64,000 nucleotides of DNA, taken from Sipunculus nudus. Its lineage: Eukaryota; Annelida; Sipuncula; Golfingiida; Sipunculidae. Location: contig CM049322.1 of the NCBI GenBank assembly GCA_026874595.1, forward strand, positions 25,145,400 to 25,209,399, read 5' to 3'. Made by a program: the position numbers and the translations under genes. The notes under the pieces are model-generated. The model was not told the origin of the DNA, searched no databases, and saw only the letters and a list, made by a program, of their open reading frames with translations. This document shows, one piece after another, positions 1-64,000 of this stretch (within the stretch, counting starts at the first letter, position 1; each line of letters begins with the position of its first letter).

Positions 1-613
1 ATATATTATCAGCTTTGTTTGTCTACCAGTCTGTCTGTCCTTTTTTAAATATTAAGCTATTATGAATGAACTTTTTTATTCTGTAAGCATTGTTGAATTA
101 AGTGAAAATCCTATGTATATACACCATAATAATACAGATATGTTGTAACTCCCACCATGCCACACCCCCCACCCCCACCAGCACCACCAAGTCCTTTCAT
201 CTGTGGACTGGGGACATTAGTTATATTTCAACTGTATACATTTCATAAAATAAAAAAATACATATATATTTAATAATATATATTATAAAAAAATAGATTC
301 AATTGAATAAATGTGTAAACTACTGAAATGTCAGCAGTTAATCAAAAAGCCAACTAATGATCATGGTAATAGTAAAGATCATTTGTTCACAAACTGCTCA
401 CATGCTTCAGTTTCAACATTAGAAAACACATGGTCAGGTCACAAAATATTATTTGCAACAATTTCTTGCTCATCAATACAAACCAATTATATAAACCAAC
501 CATGGCCTATATTACCTCTTCCTCTTACACTCTATCTCCGTTTGATATTATTTTAGATATTTACCTTCAAGGTCAACTTCAGCTGAGCACAGTGACCCAT
601 GGGTCCCTTGTTT
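1..613 (+). repeat. F1-type element, 3' part
   Basis: The segment ends with the F1 terminal signature: CAGCTGAGC, the palindrome GACCCATGGGTC, then CCTTGTT (594-613). Positions 231-613 match 59,746-59,784 plus 61,557-61,885 in the same order; in that second copy an F5 element interrupts the sequence. The first ~230 bp show nothing recognisable beyond a C-rich patch at 165-190. Confidence 0.7.
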
Positions 614-784
614 TTCTTATGTATTAGCATATGAAAGCTATGAGGAAATGGCCTTCATACTTGGTTTGTAAAATTCTAAATACAGTTGAGCCCACTTTGT
701 TTCATATTGGTTAATAGAAAATCCTGTTTATTCTCACATAAATTTAAAATCCCAAACCATTTCCTATATAAACAATGGTAAATC

Positions 785-1760
785 TGACCGTGTTATATCA
801 TGGAATATTGTTATAAACCCGATTATTGTCATGCTTTGAACCCTTGGCAGTTATACCAGTTCTCAGTTAATATCACATTAAACGGCGATCAACAAGGCCA
901 AGAGCTTGTACTTGGCCAGGCATATCAAACGATCACATCTACCACCTGTGTGCATCAGGCAAGTGTAGTGATGCATGCTGGTCACTCCCTTCACTTAGCT
1001 TATTAACGTCTTTAGATACAACGGTAATCCAGAATATTGCGTTACTTTGTACGCAAACAAGGGCGCTGTTTATGATCACGTCATACATAATGAACTCCTG
1101 GCCTTTGCAAGGCCGTGATTTACACCTCGGTGACGTTTCGCCGAGATGATATGAAGCACAAGCTGTAAACGTTGCTTACGACTAGGGATCCCTTTTAAAA
1201 TCCACAAATAGCTGAAGTTTACCTGAATCGCGGCAAAACTTCAGAAAGTTGTTAATGGCATGACGATACCCACTACCTGAAATGTCCTATCATAAAGACG
1301 ATTGTGGAAGTTTGAGTCATTAATAAGATATCCTGAAAATAAGGCACTATAGTCAGGGAAAGAATTATCTAGTAAAATAGTTTGCCCTACGCATAACGTT
1401 ATAACTGTGCTGCAAATTTCCGTACATTTTACCTCATGACCCAGACGCTACATCTCTTTCTGTTGGCAAGTCAGATTTTCGTCAGTTATTGCGGCATGTG
1501 GCACAAAACATACAGGAAATAAATTTTCAGGTGCGGGTTAAAAAAAAATTGGATATGCGGTTGTACAATGAAATCTTCTTAAATGTTTTTGTTTTTTTTA
1601 TTGACGATTTATTTAATATCATTTGGGACATAACGCCTCTTCTATGACTCAAAAGGACATCGATGTTGAAGCCTGCACAATGTCACATCCCAGTTATTAT
1701 CATAATATATGCATACACCACCGACATGACAATAAGCGGGCTTGACTGTATATGATTGCA
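785..1760 (+). repeat. Family V repeat, copy 1
   Basis: This is a diverged ~950-bp repeat whose second copy lies at 58,164-59,070 in the same orientation. Both begin ATATCATGGAATATTGT and end near AATAAGCGGGCTTG, with conserved blocks between them (for example TTGTCATGCTTTGAAC). There is no coding capacity. It is less AT-rich than its surroundings. Class is unknown. Confidence 0.7.
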
Positions 1761-2345
1761 AAACCAATACCCTGACAAGACTGCCTTAAAAAACAGAAAC
1801 AGTTTTAAGATACTGAGTTGCATATGAAATATTTACAGATGGACAGAAAGGACTGATACCTTTATTTCACTATCAGGGGAATAATGCTTTAAGTTTATAT
1901 TATTTATATTTTATGTTATATTATATTATATTTTAGCAGATCCATTTTTGGCATTGATTGTTTTTATCAGATTCAATTTTTTAATTTACATTTTTTTTTT
2001 CAAATTTGCAATAAAAAAATCTGAAAATACAAGTTCATTCGGAATGGTTAGTTGCATGATTATTTATCCATAATTTTGCTCACATCATGTCAGATTATGC
2101 ATACACATATATTTCATAATTTTTAAATCACAAAACTGAATTTAACAGAAAATTATTTTTATGAGATAATATCACTTAATAGAACATAATGCCACAACAT
2201 GGCATCTTCAAAATTATTCCTTGAATTACTTTTTAAAAAATATTTGTACATTGGAGTTTTCAGTACATGCTTAATTTTATAAACTAGAATAAAAGATTCA
2301 GTAAATTTGATATAAAAATCCCCTGTTCAGGTATAAACACTTTTT
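1745..2345 (-). repeat. Inverted copy of the 59,100-59,745 repeat
   Basis: Read in reverse complement, this stretch matches 59,100-59,745. It includes the GAAAACTCCAATGTAC block (CCAAAGTAC in the other copy), the AAGATGCCATG block, and the blocks CAGTCTTGTCAG and CATATGCA. In the 59-kb copy the sequence runs on into an F1-like 3' end (CTCAGCACTGTGACCCATGA). Confidence 0.65.
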
Positions 2346-2979
2346 TGAATAAGGGAGAAACAATCTAATTATGCTTATTCTCAGCTATAATTTAATACTG
2401 AAATTAATAATCCATTTCACACCTTGTGAAAAGAATGCAAAGTTTTACTCTTCTGAAGTAAGGAATTTCTCATCTTGGGAACATCAACACTTTAACAACA
2501 ATACACCACTTTGTGGACAAAAACTGAATGTGCACTTTAATCATTGTAACCCACTGTGATACAAAATCCAAAATGTAGCAAAAATCTAAAATAAGAATGA
2601 ATCAGATATTGAAAATTATAACATTCATCTAGTTTATGCATCATTCGGGAGGGGGTGCAGGGCTGAGAGGAAGATAAGCCTTGCTGAGCCTAGGCAGCCG
2701 CCTGGAGTTGGTAAGTTGGACAAAATTTAAGGTACTGATTTTATGTTTATGCTAATAACTTAAAAAATAGTAACATTCAGATCTAATTTTGGATATACAA
2801 TTGAATCTTGATTATATAAAGTTACATCCCTGAAAAGAAGTCTCCAGCTTCAATAATTTTCATGTTAAGTGAGTAAATATATTTCCTTATTTTTTACAAA
2901 GTGAATTATGTTCAAGCCCATAACTTCAAGTTATTACATAATACTTACCTAATTTCTGGTATGTACATAGGAAATATAT
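2346..2979. other. No recognised feature
   Basis: AT-rich sequence with one G-rich patch (2,645-2,680). I see no open frame with coding character, no repeat match elsewhere in the window and no RNA gene. Confidence 0.5.
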
Positions 2980-3210
2980 AGAGGAAAGGTTATATTAAAT
3001 ATGATCAATATCAGACCAGTGGTTTTGATATAATGCAGTTTTCAAGTGAAACAATGGGTTTTTAATGGAAAATTGAGGTTTTCTCTTAATATCTCAAAGA
3101 AATGAAGTCCTAGTGAACAAATTTTTGGTATAGAAGGAGATTTTGAGGTCATCAAACAGTATGCAGAATTTTGGATTTGTATGTCCAACGGTTTCAAAAG
3201 GTGCCCTGTT
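2980..3210 (-). repeat. F1 fragment (reverse orientation)
   Basis: The reverse complement matches the second-half core of full-length F1 copies, for example 17,795-17,970. Shared blocks include TCACTAGGACTT, CATTAAAAACCCATTGTT and ATATCAAAACCACTG. It directly abuts the 56-bp satellite. Confidence 0.65.
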
Positions 3211-6200
3211 AACAGAAAAAATGTAAAAATGAAGGACTGTACTGTAACATAGCCAGGTCTAAAACACAACAGAAACATGTAAAATGAAGTACTGTACTGT
3301 AACATAGCCAGGTCTAAAACACAACAGAAACATGTAAAAATGAAGTACTGGACTGTAACATAGCCAGGTCTAAAACACAACAGAAACATGTAAAAATGAA
3401 GGACTGTACTGTAACATAGCCAGGTCTAAAACACAACAGAAACATGTAAAAATGAAGGACTGTACTGTAACATAGCCAGGTCTAAAACACAACAGAAACA
3501 TGTAAAAATGAAGGACTGTACTGTAACATAGCCAGGTCTAAAACACAACAGAAACATGTAAAAATGAAGGACTGTACTGTAACATAGCCAGGTCTAAAAC
3601 ACAACAGAAACATGTAAAAATGAAGGACTGTACTGTAACATAGCCAGGTCTAAAACACAACAGAAACATGTAAAAATGAAGGACTGTACTGTAACATAGC
3701 CAGGTCTAAAACACAACAGAAACATGTAAAAATGAAGGACTGTACTGTAACATAGCCAGGTCTAAAACACAACAGAAACATGTAAAAATGAAGGACTGTA
3801 CTGTAACATAGCCAGGTCTAAAACACAACAGAAACATGTAAAAATGAAGGACTGTACTGTAACATAGCCAGGTCTAAAACACAACAGAAACATGTAAAAA
3901 TGAAGGACTGTACTGTAACATAGCCAGGTCTAAAACACAACAGAAACATGTAAAAATGAAGGACTGTACTGTAACATAGCCAGGTCTAAAACACAACAGA
4001 AACATGTAAAAATGAAGGACTGTACTGTAACATAGCCAGGTCTAAAAAACAACAGAAACATGTAAAAATGAAGGACTGTACTGTAACCTAGCCAGGTCTA
4101 AAACACAACAGAAACATGTAAAAATGAAGTACTGGACTGTAACCTAGCCAGGTCTAAAACACAACAGAAACATGTAAAAATGAAGTACTGGACTGTAACA
4201 TAGCCAGGTCTAAAACACAACAGAAACATGTAAAATTGAAGTACTGGACTGTAACATAGCCAGGTCTAAAACACAACAGAAACATGTAAAATTGAAGTAC
4301 TGGACTGTAACATAGCCAGGTCTAAAACACAACAGAAACATGTAAAAATGAAGTACTGTACTGTAACATAGCCAGGTCTAAAACACAACAGAAACATGTA
4401 AAAATGAAGTACTGTACTGTAACATAGCCAGGTCTAAAACACAACAGAAACATGTAAAAATGAAGGACTGTACTGTAACATAGCCAGGTCTAAAACACAA
4501 CAGAAACATGTAAAAATAAAGGACTGTACTGTAACATAGCCAGGTCTAAAACACAACAGAAACATGTAAAAATGAAGGACTGTACTGTAACATAGCCAGG
4601 TCTAAAACACAACAGAAACATGTAAAAATGAAGGACTGTACTGTAACATAGCCAGGTCTAAAACACAACAGAAACATGTAAAAATGAAGTACTGTACTGT
4701 AACATAGCCAGGTCTAAAACACAACAGAAACATGTAAAAATGAAGGACTGTACTGTAACATAGCCAGGTCTAAAACACAACAGAAACATGTAAAAATGAA
4801 GGACTGTACTGTAACATAGCCAGGTCTAAAACACAACAGAAACATGTAAAATGAAGTACTGTACTGTAACATAGCCAGGTCTAAAACACAACAGAAACAT
4901 GTAAAAATGAAGTACTGGACTGTAACATAGCCAGGTCTAAAACACAACAGAAACATGTAAAAATGAAGGACTGTACTGTAACATAGCCAGGTCTAAAACA
5001 CAACAGAAACATGTAAAAATGAAGGACTGTACTGTAACATAGCCAGGTCTAAAACACAACAGAAACATGTAAAAATGAAGGACTGTACTGTAACATAGCC
5101 AGGTCTAAAACACAACAGAAACATGTAAAAATGAAGGACTGTACTGTAACATAGCCAGGTCTAAAACACAACAGAAACATGTAAAAATGAAGGACTGTAC
5201 TGTAACATAGCCAGGTCTAAAACACAACAGAAACATGTAAAAATGAAGGACTGTACTGGAACATAGCCAGGTCTAAAACACAACAGAAACATGTAAAAAT
5301 GAAGGACTGTACTGTAACATAGCCAGGTCTAAAACACAACAGAAACATGTAAAAATGAAGGACTGTACTGTAACCTAGCCAGGTCTAAAACACAACAGAA
5401 ACATGTAAAAATGAAGGACTGTACTGTAACCTAGCCAGGTCTAAAACACAACAGAAACATGTAAAATGAAGTACTGGACTGTAACATAGCCAGGTCTAAA
5501 ACACAACAGAAACATGTAAAAATGAAGTACTGGACTGTAACATAGCCAGGTCTAAAACACAACAGAAACATGTAAAATTGAAGTACTGGACTGTAACATA
5601 GCCAGGTCTAAAACACAACAGAAACATGTAAAATTGAAGTACTGGACTGTAACATAGCCAGGTCTAAAACACAACAGAAACATGTAAAAATGAAGTACTG
5701 TACTGTAACATAGCCAGGTCTAAAACACAACAGAAACATGTAAAAATGAAGTACTGTACTGTAACATAGCCAGGTCTAAAACACAACAGAAACATGTAAA
5801 AATGAAGGACTGTACTGTAACATAGCCAGGTCTAAAACACAACAGAAACATGTAAAAATGAAGGACTGTACTGTAACATAGCCAGGTCTAAAACACAACA
5901 GAAACATGTAAAAATGAAGGACTGTACTGTAACATAGCCAGGTCTAAAACACAACAGAAACATGTAAAAATGAAGGACTGTACTGTAACATAGCCAGGTC
6001 TAAAACACAACAGAAACATGTAAAAATGAAGGACTGTACTGTAACATAGCCAGGTCTAAAACACAACAGAAACATGTAAAAAATTTAAGGACTGTACTGT
6101 AACATAGCCTGGTCTAAAACACAACAGAAACATGTAAAATGAAGTACTGTACTGTAACATAGCCAGGTCTAAAACACAACAGAAACATGTAAAAATGAAG

Positions 6201-6990
6201 TACTGGACTGTAACATAGCCAGGTCTAAAACACAACAGAAACATGTAAAAATGAAGTACTGGACTGTAACATAGCCAGGTCTAAAACACAACAGAAACAT
6301 GTAAAAATGAAGTACTGGACTGTAACATAGCCAGGTCTAAAACACAACAGAAAAATGTAAAAATGAAGTACTGTACTGTAACATAGCCAGGTCTAAAACA
6401 CAACAGAAACATGTAAAAATGAAGTACTGTACTGTAACATAGCCAGGTCTAAAACACAACAGAAACATGTAAAAATGAAGTACTGTACTGTAACATAGCC
6501 AGGTCTAAAACACAACAGAAACATGTAAAAATGAAGTACTGTACTGTAACATAGCCAGGTCTAAAACACAACAGAAACATGTAAAAATGAAGGACTGTAC
6601 TGTAACCTAGCCAGGTCTAAAACACAACAGAAACATGTAAAAATGAAGTACTGTACTGTAACATAGCCAGGTCTAAAACACAACAGAAACATGTAAAAAT
6701 GAAGTACTGTACTGTAACATAGCCAGGTCTAAAACACAACAGAAACATGTAAAAATGAAGTACTGTACTGTAACATAGCCAGGTCTAAAACACAACAGAA
6801 ACATGTAAAAATGAAGGACTGTACTGTAACATAGCCAGGTCTAAAACAACAGAAACATGTAAAAATGAAGGACTGTACTGTAACATAGCCAGGTCTAAAA
6901 CACAACAGAAACATGTAAAAATGAAGGACTGTACTGTAACATAGCCAGGTCTAAAACACAACAGAAACATGTAAAAATGAAGTACTGTAC
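3211..6990. repeat. 56-bp satellite array, about 67 copies
   Basis: Head-to-tail 56-bp units contain AAGGACTGTACTGTAACA, TAGCCAGGTCTAAAACAC and AACAGAAACATGT. Units differ mainly at GGAC/TACTGG/TACTGT, at CATAG/CCTAG, and in A-run length (4-5 A, or AAAATTG). Variants occur in blocks rather than at random. A ~24-unit block recurs 1,342-1,343 bp downstream: the AAAATTG variants at 4,231 and 4,287 recur at 5,573 and 5,629. The array ends abruptly near 6,990. Since 56 is not a multiple of three, three units give a cyclic 56-residue open frame on the minus strand; I treat this as an artefact. Confidence 0.97.
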
Positions 6991-7529
6991 ATGATAGTAC
7001 ATCATAGTCACTTGGTCATCCTGACTTCATCATGTTATATACATGACCTGCGGCAGCCTTAGGCAGCTCATGGAATGCTGACATGTAATAATATACAGCT
7101 GTATATCAGGCCGGAGTTCCACAACTAAACAACTTGTGACCCAATGTTTCATGTCATGTGATCTCTGACTGCAAAATACATCCCACAGCAGGAGAAGAGA
7201 GCAGATTTATATTCGTGGGAAATAAACAGTCACAAAACCCTGTAAGATGTTTGATGAGGGAGTTCAGTAACTGCCATACTTAGTGTTCAGTCTTTCAGTG
7301 AATCATACAGATCTCCTTACAAGGTATGGTTCACTCTTTTGTAAGAGGTAGGAGCTTCAACCAAGGTCTTCTAATAATGTACAACAGTGATAAATTGAAC
7401 AATGTTAAGTTAATATAACATGTAATTTTACTCTGGATTTTTATTTTGATATGTACATGAACATGTGATAAAGCAGAAGTTTCCAGCTGGTTGTTTATAA
7501 ATAATTGAATAAATCTGCAGGTGCATCAT
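6991..7529. other. Spacer between two satellites, no recognised feature
   Basis: Single-copy sequence within this window separates the 56-bp and 50-bp arrays. It has no coding-like frame and no terminal-repeat structure that I could see. Confidence 0.5.
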
Positions 7530-9340
7530 CCTGCCCTGTATGAGAAGCTTTCTGTGTTTGTCTTGTATTTTGATCATGTCCTGCCCTGTATGAGAAGATT
7601 TTCTGTGTTTGCCCTTTTTTTTTCATGTCCTGCTATGTATGAGAAGCTTTCTGTGTTTGTCCTGTATTTTGATCATGTCCTGCCATGTAGGAGAAGCTTT
7701 CTGTGTTTGCCCTGTATTTTGATCATGTCCTGCCATGTAGGAGAAGCTTTCTGTGTTTGCCCTGTATTTTGATCATGTCATGCCATGTAGGAGAAGCTTT
7801 CTGTGTTTGTCCTGTATTTTGATCATGTCCTGCCATGTAGGAGAAGCTTTCTGTGTTTGTCCTGTATTTTGATCATGTCCTGCCATGTAGGAGAAGCTTT
7901 CTGTGTTTTTCCTGTATTTTGATCATGTCCTGCCATGTAGGAGAAGCTTTCTGTGTTTGTCCTGTATTTTGATCATGTCCTGCCATGTAGGAGAAGCTTT
8001 CTGTGTTTGTCCTGTATTTTGATCATGTCCTGCCATGTAGGAGAAGCTTTCTGTGTTTGCCCTGTATTTTGATCATGTCCTGCCATGTAGGAGAAGCTTT
8101 CTGTGTTTGCCCTGTATTTTGATCATGTCCAGCCATGTAGGAGAAGCTTTCTGTGTTTGCCCTGTATTTTGATCATGTCCTGCCATGTAGGAGAAGCTTT
8201 CTGTGTTTGCCCTGTATTTTGATCATGTCCTGCCATGTAGGAGAAGCTTTCTGTGTTTGTCCTGTATTTTGATCATGTCCTGCCATGTAGGAGAAGCTTT
8301 CTGTGTTTGTCCTGTATTTTGATCATGTCCTGCCATGTAGGAGAAGCTCTCTGTGTTTGTCCTGTATTTTGATCATGTCCTGCCATGTAGGAGAAGCTTT
8401 CTGTGTTTGCCCTGTATTTTGATCATGTCATGCCATGTAGGAGGAGCTTTCTGTGATTGCCCTGTATTTTGATCATGTCCTGCCATGTAGGAGAAGCTTT
8501 CTGTGTTTGCCCTGTATTTTGATCATGTCCTGCCATGTAGGAGGAGCTTTCTGTGTTTGCCCTGTATTTTGATCATGTCCTGCCATGCAGGAGGAGCTTT
8601 CTGTGTTTGCCCTGTATTTTGATCATGTCCTGCCATGTAGGAGGAGCTTTCTGTGTTTGCCCTGTATTTTGATCATGTCCTGCCATGTAGGAGGAGCTTT
8701 CTGTGTTTGTCCTGTATTTTGTTCATGTCCTGCCATGTAGGAGGAGCTTTCTGTGTTTGTCCTGTATTTTGATCATGTCCTGCCATGTAGGAGGAGCTTT
8801 CTGTGTTTGTCCTGTATTTTGATCATGTCCTGCCATGTAGGAGAAGCTTTCTGTGTTTGCCCTGTATTTTGATCATGTCCTGCCATGTAGGAGGAGCTTT
8901 CTGTGTTTGCCCTGTATTTTGATCATGTCCTGCCATGTAGGAGGAGCTTTCTGTGTTTGCCCTGTATTTTGATCATGTCCTGCCATGTAGGAGGAGCTTT
9001 CTGTGTTTGTCCTGTATTTTGATCATGTCCTGCCATGTAGGAGGAGCTTTCTGTGTTTGTCCTGTATTTTGATCATGTCCTGCCATGTAGGAGGAGCTTT
9101 CTGTGTTTGTCCTGTATTTTGTTCATGTCCTGCCATGTAGGAGGAGCTTTCTGTGTTTGTCCTGTATTTTGATCATGTCCTGCCATGTAGGAGGAGCTTT
9201 CTGTGTTTGTCCTGTATTTTGATCATGTCCTGCCATGTAGGAGGAGCTTTCTGTGTTTGTCCTGTATTTTGATCATGTCCTGCCATGTAGGAGGAGCTTT
9301 CTGTGTTTGTCCTGTATTTTGTTCATGTCCTGCCATGTAG
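7530..9340. repeat. 50-bp satellite array, about 36 copies
   Basis: Units of 50 bp contain TGCCATGTAGGAGAAGCTTT, CTGTGTTTG(T/C)CCTG and TATTTTGATCATGTCC. The first three units are degenerate (CCCTGTATGAGAAG). There is a sharp composition gradient: GAGAAG dominates up to about 8,400 and GAGGAG thereafter. Landmark mutations recur at multiples of the unit: GTTCATG at about 8,722, 9,122 and 9,322 (400 and 200 bp apart), and ATGTCATGCC at about 7,775 and 8,425 (650 bp). This is typical of stepwise unequal exchange. The last unit runs directly into a Y-element 3' fragment. Confidence 0.97.
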
Positions 9341-9514
9341 GCAAATTTCAGATGGTGCCACCTACAATCATGTTTACATGGCAGACATCCTTGGAAATAT
9401 GCAACACACCTCATCCTATATCCCCTTGCCACTCAATCCATGCCTAACTTCACCTATTCTAAACAGATTTTGGCATATACACAAAGTTTCTTGTCAACTA
9501 CCTGTATTCTAGTT
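9341..9514 (+). mobile_element. Y element, 3' end fragment
   Basis: The segment matches the last ~170 bp of full-length Y (compare 57,999-58,163): palindrome remnant GGTGCCACCTACAATCATG, CATGGCAGACATCC, CCCTTGCCACTCAATCCATG, then the TTGTCAACTACCTGTATTCT 3' tail and AGTTTT. The rest of the element has been displaced or replaced by the 50-bp satellite. Confidence 0.75.
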
Positions 9515-10127
9515 TTCTCTGTTTCTGAGACCTTCAAAGATGCAGTAGTCCATTAACAGGGTACAAATGGTAACCATTCAACCTAGAATCTTCTAATTTA
9601 ACATCCTGGGAGGGCCATGAATAATCTCCTTGGAACCCTGAAATTAGGTCTCTGTTTCCCATATCCTTTGAGCTATAGGGCTTGAAAGTACTCCTTAGTA
9701 TAATTAAAAATTTGATACAATACCTCCAGTGTCTATACAACTAATGCATTCGTCACCATGATTCTTTGCATATACATTCATCATAGTGTTTCACCAGTTC
9801 CTGCAGACTGGTGGTGCCACCTTTTTTTTTTTTTAATTTTTATGCATTTTGTCTAAATTCTTATTTTTGAGACCTTCAAAGATGAGGTGGCCTGTAAACA
9901 GGGCACAAATTGTAACCATTGCACTTAGAATCTTGTTACTTGGTATCCTGGGAGGTCCATGAAAAATCTCCTTGGAAACCTGAAATTAGGTTTCTGTTAC
10001 CCATATCCTCCTAGCTATGCTTCAGTTGAATGGGGCTACCACCTACAAAATCTTGCATTCAGATGATAAAATTCCTTTGGTGAATGTCTTCCTAGTCAGC
10101 TGAGCGTCATGACACCTGGGTCACTTG
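9515..10127 (+). mobile_element. F1-type fragment with 3' end
   Basis: The segment resembles the F1 variant at 37,099-37,800, with two rounds of 'ACAGGG..ACAAAT..GTAACCA', 'CTTGGAA.CCTGAAATTAGG' and a GGTGGTGCCACC palindrome. It ends with CAGCTGAGCGTCATGACACC and CACTTGTT, a decayed F1 3' terminus. Confidence 0.65.
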
Positions 10128-10169
10128 TTAGAGTTTGATTACCCAATATATTGTTTACTCCTGTTACAG

Positions 10170-10231
10170 GCGTGAGTGGTGGGATATACTCTGTCAAGTG
10201 ATGAAACAGGAGAATGTCAGTCAAACTAAAG
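10170..10231 (+). other. Possible 5' (UTR) exon of the PHLDB-like gene
   Basis: A 62-nt segment is bounded by a good acceptor (ATTGTTTACTCCTGTTACAG) and a GTAACA donor. Only one frame is open (REWWDILCQVMKQENVSQTK), and it ends in phase 1. The known FHA exon needs phase 0 on its 5' side, so it could serve only as an untranslated exon, with translation starting at the ATG at 12,598. There is no homology support. It may be a chance pair of splice-like signals just downstream of a repeat end. Confidence 0.2.
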
Positions 10232-10620
10232 GTAACACCTGCACCTCTCATCATTATGTACTGTTTCAGTTGAGCTGTGTCTGATCAATGCATTGCTGTA
10301 TGATAAATTACTTTATGTTATTTAAATTGTGAGAGACACTTACTGACTGACAAAATAGAATTTAACTAAATAAAATCCTTTAGTACAATAAACTGAAATG
10401 AGACACATTTTCAAAGTTCATTTGGGTCTCTTCAGTACAATGATTCTCATAATTTCAATGTGTTGGAGCTGGAGGCACTTTGTCACTGTTGTTCCATCTG
10501 GGAACCCCGAGATTGATTATGTAGCACTGCACAAATCATAACAGTCACTCATTAAAAACTCACATATAATAAATGTTACTCCTGGAAAACTCATAAATCA
10601 TAACTGTTACCCTAGAAAAA
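10232..10620. other. No recognised feature
   Basis: Single-copy AT-rich sequence within this window. It has no coding-like frame and no paired repeat. Confidence 0.45.
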
Positions 10621-12058
10621 TGCACAAGCCATGTTCTAAAAATATGCATATATATCTATGTCACAAGAATTAGTCACATGTGAAACTTGGTGCCGTAGAG
10701 CTTATTTTGGGTATCAGCATTAATTTAGATTTTATAGAGAAAAAGCTAAAAAAACCTTTAAGAATCTTCTTCTCTGAAACTGTCAAGCCAAATTGTCCAA
10801 TATTTCACAGAAATGTTCCCTGGAATAATCTCTCTCAAGTTTGTTGAATGGTTCCAGTTCTGTGATTTTTGACCAAGTTTCAGGAAGTTGATCATAGTTA
10901 TTTGCATGCTAAAATTATAATCTCAGAAATGGCTGGAGCTATCATTATCAAATTTTATGTTAATGTTGGTCATTTAGGTCATATCTGAAATTGAGGTATT
11001 GTTGGTGCCACCTCATTGGTCTTTCTGTACGGGGGTCGACGGTGCCCAAAGCATACAGAGGGCTAGAAAAAACTTTGTCTCTGAAAGCGTAAAGCCAAAT
11101 TGTTTGATATTGCACAGAAATGCTCCTAGGGTAGTGCTTTCATAAGTTAGTTCAAATGGTCTCTTTTCAATGACTTTTGGCCGAGTTATGGGAAGCTGAA
11201 TATAGTCAAATGTTATAGCAGCCCATTTCTGCTCAGTGGCTACAAAGATCTTCCTCTTAAAAACCACTGGGTCAAATTCTTTTAATCACACTCATGAATG
11301 ATCCTTAGATGTTGATAATTCAAATATGTTCAAATGGTTTTGATACAATGGTTTCTTAGCTTTTATAAAGAAAAAGTAAAAAAAAAAAATATAAAAATCT
11401 TCTTCTACAAAACTCTCCAGCCAAATTGTCCAATATTTCACAGAAATGATCCCTAGAACCATCTCTCACAAATTTGTTTGAAAGGCGCTCCATTTCGCTG
11501 ATTTTTGGCTGAGTAACAGAAGGTTTAACTTAGTCATCTGTGCTAAAAAGCATACTAAACTTAAAATCTCAGAAACATCTGGAGCTGTCATCAACAAATT
11601 TTATGCCTATGTTTGTCTCATGAGTCATATCTGAAATTGAGATGTTGGTGGCGCCACCTACATTGATCTGTTTTTTACAAGCAAAAATGTAAGTTTAGAC
11701 TCTTCTAGCTAATACACTTTTTTTTTCAGAAACTGTTAAGCTGATTGGTTTAAATTTTACAAGAATTGTAAACATTTTAAAATGTTCTTCTCCAAAACCA
11801 TGCTGCCAAATTGTCTGTTCATCTGTCCCAATATTCCTCCTGGCAAAAAGAACATATCTGAAATATCCTGACTGATACATCCTAGTTTTAAAATTTCCTA
11901 GTCCCAAATGTGCAGGTCCAAAGCGTCCATTTGGCTGAAATCATAATCACTAAGGTAGATGTGCAGGAGATGAGAGGATCAATATTAAATTTTATTAAAA
12001 ATAAACATTCATACTCCCAAAGTTTGCACAGGTTCGCATTAGGCCTGTAGCCCTTGTT
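10621..12058 (+). mobile_element. Z element, 5' truncated
   Basis: The body matches 40,265-40,740 and 43,900-44,640. Repeated blocks read CTGTCAAGCCAAATTGTCCA, TTTCACAGAAATG.TCCC and GATTTTTGGC.GAGT. Two modules end in a GGTGGCGCCACC-type palindrome near 11,005 and 11,646. The 3' terminus (12,027-12,058) is CACAGGTTCGCATTAGGCCT followed by GTAGCCCTTGTT; its CACAGGTTCGC is the inverse of the Z 5' motif GCGAACCTGTG. The 5' terminus is missing. Confidence 0.75.
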
Positions 12059-12585
12059 TTACCAATAATATAATTAATTTTAAATTTTGTGTTTAAGGTT
12101 CCGGCGTTATCACATTACCTGATTATTTTATTAGAATTTCATGAGGACCCAGGAGAATGAGTATAAACTATTGTCCCCCATACGGCCAGAGGTAAACTAT
12201 ATGGAAGATCATTGATAATGTCAATCTTTGATTTACTGGTTACATAAAATATGTGATTATTTTTTACATCAATCTTTTGCCATTCTACCTTAAAAACTGC
12301 TGGTGTTCTCGCAGTGATAACATACATAAATGGCCAATGAGGCTGTATTATGAATGATGGTTCACCTGTGTAATTGTGGCATCTTATTCACAAGGCTTTC
12401 ATTTAAAAAATTTTTTGGTTATCTCAAATTTGAAAATCTGGCAAACAGCAAGCCAGCCACAATATATCTTTGGCATTTTATGCGAGTGACCAATGGAACC
12501 CATTTTATAGAGAACTTTAAGACCTGTTACTAAAGGTTTCCGTTGCCTTGAGTGGAGATGTTAAATGTGATTATTCCAATTTCAG
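12059..12585. other. Sequence upstream of the first FHA exon, no recognised repeat
   Basis: About 0.5 kb of apparently single-copy sequence leads into the splice acceptor at 12,581-12,585. I could not identify a promoter or a further exon. Confidence 0.45.
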
Positions 12586-12706
12586 GACAAACTGCAGATG
12601 ACAAGCAAGGGGCAGGGATTACGTCTGGAGGCCTGGGTTCCTCATCTTGTCAGCCTTGGAGGAGGAAGATTAAGTACGGCTGTGACCCTCATACCCCTCC
12701 CCGAAG
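12586..12706 (+). CDS. PHLDB: PHLDB/LL5-like protein, exon encoding the N-terminal half of the FHA domain
   Basis: A 121-nt open exon is preceded by a pyrimidine-rich tract ending TTCAG and followed by GTGAGT. In the frame starting at the first base it encodes 40 residues plus one base of the next codon (phase 1). The C-terminal part contains PHLVSLGGGRLSTAVTL and ends IPLPE(G). This is the characteristic first strand region of the FHA domain of PHLDB1/PHLDB2 (LL5-alpha/beta), cortical adaptors that bind phosphoinositides and link microtubule ends and adhesion sites to the cell cortex. An in-frame TGA at 12,568-12,570 lies just upstream of the acceptor, so translation either enters by splicing or starts at the ATG at 12,598, which would be the first Met before KGQGLRLEAW. 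The next exon (39,261) continues the domain in phase. Homology is recalled from the family, not searched. Confidence 0.83.
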
Positions 12707-12739
12707 GTGAGTGCAAGAACACATGAACACAGTACCTCA

Positions 12740-13262
12740 CCCTCCTAAAGTGCTCACACAGTACCGCCACCTGCCACCATTTTTGCACAGCATCCTTCTG
12801 TTTGTCTGCTGTGGGATAAAATCACTCCTATACAAGTAGTGGTTTGAATTTTCTGCCTAAAATTTTGCATATGTATACAGTTTGGACAGCTTTCTGGATT
12901 TTGTGGTAGGTTGCACAACCTACATACAAATTTCAGCTGCAGACATCCAGGCTTTTAAGCAACACACCTCACTCTATTTCCCCTTGCCACTCAATCCATG
13001 CCTCACTTCACCCATCCCACTCTGATTAATTTAGCGGATACACGTAGTCGCTTGTTGACTACTCGTATTCTAGTTTTTGTGTTGTGTGCACCCATGCCAG
13101 AATTTCAGTAGTGATGTTTGTTTAATTGTTTCTTGTTCTAAGTGTTAAGTACTTGCACTGTTCATATACATGTTACACATGATCTTGAAAAATAATGGTC
13201 CAACATTGAAGCATTATACCTGGTGTAATCTCATTGCACAGGTTCGCATGAGGCCTGTTGGC
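12740..13262 (+). mobile_element. Y 3' fragment followed by a Z 3' end
   Basis: Positions 12,740-13,075 match the Y 3' region (TTTTTGCACAGC, CTGTGGGATAAAATCACTCC, CCCTTGCCACTCAATCCATG) and end TATTCTAGTTTTT. Positions 13,076-13,262 match the Z tail at 48,755-48,975 and end CACAGGTTCGCATGAGGCCT, GTTGGCCTTGTT. Both are truncated on the 5' side. Confidence 0.7.
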
Positions 13263-13486
13263 CTTGTTAAAGAAAAAAAATGTTCAGGAATTGAATTCTA
13301 ACATTCAAATGTGATAAAATATTAGGATCTAATGTTAGTGCTAATTGACAAGATTTAAGAAGATATAAATACTTTGTAGCATTTCATTCATATCTCTTAA
13401 AGTTGGCTGGGCCTAGTTGCGAATAACACTGTTAAACTTAGTTTTAAAATCAGAAATATTGGTCAAACTTTGTGGGAATAATTTTT

Positions 13487-16063
13487 ATGCCCCCGCCACA
13501 AGTGGCCAGGGCATATAGTTTTACCCATGTCCGTCATTCCATCCTTCCGTCCTTCCATCCTTCCGGTATTCCGAAATAAAACAGTTGTACAGACTTTTTT
13601 TCGCAATGCCTGCAGATATTGGCATGATTTTTGGTTTGTGGACAGATAATGACCAGTTACAGATCAAGTTCGCGTTTTGTCCCGGGTGACCTACTTTTGA
13701 CCGTTTTACGGCTCCTAAACTTTTATTTGCAATGCCTGCAGATATTGGCCTGATTTTTGATGTGTGGGCAGATAATGACCGGTTACAGATAGAGTTGGCG
13801 TTTCGTCCCAGTTGACCTACTTTTAACCGTTTTACGACTCCTTTACTTAGAAAATTTCATGAAAAATATAAATTTTCATGACAAATACACATGTACAGAC
13901 TTTTATTCGCAATGCCTGCAGATATTGGCCTGATTTTTCGTGTGTGGGCAAACAATGACCAGTTTCAGATCGAGTTTGCGTTTCTTTCCAGTTGACCTAC
14001 TTTTGTACGTTTTACAGCTCCTTTACTTAGAAAATTTCATGAAAAATATAAATTTTCATGACAAATACACATGTACAGACTTTTTTTCGCAATGCCTGCA
14101 GATATTGGCCTGACTTTTGGTGTGTGGGCAGATATTGACCAGTTGCAGATCGAGTTAACGTTTCTTTCCAGTTGACCTACTTTTGACCGTTTTTACTGCT
14201 CCTGAACATAGAAAATTTCATGAAAAATATAAATTTTCATGACAAATACACATGTACGGACCTTTTTTGCAATACCTGCAGATATTGGCCTGATTTTTGA
14301 TGTGTGGGCAGATAATGACCGGTTACAGATGGAGTTGGCGTTTCGTCCCAGTTGACCTACTTTTAACCGTTTTACGACTCCTTAACTTAGAAAATTTCAT
14401 GAAAAATATAAATTTTCATGACAAATACACATGTACAGACTTTTATTCGCAATGCCTGCAGATATTGGCCTGATTTTTCGTGTGTGGGCAAACAATGACC
14501 AGTTACAGATCGAGTTTGCGTTTCGTCCCAGTTGACCTACTTTTGTACGTTTTACGGCTCCTTAACTTAGAAAATTTCATGAAAAATATAAATTTTCATG
14601 ACAAATACACATGTACGGACCTTTTTTGCAATACCTGCAGATATTGGCCTGATTTTTGATGTGTGGGCAGATAATGACCGGTTACAGATGGAGTTGGCGT
14701 TTCGTCCCAGTTGACCTACTTTTAACCGTTTTACGACTCCTTAACTTAGAAAATTTCATGAAAAATATAAATTTTCATGACAAATACACATGTACAGACT
14801 TTTATTCGCAATGCCTGCAGATATTGGCCTGATTTTTCGTGTGTGGGCAAACAATGACCAGTTACAGATCGAGTTTGCATTTCGTCCCAGTTGACCTACT
14901 TTTGTACGTTTTACGGCTCCTTAACTTAGAAAATTTCATGAAAAATATAAATTTTCATGACAAATACACATGTACGGACTTTTTTTCGCAATGCCTGCAG
15001 ATATTGGCCTGATTTTTGGTGTGTGGGCAGGTATTGACCAGTTACGGGTTGAGTTCACGTTTCTTTCGAGTTGACCTACTTTTGACCGTTTTACGGCTCC
15101 TGAACATAGAAAATTTCATGAAAAATATAAATTTTCATGACAAATACACATGTACTGACTTTTTTTGCAGTACCTGCAGATATTGGCCTGATTTTTGGTG
15201 TGTGGGCAGATAATGACAAGTTACAGATCAAGTTCATGTTTTGTCCCAGTTGACCTACTTTTGACCGTCTAAAGGCTCCTGAATATAGAAAATTTTGTGA
15301 AAAATATAAATTTCCATGACAAATACACATGTACTGACTTTTTTTGCAATACCTGCAGATATTGGCCTGATTTTTGGTGTGTGGGCAGATAATGACCAAT
15401 TACAGATCAAGTTCATGTTTTGTCCCAGTTGACCTACTTTTGACCGTTTGACAGTGCTCTAACATAGAAAATTTCATAAAAAAGTGCACATGTACGGACT
15501 TTTTTCGCAATGCCTGCAGATATTGGCCTGATTTTTGGTGTGTAGGCAGATAATGACCAGTTACAGATCAAGTTCTTGTCTTGTCTCAGTTGACCTACTT
15601 TTGACCATTTGACTGCTCCTGAACATGGAAAGTTTTATGAAAAATAGAAATTTTCATAACATATCATATGTACCAACTTTTTTCCTCAATGCCTGCAGAT
15701 ACCACCCTGATTTTTTATGTGTGGGCAGATAATGACAGTTACAGATCGAGTTCGCGTTTCATCCCGGTTGACCTACTTTTGATTGTTTTACGGCTCCTAA
15801 ACAGAAAATTTCATGAAAGACAGAAATTTTTATGGAAAATGCACATGTATGGACTTTTTTTTCACAATGCCTGCAGATACTGGCCTAATTTTTGGTGTGT
15901 TGCTTCATAATGACCCCTAATAGATCGAGTTTGCATTTTGCCCTTGTTGACCTACTTTTGACCATATGACACCTCCTGAACTTAAAAATTTTTTTCAAAA
16001 TTTAACAAATTTTTATTATTTGCACCAGGCGGGGGCATTCGTGTCATTCCGACAGATCTAGTT
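13487..16063 (+). mobile_element. F4 element, satellite-bearing, pearl/HINE-like
   Basis: The 5' end ATGCCCCCGCCACAAGTGGC can fold as a terminal hairpin (GCCAC-AA-GTGGC, and ATGCCC pairing with GGGCAT). The 3' side has the exact inverse GGCGGGGGCAT at 16,028-16,038, then a small hairpin (TGTC...GACA) and CTAGTT. A C/T-rich microsatellite (TCCGTCCTTCCATCC) follows the 5' end, then the ~180-bp tandem repeats. Comparison with the empty site at 21,951-21,960 fixes the boundaries within a T-run, with at most a TT duplication. This architecture (sub-terminal inverted repeats, microsatellite, core tandem repeats, 3' hairpin, T-run target) is that described for Helentron-associated non-autonomous elements, including bivalve 'pearl' elements. 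No protein is encoded. Confidence 0.85.
13580..15990 (+). repeat. ~180-bp tandem repeats inside F4, 14 copies
   Basis: Each unit contains GCAATGCCTGCAGATATTGG, CCTGATTTTTGGTGTGTGGG, AGTTGACCTACTTTTGACCG, GAAAATTTCATGAAAAATAT and GACAAATACACATGTAC. The motif CTGCAGATATTGG begins near 13,612, 13,733 and then roughly every 180 bp to about 15,868; the first unit is short. Two subtypes (GATTTTTCGTGTG...AAACAATG and GATGTGTGGGCAGATAATGACCGG, described by their key blocks) recur together at 540 and then 360 bp, showing amplification of multi-unit blocks. Confidence 0.92.
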
Positions 16064-16365
16064 AAATCATATGGCCATATATTTAACTATTGAAAACCTA
16101 ATTTCGTCACACATTCTTTGTTTATGAAATGTAACTTTCATATAACACTTACTGTATGGTTTAAGGCCACAAGTTTATTACACAGTGCATATGTTTTAGC
16201 TTTTGTCCATTATTTTATAATCTACAGAATTTAATTTTAGCAGGGCCATTTTCTCTTAGCTTTTGAAATTCTAATATACATGAAAAACCAAAGGAAATAA
16301 GAATATTTTGCATATGCTAATATTTTCCAAAATTCAGCTGAGCGACGTGACCCATGGGTCCCTTG

Positions 16366-16640
16366 TTTGTGTATGTTATAAAGCTATCCAAGGGCTATAC
16401 ATTAATGTGTCAAAACAGACGCACAGATGGATGCACTAGATAGAGGAAAGGTCAGAGGTCAACCAAAAGTGAGGGCACAGCAGTTCACATGTGACCCAAT
16501 CATAATTCCAAATTTTAAAAAATTCTGCCCACTGGTTACAGAGGAGTTCTCCGGAAACCCAAGCGGCAGGGGCGTGCAACTGAAAACAGTGTATCCACAA
16601 AACTCTTTTTTGGAGGATACAATTATTGCGATAGTGTCTA
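16366..16640 (-). mobile_element. Y element 5' fragment (reverse orientation)
   Basis: The reverse complement begins with the Y 5' motif (GTATCCTCC...GTTTTGTGGATAC hairpin) and continues through GGAGAACTCCTCTG, GGTCACATGTGAACTGC and GGTTGACCTCTGACCTTTCC, as in the 36-kb and 56.7-kb copies. Confidence 0.7.
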
Positions 16641-16955
16641 CAATGGACTAACATCCATAGAGCAGAGATATATCATAGGACACAAAAGTCCATGTATGGA
16701 CTACCTGAATACATAATTTCAGTGTGAATGTTACCAAGCGGGTTGCGCTGTCTATTGCCCATGGGACTGCTGTTGGCATTCTCTTAGCAACGATGCCACT
16801 CACATGAGGCGTGACAGCCTGATATGCAAATGCCGGGGAATCATCAGGTCCGCAAAGAGCCTTGTTACGCCCTAATATGCAAATATCAGGGATTTACCGT
16901 ACAGACTTTAGTGATGGCACTGAGTTACATCTATTAATTTGTACATGGAATCATG
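16641..16955. other. No recognised feature
   Basis: About 0.3 kb, GC-richer than its surroundings, with no repeat match in the window and no splice-bounded open frame that I can support. Confidence 0.4.
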
Positions 16956-16958
16956 TTT

Positions 16959-19585
16959 TTAGCTCAGCTGACTATAAGTCATCTGAGCTATAGTCGTGGT
17001 CCATTGTCCGTCGTCTGTCCGTCTGTCCGTCTGTCCGTCCGTCCGTCCGTCCGTAGATGTGGCACGTTTTGAAACCGTAAGACCTAGGAATCCAAAATTC
17101 GGCATAATGTTAGATGTCCCCAAGATCTCCTACCAAGCCAAAAACTGGGTCTTTGCAACTTTGTTCCTTTGAGAAATTAAGGAAAAACCTCAATTTTTTA
17201 TTAAAAACCTATTTTCACACTTCAGGACTGCCTAATATCAAAACCACTCATCTGTTTTTTCTCATATTTACCATAAATATTCCTCTATATAGTTCCTATG
17301 TACATGCCAGAAATTATGTTTGTATTATTTAATTTAAAAAAGTTATGGGCCCAAACATAATGCATTTTGTAAAAAATCAGGATAGATATTTGATCACTTA
17401 ACACAAAAAATGTTAAAGCTATCGACCTTTTTTCCAGTAATATAACTTTAATTAATCAAAATTAAATTGTATACCCAAAATTAGATGAAAATCTTTTAAA
17501 TTTTCTAAAATATTAATAAAAATAAAAAATTGGTACCTTAAATTTTGCCCAACTTTGACCATGGCACGTTTTTTTCCTGTAAGTACTTTGGATTTAATTT
17601 TCACAGCATGTTTTTGTTAGCATTTCAACTGTTAACACCAAAAATTTGAAACAAGTTGATCAAAAACTGTAGATTTTAATAAGTTTTCAGGCACCATGTA
17701 ACATATTGTTTACATCAAGCTAGTGTTATGCAGTTTGCAAGAGCTCAGCTCCCCAGCTTCAGCTCTTAGTTCCTTAAATTTGGCATACAGTTAGATGTCT
17801 CCAAAATCCCCTACCATGCAAAGAATTTGGTCACTAGGACTTAATACCTTCGAGATATTAATGAAAAACTTCATTTTTCCATTAAAAACCCATTGTTACA
17901 CTTCAAGACTGCCTAATATCAAAACCACTGATCTGACTTTAATCATAAATAATATACATATTTTTCATTCTCTATGCACATGCCAGAATGATGTCAGTAT
18001 TGCGTAATTGTTTTAAGTTATGGGCATAAACATAATGCACTTTGTAAAAAATCAAGAAATATATTTACTCCCTTAACAAGGGCATTGCTGAAGCTAGAGA
18101 TTTTTTTGTCAGGGATGTAACATTATTTAATCAAGATTCAATTGAATACCCAAAATTAGTTCTGAATTTTTCAAATTTTATAAGTTATTAGTATAAATAT
18201 AAAATTAGTACCTTAAATTTTGCCCAACTTTGACAATGGCACGTTTGTGTCCTGTGAGCACTGTTGATATAATTTTCATATCATGCACACATTAGGATTT
18301 CAGCTTTTTAGTTTAAAAAGCTGAAAGAAATTGGCCAAAAATTGTAGCTTTTATTAATGTTTTTTATGAGACCCTGTCACATTTTGGCTCTCTCCAGCCC
18401 CTCTTGAGTCACCTGTATGTTGACCTTGTTGACCTTTCATCAAATTATGCACGCTTGAGGCGAGGCATACAGGAATCCAGGCAGCTTATGGCCAGCCACA
18501 GTTGATCCAGGTGTCCAACCCAACTCATCTAGTAGTTTTAACCAACAACATAACAATAAACAATAAATTAATAAATTTTTATTGGTTTTTAATAACAAAT
18601 TAAAGAAAAATAGAAAAGGAATTTGTTAGTTTATAATAACAGGAAATTAACTTGCAGTTACTGATGATATAAGAATCTTGTATCGATGGGTAGAATGTCA
18701 CATATTCCAAATAACACCATGCAGTCACCTATGGCATTTTTCAGTTCAATTTTAATGATAAAGAAGTAAATCATATTATTGATTACTAATCATTAGGGAT
18801 CATATGAAGGAAATTAATGATAGACAAAGATGCAGTTGATAATATTAATCTAGATTCCTACTGTGTCTAGTGTGTACATTGATGTGAAATTAGTCCAAAA
18901 TGAATTTTTTACAGTTATTTTTTAATATAAATAAAAGCCATAAAACCAGGTACTTATGATCATTATTTAAATGTGTGAATACTGTATATTCTGGATTCTC
19001 AACATCATTGGTTGGTGAAACTGAATAAATACTAGACATGGTGCGAATACTTTGTAATTGTATTTAAATATGAATATGATTATGTACTCCATTATAAAAT
19101 TTCTTGCATAAAGAATATGAATTCAGGTAAAAATGAAAGTATATGAATACTCGTGCAGATACTTTCAAAATGTATTCATGAATGCATTCATGAATATATT
19201 CTTTAATATTATTTTAATAATCATATCAGTTATATTTCATTTAAAAAAATCATATGATTCTCTTATTATTTTTTATAAAAATTATATTTGGGACAATGTA
19301 TTTTTTTAAAAATAAATAGTTAAACTCTTATATTATATGTTCTGCTTATAAGTTATATGGCCAAGTCAAAATCTATGTGACAATAGTACTCCATTTGTTA
19401 ATAAAATAAATGAAATTAATCCTCTTCCCTGTCTCCAAAGGTACTATCAAAATCATACATAAGCTAAACAACAGCAACTCATAATACAGCTTATATTTAT
19501 TACCACACAAAACCAGCATGTGCCTCAATAATATTTTTTTATCATATATAACAGCTGAGCGTCGTGACCCATAGGTCCCTTGTTT
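16959..19585 (+). mobile_element. F1 element, full-length copy A (2.6 kb)
   Basis: The 5' end TTAGCTCAGCTGACT...AGTCATCTGAGCTA folds as a hairpin (TAGCTCAG pairs with CTGAGCTA). It is followed by a (GTCC/GTCT)n microsatellite at about 17,005-17,055. Two related halves follow (17,060-17,760 and 17,770-18,440), sharing AAATTTTGCCCAACTTTGAC and CATGGCACGTTT, and then ~1.1 kb of AT-rich tail. The 3' end has CAGCTGAGCGTCGTGACCCA, TAGGTCCCTTGTTT. Copies B and C at 50-55 kb are near-identical end to end by eye. Small open frames such as the 70-residue one at 17,795 are not conserved as protein. No transposase or helicase is encoded, so the element is non-autonomous. Confidence 0.88.
17005..17055 (+). 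repeat. (GTCC/GTCT)n microsatellite near the F1 5' end
   Basis: Tetranucleotide repeats of GTCC with GTCT interruptions lie ~45 bp inside the F1 5' hairpin. The same tract, at varied length, occurs in the copies at about 20,000, 50,255-50,315 and 52,833-52,882, and in short form in F6 (35,050-35,080). A microsatellite behind the 5' end is a known hallmark of HINE/DINE elements. Confidence 0.85.
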
Positions 19586-19960
19586 ATCAATTGTAATTGA
19601 TTTGTGAGAATTAGAAACCCCTGACAGCTAGGTAGTGGTGTTTATTTTTTTCAGTGATTGATACAAATGAGATTTATCTGTGCACGGCCGAGTATAGCTT
19701 TTTGATTTGAAACTGTCCGTTTCTTTGGGTATTAGGACAGCTAACTTGCTTTCATTTCGAATAATATCAAATCTTTTTAATCTGTGAATCAATGAAATCT
19801 GTATAATTTGTGATATTACATGAGAACTGTGCCATAACTTACTGTTTTTACTCCAGCCCACATCTGGGAGCCTTCCCAAAATAAAATTCACTTATGGAGT
19901 GGTCAACAAATTAAGTTTCCATGGATACTACAGGATACTATAATTAACTATATACTTAAT
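19586..19960. other. No recognised feature
   Basis: Apparently single-copy sequence between two F1 elements. An 87-codon minus-strand frame (19,628-19,891) has no recognisable domain, and I do not call it. Confidence 0.4.
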
Positions 19961-22284
19961 TTTTAGTCTATAGTCGTGGTCCATTGTGCATCGTCCATCC
20001 GTCCGTCCGTCAGTCAGTCAGGCCGTCCTTTTGTCCGTCCGTAAATGTGGCACGTTTTGAAACCGTAAGACCTAGGAATCCAAAATTCAGCATAATGTTA
20101 GATGTCCCCAAGATCTACTACTAAGCTGAAAACTGGGTCTTTGCGACTTTGTTCCTTTGAGAAATTAAGGAAAAACCTCAATTTTTTTATTAAAACCTAC
20201 TTTCACACTTCAGGACTGCCTAATATCAAAACCACTCATCTGTTTTTCCTCATATTTACCATACATATTCCTCTATATGGTTCCTATGTACATGCCAGAA
20301 ATTAGGTCTGTATTATATAATTAAAAAAAGTTATAGGCTTAAACATAATGCATTTTGTAAAAAATCAGGAAAGATATTTGATCACTCAACACAAAACATG
20401 TTAAAGCTAAGGACTTTTTTCCAGTAATATAACTTTAATTAATCAAAATTAAATTCTGTAACCAAAATTAGATGAAAATATTTTAAATTTTTTTAAGATA
20501 TTAGCAAAAATAAAAAAAAATTGGTACCTTAAATTTTGCCCAATTTTGACCATGGCACGTTTTTTCTTGTAAGTACAGTTGATTTAATTTTCACAGCCAG
20601 TTTACATATGGATTTAATCTGATGAATTTTGAAATTTGATAGTATAAGCTTAAAAAATAGTCTAGCTATTAGAGTTTTTTAGAGGCCTTGATGTATTTGT
20701 ATTTTCTAGCTTCATGACCCCACTTTTGTTTACTACAACTTTGCCTGGTAATCCAAAAATTGGCATAATGTTAGATGTCCCTAAGATCTCCTTCCAAGCC
20801 AAAAACTGGGTCTCCGTGACTTTTTTATTTGAGAAATTAAGGAAAACCTCAATTTATTTTTATGAAAATCATTTTTACACTTCAGGAATGCCTTATATCA
20901 AAACCTATGATCTGAATTTGATCATATTAAAAATTGCATATTCTTCCATACATTTCCTATGTACATTCCAAAAATTAGGTCAGTATTGCTTAATTTGTTG
21001 AACTTATGGGCCCAAACATAATGCAACTTAAAAAAAAATAAGGAAATATATTAACTCACTCAACATAATAATTCTTGAAGCTAGAGACTTTTTTTCAGGG
21101 ATATAACTTCATTTAATCAAGATCCAATTGTACACCGAAAATTAGATCTGAATTTTGCAAGTAATTAGCATAAATATAAAATCAGTACCTTAAATTTGCC
21201 CAACTTTGGCCATGGCATGTTTTTTTCCAGTATGTACTGTGGATTTTTATATTCACAGCATGTACACACAAGGATTTAATCTGTTAAAATCTTGAAATTT
21301 AAAATAAAAGCTAAAAAATTAGGCTAGTTATTGATTTTTTGTGGAGGCTCTTGTTGTATTTCCTTATATTGTCAAGCAGCCCACTTAGGGGTCACTGTAG
21401 GTCATTCAGTATAGCTCTCTGTGCCAAGTGTTGTTATGTAATCCCATCACTCCTGCAAGCCCTCTCTCTTTGTTGAGCTAATTCAGGCTGTCTGCAGTTA
21501 ATACCACAGGGAGTCTCTCTCTCTCTCTCTCCCCATCCCCCCCCCCAACCACACCCAATTCTGTTGACAGACCTGTACTATAAACAAGATGAATAATTTC
21601 CCATTTTTCAGTAACCAGCAGTAACAACAGACTCCTCCCCCACCGACCCCTTCACAACACAGGACTCATAAACAAGATGAATCTTATAATTTTAATGTTA
21701 AAATAATTCTTTTTGTTGAGCTTTGGACAATTTTAATTTTTTCAAAGATAAAAATGTTCAGGAATTGAGTTCTAACATTCAAATGTGATAAAATATTATG
21801 ATCTAACGTAAATGCTAATTGACTAGATTTAAGAAGATATAAATACTTTGTAGCATTTGTCTCTTTTAAAGTTGGCCGGGCCTAGGTGTGAATAATACTA
21901 TTAAACTTAATTTTAAAATCAAAAATATTGGTCAAACTTTGTGGAAATAATTTTTAAATCATATGGCCATATATTTAACTATTGAAAACTAAATTTCTTC
22001 ACACATTCTTTGTTTATGAAATGTAACTCTCATATAACACTACCGTTGGCCCATTTTTCCCTTGGTGCATCATAAAATGGTTTCAGGCCACACGTTTATT
22101 ACACAGTGCATATGTTTCAGCTTATGTCCATTATTCTATAATCTACAGAGTTTAATTTTAGCAGCTCCTTTTCTCTTTGCGTTTGAAATGCTATTATTTA
22201 TAAACCAAAAGATATAGGAATATTTTGTATTTGCTAATATTTTCCAAAATTCAGCTGAGCGATGTGACCCATGGGTCCCTTGTT
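19961..22284 (+). mobile_element. F1 element, copy D (diverged, 5' truncated)
   Basis: The element starts inside the 5' hairpin (TTTTTAGTCTATAGTCGTGG), carries the GTCC tract and both halves of the F1 core (20,040-20,600 and 20,745-21,330), then a CT-repeat and a C-rich stretch near 21,510-21,550. Its 3' part (21,740-22,284) ends CAGCTGAGCGATGTGACCCA, TGGGTCCCTTGTT. This 3' part is the paralogue that lacks the F4 insertion. Confidence 0.75.
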
Positions 22285-23356
22285 TTCAAGCATATTATTA
22301 GTAAATGCAAATACTAAAGCCCAGGCAGGGCTAACTCTTTGAGAGACGTGTCTAGTAAGGTCTCTAAATAAATCAAACAAAGGAATATTGTTTTTAATAA
22401 CCTTTTGAATAACTGTTTAAGTTGAAAACTCAATTTCAAATTTGTGTTTTAATACTGTGAGAATTATTACCATCTGGCAGCAGTGCTGTCATCTGGCCGA
22501 CAGACCTGGAACTAATTCAGACTCCTAGTCTGTCTGAATTGAACCCCGTAATGTAAGCTTATAATCTCCTGAAGATGATTTACTGAATGGAAAGATAAGC
22601 CTCATATTGTTACACTCTAAATGTTCTTATTCCTATAATGGGAACTTGTCACTCAGACCCAAAGCCTGGTCCAGTGGGCTATAGATACATGGTATTTGTT
22701 TGTGCAAATACTCTGTATTTATAACTCTGGTATAACAACACAGCACGGATCTCTATACTAGGCTGCCATATTTGAACTATTAATGACATATGTTATTAAG
22801 TATAAATTCTGCTGTGTTTAATACTGATAAAATGAAACTTGATATTCATACTTTTTATCATGATGTTTACTTACACAAGTCCACTTACAATGATCTTATT
22901 GTTTCCCTGGACAAAACAGGATGGAGCTGGTATCACATTGTATTTTAAATTGAGAAAAAAATCCCATTGATAACCCTTGTTGGGATATCTCAGGTTTAAA
23001 TGAATCTTGTAGTATGTAGCAAAATCATAATCTGTTTTGATAAAAATTGCAATGTATTTCACTCAAGTGATATCATATATAACAAAAATATACAATATTC
23101 TCTGACAAAAACAAGAAAACATGCAAGGAAGCAACACAAACTGATAACATATTGTGATGATAGATAAAAAATAGACCTTTAGACAGTCACATATAGAAAT
23201 ATCCTTCTACAAGCAAGTTTGAGAGATTGATAGTTTTGTACTCGGCAATTACCTCAGGTTTTATTGACACACACAAGTGAGTTCTCAGGGGGCTAACACT
23301 GTAATTACCCGGCTCAGTGGTCCGAGTCAGAGCAAGAGATAAAATCAGGTCAGGAA
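22285..23356. other. Intronic sequence, no recognised repeat
   Basis: About 1.07 kb without a match elsewhere in the window. A 63-codon minus-strand frame at 22,871 has no recognisable features. I see no splice-bounded exon. Confidence 0.45.
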
Positions 23357-24103
23357 GTGTGTCCTGCTCAGGTAAACATAATCAGCTGCTAGTGAGTCCT
23401 GCTCAGGTGGACATAATCAGCTGCTAGTGAGTCCTGCTTAGGTGGACATAATCAGCTGCAAGTGAGTCCTATTCAGTTACACAATATCAGCTGCTAGTGA
23501 GTCCTGCTCAGGTAAACATAATCAGCTGCTAGTGAATCCTGCTCAGGTAAACATAATCAGCTGCTAGTGAGTCCTGCTTAGGTGGACATAATCAGCTGCA
23601 AGTGAGTCCTATTCAGTTACAAATAATCAGCTGCTAGTGAGTCCTGCTCAGGTAAACATAATCAGCTGCTAGTGAGTCCTGCTCAGGTAAACATAATCAG
23701 CTGCTAGTGAGTCCTGCTCAGGTAAACATAATCAGCTGCTAGTGAGTCCTGCTCAGGTAAACATGAACAGCTGCTAGTGAGTCCTACTCAGGTAAACAGG
23801 AACAGCTGTTAGTGAGTCCTACTCAGGTAAACAGGAACAGCTGTTAGTGAGTCCTGCTCAGGTAAACAGGAACAGCTGTTAGTGAGTCCTGCTCAGGTAA
23901 ACAGGAACAGCTGTTAGTGAGTCCTGCTCAGGTAAACAGGAACAGCTGTTAGTGAGTCCTGCTCAGGTAAACAGGAACAGCTGTTAGTGAGTCCTGCTCA
24001 GGTAAACAGGAACAGCTGTTAGTGAATCCTGCTCAGGTAAACAGGGACAGCTGTTAGTGAGTCCTGCTCAGGTAAACAGGAACAGCTGTTAGTGAGTCCT
24101 TGA
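23357..24103. repeat. 35-bp satellite array, about 21 copies
   Basis: Units read GCTCAGGTAAACATAATCAG then CTGCTAGTGAGTCCT. The left ~12 units carry ATAATCAGCTGCT and the right ~9 carry AGGAACAGCTGTT, switching near 23,765. Every unit holds a CAGCTG E-box-type hexamer and nearly all hold GTCCT(G/A)(C/T)T. The array stops at the exact point where the LINE endonuclease reading begins. Confidence 0.95.
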
Positions 24104-27100
24104 TGTTGGAACGTAAATGGATGGACGGACACCAATAAATTGTTATGATCAGAAATAATTTTGAATTTAAATTACAACATTTTTTGTTTGTCTGAAACAC
24201 ATCTCTTAGCCGATATTGAAATTTGTTTAACCGGTTATAAATGGTTTGGTTTTAATAGAGAACATGTACACGTTAAAGCTCCAAAAGGATCTGGTGGTGT
24301 AGGGGTTTTATTGAATGATAGACTTTTGACTTCTTTCAGGGTCAAGGTAATTGATCGATCTTATACAGGTATTTTAGGTGTTGAACTGACTCATGTGTCT
24401 AAAAACTTTACTTTTATCATTTTTGTGTGCTACCTTCCTCCCAAAACCTCACCCTGGGGGTGAAATTCCACAACATTCTTTGCTCACCTTCTTAGTCAGG
24501 TCTACGTATATAATGATGCGATTATTTTGTCATTGTTGGGGATTTTAGTGCCAGGGTTAGGCATATGAAAGATTATATTGACAGCATTGATGATATATAT
24601 GACTGTGAGCCCTTAGATTTAATGAAGAATGCACACGGAGAATCCTTGATAGATTTTTTGGTCGAATTGAAATTTTGTATTTTAAATGGAAGGATAAACA
24701 AACACAATGATGATTTCACCCATGTCTTGACCAGGGGTAAATCTGTGGTCGACTATGGTATTGTGGCTCACAGAATGTTGGAAAATGTAACTAGCTTTAT
24801 TATTATCCTGGTTGCTGATATTATTGGAAAAAGTAATTTGGTTAATCTTTTGTCGTCTTGTTGTAAGGCACCGGATCATGCTATTATATCTATCAGTATT
24901 AATGTAAGTCTGACATATTTGGATCGCCTACCTCTAAAGGATAATAATTATGAACAGCCACTTACCTGTAGCCGAAAATATAATTTTAATCGTATGTCTG
25001 GAGACTTTATGGAAAACTCAAGTTTCATACAGTGCATGGACGCACAGGTGTCCGCATTGGGTAGAGAACATATCAATGAAATATATAGCAACATGTGTAA
25101 AATAATATTTGACGAGATGGATAAATATGTGGACAGTTATGAAATTATATTAAACGTGCATGATACTAAACGGATCCGCTCTTTGAAACCTTATTGGGAT
25201 AGAGAACTGAAAAATGTCTGGTTGGAAATGAAAGAAAAAGAAAAATCTTTTTGAAAATTTAATGGTCCAAGGGATGAATGGTCAAACTACTGTGATTTGT
25301 TTAAAAAATCTAGAAATTCTTTTGACAAATTATTGCATCATAAAGAGAGAGAATATTATAGAAATAAACTACTACATCTAGACAGACTTTTAAGTCAAAA
25401 TCAAACAGAATTTTTGAATGCTATACAGAAACTCGGTGATCGAAAGAAAAAATGTAAGATTTCGTCAGTTAAAGTGAACAATGAATTAGTATATGATCAT
25501 GACGTTATACTACACTGTTGGTATGATGAATTTTGTAACTTAAACAGTTACCCGCTAAATCTTACGGACTTGCAGTTCAGTACTAATTTCATAATCGATA
25601 TAAAACAGAGTGGCAATACAGGAGAGTTACATGCGATATGAAAGTTATGAATCAAATTTATTATAAAATGAAAATGTATCTTTTGACAAATGAATAATAA
25701 AGCTACTGGGCTTGATAGTGTGCTAAATGAAGCTATCAAAAGATAGCAGTTTATAAAATACTTCTATAATTTTTTTTTAATTTTAGGGCCCCGCTTGAAA
25801 AGCGGGTGCCCTATAGTAATCAACCTGTCTGTCTGTCTGTCTGTCTGTCTGCTGGCCTACATCATGTTTGAAGATGGGTGACCTTGATGGATTTTCAAGG
25901 TCACAGACGTGATAATGCTAAAATGATGTTAACCAAATAGCTCGCAAACAATTTGACTAACACTCACTGAACTTGCACCACTAATGTTTGTTATGAAGGG
26001 CAAGGTCAAGTTTGAAGTTGGATGACCTTGACAGAGGCAATAATTCTCAAATGATGTTAATGCAATAACTCTCAAAGAATTTGATGAACAATCAAATTCG
26101 TTTCTGCATAAAAACTCCCCTAACATATGATGGATAGGATTCAAACATAATATGTATCACCCATGGCCTAAGGGAGAAGCTTATTGATATTTGGGTCAGA
26201 AGGGAAAAAAAAAGTAATACACAGTTTGGTGTTCAGTTCTGGTGTCTCCTTCAGCAGGCCAGAAATGGATGAATCTTTTTCGAGTCACTAGTGTACAGCG
26301 GCATTACATTTTCACAGCATATTTTGTACAGACAATTTAAAGATTCCCCAGAAAAGGATACACTGGCCCAACACACCACAGTGGCTCTCATTTAGACCAT
26401 ATTTGGACAAATCTATCTCCACTTCCAACATCTCAAGGAATTTGGACCTATTATAGTGACCATCAACAAATTTACATTGATATTCATATGTAGCCATTCT
26501 ACACAACACAGCGCATCTGTAGACCCAAGCCCAAGAACAGCTGAATCACAGTTCAAGAGAATGACCATTTTATCACTACTAACCAGCAGCTGACTCTCTC
26601 TAATACTACAAGGTTCATGTACAGACTCAAGCCTCACATATAATAAGGCCAATTCAACATACAAATACTGGAAAAATATTTGACCCAGCCCAGCCAAGAC
26701 TTCAACCAAGAATAATTGGCACAGGTAATACACAAATACAGAAACTAAAAATGCATGCAGTTCTTTTATATCATTATTTTGATAGCTTTGAACATTTTCA
26801 CTTTACCATATCTTTTCCTCCAGTTTATACATGTCAGCTGTTCTTTACAGGTTCTTTAATTTCCAAATATCACTCTATCAGCCCATGCTACCAAAGTACA
26901 CCAAATTCACAGTACTTCAATTTATAATGACTGCATCTTTTGCGGGGCCCTTCCTGACCTGTCAGTTTTCCAGTTGTTTCAGTAATGGTATTGTTCCTTC
27001 AGTATGGACAAAAGCAATTATTGCTCCGGTGCTTAAAACCAACAAAGACCTCATACAACATTAAGTTATAGAGGAATAAGTCTCCTGTCTTGTATTGGTA

Positions 27101-28800
27101 AAGTTTATACATCAGTCCTGGAGAGAAGACTTAGGTTAAATATAATTGCAGATGAACATTAAGTGGATTTAGGAGAGATCGTTCTTGTTGTGATCATATT
27201 TTCTCTTTAACATGTATTGTACATATAAGTTAGCACAACGAAAAGATATATTTATTGCACTGGTCGACATGGAAAAGGTGTTCGATTGGATAAACAGGTC
27301 TCTCTTACTCTTTCGCCTCTTGGAATGTAATATTGATGGAAAAATGTACCATGCCATAAAATCTCTGTATAAGCACACTCAGGCATATGTTAGAATTAAT
27401 GAGTCTGTTAATACTGATTGGTTCTATGTGCCTAGTGGTGTCAGGCAAGGAGATCCTTTATCTCCAACACTTCAATATTTTAATAAATGACTTAGTGGAA
27501 AATCTGAAAATGTTAGATGTTAGAGTAAGAATTAATGGTGAAACTGTATGTATGTTTTTGTATGCAGGCGATATAGCGTTAATCGCAGAATCCTAAGCTG
27601 AGTTACAAACACTGTTGAATGCTCTTGAAAGTTGGTGCAAATTTTGGTTTCTAAAAGTAAATATCAACAAAACTAATGTTATACATATTAGGAATAAAGG
27701 TAAAAAGGGAACGGATTATAAGTTTACGTATGACAGTCAGCTATTAGATAAAAGTATATGAATATAAATATTTAGCATTTTGGCTGAATGAATTCATGGA
27801 TTTTGATTATAATGCGATGAAACGTAGCGAGGCTGGTTCGAGGGCACTTGGAGCAATAATAGCTAAATTTAAAGAATATAAAAATATAACATTTGATGCA
27901 TTTACTAAGTTATACAATGCTAATGTTGCCCCAGTAATTGAATATGCATCTGGAATATGGGGATTTTCAAAAGCACAGTCATGTGACAAAATACAACAGA
28001 GAGCAATGCATTATATTTAGGTGTACACAAATTTTGCCCTGTACCAGCTCTTTATGGAGATATGGGATGGTACGACTCCAGAACCTGTTCTCTGATAAAT
28101 ACGTTAAAATATTGGAATAGGCTACTTAATATGTCAGATGATAGATTAACTAAGAAATTTTTAATTATGATTATGACAAGTGTGTTGAGGGTTTAAAGAA
28201 CTGGAACTCTGAAATTGAGAGCATTTTGACTGATGTTAATAAATTGAATTTGTTTGAAAGTGCCATGTCAAATAGAAGAAATAGAACGGAAACGTTTCAA
28301 AACTGCAATAAAGTGTGGATTGAAAAATGTAGAAATAAACCCAAACTACGAACGTATATGCTTTTTAAAAATTTGATTAAGACTGAAGAGTATTTGAATG
28401 TTTATATGACGCGTCGATGCCGCTCATTAATGGCTCAATTAAGATTTGGTATACTTCCACTTAATATTGAAACAGGTCAATTTAAGAACATAAGGGATCC
28501 ATAAATAGGTAGATTGAGAAAATCTAGACCAGAAGAACTTTGCCTTTTTAGATGACTCAAGTAAGTTCTTATATCTTATGATACATGAATGTTAACTATC
28601 ACGGTATATATCAGACATATGGACAATCTGTTCGCAGTTTATGTATAACCTTTAGTGTTGCTCCACTTGCACATGAAGTACTTTCAGATTGTTTAAAATG
28701 AGGATGGAGACATATAAGCCCTTGAGGGCTGGGTACCAATTATCTATGTTTATCGTTTTTGGACACTATGTATGTACATGTCACAATAATAAACAAACAT
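24104..28800 (+). pseudogene. Dead non-LTR retrotransposon (APE-type LINE), 5' truncated
   Basis: Pieces in shifting + frames follow the order of a LINE ORF2. Endonuclease: CWNVNGW at 24,104, LSETHLL, GSGGVGVLL, FVCYLPP, VGDFSAR near 24,530 and SVVDYGIVAH near 24,745. Linker: KPYWDRELKNVW, then 25,290-25,640. Reverse transcriptase: KATGLDSVLNEAIK near 25,690, FSNGIVPSVWTKAIIAPVLK, YRGISLL, ALVDMEKVFD, SGVRQGDPLSPTL near 27,430, and YAGDIALIAES near 27,560. A C-terminal domain follows to 28,504. The catalytic YADD is changed to YAGD. Stops and frameshifts occur at about 24,149, 24,460, 25,252, 25,750, 27,060, 27,480, 27,595 and 28,018. The RT is split by element W. The A-rich 3' end lies near 28,790. 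The clade is not certain; the end order fits APE-encoding LINEs generally. Confidence 0.9.
25780..26966 (+). mobile_element. W element inserted in the LINE reverse transcriptase
   Basis: The 5' side has TAGGGCCCCGCTTGAAAAGC then GGGTGCCCTA, a terminal hairpin (CCGCTT-GAA-AAGCGG), followed by a (CTGT)n tract. The 3' side has the exact inverse of GGGCCCCGC, GCGGGGCCC at 26,942-26,950, then a hairpin CTGACCTGTCAG and AGTTTT. LINE protein resumes immediately (SCFSNGIVPSVW), so the insertion lies between ...IKYFYNF and the next RT block. The element interior (26,160-26,760) has a 106-codon minus-strand frame without recognisable domains. Confidence 0.75.
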
Positions 28801-29745
28801 TCTTCTTCTTTCTTTCTTGTAATTAATTGTCCTACAGAACCACAGTCTGTGCATTTGTCAGAGTATCAAGATACCATCAGATTGTCTGTAGTCCATTTAA
28901 ATTATATGTTAGTATACAATATTCTTTTCAGAATGTCCAGTTGTATTCTTTCTCTCAGAATATTGGGAACAAGTTGTTAGAAGATGTTGTGATCTTGCAC
29001 TGTCAGCTCACTGATTAAGGATAATGGAATGAAAAGGAAAAGGCAGTAGTGAGGAAGTCTGGGAACCCACTTTACATGTTCCCTCAGCTAAGATAAAGGG
29101 GCAAGCTAAGTGAATGTTTAACTATTAGGCCCAAAATAAGGAGAAATTCAGAGGAAATGGAGAAGAAAAATTAAGATCTATAAAATTTGATTGATGCAAT
29201 GAAAAATCAAGCTCATGTAACAAGTCAGAATGTGATGTTAGTTTTGTTCTAGGAGTTGGAAGGATTTGGAAGGATTATGTCTGGAGGAGAAACAAATTAA
29301 TTTTTACTATTCTATGCTGAACTTTCTTTGTATGCTGTCCATTCAAAATTTTGGACAGTTTTTGTCACCATAATTTGGCAAGATGTGCCATGGCGAAGTG
29401 TGCCCTGTTTTTAACTCACTCACGGCCTGCATGATATCAGCACGATATTACGTGATATACAGGGTTGCTCAACTTGAATTATGCATGGAACATCATAAAA
29501 ATGAAATAATATATGACAATGCTTCTTCTCAATGCAATTTTGTATGATTGACCAAAATTTGTGGAAAAGTTGCAGTTTGAGAACATATTACAGAAATATA
29601 TCAGATGTTTTTTTTGCCATGCAAAGTTGCATCTGTCACAATTCATAGTCTAGCAAAGAAAAGGAATCAGATCACTTTAGAACTGCCGCAGACATCACTG
29701 TGATTCATAAAATGTACTAATATAATTAGAAATAGCATCAATCAG
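28801..29745. other. Intronic sequence, no recognised repeat
   Basis: About 0.95 kb with no match elsewhere in the window and no supportable exon. A CCTACAG acceptor-like site at about 28,830 leads into an open stretch without family resemblance. Confidence 0.4.
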
Positions 29746-29746
29746 T

Positions 29747-32311
29747 AATTGTATTCCCAGACAAAGTTGGGGGATACTATGGTTTCTTGACAGTCCTGCC
29801 GTAGCCGCAAATAAATTTTGTCTGCACTATAACCAAATAAAATGTGTTCCAGATCTTTACTAAACTTGACATGTGTCCATTTTGGGGAGAAATCACACAA
29901 AATCTTAATATCTCAAGAAATCATGCCTATATAAAATGGGGTCATGACCTTTACTAGGACAGTGACCTTGACCATGAATAGTTCCAATTTGGGGAAAATT
30001 AAATCACACAAATTCTTAAATATCTTAAGAAATCCTGCATGGATTGATCCCAAAATCAACTTGACTGAAGATCTTGGATAGTGTTGTCATGTACCCAAAA
30101 CTGGTGGCACCACCTGTCATTGTTTTCTTGTTTCATGCCATTGAATACCCCCTTCATTGCCATTTAACAGTACTGTGAGCATTATAAGTCAGAAAACTAA
30201 TGGACAGATTTCTTGCATATCATGCATATACATAGACGTGATGTGTGATTTGTGTTTAAATTGGGGTCATAATCTTTTTCCTGTGAGAGTGGCCTTGACC
30301 TTGAATATTGCCATATATGGTGAAAATCACACAAAACCATAAATATCACAATAAGGGATGCATGGATGGTCTAAAAATCAAATTAACCAAAGATCTTGGA
30401 TAGCTTTGTCTTCTGTAGAAGACAGGTGACGCCACCATCTGTCCCTTTTTTCCGGGCCTTTTAATTACCCATCATTACCACATGACAGTACTGTGAGCAT
30501 TATAAGACTAAACTAATGGACAGATTGGGCTGAAATTCTGCATGTCCATTCATTTTGGATACCTCCATCTTGTATTCAAGACTGCTGGCTGCGTGACTAT
30601 CTGCAATTGTAATTGTGTGGCATCCATCCATACGTTTGCTTTTGGTGGAAATTGCTCATAACTCCGTAGTGGTTCACGGTATAGGTCTAAAATTTGGCAA
30701 GTCAATCCATCTTGGAAAGTTTTCTTGTAAACCAGACAGGTGGTGCCACCTACCTCCCCGTTTTTGTAGAATAAATTAATGCATTTTTCTGATGAGTGAT
30801 TTGCTCAATTGGCCTGAAATTATGCATATCCATAGATTTTGGACTCCTCCATCTTGTACTCAAGACTGGTACGTGGCGCCATCTGCAATCGTTTTGGCGT
30901 GGCGTCCATCTGTACATGTGCTATGGTTGAAAATTGCTCATATCTCCGAAATGGTTCAAGGTAAAGGTCTGAAATTTGGCATGCATGTCCCTCCATCTTA
31001 GAAAATTTTCCTATAAACCAGACAGGTGGCGCCACCTACCTTCCTGTTTCCATAAAATAAATTAATGCTCTTTTCTGAGGAGTGATTTGCCCTATTTGCC
31101 TGAACTTGTGCATATCAATAGATCTTGAACTCCTCCATTTTGTACTCAAGACTGGTGGTGCCATCTGCAATCCTTTTGATGTGATGTCCATCTGGACATC
31201 TGCTTTGCGTGAAAATTGCTCATATCTTTGGAGTGGTTCTTAAATTTGGCATGTCTATCCATCTTTGAAAATTTTCTCATAAACAAGACAGGTGGTGCCA
31301 CCTTCTTCCTGTTTCCGTAAAATAAATTAATGCTTTTTTCTTAAGAGAGATTCAACATATTGGCCCCCATTTTTGGTGAAAAATATTGTTTCTCAAGTTA
31401 ATAGATGGAAGAAACCATAGTCGCTTGCGAAGTGTCAGTATATGCTGCTGGAGATGTTTTGGGGGGGGGGGGGCTATTCTTAAAGGGTTGCAGGATTAAT
31501 TGTCTGGCGATACATGGCATCTGAGGTGCCAAGAAATATCTAGTTCTTTTCTTGTTTTTCGCACTTTTTAATACCCAATCATTGCCACTCGACAGAATGC
31601 GAGCATTATAAGTCCAAATCTAATGGACAGATTGCTTTCATATTATGCATATACATAGATATTTGGGTTAGTGGATGATGTGTATTTAAATAGGATTCAT
31701 GACCTTTCCTATGAGAGTGGCATTGACCTTGAATATTTCCATATTTGGTGAAAATCACAAAAAATCTTAACTATCTCAAAATGGGATGCATGAATTGGTC
31801 CAAAAATTGAATTGACCAAAGATCTTGGATAATTTTGTTTTCTGCAGGAAAAACGCTTTCTTTTTTTTTCGAGCCTTTTAATACCTGAGTATAATACCTT
31901 TTGACAGTACTGTGAGCATCATTAAGTAAAAAACTTATGGACAGATTTCTTTCACATTATGCATATACATAGATATATGGGTTATTGGATGAGGTATATT
32001 TAAATTTGGGTCATGACCTTCCTATGTTTGTAGCCTTAACCTTGAATATTCCCATGTTTGGTGAAAAATATTGTTTCTCAGGTGGATAGAGGTATCTATT
32101 TGAAAATCAAAATGAAAAATGTCAGATGATTAGTAAACAGGTGAAAGAGACTAGTGACCTTGAGGTTGGTTTTGAAGGTCACATCTGAAGACAACCTGGT
32201 GGCTTGCCATGTGTCAGTATAAGCTTCTGAATATATGGGGGCCTATTTTTGAGGGGGGGGGGGGGGGTTGTTGTCTGGGGTAAACTAATAATGCAAGAAA
32301 TGTCTAGTTTA
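29747..32311 (+). mobile_element. F5 element(s), compound copy
   Basis: The 5' end is GTATTCCCAGACAAAGTTGG then GGGATACTATGG, a hairpin. There are two 3' ends: 31,496-31,553 (TGTCTGGCGATACATGGC...AAATATCTAGTT) and 32,267-32,311 (TTGTCTGGGG...AAATGTCTAGTTT), so two copies are joined or nested. The interior has repeated blocks ACAGTACTGTGAGCATTATA, GACCTTGAATATT and at least five GGTGG(C/T)GCCACC palindromes, plus poly-G tracts before each 3' end. Confidence 0.8.
31461..31473 (+). repeat. Poly-G tract (13 G) near the F5 3' end
   Basis: One of five G-runs of 13-15 bases in the window (also 32,253-32,267, 34,673-34,687, 48,726-48,739 and 61,491-61,504). Four of them lie at the same place in F5 elements, 10-25 bp before the inverted 3' motif. 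Confidence 0.9.
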
Positions 32312-32560
32312 GTTATGAAAATAATTAGCAATATCATCAGAGTTATTTAGAGATATCATCTGAGTAAATTAGTTATAAAAATAATTAGAAATATTACATG
32401 GATAGTTTTGTTATGAAAATAATAAGAGCTATCATTAAAGTAGTTGAGTTATGAAAATTATAATTAGAGATATCATTAGAGTAGATAAGTTAATTATGAA
32501 AATAATTAGAGATATTACTATAGTGTATGTAGTTATGAGAATAATTAAATATACCACAAG
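32312..32560. repeat. Degenerate AT-rich tandem repeat, about 6 units
   Basis: Units of roughly 40-45 bp are built on GTTATGAAAATAATTAGAGA followed by TATCAT and AGAGTA. They begin directly after the F5 terminus (TGTCTAGTTTAGTTATG), so the terminus itself may have seeded the repeat. Confidence 0.7.
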
Positions 32561-33582
32561 TGTCCTATTTTTTTAGATATCACAATTCTGCAATCTGCAC
32601 ACATGTATTTGATTTATTACCACATGTTTATGACCTGGGTGCTGTCTGAACTCATGAACTAATTTCCTAAAATCATGTGCACTTTATTGTAAACCCGTGA
32701 CAAAGAGAGCTTCAGACAGATAACGTCTGTATGTTTTGATGAATGACTTAATCTGTAAAGGTGGTAATTTTTAGTGCATGAGCTCAGATACATTGTATGA
32801 GGCGTTTGTGTGAGAGCCAGTGGATCCATTTTGAGATGGTCCCTGAGCAACAGCTAGGCCTGACCTACATAGGGGTTCACTGAGTGCATGTGGCCCACTT
32901 GTCACTCCCCTCCTGGCCGGAGCTTGTGGCATGTGAAGGAATACCAGTGACAACAAGTTAACACATCAGCAGGTCAGTCAGACAAATCTCTGGTTCTGGT
33001 CAACATTTTACTAATAAACATGTCTTGACCTCACAGATCTGACCTGGTATATTGAAGTTTGACGGATACTGTGTAGCAGGTCTTGTGGATGTTTGTTTTT
33101 AGTTTCCACATCTATTGCTGGGCCCGGGCTCAGCCATGTAAACAGGAGGGTATGGCTTTTGTAATTTTGGCCTGTGACTACTAATTTAGGGTAGATGTTC
33201 CCTTTGACAGGGCATCTAAATCTGAAAGCTCTCACAACTCTGTTCTTTTTAGTCTGTTTCTTTCTTGATCAGGCAAATATGAAGGAAGAACAACCCAATG
33301 TGCAACATGTGTATTATTGTTTTACTCCCAAACAGTCTCAGTGAAAGAGATTTTGAAGAATGACTGGTCAGATGGTAAGGGATCATCTCAGATGGACACT
33401 GTTCAGAGAGATGCCTTTGTATCAACTGGACGTTGTTCATTTGGACGCTATGAAAATGGATGGTGTTTAAATAGACTCATTGTATTATAGACCCCAACGT
33501 ATGCCGTCAGCCTGTCTATGTACTCTAGCTGTGTTAAGAAGCCTAAATATGAGTCAGAAGCCATATTTTGTTTGGTATTATA
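32561..33582. other. Intronic sequence, no recognised repeat
   Basis: About 1.0 kb, somewhat richer in GC than its surroundings, with no repeat match in the window. Several overlapping short open frames on the minus strand (32,659-33,440) show no domain and no splice context that I trust. Confidence 0.4.
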
Positions 33583-34741
33583 ATTGTATCCCCAGACAAA
33601 GTCGGGATACTATGGTTTCATGACGGTCACGCTGTCGCCGCCGCCGCAGAAAAACCTTGTGAGCGGGATAACTCAAAAAATATTTCACTGATCTTTTTCA
33701 AACTTTACCTTTGTATAGATATAAGTAAGGGGACGGAGCCTAACTAAAATGGGGTCCTGACCTATGCTAGGAGAGTGACCTTGACCTTGAATAGGTCCAT
33801 TTAGCTGAAAATAACACAAATTCTTAAATATCTCAAGTAAGCTTGCATGGACTGGTCCAAAAATCAAGGTGACCGAATATCTTGAATAGCCTTGTGATAT
33901 ACCGGAAATTGGTGGCGCCACCTATTATCCTTTTCTTGTTTTTGCGCCTTTTAATACCCCCATAATTGCCACTTAACAGTACTGTAAGCATTATAAGTCC
34001 AAAACTAATGGACAGATTTCTTTCATATTATGCATATGTAGAGAGATGGGTTATGGGATGAGGTCTATTTACATTTGGGTTATGACCTTTACCATGAGAG
34101 TGTCCTTGACCTTTAATGTGTCCATATTTGGTGAAAATCACACACCTCTTATGATATCTCCAGTTTTGATAGCCATATGGATTTCAAACGTGACTTATGT
34201 ATGGCCCACCACTAAAGTAAGAACCCTTTACATTCTAGGGTCATTAGGTCAAAGGTCAAGGTCACTGGACTCGCATCTTAAAAGATACTGTGGATGCATT
34301 TTAAGCCATGCATTTTAAGCCAAACTTTCATCCCAGGTCTTCCATCTTGAAAATATAGCTCACTTGCCAATAGTGGATGATCCATATCAATTTTGGGGTC
34401 ACAAGGTCAAAGGTCAAGGCCACAGGAGCTATCTGTCCAAAAATTAGTTTCTGGATGATAATTCCTGCTTTTATTGATGTATTGATTTCAAACTTGACTT
34501 GTATATGTCCCATTGGAAAAGCAAGACCTCAATTGATTTTGGGGTCATGAGGTCAAAGGTCAAGGTCACAGGACCAACATTATCAAAAGATTGTGGATTG
34601 ATAGATGGAAGAGACAATAATTGCTTGCCAGGTGTCAGTATATGCTGCTAAAAATGGGGGCCTATTCTTAAAGGGGGGGGGGGGGGGCCTACTATGTCTG
34701 GGGATACTCTGGCACCTGCGGTCCAAGATATGTCTAGTTTC
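33583..34741 (+). mobile_element. F5 element, complete copy
   Basis: GTATCCCCAGAC (33,586-33,597) begins a hairpin with GTCGGGATAC. The exact inverse GTCTGGGGATAC is at 34,696-34,707, followed by a hairpin (TGGCACC...GGTCCA) and TGTCTAGTTT. The interior holds GACCTTGACCTTGAAT, a GGTGGCGCCACC palindrome near 33,910, three AGGTCA triplets (34,246-34,568) and a 15-G run. Confidence 0.88.
34246..34568 (+). promoter_or_regulatory. Cluster of AGGTCA direct repeats (nuclear-receptor-like)
   Basis: AGGTCA-A-AGGTCA-AGGTCA occurs in full at 34,246 and 34,550 and with one change at 34,404, about 150 bp apart. AGGTCA is the nuclear-receptor half-site. Spacing 1 (DR1) is the usual RXR/HNF4/PPAR arrangement, and TCAAGGTCA is an ERR/FTZ-F1-type extended site. 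Whether any receptor binds here is unknown. The same cluster recurs at 63,516-63,966, and in weaker form at 38,605-39,050. Confidence 0.35.
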
Positions 34742-35009
34742 TATTTCATGTTATTATAATCTTTGAGTTGTTCATATGATCAGTTAAACAAATTAACATT
34801 TCATCTTTCTTCACAAATACAATTCATACATCAGAATTACACAGCAAAGTAGGTATTGCCATGCATTTCATACTTTTAAACCTACGTTACCAGATATGAA
34901 TGGATAGACGCCTAGGAAATCTAAATGCTGTTCAGATAAACGCCACATATCTTCAGACAGACCCTATGATGTAATATTTTAGCTCATTGTATCTGCCAAT
35001 CCAGAGTTT

Positions 35010-36041
35010 TTAGCCCTCAGCCCTTAGGCTGATGGGCTATTGTCGTCACCCAAGCCGTCCGTCCGTCCGTCCGGCGTCCGTTAACTTTTACCTTGTGAGC
35101 TGGATATCTTGAAAAGGATTCACCGTCAGAATTTTATTTCCTCGGTAAAGATGTATATCGACAAAATCTCGGTCAAGTTCGAAGATGGGTGACCTTGACC
35201 AATTTTTCTACATTTTAGAGCTGATTATAGAAAAACACTAAGATGCCTATTACTCAGGAACCATTTGGTGGATTTTCACAAAACTTACTATGGTTATTGG
35301 GACTGATAATCTGTACCTGCTAAACAAGTTTGGTGGCGCCACCTACAATTTCTGATTTTTAATGAATTTTTATCGGATTTTTCAACTTTGGGCTTGTGAG
35401 CGGGATATCTCTAAAAGGTTTCACCGTTGGAGTTTTATTTTTTTTCTGTGAAGATGTATATTGACAAAATCTCGGTCAAGTTCGAAGATGGGTGACCTTG
35501 ACCTGCTTTTCAAGGTCACAGAGCTGATTATAGAAAAACATTTAGAAGCTTATTTCTCAGGAACCATTGGGTGGATTTTTACAATACTTACTATGATCAT
35601 AGGGACTGATGGTCTGTACCTGCTGCACAAGTTTGGGGGCGCCACCTGCAATTTCTGATTTTTAATGAAGTTTTCTTGGATTTTTCAATTTTGGCCTTGT
35701 GAGAAGGATATCTCTAAAAGGATTCACAATAGGAATTTTATTTCTTTGGTGAAGATGCATATCAACAAAATCTCAGTCAAGTTCGAAGATGGGTGACCTT
35801 GACCTGCTTTTCAAGGTCACAGAGCATACAATAGAATAAAACTTAGAAGCTTATTTTCAGGAAGCATTTGATGGATTGTTATGAGTCATGGTACATACCT
35901 CTCCATTTTAATTTTATAACTGAGACATGTACAGATATACATCCATGAGAGAACAGATATTTAGTACTTTTCACTGTTACCACCCCTAAACACTGTTCTT
36001 TTGGCTGAGGGCTTTTGTCAGCTTCTGCTGATATTCTAGTT
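35010..36041 (+). mobile_element. F6 element, complete copy
   Basis: The 5' end TTTTTAGCCCTCAGCCCTTA then GGCTGATGGGCT folds as a hairpin and is followed by GTCC repeats. GCCCTCAGCC (35,013-35,022) has its exact inverse GGCTGAGGGC at 36,003-36,012, then a hairpin (TCAGC-TTCT-GCTGA) and ATTCTAGTT. The interior is three tandem ~320-bp units, each with TCGAAGATGGGTGACCTTGA and CTCAGGAACCATT; two retain a GGTGGCGCCACC-type palindrome. There is no coding capacity. Confidence 0.85.
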
Positions 36042-37092
36042 GAATACTATGTTTTGAGTCGGATGCAGATGCCGTGGCGACTGCTACCGCTGCGTAGGTT
36101 TCCAGAGAACTCCTCTGTAACCATTTGGCAGAAATTTTTGAAATTCAGAATTATGATCGGGTCACATGTGAACTTCTGCGCCCTCATTTTTGGTTGACCT
36201 CTGATCTTTCCTCTCTGCCCAGCGTCCATTTGTGCGTCTGTTTTCACACATTAACCCACATATCTCAGGAACCGTTTGACCAATCAGGCTAAAAAATTTT
36301 GCACAAATGGAGCCCTTGGATAGCTTTATAACATACACTAAAAATGGTGGTGCCACCTGCAACCATTTTTGCACAGCGTCCATCTGTTCATCTGCCTTGG
36401 GATATAATCACTCATATCTCTGCATTGGTTGGACTTATCCACCTGAAATTTTTCATGTGTATACATCCTGGACAGCTTTCTTGATTTTATGACAGGTGGC
36501 ACCACATACATTCACTTTAAGCTGCAGACATTCAAGCTCATATCTCAGGAACCATTTGACCAGTTTGAATTTGTATAGATCTCCTATAGCTCTATATCAT
36601 ACGCAAAACTGGTGGTGCCACCTGCTACCATTTTTGCACAGCGTCCGTCTGTTAGTTGCTGTGGAATAAAATCACTCATATCTCAGCAGTGGTTTGACAT
36701 ATCTTCCTAAAATTTTGCAGTAATATACATCCTGGACAGCTTTCTTGATTTTATGACAGGTGGGGCCACCTACATTCACATTTATGCTGCAGAGCTCCAA
36801 TCCCATATCTCGGGAACCATTTGACCGATTGGGTCATGAGATAAAATCACTCATATCTTGGCAGTGTTTTGACATATCTGCCTAAAATTTTGCAGGTTCA
36901 TACATCTTGGATAGCTTTCTGGATTTTGAGGCAGGTGGTGCCAGCTATATTTAATGTATATGCTGCAGACATTCAGACTTATATCTCAGGACTGGTTTGA
37001 CATATCCCCCTGAAATTTTGCATGTGTATAGGTCTCATATATAATCATACACAAAATTGGTGGTGCCACCTGCCACCATTTTTGCACAGCTA
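36042..37092 (+). mobile_element. Y element, 3' truncated
   Basis: The 5' hairpin is incomplete (GAATACTATGTTTTGAGTCG). The body follows the Y order: GGAGAACTCC-type block, GGTCACATGTGAAC, GACCTCTGATCTTTCC, then alternating modules with palindromes near 36,346, 36,495, 36,611, 36,759, 36,934 and 37,059. It is cut at 37,092 by the next F1 element. Confidence 0.78.
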
Positions 37093-37093
37093 G

Positions 37094-39126
37094 TATTTTT
37101 AGCTCAGCTGACTGTAAGTCATCTGAGCTATAGCAATCACTCTTTGTCCGTCCGGGCGTCTGTCCATTAACAGGGCACACACTGTAACCACTGGACTTAG
37201 AATCTTTATATCTTGAGATCTTGGGAGGTCTATAAAAAATCTCCTTTGAAACCTGAAATAAGGTCTCTTTTAGCCATATCCTTTGAGCTGTGGGGCTCCC
37301 AATTACCCCCCAGAATAATAGAAATTTTGATAAAACAAATATCTCATTAACTACATCACTGATGGTCCTGATTTTTGGCATACATATTGATCATGAGATG
37401 TCCCATCAGTTCCTGCAGACTGGTGGCACCACCTGTATTTTTCAAATTTTACAATTTTTTTCTCTCTATTTTTGAGACCCTTAAGGATGTAGTTATCTGT
37501 CAACATGGTACAAATCGTAACCACTGGACCTAGAATTTTTATTCTTGACACACAGGGAGACCCATGAAAAGTCTCCATGGAAACCTGAAATTAGGTCTCT
37601 TTTACCCATATCCTTTGAGCTATGGCACTCCAAAGTACAGCCCAGAATAATGGAAAATTTGATACAAAAGCTGAAGTATCAGAACAACTAATGCAGAGAT
37701 CTTTGCATGGATATTGACCATTAAGTGTTTTTATTAGTTTCTGCAGACTGGTGGAGCCACCTGTAATTTTTACGCAATTTTTCTCTTTTTTTAGATATAT
37801 AAATACAGAACAATCTTGGCCTGTTAGTTAATCTGTTTGATGCTTCAGTTGACGGTGTCTAGACACACCGTCTAGATGTCTAGAACCTGCCAACTGTGTC
37901 AGTTTTTACAATAGTTCAAGTTACGCTCTGTATCTATAAATAACTTTGGCAGTCTGCCAACCGTTTCAGATTTGCCATCAGGTCAAAGTTTCAGTCTGTA
38001 AGAGCCAGTCGTAAGTTTCAGTCTGTAAGAGCCAGTGGTGCGGTTACATGTGGCACATGAGGTACCCTTGATCTAGGGGAAAGCTGAGCCTCCATTGCCA
38101 GGATACATGAGTAGGTGTGACTCAATACCAAGACTAAAAGAGGAACTTGTTCTTGGGTTTTGTAGGGAAAAAGCTAAAAAACATTTTAAAAATGTTCTTC
38201 TATGAAACCATGCTGGCAAATTGTCAGTTCATCTGTCCCAATATCCCTCCCTGGCAAAAAGAACATATCGGAAATATCCTGACTGATACATCCTATTTTT
38301 AAAATTTCCTAGTCCAAAACATGCAGGTCTGAAATGTCCATTTGGCTGAAATGATCAGTATTAAATTTTTAAAATAAACATTCATACTCCCAAATTTTGC
38401 AGTTTTTCGCATTAGGCCTTTAGGCCTTGTTTCTTATTTTAATGAATTTTTTTCTATTTTTTTACTAAAAAATGACAACAATCATGTCAGTTTCTCAGCT
38501 GTGATTACATCTAGTGTCCCAGGTTGGATTGACACATGGATTTCAAACTTGACTTACATATGTCCCACCACTAAAGCAAGGACCTGTATGATTTTTGGGT
38601 CATGAGGTCAAAAGTCAAGGTCAGAGGACTCACATAAAAAGATTACGGCTCCATTTTAAGCCAAGCTTTTCATCCCAAACTTCCCATCTTGGGCATTTAA
38701 CTGACTTGCCAGTATGAGGAGAGCATAAATGAATTTGGGGTCACAAGGTCAAGGTCACAGGGGTCATCTGTTCATAAATTAGTTTTAGATGATAACTCCA
38801 GTTTAGTTTGAAAAATTGTGGATGCACTGTAAATCTGTAAATCACTGTAAACTTTTCATCCCAAACTTTCATCTTTCACACATGGCTTACTTGCCCAAAG
38901 TGAGGAAATCTGTAGATTTTGAGGTTACCTGGTCAGAGATCAAGGTCACTTTTTTAAAAGATTGTTACAATAATCTAAATGCTGCAAATCAAGGATAATA
39001 AGTTCTAAGATTTTTGGGTCACAAGGTCATTGGTTAAGGTCACAGGACTGTCATCTTAAAAGAAATCTTTAAAAATATCCTTATTAACAAATTCAGCTGA
39101 GTGTCAAGACCCATGGGTCCCTAGTT
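37094..39126 (+). mobile_element. F1-type element (divergent interior) upstream of the second FHA exon
   Basis: The 5' end TTTTTAGCTCAGCTGACTGT and CATCTGAGCTATAG, and the 3' end CAGCTGAGTGTCAAGACCCA, TGGGTCCCTAGTTT, are F1 termini. The interior differs from copies A-D. It has two ~440-bp modules each with a palindrome near 37,422 and 37,750, a Z 3' fragment at 38,150-38,435, and a stretch with F5-like AGGTCA repeats (38,500-39,060). It is therefore composite or recombined. Its 3' end is ~135 bp from the exon acceptor. Confidence 0.7.
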
Positions 39127-39260
39127 TGTTAAAATGTCTGAGGAAACAACAAATTGAAACACAGTTTTATATTTGTCAAAATTTGTATAAATAAGTAGTG
39201 TCATAGCTTAGTGGTTGTAATGTAGATCATCTCAGCAAATGCCATTTTAAACTGTTTCAG

Positions 39261-39443
39261 GAATTACCTCTGTTGGAACTGGCCAGAATAAAGAGCCACC
39301 AGACATTTTGATTGAAGGGACAGGAGTTGAAAGTCATCACTGTGACATTGTGAATAAAGGAAATAAAGTTTACATTCAGCCTGTATCAATTTTGTGTGCT
39401 GTTGATGGTCTGAAAATCAGAAAACCAACTCTCCTGACTCAAG
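39261..39443 (+). CDS. PHLDB: PHLDB/LL5-like protein, exon encoding the C-terminal half of the FHA domain
   Basis: A 183-nt open exon sits between a TTTCAG acceptor and a GTAAGT donor. It takes two bases to complete the Gly codon left by the 12,586-12,706 exon, encodes 60 residues and leaves one base (phase 1 to phase 1). The joined reading passes through PLPEG-ITSVGTG, DILIEGTGVES, HHCDIVNKGNK and then LCAVDGLKIRKPTLLTQ(G). The GxGVxSxHC segment followed by 'C-x-DGL-x-x-x-x-PT-x-LTQG' is the signature of the PHLDB FHA domain. It distinguishes this from kinesin-3 FHA domains, which share the fold but have a different linker. The following exon, expected to finish the last FHA strand, was not found before the window end. 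An F1 transposon ends only about 135 bp upstream of the acceptor. Confidence 0.85.
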
Positions 39444-39519
39444 GTAAGTTTCCATGTTAAACTCTTTTTAGTGCTTTCTTAAATGTGTCAGAACAGCATT
39501 GAATTTTTTGCTCCACAAT

Positions 39520-40030
39520 GTGACTGTCCAAAAGACAGGCAGCTATGATTGTCCCAAATCTGTAACCATCCAAAAGACAAGCAGCTTTGTCTCAAAACTG
39601 AAACTGTGCAAAAATAGTCCCAAAACATTAACTGTCCTAAAGTTTGTCCCAAAATTTTAACTGTCCAACAGACAAGGAGCCATGATTGTCCAAAAAATTG
39701 AACTGTCCAAAAGACAGGCAGCTCTGATTGTCCTAAAACAGTAACTCTCCAAAGGACAAAGGTCTATGATTGTTCTGAAACTGTAACTGAAACTGTAACT
39801 GTCAAGTAGCCATGATTGTTCGAAAACTTTAACTGACCGAAAGACAGGCAGCTATGATTGTCCCAAAACTGTAACTCTCCAGAGACAAAGATGTATGAAT
39901 GTCCCTAAACTGTAACTCTCCAGAGACAAAGATCTATCATCATCCAAAAAGATTAAGTGACCAAAAGATTGTCCCAAAATTTAACTTTCCAAAAGACAGG
40001 CAGCTATGACTGTCCCAAACTTTAACTATA
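39520..40030. repeat. Degenerate ~45-50-bp tandem repeat
   Basis: About ten imperfect units built on CTGTCCAAAAGACAGGCAGC, TATGATTGTCCCAAAACTGT and AAC. Units vary in length and the array begins ~75 bp inside the intron. It is older and more diverged than the satellites at 3-9 kb. Confidence 0.75.
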
Positions 40031-40933
40031 AGGTTTATTTATGGGAATTGGGTTTCCTTTGGCATGCTTATTGTCATTATTTTACTGGGTATACCAGACA
40101 GGTGGCACCACCTACACTGGTAATTAGTCAAAGTCAGGTTGGTACTTGGCCAAGGCTTCAGTGCTTGTTAGCGAACCTGTGAGCTTATGCGATGGCGCAG
40201 CGTCCATCATCCGCTGGCTTTCCACCATCCATGGCTGTAAGTCAGAAACCGTCAGAGCTAGCAGCTCCAAATTACATGTAAGAATTATTCACATGTGAAA
40301 CTTGGTGCCCTGGAGCTTATTATTGGGTATCTGCATTAATTTAGATTTTATAGAGAAAAAGCTTAAAAACTTTTAAAAATCTTCTTCTCTGAAACTGTCC
40401 AGCCAAATTGTCCAATATTTCACAGAAATGATCCCTGGAACAATCTCTCTCAAATTTGTTTGAATGGTTCCAGTTTGGAGATTTTTGGCCGAGTTACAGG
40501 AGGTTGAGTCATCTGTCCAAAAAAGCACACTAAAATAAAATCTCAGAAATGGCTTGAGCTATAATCACCAAATTTTATACCAATGTTTGTCACATATGTC
40601 ATATCTGATTTTGAGGTATTGGTGGCGCCACCTACATTGATGTGTTTTTTACAAGCGAAAATGTAATTTTAAAATCTTCTAGCTTATACACTGATTTATG
40701 ATGAAACTGTTAAGCTGATTGGTTTAAACTTTACAAGAATTATTCTATGGTAGGGTTCTGCCAGTTTTATAAGAATAGATTGGGTAAATACAGTTTTAAA
40801 AAAACAATTGAAAAGGCTTTCTGTATTTAAAAACAGATTTGACAACATGATGAGTTTCAGCAGCCAAGTCAAGAGGTCACTCAGTACAAACAGGTGGGGT
40901 TCAGACATCACCATTGCAACTGACCTAGCTCTG

Positions 40934-40993
40934 CGGTGTGTCTAGACAATGTGTCTAGACGTCTAGACACAGCGTCTAGACGTCTAGACACAA
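40934..40993. repeat. Cluster of GTCTAGAC palindromes
   Basis: Five perfect 8-bp GTCTAGAC palindromes lie within 60 bp, two pairs directly abutting (GTCTAGACGTCTAGAC). A smaller cluster lies at 37,857-37,890, with one GTCTAGAC and two partial TCTAGA motifs. Confidence 0.85.
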
Positions 40994-42142
40994 TGTTTGG
41001 ATGCAGAATTTCCAGATTATTGGAACTATATCTTTCAACTGTTTGTAAAAACTTGGTTTGCATTTTACGTGAATTGGGTTTATCATCAGGTCACATGTGA
41101 ACTGCTGCGCTCTCATTTTTGGTTGACCTCTGACCTTTCCTCGCTGCCCAGTGTCCATTTGTGTGTCTGTTTCCACACATAAACCCGCATATCTCGGGAA
41201 CCGTTTGACTGATCAGGCTAAAAATTTTGCAAAAATGTAGCCCTTTGATAGCTTTATAACAAACACTGAAAATGGTGGCGCCACCTGCAACCATTTTTGC
41301 ACAGTGTCCATCTGTTCATCTGCCTTGGGATAATATCACTCATATCTCAGCAGTGGTTTGACTTATCCACCTGAAATTTTGCTGATTTATACATCCTGGA
41401 CAGCTTTCTCGATTTTATGACAGATGGCACCACCTACTTTCACGTTTACTCTGCAGACATCCAAGTTCATATCTCGGGTTCCGTTTGACCTATTGGGCCA
41501 AAATTTTGCATGTGTATAGATCTCACATAGCTCTTCATCATAGGCAATCTGGTGGCGCCACCTGCAACCATTTTTGCACAGCGTCCATCTGTTCATCTGC
41601 CTTGGGATAAAATCACTCATATCTCAGCAGTGGTTTGACTTATCCACCTGAAATTTTGCAGGTTTATACATCCTGGACAGCTTTCGTGACTTATGACAGG
41701 TGGTGCCACCTACATTTACGTTTACTCTGCAGACATCCAAGCTCATATCTCGGGTTCCATTTGACCTATTGGGCCAAAATTTTGCATGTGTATAGATCTC
41801 ACATAGCTCTTCATCATAGGCAAAACTGGTGGCGCCCTCTGCAAACAATTATGCCCAGCATCTATCTGTTCATCTGCCTTGGGATAATATTACTCATATC
41901 TCAGCAGTGGTTTGACTTTTCCACCTGAAAATTTGCAGGTTTATACATCCTGGAAAGCTTTCTCAATTTTATGACAGGTGGCGCCACCTACATCCATGTA
42001 TACGCTGTAGACATCCAAGCTAACATGCAACACACCTCACTCTATTCCCCTTGCCACTTAATCCATGCCTCACTTCACCCGTCCCACTCTGATTTCTGCA
42101 GATTCACAGAGTTGCTTGTCAACTACCCATATTCTAGTTTTA
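40985..42142 (+). mobile_element. Y element nested in Z, 5' end decayed
   Basis: The Y body starts near GATGCAGAATTTCC and runs through GGTCACATGTGAACTGCTGC. It then has six palindrome-ended modules at 41,274, 41,423, 41,551, 41,699, 41,828 and 41,977 (spacings 149, 128, 148, 129 and 149). The 3' end is GTTGCTTGTCAACTACCCAT, ATTCTAGTTTT. Confidence 0.82.
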
Positions 42143-42537
42143 AAATGTCCTAGTCTGAAACATGCACGTCTGAAATGTCCATTTTGCTGAAATCATAATG
42201 ACTAAGGTAGATATGCAGGACTTAAAAGGATCAATATTAAATTTAAAACCTCCATTCATACTCCCAAACTTTGCACAGGTTGGCATTAGGCCTTTAGGCC
42301 TTGTGTACATTGGTCCATGGATCCAGTCTGGTCAGTAGGTGGGTGCAGTTGTCTGTGCATCAGAAGATATCTGTGCACATAAATCAAGACTGTTTCGATG
42401 TATCCTCTTGACCTTTTGCATGTACAAACATCAGGGATAGCTTTCTTAAACACCAGCCTCATGGTGCCACCAAGATTAAACTTTGTACAGCATATCTCAT
42501 TAAGGATTTTATGTGTTGGCCTGAAATGTCCATACAT

Positions 42538-43740
42538 TTTTAGCGCAGCTGACTGAACGTCAAATGAGCTATAGTATTGATCCTTTGTCTGTCAGCTGTC
42601 CGTCCGTCTGTCCACCCGTCTGTCTGTCTGTTAAACTGGCAGGTTTTGAAACCCTTAGACCTAAAAATTTAAAATTTGACATATAGTTAGTAGTCCCCAA
42701 AAATCTCTTACCATACAGAAAATTGGGTCAGTAGGAAAAACCTCAATTTTCCATGAAAAAGCCATTGTTACACTTCAAGACAGCCTAATTTCAAAACCAC
42801 ACATCTGTTATTGACCATATTTAATGTCCATATGCCTATATTTATTTCCTATGTACATACCCAAAATTAGGTCAGTATTGTGTATTAATGTGTAATTGTA
42901 TCTGCCAAAATGAAGTTTTGTGGATACTATGTTTTTGTCCCGGTTCTGCCCCCCCTGCCGTTTCGTTTCCGGAGAACTCCTCTGAGACTACTGAACTGAT
43001 TTTTTCCGAAACTTACACTAATTATTGGGTCACATGTGAACTGGTGCCTAACCAGTTTTCCTTTCCTCTCTGCCCAGCATCCATTTGTGCGCCTGTTTCC
43101 ACACATAAACCCACATATCTCAGGAAAAGTTTGACATATCAGGAAAAAAATGATGTACAAATGTAGCCCTTGGATAGCTTTTTAACATAAACAAAAAATG
43201 TTGGCGCCACCTGCAACCATGTTTGCACAGTGTCCATCTGTTCGTCTGCCTTGGGTAAAAATCACTCATATCTCTGCAGTGGTTTGACTCATTCACCTGA
43301 AATTCAGCATGTGTATACATCCTTGATTTTATGACAGGTGGCGTGGCGCCACTTGCATTCACGTTCACGCTGCAGACATCCATGCTTGTATCTCTAGACT
43401 GGTTTGACTTATCTTCCTGAAAATTTGCATGTGTATAGATCTCACATAGCTCTTTATTATACGCAAAACTGGTGGCGCGTTTTACTTATTGTTAGTACAT
43501 TTGATTTAATTTTCACAGCAGGTTCACATCAGGATTGATTCTGTTAAATTCTGAAATTTGAAAATAAAAGCTAATAAATAAGGCTTGTTATTGAAGTTTT
43601 TCATGAGGCTCCATTGTATTCACTTGCATAATGTTCAACTGCAGGCAGGCCACTACTGCTCACCTGAGGGGAGCCATGCCATATCAAACCAACACCCTCC
43701 CCCTTCCAACCTTCCAAAAAATGAGGATCTAATGCAAACA
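42538..43740 (+). mobile_element. F1 element with a nested Y element
   Basis: The 5' end is TTTTAGCGCAGCTGACTGAA with a degenerate hairpin and GTCC/GTCT repeats. F1 core runs to about 42,890 and resumes at about 43,478 (GTACATTTGATTTAATTTTC, CACAGCAGG). A 5' part of Y (42,893-43,477) lies between, starting GTATCTGCCAAAATGAAG and ending inside a palindrome. No F1 3' terminus is seen. Confidence 0.72.
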
Positions 43741-44646
43741 TTTGTTAGCGAACCTGTAAGCTTATGTGATGGTGTGGCATTGTGTGTTGTGCGTCGTATG
43801 TACATTAGCCCATACTATCTCGAAAATGGCAGAAGCTAGCATCACCAAATTTTATGCAAAAAAATCAGTCATCTAAAAAACTCTATCGGAATTTTGTTTA
43901 TTTTTTGGCTATCTGCATTTACTTAAATTTTATAGGGAAAAAGCTTAAAAACATTTCAAAATCTTCTTCTCCAAAATCATTCAGCCAAATTGTCCAATAT
44001 TTCACAGAATTATTCCCAGAAACAATCTCTCACAAGTTGTTCGAATGCTTCCAGTTTGGTGATTTTTAGCTGAGTTACAAGAAGTTGAACTTAGTCATCT
44101 GTCCAAAAAGGCATACTAAAATATCAGTCTGAGAAACGGCTGGAGCTATCATCACCCAATTCTATGCAAATGTAGGTCACATGAGTCATATTTGAAATTG
44201 AGGTATTGTTGGCGCCACCTGCATCAACCTTTTTTGTATAAAATGGTTCTTGGGTCATCAGTACATTTACCCATAATTTCTTAGGAACAACAGGAGCTAG
44301 CATCACCAAACTATCAAAAATCAGTCCTATGTCAAATGTTGTGGGATTGAGCTTTTTGTGGCACACCTGCATTAACTTATATTTTACAGGAAAAAGCATA
44401 AAACCTTTCAAAATCTTCTTCTCCAAAATTATTCCCCCAAAAAATGATCCCAGAGATTAGTTACAGGACAAGTTACAGGAATTTGAACTTAGTCATTTGG
44501 CCAAGTAAGCATGCTAAGAACAGGACAAACAACAGGAGCTAAGCATCACCAACTTTTGTGCAAATGTTGGTCACATGATTCATATTTGAAATTGAGGTTT
44601 TTGTTGCATCACCTACATCGGCCTGTTTTTTATGGGCAAGAACCTC

Positions 44647-47607
44647 GTAATTGTATCTGCTCAAACGAAAGTTTTGCAGATACTTTGTTTTTGACCAGGT
44701 GCCACCCCGCCATGGCCGCCATGTTAGTTTCAGGATCCTCCTTTGGGACCCATGGACAGAACTTTCCGAATTCTCGTTTATTATTCGCTCACCTATTTTG
44801 TTGTGCCTAATAAAGACATGAGGCGCACCCTGCAACCCTTTATGTGCAGTATGAATCTTGGTGTCTTTGTGATAACAGCCCATATCTCAGGAGTGGTTTC
44901 CATGTATTGTGCTGTATTTTGCATGTCTATAGATCCTTGATCTCTCCATCTCTTACATGAGACTGGTGGCACCACCTACAATCATTTTTGCATATCATCC
45001 ATTTATACAATTGCTTTCTGTTCATCTTAGGCCAGACTTTTTTAATTTTTCGGTTTACAAACCCGCCGACCTCCGATTTCCTCATTTCAGAAAAAAAATA
45101 AAATTGGCATTTTGACTTTTTTCCTTTTATATTGCGTCGCCGAATCCAGCACGGTTGTTGACAAATGAATTGTTTAGTGACCGTGTGTATTAGATCACCT
45201 CAAACATTAGAACTCGTATGATTGGCTAATAAGGTCACTTTCATAATGAAAGATGGAGGGTATAAGCCAATCACAATAGGGTATCCTTGGGCCATAAATG
45301 CAACTGATTGGCCATCAAGTAGACAAAAGATTCAGCAGGGAAATTGAGAATTCTTGGAGAGTTTTCAAAGTTCGTTTTCTGCACTACAGTACATTTTCAA
45401 ACCAGCGTTTAGGTCATATTTGTTAAACATATTTGTTATAGATAGATGTGAATTAGAAAAGAAAATTAGTTTGGTTGCATAGCGGCTTTACCAGCTTGCC
45501 ACTGTTAATAACTTGCTGGATATACAAACAAATTTACTTCTTAAGACTAATTATTGCACTCAAAGTCAGACGCTATTTATTACTGCAAATTGGCTAAGTT
45601 TCACAAGTTTACTCATTAAAAATATTATAACTTGTCAAAACTTAAAAACGTAGTCTTGTAACGCTTAAAAGAAAATTACTGAACAGATGAAATTATATAC
45701 TGGATGAGGTCGTCATGTACTCTTTGAAAACTCCAGGAATTCTCAGGGTTTCTGCAGTATTTCCAACTATCTGTAGTCTTAGTGGCGCGTTTTTATGCGA
45801 GGCGTTGGCTTTGCGGATATTTTTATAGTCAAAACAAAAGCAAGCTAAAATGAAAGCCACTTAAAATTCAGAAACTTTGAAAGGATTCATTTAATTGTTC
45901 CAAACGGATGTGATGGAAGCTTTGATGTGTATGGATGCTGAAAAGCTTTTCTGGACTGACAGTGGCCAAGTGACGGCATATTAAACTGAGTACGGTACGT
46001 ACTGTCACGGCGGTGGTAAGAAATGCAGATGAATAAATAAAGATTAGTAATACTTTTTAAAATTTTAAAATATTTGAATAATTCAATGTGATCTCCAATG
46101 GAAACCCTACTTTATTAGCAGTTGTTGTATATTCAAAGGACTGTCATTGTCAAACATGCGCAACACCAAAAAGGAAAGGACATGGTCATGAATCAAACAA
46201 CGCGAGTACGCGAGTTCCATGTTGTTGACATTTGATCTGTTGATAGTGAATAGCTGCAAGTCGCATATTGTCATTGTTATTGTCATTCACGACTGAAATA
46301 TAAAACTGCAGTCTATCACGCTAGCAGTGAATATTTAGTTTTCTCCTTGCATATATGACAAAAATATATTATTTTGTATTTGTATAAGTGTTTGACTGGT
46401 CTTTAATTTGTAAAACTTTATAATTATATATAATATAAAATAGGCAGTTCACTTTGCAGGGACAGTGACTGAATATTTATTTCAGGTGTGTATGAATCAT
46501 AAGTTTTACTGTTTAAACTTTTATTTGTCATTAATTTACCTTCAATGACATTTGAATGGCTTGAAATAACATGGCACACGCAAGATGCATGTGGAAAACT
46601 CAAGAGGATGATGATAATATTTTAATTTTTATATATTATATATTTTATACAGGTTTATATAGAGCCATTTAAATATGAATTTTATAACCCAACTGTACAA
46701 TACAGGATTCACGAACACTAGTATCCAGGTTTGTTCCAATTTTTTTTTTTTTTTTCCTACCTCCTACCTATCACTTGTCAATCATGTTCGTGAATCAAAG
46801 AATTAAAAAAGTCTGGCCTTAGGGTTGGTTCAATGTTTTAGGCTGAAATTGTGCATGTCTCTAGATCTTGGACACCTTGATCTCATACTCAAGACTGGTG
46901 GCTCCATCTGCAATTGTTTCCGAGTGGTGTCATTCCATACGTTTGCTTTGGGTGAAAAAGGCTCATATCTTAGGTGCGTTTCAATGTATTGGTCTCAAAT
47001 TTGGCAAATCCATCCATCTTAGGTAGCTCCATCTCATACTCAAGACAGGTGGCACCGTCTGCAATTATGTTTGCATGGTCTCCATCCGTACGTTCGCTTT
47101 GCACAAATCTCAGGAGTGATTCAATGTATTGATCTGAAATTATGCGTGCCGATCCATCTTGGATACATCCCTCATGTACTCAAGACTAGTGGCATCATCT
47201 GCAATTGTTTTTGCGTGATGTCCATTTGTCCGTTTGCTTTGGGTAAAAATCACTCATATCTCAGGAGTAGAGGATATATGAGCCTGAAATTTTGCATGTT
47301 TATCCATTTTGGATAGCTTTGTCAAAGACCAGATCGGTGGCGCCACCTGCTGTTCAAGTTTTATTGAAAACATCGATGCACTTTTTCTCAGTAGTAAATT
47401 GGTTTCTCAGCCTGAAACTTTGCATTGTGTATCCATCTGTAGATTTTTTTTTTGGTGAGGCACACATACGAGGAGTTTAATTGGCATCACTGATGCCACA
47501 AAATTTGGCATCATCTCATGTCAGGAACATTCAGTGCCTTCTTTTACCCATTCCTCTGTGATTTGGCCGTCACATAAAGTCACTTGTCGACTACCCATAT
47601 TCTAGTT
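44647..47607 (+). mobile_element. Y element nested in Z, itself interrupted
   Basis: The 5' hairpin is GTATCTGCTCAAACGAAAGT then TTTGCAGATAC, and the 3' end is TTGTCGACTACCCATATTCT, AGTTTT. Interior sequence 44,690-45,026 and 46,821-47,560 carries palindrome-ended modules that resemble F5 more than canonical Y. Positions 45,030-46,817 are a separate TIR transposon. Confidence 0.78.
45030..46817. mobile_element. Non-autonomous TIR DNA transposon, PIF/Harbinger-like (1,788 bp)
   Basis: Terminal inverted repeats begin GGCCAGACTTTTTTAATT and end AATTAAAAAAGTCTGGCC: 18 bp perfect. Both sides are flanked by TTA (45,027-45,029 and 46,818-46,820), a 3-bp duplication fitting the TWA target of PIF/Harbinger. 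A second inverted pair near the right end (GATTCACGAACA at ~46,704 and TGTTCGTGAATC at ~46,783) could form a hairpin. No transposase frame is present. The ~1.6-kb interior matches nothing else in the window. Superfamily is inferred from TSD length and end bases only. Confidence 0.8.
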
Positions 47608-48980
47608 TTAGCCAATTTCAGCTTCTACATTATGATTTGATTTTTCAAGAATTATCATGGGGTAGGTTCTCTCAATTGTATAAGAATAGAATGAATTCAT
47701 TGATTTTTGATAGAGTGATAGAAAAGTGAAGTTGGTCTTGTGGCCAAGTAAGCTTATATAAAACTGAGGGCAGCAATAGTCTTCTTCTGCAAAACTGTTG
47801 TTTCAGATTCTGTAACATTGCACAAAAATGATTCTAGGTGGCCTTTGTTCAAGTTTACTTAAATGATTTTTGGCTGAATTGTTGGACATTTAACAGTGAA
47901 AGGACTGTAAGATACTTCGGTGAACAAAGCTACTAGATGTTTTTGCAGTTACAGACTGAGCTGTTTGGGTGTATAAGCAGCGCTGTATAGGCAACATAAA
48001 TAAATAATGTCCATATCCAACTTATGTGTAAAATAAATCCATAAATAAAATATATCTGTGTTCTGATTTTGCTTTTAAAAGGCATCTGTTATTATTCTAA
48101 ACAGTTTTGATAAAAAAATCTTATGAATCTGTCAGCATTGAAACAGGCATTATAGTCTTTCAGTGTGTATAAACAGATATGGCAACAGGCCAAGATTCAG
48201 TCTGTATCTATAAATTGCTTGGCAGACTGCCAACTATTTTAGCTTTGGCAACAGGCCAAGTTTCAGTCTGCATCTATTTATAGCTTTGCAGACTGCAAAC
48301 TTTATCAGATTCGGCAACAGCTGCACCTGTACATTAGTTCCAGTTCACTAAGGGGCAACTTCCTCCCTGATTTGAGCTTGGTCATCCAAGTGTTCTTGAC
48401 AGATAAGTTTTATATATCAGCCTGAAATTGTGCATGTCTATACATCCTGGATAGCTTTGTCTACACAGATTTGGTGGAACTTTTTGCATAGTGTATGTCC
48501 CTTCTTATTTCTCAGGGGTGATTTGAGATGTCAGCCTGAATTGTGCATGTTCATACATTGTGAATAGCTTTGTTGTATGTACAAGACTTCTGGTACCACC
48601 TATAATTATTTTTGGGTTTCATGCATCTGTGGCATTCTGTGCACATAGCTCAACAGTGATTCAAAGGATCTGCCTGAAATTTTGCATGTCCATACATCTT
48701 TGATGGCATTCTCATACACAAGATTGGGGGGGGGGGGGGCACTTCCAGTCATTTTTGTGTTGTGTGCATCTATGCAGGTATTTCAGGAGTGATGTTTGTG
48801 TAATTTGCAATTGTACTCGGTTCAAAATATTTAGTACTTGCATTGTACATGTATATGTCACACATGCACTTGAAAATGAAGCAAGTACTTTTCAAATAAT
48901 GATCAAGCATGTTATCATGGATGCATTATACCTGATTTATGTCCCATTGCACAGGTTCACATTAGGCCTGTAGGCCTTGT

Positions 48981-49671
48981 TTAGTGAGAGATCACACAAC
49001 TATAATTTTCTGGTGATTCTGACTTCATTATTATTCTGTGTCTGCTTGTTAGTGTTCTATCTACTATGGCCAGTTAGGGCAGGATGTGTTTCACCTGCTT
49101 GCACTGAGTAAGTGGCATGTTTGAGCAGTGGGGACATGAGTGACACATTGGTTATATTCACATCTGCTTTATTTAAAAGGCCTGTAATATCTTGACATGG
49201 GGTGTCTCAAGGGAGCATACAGGGTTAATACTAGTATGACAGCATATTTTTTTGTTAGCAAACTATTTTTATATAAGTCATCTCAGTGTCCTTGTACAAG
49301 GTGAGAAAAAAATTGTGACCTTTACCCTGGTGGCCTTGACCTTGTAAAGTGTTGATAAATTCTTCAGAAGTAGGGGTTCTATTATAGAGGGGACATGTCC
49401 AGTCTTTGGGTACAATAGCTTCTCTGGTGCCAGAAATTTCTAGTCTTTCATGGATGTGCAAGCACAAAGAACTTTCACATTTACCATCTCTGCTTTGCAG
49501 CACACTAGGGCAATGCTACAAACTCCCATGGACAATGTCTGTGACTGTATCTTCAAGAATTAGAAAAAGCTTGACAGGCACAGACCTTTCTCCATTTTGC
49601 TTTCACCAAAACAGCATGATTTAAATGCTAAAAGAGCAGGTATTTTCTAGTTATGAAATTCTTGATCATTT
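48981..49671. other. Intronic sequence, no recognised repeat
   Basis: About 0.7 kb without a clear match in the window. A CTCTGCTTTGCAG acceptor-like site at about 49,487-49,499 is followed by an open frame with no resemblance to the expected end of the FHA domain, so I do not call an exon. Confidence 0.4.
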
Positions 49672-50208
49672 TTAGCTTAGCTGACTCTAAGTCATCTGAG
49701 CTATAGTGATAGTCCTTTGTCCATCGTCCTGCTGTCAGGACGTCCATTAACGGCACTTTTTGAAAAGTGGACCTACAAATAAAAAATTCAGGACACATTT
49801 AGATATCCCTAAGTACATTTGATTTAATTTCACAGCAGGTATAGAGAGGTAATTAATCAGTAAAACTTTGAAATTTGAAAATAAGAGCTAAAAAATTAGG
49901 CTAGTTATTGAAGTTCTTTCAGAGCTTCTAATGTATTCATTTGCATCTTCAGGCTCCTCACTTCCAGTCACTACAGCCCTGCCTGGGTAAACTTATTAGT
50001 GATGCAACACTAGTCCAGTAGCCTTGCTGTCACAGGTGTACAGTTATTCTCATGTCACCTACCCCCCTCCCCCCACACCAAGTGTATTACAAAAATTTAT
50101 TATTGAATGAGTCTATTATTTCTTTAATTGTAAAGCTGTTTCCACTCCAACGTACAAAACATTTCTTGAGTAATCCAGAATATGCCATGTTGTGGTAATG
50201 TAGCATTT
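49672..50208 (+). mobile_element. F1 fragment, short
   Basis: The 5' end is TTTTTAGCTTAGCTGACTCT with ATCTGAGCTATAG. After ~130 bp it jumps to the first-half end of the core (GTACATTTGATTTAATTT) and decays by about 49,930. The 50,040-50,208 tail is C-rich and then AT-rich with no assignment. Confidence 0.6.
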
Positions 50209-52788
50209 TTAGCTCAGCTGACTATAAGTCATCTGAGCTATAGTCGTGGTCCATTGTCCGTAGTCCGTCCGTCTGTCCGTCCGTCTGTCCGTCTGTCCGT
50301 CCGTCCGTCCGTAGATGTGGCACGTTTTGAAACCATAAGACCTAGGAATCCAAAATTCGGCATAATGTTAGATGTCCCCAAAACTGGGTCTTTTCGACTT
50401 CGTTCCTTTGAGAAATTAAGGAAAAACCTAAATTTTTATTAAAAACCTGTTTTCACACTTCAGGACTGCCTAATATCAAAACCACTCATCTGTTTTTCCT
50501 CATATTTACCATAAATATTCCTCTATATAGTTCCTATGTACATTCAAGAAATTATGTCTGTATTATATAATTTAAAACAGTTATGGACCCAAACATAATG
50601 CATTTTGTAAAAAATCAGGAAAGATATTTGATCACTTAACACAAAACATGTTAAAGCTATGGACCTTTTTTCCAGTAATATAACTTTAATTAATCAAAAT
50701 TAAATTGTATACCCAAAATTAGATGAAAATCTTTTAAATTTTTTAAAATATTAATAAAAATAAAAAATTGGTACCTTAAATTTTGCCCAACTTTGACCAT
50801 GGCACGTTTTTTTCCTGTAAGTACTGTGGATTTAATTTTCCCAGCATGTTTTTGCTACCTTTTCAACTGTTAACACCAAAAATTTGAAACCAGTTGATCA
50901 AAAACTGTAGGTTTTATTCAGGTTTTCAAGCACCATGTAACATATTTTTTACATCAAGCTAGTGTTATGCAGTTTGCAAGAGCTCAGCTCCCCAGCTTCA
51001 GCTCTTAGTTCCTTAAATTCGGCATACAGCTAGATGTCTCGAAAATCCCCTACCATGCCAAGAATTTGGTCACTAGGACTTAATACCTTCAAGATATTAT
51101 TGAAAAACTTCATTTTTCCATTAAAAACCCATTGTTACACTTCAAGACTGCCTAATATCAAAACCACTGATCTGACTTTAATCATAAATAATATACATAT
51201 TTTTCATTCTCTATGCACATGCCAGAATGATGTCAGTATTGCGTAATTGTTTTAAGTTATGGGCCCAAACATAATGCCCTTTGTAAAAAATCAAGAAATA
51301 TATTTACTCTCTTAACAAGGAGATTGCTGAAGCTAGAGATTTTTTGTCAGGGATGTAACATTATTTAATCAAGATTCAATTGAATACCCAAAATTAGGTA
51401 TGAATTTTTCAAATTTTATAAGTTATTAGTATAAATGTAAAATTAGTAACTTAAATTTTGTCCAACTTTGACCATGGCACGTTTGTTTCCTGTGAGCACT
51501 GTTGATATAATTTTCATATCATGCACACAAAAGGATTTCAGCTTTTAAGTTTAGAAAGCTGAAAGAAATTGGCCAAAAATTGTAGCTTTTATTAATGTTT
51601 TTATGAGACCCTGTCAGACTTTGGCTCTCTCAAGCCCCTGTTGAGTCACCTGTATGTTGACCTTGTTGAACTTTCAGCAAATTATGCATGCTTGAGGCGA
51701 GGCATACACGGGAATCCAGGCAGCTTATGGCCAGCCACAGTTGATCCAGGTGTCCAACCCAACTCATCTAGTAGTTTTAACCAACTACATAACAATAAAC
51801 AATAAATTAATAAATTTTTATTGGTTTTTAATAAAAAATTAAAGAAAAATAGAAAAGGAATTTGTTAGTTTATAATAACAGGAAATTAACTTGCAGTTAC
51901 TGATGATATAAGAATCTTGTATCGATGCATAGAATGTCACGTATTCCAAATAACATCGTACAGTCACCTATGGTGACTATGGTATCAGTTCAATTTTAAT
52001 GATAAAGAAGTAAATTATTCATTCATTACTAATCATTAGGGATCAGATGATGGAAATTAATGATAGACAAAGATGCAGTTGATAATATTAATCTAGATTC
52101 CTACTGTGTCTAGTGTGTACATTGATGTGAAATTAGTCCAGAATGAATTTATTACAGTTATTTTTTAATATAAATAAAAGCCATAAAACCAGGTACTTAT
52201 GATCATTATTTAAATGTGTGAATTTTGTATATTCTGGATTCTCAACATCATTGTTTGGTGAAAACTGAATAAATACCAGACATGGTGCGAATACTTTGTA
52301 ATTGTATTAAATACGAATATGATTATGTACTCCATTATAAATTCCTTGCATAAAGAATGGGAATTCAGGTAAAAATGAAAGTATATGAATACCAGTGCAA
52401 ATACTTTCAAAATGTATTCATGAATCCATTCATGAATATATTCTTTAATATTATTTTAATAATCATTTCAGTTATATTTCATTTTAAAAAATCATATAAT
52501 TCTCTTATTATTTTTAATAAAAATTATATTTGGGACAATATTTGTAATTTTTTTTAATTAATAGTTAAACCCTTATATTATATATTCTGCTTATAAGTTA
52601 TATGGCCAAGTCAAAATCTGTGTGACAATAGTACTCCATTTGTTAATAAAATAAATAAAATCAATCCTCTTCCCTGTCTCCAAAGGTACTATCAAAATCA
52701 TACATAAGCTAAACAACAACAACTCATAATACAGCTTATATTTATTACCACACAAAACCAGCATGTGCCTCATTTCTAAATAATATTT
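50209..52788 (+). mobile_element. F1 element, full-length copy B, 5' part
   Basis: Collinear with copy A (16,959-19,585) from the 5' hairpin through the GTCC tract, both core halves and the AT-rich tail. It stops ~45 bp short of the terminus, at AATAATATTTTT, where copy C begins. Its own missing terminus is found after copy C at 55,411-55,455. Confidence 0.88.
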
Positions 52789-55410
52789 TTAGCTCAGCTG
52801 ACTATAAGTCATCTGAGCTATAGTCGTGGTCCATTGTCCGTCGTCCGTCCGTCTGTCCGTCCGTCCGTCCGTCCGTCCGTAGATGTGGCACGTTTTGAAA
52901 CCGTAAGACCTAGGAATCCAAAATTCAGCATAATGTTAGATGTCCCCAAGATCTCCTACCAAGCCAAAAACTGGGTCTTTGCGACTTCATTCCTTTGAGA
53001 AATTAAGGAAAAACCTCAATTTTTTTATTAAAAACCTATTTTCACACTTTAGGACTGCCTAATATCAAAACCACTCATCTGTTTTTCCTCATATTTCCTA
53101 TAAATAATCCTATATATAATTCCTATGTACATGCCAGAAATTAGGTCTGTATTATTTAATTTAAAAAAGTTATGGGCCCAAACATAATGCATTTTTTAAA
53201 TAATCAGGAAAGAAATTTTATCACTTAACACAAAACTTGTTAAAGCTAAGCACTTTTTTTCCAGTAGTATTACTTTAATTAATCAAAATTAAATTGTATA
53301 CCCAAAATTAGATCAAAATCTTTTAAATTTTTAAAAAAATTAGCAAAAATAAAAAATTGGTACCTTAAATTTTGCCCAACTTTGACCATGGCACGTTTTT
53401 TTGCTGTAACTGCTGTGGATTTAATTTTCACAGCATGTTTTTGTTAGCATTTCAACTGTTAACACCAAAAATTTGAAACCAGTTGATCAAAAACTGTAGA
53501 TTTTATTCAAGTTTTTAAGCACCATGTCACATATTGCTAGTGTTATGCAGTTTGCTAGAGCTCAGCTCCCGAGCTTCAGCTCTAAGTTCCTTAAATTTGG
53601 CATACAGTTAGATTTCTCCAAAATCCCCTACCATGCCAAGAATTTGGTCACTAGGACTTAATTCCTTCGAGATATCAATGAAAAACTTAATTTTTCCATT
53701 AAAAACCCAATGTTACACTTTAAGAATGCCTAATATCAAAACCACTGATCTGACTTTGATCATATATAATATACATATTTTTCTATACATTCACTATGCA
53801 CATGCCAGAAATGATGTCAGTATTGTGTATTTTTTTTAAGTTATGGGCCCAAACATAATGCACTTTGTAAAAAATCAAGAAATATATTTACTCCCTTAAC
53901 AAGGGCATTGCTGAAGCTAGAGATCTTTTTTGTCAGGGATGTAACATTATTTAATCAAGATTCAATTGAATACCCAAAATTAGTTCTGAATTTTTCAAAT
54001 TTTATAAGTTATTAGTATAAATATAAAATTAGTACCTTAAATTTTGCCCAACTGTGACCATGGCACGTTTGTTTCCCGTGAGCACTGTTGATATAATTTT
54101 CATATCATGCACACATAAGGATTTCAGCTTTTTATTTTAGAAAGCTGAAAGAAATTTGCCAAATATTGTAGCTTTTATTAATGTTTTTTATGAGACCCTG
54201 TCAGACTTTGGCTCTCTCCAGCCCCTCTTGAGTCACCTGTATGTTGACCTTGTTGACCTTTCATCAAATTATGCACGCTTGAGGGGAGAATCCAGGCAGC
54301 TGATGGCCAGCCATAGTTGATCCAGGTGTTCAACCCAACTCATCTAGTAGTTTTAACCAACAACATAACAGTAAACAATAAATTAATAAATTTTTATTGG
54401 TTTTTAATAAAAAATTAAAGAAAAATAGAAAAGGAATTTGTTAGTTTATAATAACAGGAAATTAACTTGCAGTTACTGATGATATAAGAATCTTGTATCG
54501 ATGCATAGAATGTCACATATTCCAAATAACACCATGCAGTCACCTATGGCATTTTTCAGTTCATTTTTAATGATAAAGAAGTAAATCATATTATTCATTA
54601 CTAATCATTAAGGATTATATGAAGGAAATTAATGATAGACAAAGATGCAGTTGATAATATTAATCTAGATTCCTACTGTGTCTAGTGTGTACATTGATGT
54701 GAAATTAGTCCAAAATGAATTTTTTACAGTTATTTTTTAATATAAATAAAAGCCATAAAACCAGGTACTTATGATCATTATTTAAATGTGTGAATTTTGT
54801 ATATTCTGGATTCTCAACATCATTGGTTGGTGAAACTGAATAAATACCAGACATGGTGCGAATACTTTGTAGTTGTATTTAAATACGAATATGATTATGT
54901 ACTCCATTATAAAATTTCTTGCATAAAGAATGGGAATTCAGGTAAAAATGAAAGTATATGAATACTCGTGCAAATACTTTCAAAATGTATTCATGAATGC
55001 ATTCATGAATATATTCTTTAATATTATTTTAATAATCATATCAATTATATTTCATTTTAAAAGATCATATGATTCTCTTATTATTTTTAATAAAAATTAT
55101 ATTTGGGACAATATTTGTAATATTTTTAATAAATAGTTAAACTCTTATATTATATGTTCTGCTTATAAGTTATATGGCCAAGTCAAAATCTGTGTGACAG
55201 TAGTACTCCATTTGTTAATAAAATAAATAAAATCAATCCTCTTCCCTGTCTCCAAAGGTACTATCAAAATCATACATAAGCTAAACAACAACAACTCATA
55301 ATACAGCTTATATTTATTACCACACAAAACCAGCATGTGCCTCATTTCTAAATAATATTTTTTTTATCATATATAACAGCTGAGCGTCGTGACCCATAGG
55401 TCCCTTGTTT
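52789..55410 (+). mobile_element. F1 element, full-length copy C, inserted in copy B
   Basis: Complete from TTAGCTCAGCTGACTATAAG to CATAGGTCCCTTGTTT. Its 3' end is directly followed by AATCATATATAACAGCTGAG and a second terminus, which is the tail of copy B. C therefore entered the T-run of B. The nesting gives both ends of F1 exactly. Confidence 0.88.
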
Positions 55411-55455
55411 AATCATATATAACAGCTGAGCGTCGTGACCCATAGGTCCCTTGTT
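55411..55455 (+). mobile_element. Displaced 3' terminus of F1 copy B
   Basis: The 45-bp segment repeats the last part of copy C (ATCATATATAACAGCTGAGC, then CATAGGTCCCTTGTT). Taken with 50,209-52,788 it completes copy B. Confidence 0.8.
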
Positions 55456-55595
55456 AAAGAAATTGATTTCAATTTAAATAATTTAATTAAAATATAACTA
55501 AACGCATCAGTAGGCATAATTTGAATATATTTGAGCCAAATCATGTATAAATAAAGGTGCGATTTAGAATTGTAAATTCTGAATCAAATGTTGTT

Positions 55596-56404
55596 ATGCC
55601 CCCGCCATATAGTTTTACCCATGTCCGTCATTCCGTCCTTCTGTCCTTCCATCATTTCGAAATCAAACAGGTGTACAGACTTTTTTTCACAATGCCTCAT
55701 TGCCTGCGTATATTGGCCTGATTTTTGGAGTGTGGGCAGATAAAGACCAGTAACAGATCGAGCTTTGTGTTTCCTCCCAGTTGACCTACTTTTAACCGTA
55801 TGAAGGCTCTTGAACATAGAAAATTTCATGGAAAAATTGAAATTTTCATGATAATTGCACATGTACAGACTTTTTTTCACAGTGCCTGCACATATTAGCC
55901 TGAATTTTGGTGTGTGGCTTGATCATGACCACTTACAGATCGAATTTGCATTTTGTCCCGTATGACGTCCAAAGAACAGAAAATTTCATGCAAATAGAAA
56001 TTTTCATGATAAATTCACATGTACAGACTTTTTTTTGCAGTGCTTGCAGATATTGACCTGATTTATTGAACCTCATCAGATCATGACCAGTTACAGTTCG
56101 TCACGATAGACTTACCTTTGACGGTATGACAGCTCCTGAACATAGAAATTTCATAAAAATTAAAATTTTCATGATAAATGCACATGTACAGACTTTTTTT
56201 CCCAAATGCCTGTGCATATTGGCCTAATTTTTTAAGTGTGGGTGCATAATGACCACTTAAAGATCGAATTCGCATATTGTCCTGGTTCACCTACTTTTTT
56301 TTGACTGTACGACAGCTTCTGAACATAAAAATTTTACAAACTTTGACAAATAGTTCTAATTTGCTCCAGGCGGGGGCATTCATGTCGTTCTGACACATTA
56401 AGTT
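55596..56404 (+). mobile_element. F4 element, short copy with 4 internal repeats
   Basis: The 5' ATGCCCCCGCC (55,596) and 3' GGCGGGGGCAT (56,369-56,379) are exact inverses, followed by a TGTC...GACA hairpin and TTAAGTTTT. The interior has four diverged ~170-180-bp units (near 55,690, 55,883, 56,040 and 56,206) against 14 in the 13.5-kb copy, so repeat number varies between insertions. Confidence 0.85.
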
Positions 56405-56519
56405 TTCAGATATGTTTTGTTTTGCAAATTCAAAAAATATATTTTATAAAAAAATTAATACATTTGTGTGCATCATGTGATGTCACCAGACCAAAAAAGC
56501 TTAGATTCTGATGCAATTT

Positions 56520-56695
56520 AGAATTGTGGATTAACTTAAACATTCAGATATATATGTTATACTGTAAATGAATTTTAAGTTATTAGCATAAATATAAAAT
56601 CAATACCTTTGTCAAGATTTGACCGTGGCACGTTTTTTTCCCTTTCAGCACTGTAGATTAATTTTTCATAGTATATGTACATAAGGATTTAATAT
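56520..56695 (+). mobile_element. F1 core fragment
   Basis: Matches the second-half core of F1 copy D (TTAGCATAAATATAAAATCA, GTGGCACGTTTTTTTCC, CATAAGGATTTAAT). It ends where the Y element begins. Confidence 0.6.
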
Positions 56696-58163
56696 TTGTA
56701 TCCGCCAAAACAAAGTTTTGTGGATACTATGTTTTTGACCGGGTTCCGCCACCGCCACGTTAGTTTCCGAAGAACTCCTCTGAGACTACTGGACAGATTT
56801 TTCCGAAACGTACACCAATTATCGGGTCACATGTGAACTGGTGCCTAACCTATTGGTCTTGACCTCTGATCTTTCCTCTCTGCCCAGCGTCCATTTGTAC
56901 GTCTGTTTCCACACATAAACCCACATATTTAGGGAACCGTTTGACTGATCAAGAAAAAAAATTTTGTACAAATGTAGCCCTTGGATAGCTTTATACCATA
57001 CACAAAAAATGGTGGCGCCACCTGCAGCCATTTTTGCACAGTGTCCATCTCTTCATCTGCCTTGGGTTAAAATCACTCATATCTCTGCAGTGGTTTGACC
57101 AAATTACCCGAAATTTGGCATGCGTATACATCCTAGATAGCTTTCTTGATTTTGTGACAGGTGGCACCACCTATAATCACGTTCATGCTGCAGACATCTA
57201 AGCTCATATCTCGGGAACCTTTTGACCAATCAGGAAAAAAAATTTACACAAATGTAGCCCTTGGATAGCTTTATAACATACACAAAAATGGTGGTGCCAC
57301 CTGCAGCCATTTTTGCACAGTGTCCATCTGTTTGTCTGCCTTGGGTTAAAATCACTCATATCTTTGCAGTGGTTTGACCAAATTACCTGAAATTCGGCAT
57401 GCGTATATACATCCCGCAAAGCTTTCTTGTTTTATGACAGGTGGCCCCACCTACATTCTCTTTAAATGCTGTAGACATCCATGCTTATATCTCTGGACTC
57501 GTTCGACCAATCAGGAAAAAATACTTACACAAATGTAGCCCTTGGATAGCTTTATAACATACACAAAAATGTTGGTGCCACCTGCAGCCATTTTTGTACA
57601 GCGTCCATATGTTTGACTGCCTTGGGTTAAAATCACTCATATCACTGCAGTGGTTTGACCAAATTACCTGTAATTCGGCATGCGAATACATCCTGGATAG
57701 CTTTCTTGATTTTATGACAGGTGGCGCCAGCTTCATTCACATTCAAGCTGCAGACATTAATGCTTATATCTCGGGACTCATTTGACCAATCAAGAAAAAA
57801 GTATAACACAAATGTAGCCCTTGGATAGCTTTATAACATACACAAAAAATGGTGGTGGCACCTGCAGCCATTTTTGCACAGCATCCATCTGTTTGTCTGC
57901 TGTGGGATAAAATCACTCGTATCTCTGCAGTGGTTTGACTTTTCAAACTGAAAATTTGCATGTGTATACATCATGAATAGTTTCTTGTTCAAATAACAGG
58001 TGGCGCCACCTACAATCATGTTTACATGGCAGACATCCATTCTAAAATGTAACACATGTAACTCTATTTCCCCTTGCCACTCAATCAATGCCTCACTTCA
58101 CCCGTCCTACTCTGATTTTGGCGGATACACAAAGTCGCATATCGACTACCCGTATTCTAGTTT
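56696..58163 (+). mobile_element. Y element, complete copy
   Basis: GTATCCGCC (56,698-56,706) begins the hairpin GTATCCGCCAAAAC-AAA-GTTTTGTGGATAC, described here by its arms. The exact inverse GGCGGATAC is at 58,120-58,128, then a small hairpin (AGTCG...CGACT) and CCGTATTCTAGTTTT. The interior has eight palindrome-ended modules at 57,011, 57,160, 57,290, 57,440, 57,571, 57,720, 57,851 and 57,999, alternating 149 and 130 bp. It is the best reference copy of the family in this window. Confidence 0.9.
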
Positions 58164-59070
58164 TATATCATGGAATATTGTCATAATCCCGTTTATTGTC
58201 ATGCTTTGAACCTTTGGCAGTGATACCAGTTCGCAGTTAATATGACATCAAACACTGACATGTTGATCAACGAGGCCAAGAGCCTGTAATAGGTTAGGTG
58301 TATAAAACAATTGCATCTCCCACCTGTGTGCCACAGGCAAGTACAGTGATGCATGCATCACTTAGCTAATTAACGTCTTAAGATACCATGGTAATCCAGA
58401 TCATTGTGTTACTTTGTACCTTAACAAGGACAATGTTCGCGTTCACATATCATACATAATAAACTTCTGGCCTCTGTAAGGCCAGGGTTTACACCTCAGT
58501 GACATTTCACTGAAATGATATGAAGCATGCACTCTAAACGTTTTTACGACTGGAAATCCCCTTTAAGGGTCCATGAAAAGCTGGAGGTTTTGCTGGAGCG
58601 ATACCCAGTCCAAAACCTCAATCACGGCGAAACTGTAGAAAGTTGACAATGGCATGACGATGCCTGCTCCCCAAACAGTCCTATCATAAAGACAATCATG
58701 GAAGGTGAGTCATTAAAAAGATATATGGAAAATAGAATTATCTAGTAAAATAGTTTGTTATAAATAACTGTATAACGGTGCCACATATTTCCATACATTT
58801 GACCTCATAACCCAGACACTACGTCCCTTTCTGTCGGCAGGTCAGATTTTTGTCAGTTATTGCAACATGCAGCACAAAACTTACAGGAAATAAATTGCCA
58901 GGTGCGCATGAAGGTAATTTGATATGCCGTGGTGCCATTTGAGACATAACCCTTCTATGACTCAGGATGACATCAATGTTGAAGCCCACATAATGTCACA
59001 TCCCAGTTAATATAATAATATATGCATGCACCACTGACATGACAATAAGCGGGCTTGGCTGTAATAAATT
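58164..59070 (+). repeat. Family V repeat, copy 2
   Basis: Matches 785-1,760 in the same orientation, with many small changes. It starts immediately after the Y terminus. There is no coding capacity and the class is unknown. Confidence 0.7.
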
Positions 59071-59099
59071 ATAGCTGAGATAGCAATTAGCATAATGTT

Positions 59100-59787
59100 A
59101 TTGTTTGTCCCTCATTCAACCAACAGTGTGAATACTTGATTTGAAAAGATGTTTTTATTTTATCAAATATACTGAATCTTTTTTTTTCAGTGAATAAAAT
59201 TAAGCATGAACTGAAAACTCCAAAGTACAAAACTTTTTAATTGTGATTTATGGAATAATCTTGAAGATGCCATGTTATTGCATTATTTTCTTTTTAAATT
59301 CATTTTAATCATTTGTGATTTATAAATAATAAAATATATGTGTATGCATAATATGACCTGATGTGAACTCAGCTCTGGATAAATTATAATGCAACATAAA
59401 TTTTTTTTTTTTAACTTATATTTTCATATATTTTTATTACACATTTATAAATCTTGTAAATTAAAAAAAATTAATCTGATAAAAACCATTTTTTGAACAT
59501 GTGGAAATGCTATAAAAATAGGGTTTAATGTAAACTTAAATGCATAATTCCCCTGAAAGTGAAATATATGTATCAGTCCATTCTGTGTCCACTTGCCTGT
59601 CCATCAGTAAATTTTTCATATGCATCACAGTATCTCAAAACTTTTACTGTTTTCTTCATGACAGTCTTGTCAGAGAAATCAGCATATTTTGCATGATAAA
59701 ATTTCAGACTTCAGCTCAGCACTGTGACCCATGAGTCCCTAGTGATTCCACTGTATACATTTTATAAAATAAAAAAATACATATATT
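59100..59787 (+). repeat. Repeat paired with the inverted copy at 1,745-2,345, ending in an F1-like terminus
   Basis: See the 1,745-2,345 entry. Here the sequence ends CTCAGCACTGTGACCCATGA, GTCCCTAGTG (59,715-59,745). A short piece, CTGTATACATTTTATAAAAT, follows, which is the start of the F1-type segment continued at 61,557. Confidence 0.65.
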
Positions 59788-61556
59788 TGTTTCCCTAGAC
59801 AAAGTCAGGATACTATGGTTTAAACACCACTGCCGTCGCAGAGATTTTGTTTGGACACGATAACTCAAAAAATATTTTATGGATCTTTACCAAACTTGAC
59901 TTGTGCATAGATATGGGTGATAGGAAGAAGCCTTTTTAAAATGGGGTCATGACCTTTACCAGAAGAGTGACCTTGACCTTGAATATGTCCATTTTGGGGG
60001 AAATCACACAAATTCTTAAATATCTCAAGAAAGTTTGCATGGATTGATCGAAAAATCAACTTGAACAAAGATCTTGGATAGTGTTGTCATGTACCTGAAA
60101 CTGCTGGCGCCACCTGTTATCCTTTTCTTGTTTTAGTGCCTTTTGTTTTCATTGCCACTTAGCAGTACTGTGAGCATTATAAGTCAAAAACTAATGACAG
60201 ATTTGTTTCATATTATGCATATATATAGACATGGATTATGGGATGATGTATATATAAATTGGGGTCATGACCTTTCCTATGAGAGTGGCCTTGACCATGA
60301 ATATTGCCATATATGGTGAAAATCACACAAAATCATAAATATCTCAATAAGGGATGCATGGATTGGTCTAAAAATCAAATTGACCAAAGATCTTGGATAG
60401 CTTTGTCTTCTGTGAAAAACAGGTGGTACCCTTCTGTCCTCTTCTTGTTTTCGGGCTTTTTAATTGCCCATCATTGCCACTTGACAGTACTATGAGCAAG
60501 TCTAAAACTAATGGACAGATTGGGCTGAAATTGTGCATGTCCATTGATCTTGGATACCTCCATCTTGTATTCAAGACTGGTGGCGCTATCTGTAATCGTA
60601 AATGTGTGGCATCCATCCGTACATTTGCTTTCAGTGGAAATTGCTCATATCTTAGAAGTGGTTCAAGGTATTGGTCTGAAATTTGGCATGTCCATCCATC
60701 TTGGAAAGTTTTCTCATAAACCAGACATGTGGCACCATCTACCTTCCCGTTTTTGTTGAATTAATTGTAACTCCAGACAAAGTCGGGATACTATGGTTTC
60801 ATGACGGTCCCGCCGCCGCCGCAGAAAAACCTTGTGAGCGGGATAACTAAAAAAAATATTTCACTAATCAAACTTTACATTTGTATAGATATAGGTAAGG
60901 GGACGAAGCCTATTTAAAATGGGGTCATGACCTATGCTAGGAGAGTTATCTTGACTTTGAATAAGTCCATTTTTGCTGAAAATAACACCAATTCTTAAAT
61001 ATCTCAAGTAAGCTAGCATGGACTGGTCCAAAAATCAAGGTGACCGAAGATCTTGGATAGCCTTGTGAGATACCGGAAACTGGTGGCGCCACCTATTATA
61101 TCCTTTTCTTGTTTTTACGCATTTTAATACCCCAATAATTGTAACTTGACAGTATTGTAAGCATTATAAGTCAAAAACTAATGGACAGATTTCTTTCATA
61201 TTATGCACATGTAGAGAGAAGGGTTATTGGATGAGGTCTATTTACATTTGGGTCATGACCTTTACCATGAGAGTGGCCTTGACCTTTAATGTGTCCATAT
61301 TTAGACAGGTGGCGCAAACAACCTTCCTGTTTCTGTAAAATAAATTAATGCTCTTTTCTCAAGAGAGATTCAACTTATTGGCCCCTTAATTTGGAGAAAA
61401 ATATTGTTTCTCTAGATGATAGATGGAAGAAACCACAGTCACTTGCCAAGTGTCAGTATATGCTGCTTAAAATGGGGGCCTATTCTTAAAGGGGGGGGGG
61501 GGGGATTAATTGTCTAGGGATACTATGGCACCTGTGGTACCAAGAAATATCTAGTT
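59788..61556 (+). mobile_element. F5 elements, two joined copies inserted in an F1-type segment
   Basis: A first 5' end lies at about 59,788 (TTCCCTAGACAAAGTCAGGA, TACTATGG) and a second at 60,767 (GTAACTCCAGACAAAGTCGG, GATACTATGG). There is one 3' end at 61,511-61,556 (TGTCTAGGGATACTATGGCA...AAATATCTAGTT) after a 14-G run. The flanks rejoin as at 261-280, where no insertion is present, so the target was again a TT step. Confidence 0.8.
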
Positions 61557-61885
61557 AATAATATATATATCATAAAAATAGATCCAATTTAACAAATATG
61601 TAAACTACTTAACTGTCAACAATATATTAAAAAGCCAAACAATGATCATGGTAATAATATACATCTTTTGGTCACAAACTGCTCACATACTTCAATGTTA
61701 ACATTAGGAAGTACATGGTTTGTTCACAACAATTTCTTACTCATCAATACAAACCAACATCATGTCAGCTAGTCATGGCCTATATTACCTTTTTTTAAGA
61801 CTTTATCTCCATTTGATATTATTTTAGATTTTTACCTTCAAAATCGACTTCATCTGAGCACAGTAACCCATGGGTCCCTTGTTTA
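61557..61885 (+). mobile_element. F1-type element, 3' part (continued)
   Basis: Matches 271-613: AATAATATATATATCATAAA, GCCAAACAATGATCATGGTA, GTCACAAACTGCTCACATAC. The end is CTGAGCACAGTAACCCATGG, GTCCCTTGTTT. Confidence 0.75.
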
Positions 61886-62098
61886 ATGAATCCATATAAG
61901 TTGTAATCACAATTACGGAGGAGCTTTGCTTGGTGGCCTGGTTTAGTGCGGTGTGTGGCCAGCAGTTTGATTATAGCAGGTGCAGGCTTCCTGGCTGAAT
62001 CACTTGGTCCAGTAGCACCAGCTGCTGCTTTTATCTCTCACTCCTGGAAACATGAAAAACATTTACTTCCAACTACTGCAGCACTCAGAGTAAAAGTA

Positions 62099-62185
62099 GA
62101 TGTAGCCAGACTGTTCTTACTGAGATGAAGCCAGACTGTTCTTACTGAGATGTAGCCAGAATGTTCTAACTGAGATGTAGCCTGA
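62099..62185. repeat. 25-bp tandem repeat, about 3.4 copies
   Basis: Units GATGTAGCCAGACTGTTCTT + ACTGA begin at 62,099, 62,124, 62,149 and 62,174 (partial). It lies in otherwise unassigned sequence (61,886-62,244). Confidence 0.85.
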
Positions 62186-62244
62186 TTCAGGGAGTGGGAG
62201 GTACAAGAGTGGACTCAGGCGGACATGCCCCGGGGACTGAGGAA

Positions 62245-62795
62245 TGGCAGGTCAGCTACACATACATCACAGTCAGTCTGTAAACCCCACGTCCTGGTAG
62301 GTCAGGTACACATACAGCACAGTCAGTTTGTAAACCTGGCGTCCTGACAGGTCAGGTACACTTACAGCACAGTCAGTCTGTAAACCCCACGTCCTGGTAG
62401 GTCAGGTACACATACAGCACAGTCAGTTTGTAAACCTGGCGTCCTGACAGGTCAGGTACACAAACATCACAGTCAATCTGTAAACCAGGCATCCTGACAG
62501 GTCAGGTACACATACAGCACAGTCAGTTTGTAAACCAGGCATCCTGACAGGTCAGGTGCACATACAGCACAGTCAGTCCATAAACCCCGTGTCCTGGTAG
62601 GTCAGGTACACATACAGCACAGTCAGTCTGTAAACCTGGCGTCCTGACAGGTCAGGTACACAAACATCACAGTCAATCTGTAAATATCCCGGTGTCCTGA
62701 CAGGTCAGGTACACATACATCAGAATCAGTCTGTAAACCAAGCGTCCTGACAGGTCAGGTACACATACAGCACAGTCAGTCTGTAAACCTGCAAT
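62245..62795. repeat. 50-bp satellite array, about 11 copies
   Basis: Units contain GACAGGTCAGGTACACATAC, AGCACAGTCAGTCTGTAAAC and CTGGCGTCCT. Units of CCCCACGTCCTGGTAG and CTGGCGTCCTGACAG type alternate at the left, giving a 100-bp dimer for the first ~4 units. It is unrelated in sequence to the 50-bp array at 7.5-9.3 kb. Confidence 0.95.
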
Positions 62796-62858
62796 GCAGA
62801 TAAAGTTATTAGGCCAAGTCAAAACCTGTGTGACAATAGCACTCCTTTTCCAATTTAA

Positions 62859-64000
62859 TTGTATTCCCAGACAAAGTCAGGATACTATGGTTTCATGACG
62901 GTCCCGCCACCGCCGCCACCACAGAAAAACCTTGTGAGCGGGATAACTCAAAAAATATTTCACTGATCTTTTTCAAACTTTACATTTGTATAGTTACAAG
63001 TAAGGGGACGAAGCCTATTTAAAATGGGGTCATGACCTATGCTAGGAGAGTTACCTTAACCTTGAATAAGTCCATTTTTGCTGAAAATAACACCAATTCT
63101 TAAATATCTCAAGTAAGCTTGCATGGACTGGTCCAAAAATCAAGTTGACCGAAGATCTTGGATAGCCTTGTGATATACCGGAAACTGGTGGCGCAACCTA
63201 TTATATCCTTTTCTTGTTTTTACCCCTTTTAATACCCAAATAATTGTAACTTGACAGTATTGTAAGCATTATAAGTCAAAGACAGATTTCTTTCATATTA
63301 TGCACATGTAGAGAGATGGGTTAAGCGATGAGGTCTATTTACATTTGGGTCATGACATTTACCATGAGAGAGGCCTTGACCTTTAATGTGTCCATATTTG
63401 GTGAAAATCACACACCTCTAATGATATCTCCAGTGTTGATAGCCATATGTATTTCAAACGTGACTTATGTATGGCCCACCACTAAAGTAAGAACCCTAAA
63501 GGTTCTAGGGTCATGAGGTCAAAGGACAAGGTCACTGGACTCGCATCTTAAAAGATACTGTGGATGTATTTTAAGCCAAACTTTCATCCCAGGTCTTCCA
63601 TCTTGAATATATAGCTCACTTGCCAATAGTGGATGATCCATATCAATTTTGGGGTCACAAGGTCAAAGGTCAAGACCAGAGGAGCTATCTGTCAAAAATT
63701 AGTTTCTGGATGATAATTCCTGCTTTTATTGATGTATGGATTTCAAACTTGACTTGTATATGACCCATTGGAAAAGCAAGACCCGAATTGATTTTGGGGT
63801 CATGAGGTCAAAGGTCAAGGTCACAGGACACATCTTTAAAAAGATTGTGGATGCATTTTCAGCCGAACAATTCATCTCAGATCTTTCATCTTGCACATAT
63901 AGTTCACCTGCCAAGAGTGGAAGACCCCTATCAGTTTTGAGGTGACAAGGTCAAAGGTGAAGGTCACAGGAGCCAGCTGTCCAAAAATTAGTTTCTGGAT
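62859..64000 (+). mobile_element. F5 element, cut by the window end
   Basis: The 5' hairpin is GTATTCCCAGACAAAGTCAG, GATACTATGG. The interior is collinear with 33,583-34,620, including the AGGTCA triplets at 63,516, 63,660, 63,805 and 63,948. The 3' end lies outside. Confidence 0.85.

Follow-up and report, generated by a model that had tools for sequence, protein, structure and literature searches.

HINE families in the window and their ends

The window, a stretch of 64,000 nucleotides on contig C17 of the Sipunculus nudus genome, contains elements of seven families with different ends, designated F1, F4, F5, F6, Y, Z, and W (Table 1). Each family had been predicted to carry its own pair of end motifs, and all seven pairs were confirmed, as the motif strings (14/14) occur exactly where they had been placed. 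The inverse motif lies shortly before a CTAGTT/CTTGTT-type 3' end, with the 3' motif starting 32–44 bp from the end in the seven families; W ends in CCAGTT. As also predicted, the 5' motif forms a hairpin in most families (F1, F4, F5, F6, Y, and W, weakly in Z) and in several a microsatellite lies behind the 5' end, with GTCC/CTGT arrays at 17006, 25825, 50263, and 52836. Tandem repeats occur inside F4, F6, and Y elements of the window. The 5' hairpin of Z is poor, the F1 pair is 9–10 bp long, GTATCC is common to F5 and Y, and the 3' palindrome of the F5 copy ending at 34739 is imperfect.

Table 1. Elements, fragments, and isolated ends in the window (position 1 is its first nucleotide)
Feature	Position	Strand	5' motif / 3' motif	Other features	3' end
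F1 internal fragment	2714..3171	-			
F4 element	13487..16063	+	ATGCCCCCGCC / GGCGGGGGCAT	~180-bp central tandem repeats	GATCTAGTT
Y 5' end	16591..16620	-		lone minus-strand end signature in the window; internal Y matches 16360-16620	
F1 element	16959..19584	+	AGCTCAGCTGA (hairpin)	GTCC microsatellite; 3' palindrome GACCCATAGGTC	CCTTGTT
W element	25784..26975	+	GGGCCCCGC / GCGGGGCCC	CTGT microsatellite; sits in a degraded LINE	CCAGTT
F5-type element	29751..31545	+			
F5 element	33586..34739	+	GTATCCCCAGAC / GTCTGGGGATAC		CTAGTT
F6 element	35011..36041	+		young family	CTAGTT
F1 element	37099..39126	+			
Z element	40171..42304	+	GCGAACCTGTG / partner with one mismatch		GGCCTTGTT
F1 element	52789..55455	+		3' end duplicated (55377-55409, 55423-55455)	
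F4 short copy	55596..56404	+		without 5' hairpin	
Y element	56698..58162	+	GTATCCGCC / GGCGGATAC	~279-bp central tandem repeats	CTAGTT
F5-type elements	59789..61556	+		two 5' ends (59789, 60767), one 3' end (61556)	

A strict grammar scan, which demands a 3' motif followed by a hairpin and CWWGTT, with the inverse motif inside a hairpin upstream, gave nine matches on the plus strand of the window (seven distinct 5' ends) and one on the minus strand, the latter within a 35-bp tandem array at 23356–24100. Reversed sequence gave one match, complemented sequence none, and each of 10 Markov shuffles 0–1. F1, F4, F6, and Y were recovered in this way and the F5 match of the scan rests on a doubtful motif; W, Z, and the F5 copy at 33586 were missed, their pairs coming from motif positions and end signatures. 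End motifs are paired family by family: of the 55 fetched loci, 21 were scanned together with the window, and in 33 cases (11 in the window and 22 in 16 of these loci) a 5' signature has the 3' signature of its own family at most 4.5 kb downstream, a count in which some mispairing is possible and some 5' motifs are eroded. These cases come from F1, F4, F5, F6, Y, and Z, and W was paired in the window only. The two motifs of a family match each other no better than swapped pairs do, the mismatch counts for Y being an artefact of a too-short cut. The boundaries of F6 are sharp, with both motifs in 8/8 F6 loci (window copy included) and the 5' hairpin in 7/8, and the flanks differ among these loci, except for L047 and L049, which have a common 3' flank. 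This family has 40 scored genomic matches at 98–100% identity, the window copy counted.

Comparison with three fetched genomic LINE copies that lack W revealed a T-run target and no target-site duplication in this single empty-site test, and the 5' flanks of F6 are T-rich. The elements combine a T-rich insertion site without target-site duplication (one empty-site test and the F6 flanks) with paired subterminal inverted repeats (the 5' copy at the terminus or close to it, the 3' copy at a distance from its end that lies within the roughly 25–60 bp expected of HINEs), a 5' inverted-repeat hairpin, a 3' palindrome that precedes a CTAG/CTTG-T-type end, a microsatellite, and central tandem repeats. 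Judged by these sequence features, the window elements are HINEs, i.e., non-autonomous Helentrons, and the HINE/DINE layout originally assigned to them, which is already known, is supported by motif positions, grammar scan, and paired ends. In the accessible text on Crassostrea gigas (Pacific oyster), 11 Cg_HINE elements have 11–12 bp subterminal inverted repeats (subTIR), inverted repeats, GTCC-type microsatellites, and a 3' palindrome; the elements described here resemble them in these features, including the 5' inverted repeat, and in central tandem repeats, T-rich target, absence of target-site duplication, and presence of many elements in one genome (PMC7492417). They likewise resemble DINE-1 and HINE-Mo/Helentrons, as far as the accessible account goes, in end layout, TT target, and type of Rep/helicase/endonuclease partner (PMC4067079).

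Orientation domains common to families with different ends

Local orientation is common to families with different ends over tens to hundreds of kb, while genome totals are balanced. This pattern is absent from the original prediction and is an unexpected result of the follow-up. In the window, 45 of the 46 non-overlapping end signatures lie on the plus strand. Genome-wide, exact terminal patterns number 5502 for F1 (strands 2742/2760), 3061 for F4 (1511/1550), 3894 for Z (1975/1919), 6383 for Y (3213/3170), and 3899 for F5 (1967/1932), each with 0 matches in its backwards control; for Y and F5, the pattern consists of the last 19–21 bases only. The orientation finding covers one arm of one chromosome (C1) and scattered loci elsewhere. 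The dense map spans C1:0–14.3 Mb, with 368 places of five families (F1, F4, F5, Y, and Z) among the matches listed; the main counts leave out matches farther along than 14.3 Mb. Elsewhere in the genome, sampling took in the window (C17), F6 loci (C10, C12, C14, and C15), and single loci on C14 and C15.

On C1, cross-family pairs less than 50 kb apart agree in orientation in 430 of 525 cases, against a circular-shift null with a mean of 269.9 and a maximum of 328 (0/2000 reach the observed value). Agreement is 44/48 below 5 kb, 140/160 at 5–20 kb, 246/317 at 20–50 kb, 329/463 at 50–100 kb, 605/889 at 100–200 kb, and 765/1388 (55%) at 200–400 kb, and same-family pairs show about the same level of agreement. 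When same-family copies within 5 kb are collapsed, 291/415 pairs agree at 50–100 kb and 537/795 at 100–200 kb. A two-state model of the map gives a mean domain of 137 kb with 4.6% minority copies. The longest single-strand run comprises 56 minus-strand places of all five families over 1.09 Mb (C1:64036–1153360), the maximum in 5000 shuffles being 24; once the first 1.2 Mb is removed and same-family copies at most 5 kb apart are collapsed, agreement is 28/32 below 5 kb, 95/113 at 5–20 kb, 167/234 at 20–50 kb, 212/332 at 50–100 kb, and 366/613 at 100–200 kb.

In eight 10-kb regions of C1, chosen for having two or three exact ends all on one strand, 64/64 end signatures agree, or 45/45 after subtraction of the 19 anchors. 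Five of the seven F6 loci outside the window (C10, C12, C14, and C15) hold an end of another family, and 7/7 such ends agree. F4 alone gives a weak runs test (z = -1.17), and agreement between F4 and F5 within 20 kb is poor (5/9 and 4/9). Overall, the elements have a regional orientation polarity common to different ends, a feature of replication-polarised single-stranded DNA (ssDNA) transposons. Full-text searches of a literature collection with few subscription papers found no earlier report of such orientation domains.

A general repeat artefact as the cause is argued against by a small tRNA-SINE-like control (16 collapsed loci, C1:0–14.3 Mb) without HINE polarity: within 100 kb, 4/13 agree versus 302/364 for HINEs (Fisher p = 7e-5), and within 50 kb, 4/10 versus 280/336 (p = 0.003), in tests that treat copies as independent. 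The supply of target sequence is unsupported as a cause, since T4+:A4+ runs are symmetric in strictly repeat-stripped DNA (242:257 in plus regions and 82:85 in minus regions). Lighter masking gives 468:457 in plus regions and leaves 150:191 in minus regions, which is either mild target polarity or leftover HINE. Two other controls were set aside, namely, the window LINE, with too few matches (14, two of them the window itself), and an all-against-all comparison of masked regions (221/223 labelled pairs co-oriented with domains), in which much of what remains is HINE.

Probable insertion at replication forks and rival explanations

Helentron insertion is probably strand-selective at replication forks, with the lagging-strand template as the candidate target by analogy with IS200/IS605, whose insertion orientation follows replication according to the accessible text (PMC5371812). 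The Sipunculus nudus genome encodes Rep/helicase/endonuclease proteins, and a protein of this kind, as putative partner, would mobilise the HINEs; its HUH Rep would join the element, in the form of one strand or a single-stranded circle, to single-stranded T-runs. In the germline, such T-runs may be exposed mainly on one template of the moving fork, probably the lagging-strand template, and the sense strand would enter the same strand wherever forks share direction. Copies both old and young would then preserve, in their orientation, a fossil map of the direction taken by germline forks. On balance, we favour a reading in which the sense strand of all HINE families goes to the same fork template (probably lagging), orientation being a genome-wide, long-term record of germline fork direction that is readable from an assembly alone.

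Base skew in repeat-stripped DNA (TA +0.006 and GC +0.035 in plus regions; TA -0.015 and GC -0.027 in minus regions) has a sign that fits forks, yet it is small and mixed between regions. A first TA skew, whose sign fits 9/9 labelled regions while that of GC does not, was set aside, as it is weaker after strict repeat removal. Sampling of chromosome ends (18 loci of 4 kb, ~60 kb from left contig ends, on 18 contigs, 17 of them large and one small; one locus without readable bases) found HINE ends in two loci. The left end of C1 is all minus and the place ~110 kb from its right end all plus, the latter a partial fit; C15 left is minus (two ends) but C14 left is plus (one end), and the test is weak. 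No exact 30-base TTAGGG match was found on C1.

The main rival to forks is transcription, a tentative possibility in which elements join ssDNA exposed by R-loops or negative supercoiling, or selection purges one orientation from transcribed regions. The domains would then be genes or clusters of co-oriented genes, which we consider unlikely. Their scale (tens to ~140 kb) does overlap plausible gene spacing, and two places in the mapped part of C1 with an ankyrin codon pattern (1.92 Mb, minus; 6.88 Mb, plus) match the local HINE strand, although two are uninformative and this gene-strand marker has 880 matches versus 263 in the backwards control. Supercoiling is, in addition, the alternative ssDNA source named for Helitrons in the accessible text (PMC4778049). 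However, the 56-place run would require many consecutive co-oriented genes, and the high polarity below 5 kb, also without the first 1.2 Mb, leaves little room for unpolarised intergenic copies, a point on which the 45/45 from anchor-chosen regions is weaker evidence. The few control SINEs lack such polarity, and no host gene was recognised among the 20 of 329 frames (at least 55 aa) of the strongly polarised window that were tested against Pfam, the sole match over the cut-off being a LINE reverse transcriptase, with one sub-cut-off baculovirus match.

Agreement would need no regional signal if new HINEs entered the fixed-sense T-runs of old copies and inherited their orientation. The HINE library does hold more T4+ than A4+ runs (350:265), and elements often abut or nest, some pairs resembling tandem duplications (L034 and L039); such an excess cannot yield 45:1, and agreement lasts at 50–200 kb, with or without collapsing, beyond any cluster. 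Local chain insertion is thus improbable as the cause, and it may still contribute to agreement below 5 kb. Close inverted repeats are unstable, and this known instability would favour loss of inverted pairs of homologous elements by selection or recombination, direct pairs being kept. Cross-family agreement similar to same-family agreement, and an effect reaching 200 kb, make such loss a very improbable explanation.

Autonomous Helentrons and known systems

Long open frames of the genome code for Helentron proteins, and one of these frames, of 2235 aa, contains Helitron_like_N, OTU, PIF1, and Exo_endo_phos. Two Helentron copies (C7 and C11) are 99.2% alike over 13.9 kb. Reading 19.5 kb of each copy revealed none of the seven family ends, and the copies' own termini were not recognised. 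Therefore, the original proposal that one machinery mobilises many families is not shown by shared ends; it gains independent support because five families with different ends obey the same local strand rule.

Classical Helitrons have an A/T target, unlike the HINEs here. In the accessible accounts, Helraiser resembles HINEs in acting through an HUH Rep on ssDNA with a circular intermediate, but its insertions are reported as randomly distributed, and orientation relative to forks is not mentioned (PMC4778049). Similarly, Cg_HINE elements are reported in both orientations, unlike here, and orientation domains are mentioned neither for them (PMC7492417) nor for DINE-1 and HINE-Mo/Helentrons (PMC4067079), within the same limits of the sources. 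The available text of a review on IS200/IS605 describes insertion orientation that, as in HINEs, follows a regional strand asymmetry, there replication direction via the lagging-strand template; these elements are, however, prokaryotic, with another enzyme, other ends, and a known replication direction (PMC5371812).

The source of ssDNA for Helitron-type elements is an open question according to the accessible text on Helraiser, with lagging-strand replication and supercoiling as the two options (PMC4778049). Strand-polarised domains that families with different ends have in common suggest a single strand made by forks or transcription, and allow this question to be tested with assemblies already available. 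Should forks be responsible, the thousands of HINE copies in each genome would provide a fossil map of germline replication direction in animals without replication data.

Orientation Domains Common to Different Families

Orientation domains, in which HINEs (non-autonomous Helentron elements) of different families lie on the same strand, are well established on one chromosome arm and at scattered loci of Sipunculus nudus. Over the whole genome, five of the families (F1, F4, Z, Y, and F5) are strand-balanced. Of the 46 non-overlapping end signatures of the window, i.e., recognized 5′ or 3′ family ends, 45 are on the + strand. The only minus-strand HINE pieces found in the window are a Y piece and an F1 fragment (see Table).

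Among the matches listed for the large contig C1 (first 100 places for each family), same-strand runs are long for F1 and Z (25 runs versus 45 expected and 25 versus 50, respectively), and F4 clusters weakly (45 versus 51, z -1.17). A dense map of five families (368 places, C1:0-14.3 Mb) gives the following cross-family agreement, or pairs on the same strand, by pair distance: <5 kb, 44/48; 5-20 kb, 140/160; 20-50 kb, 246/317; 50-100 kb, 329/463; 100-200 kb, 605/889; 200-400 kb, 765/1388; 400-800 kb, 1595/2907; 0.8-1.6 Mb, 2336/4764. Below 50 kb, 430 of 525 cross-family pairs agree, as compared with a mean of 270 and a maximum of 328 in 2000 per-family rotations of the strand labels; F4-F5 is a poorly agreeing family pair (5/9 and 4/9 within 20 kb). 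Under a two-state model, domains average 137 kb, and 4.6% of copies are in the minority orientation. All of the first 56 places mapped on C1 (64 kb-1.15 Mb), comprising five families, are on the - strand, the longest run in 5000 shuffles being 24. When the first 1.2 Mb is omitted and same-family copies within 5 kb are collapsed, agreement is 28/32, 95/113, 167/234, 212/332, 366/613, and 548/1052 over the same intervals up to 400 kb; therefore, the effect is general on this arm, and its reach is inflated by the first domain.

Loci read directly show the same feature. In eight 10-kb C1 regions, picked for two or three exact ends on one strand and thus favoring polarized places, all 64 end signatures and all 77 internal matches are on the picked strand; without the 19 anchor ends used for picking, the remaining 45/45 agree, some of which resemble tandem duplicates (loci L034 and L039). 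Other-family ends adjoin F6 at five of seven loci outside the window (C10, C12, C14, and C15), and 7/7 of these ends are on the F6 strand. Near the right end of C1, six 6-kb stretches were read: those at 109.9 and 110.1 Mb are -, those at 110.3 (three - ends, one +) and 110.65 Mb are mixed, that at 110.5 Mb has no ends, and that at 110.8 Mb is entirely +.

End Motifs, Element Class, and Insertion Sites

All 14 terminal strings of the seven families in the original prediction (F1, F4, F5, F6, Y, Z, and W) are present at the predicted positions. A full-grammar scan of the window retrieved F1, F4, F6, and Y, with nine matches on the + strand (seven distinct 5′ ends) and one on the - strand, inside a tandem array. 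The reversed sequence gave one match and the complement none, and none of ten Markov shuffles gave more than one. The scan missed W, Z, and the F5 copy at 33586, whose pairs are supported by motif and signature searches instead. A search of the window and of 21 of 55 fetched loci yielded 33 5′-3′ signature pairs, the window contributing 11. Exact terminal patterns occur genome-wide 5502 (F1), 3061 (F4), 3894 (Z), 6383 (Y), and 3899 (F5) times, with no match for any of them read backwards.

The predicted HINE/DINE layout also held: subterminal inverted repeats, 5′ inverted repeat, microsatellite, central tandem repeats, and 3′ palindrome all match the features given in the available text on such elements (PMC4067079; PMC7492417). 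The elements are new members of this already known kind.

F6 is a young family; identity is 98-100% in 40/40 scored genomic matches, including the window copy (657 candidates at first look). At eight F6 loci, including that of the window, T-rich sequence precedes AGCCCTCAGCC, and the sequence 3′ of CTAGTT differs, one pair of loci excepted. This pair, L047 and L049, are copies on different chromosomes with a shared 3′ flank, which may reflect either entry into one repeat at the same site or one copy carried along by duplication.

The W copy interrupts a degraded LINE that is rare in the genome (a 300-nt query found 14 matches, including two to the window itself) and carries the RVT_1 match of a protein-family search covering 20 of the 329 frames of the window. 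W is absent from three fetched genomic copies of this LINE, where the T-run is continuous across the site, and comparison with these copies gave no sign of target duplication. Two tandem arrays of the window are both long and very uniform.

Table. Positions of minority-strand pieces and other repeats
Feature	Position	Strand	Remark
Y end	window 16591-16620	-	internal Y matches 16360-16620
F1 fragment	window 2714-3171	-	
W copy	window 25784-26975		inside degraded LINE
Degraded LINE	window 24149-28501	+	RVT_1 match; interrupted by W element
Tandem array	window 3211-6990		56-bp unit x 67.6, 98% match; outside HINEs
Tandem array	window 7529-9341		50-bp unit x 36.3, 97% match; outside HINEs
tRNA-SINE-like repeat	L036 (fetched locus) 7405-7840	-	pair ~275 bp apart

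Helentron Proteins of the Genome

Helitron_like_N has at least 143 matches genome-wide. A 2235-aa open frame (C11:50381609-50388313, - strand) comprises Helitron_like_N, OTU, PIF1 helicase, and C-terminal Exo_endo_phos, a domain set that is the Helentron combination, together with DUF6570 and an N-terminal repeat region in which STPRs match slightly under the cut-off. The C7 copy is 99.2% identical to that of C11 over 13.9 kb, and ~147-bp tandem arrays follow the Helentron copies (L042/L043 and L040/L041). Intactness is not established for either copy, because the C11 frame has a stop codon upstream, seemingly still inside its own N-terminal region, and the frame of the C7 copy is split into three pieces. 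A Helentron-type protein, a candidate partner of the seven families, is encoded in the genome, but none of the seven family ends occurs in the 19.5 kb read of each copy, and the copies' own termini were not recognized.

Sources of the Strand Asymmetry

A tRNA-SINE-like repeat (3212 genomic places at ≤3 mismatches) served as a control, mapped by its B-box (730/687), the matches to which may include true tRNA genes. Sixteen collapsed loci lie in C1:0-14.3 Mb, 13 of them within 100 kb of a HINE. SINE-HINE agreement versus that of HINEs with the nearest other-family HINE is 4/13 versus 302/364 within 100 kb (Fisher p 7e-5), 4/10 versus 280/336 within 50 kb (p 0.003), and 1/4 versus 252/293 within 30 kb (p 0.011). 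These p values assume independent copies, although the copies are not independent. Among pairs of SINEs 3.5-200 kb apart, 11/22 agree. T4+:A4+ runs number 242:257 in + regions and 82:85 in - regions of strictly repeat-stripped DNA (468:457 and 150:191 with lighter masking). As the counts in strictly stripped DNA are nearly equal, one-sided availability of T-rich targets does not suffice as a cause. Because the rule spans different ends, is unseen in the SINE, is unexplained by target supply, and changes sign on a ~100-kb scale, it points to a regional strand asymmetry to which an insertion machinery common to the families responds.

Two candidate sources of this asymmetry are considered, namely replication forks and transcription. 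Signs at chromosome ends, which are weak data, are - at C1 left, + at C1 right, and - at C15 left, but + at C14 left. The exact 30-base TTAGGG query has no match on C1, and the first exact array among the matches listed (C2:404083-404756) lies ~404 kb inside contig C2; contig ends, including those of C1, may therefore be incomplete or misjoined. Composition skew in repeat-stripped DNA fits the fork model in sign, and is small and inconsistent between regions. If transcription set HINE orientation, the 1.09-Mb single-strand run would be hard to assemble from independent genes, and the high agreement below 5 kb also argues against it. For these reasons, and because IS200/IS605, whose HUH enzyme joins single-stranded DNA, is described in the available text as following replication in its orientation (PMC5371812) and so provides a precedent, forks are favored as the probable, but unproven, source.

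No report of orientation domains common to several HINE families was found in the portions of the literature searched. Pacific oyster HINEs are described as integrated in both orientations (PMC7492417), and the study of Helraiser leaves the source of single-stranded DNA open between lagging-strand replication and supercoiling (PMC4778049). In the fork model, the sense strand of the element would enter the T-run-bearing strand, and, if forks move outward at chromosome ends, + copies would correspond to rightward forks and the receiving strand would be the lagging-strand template.
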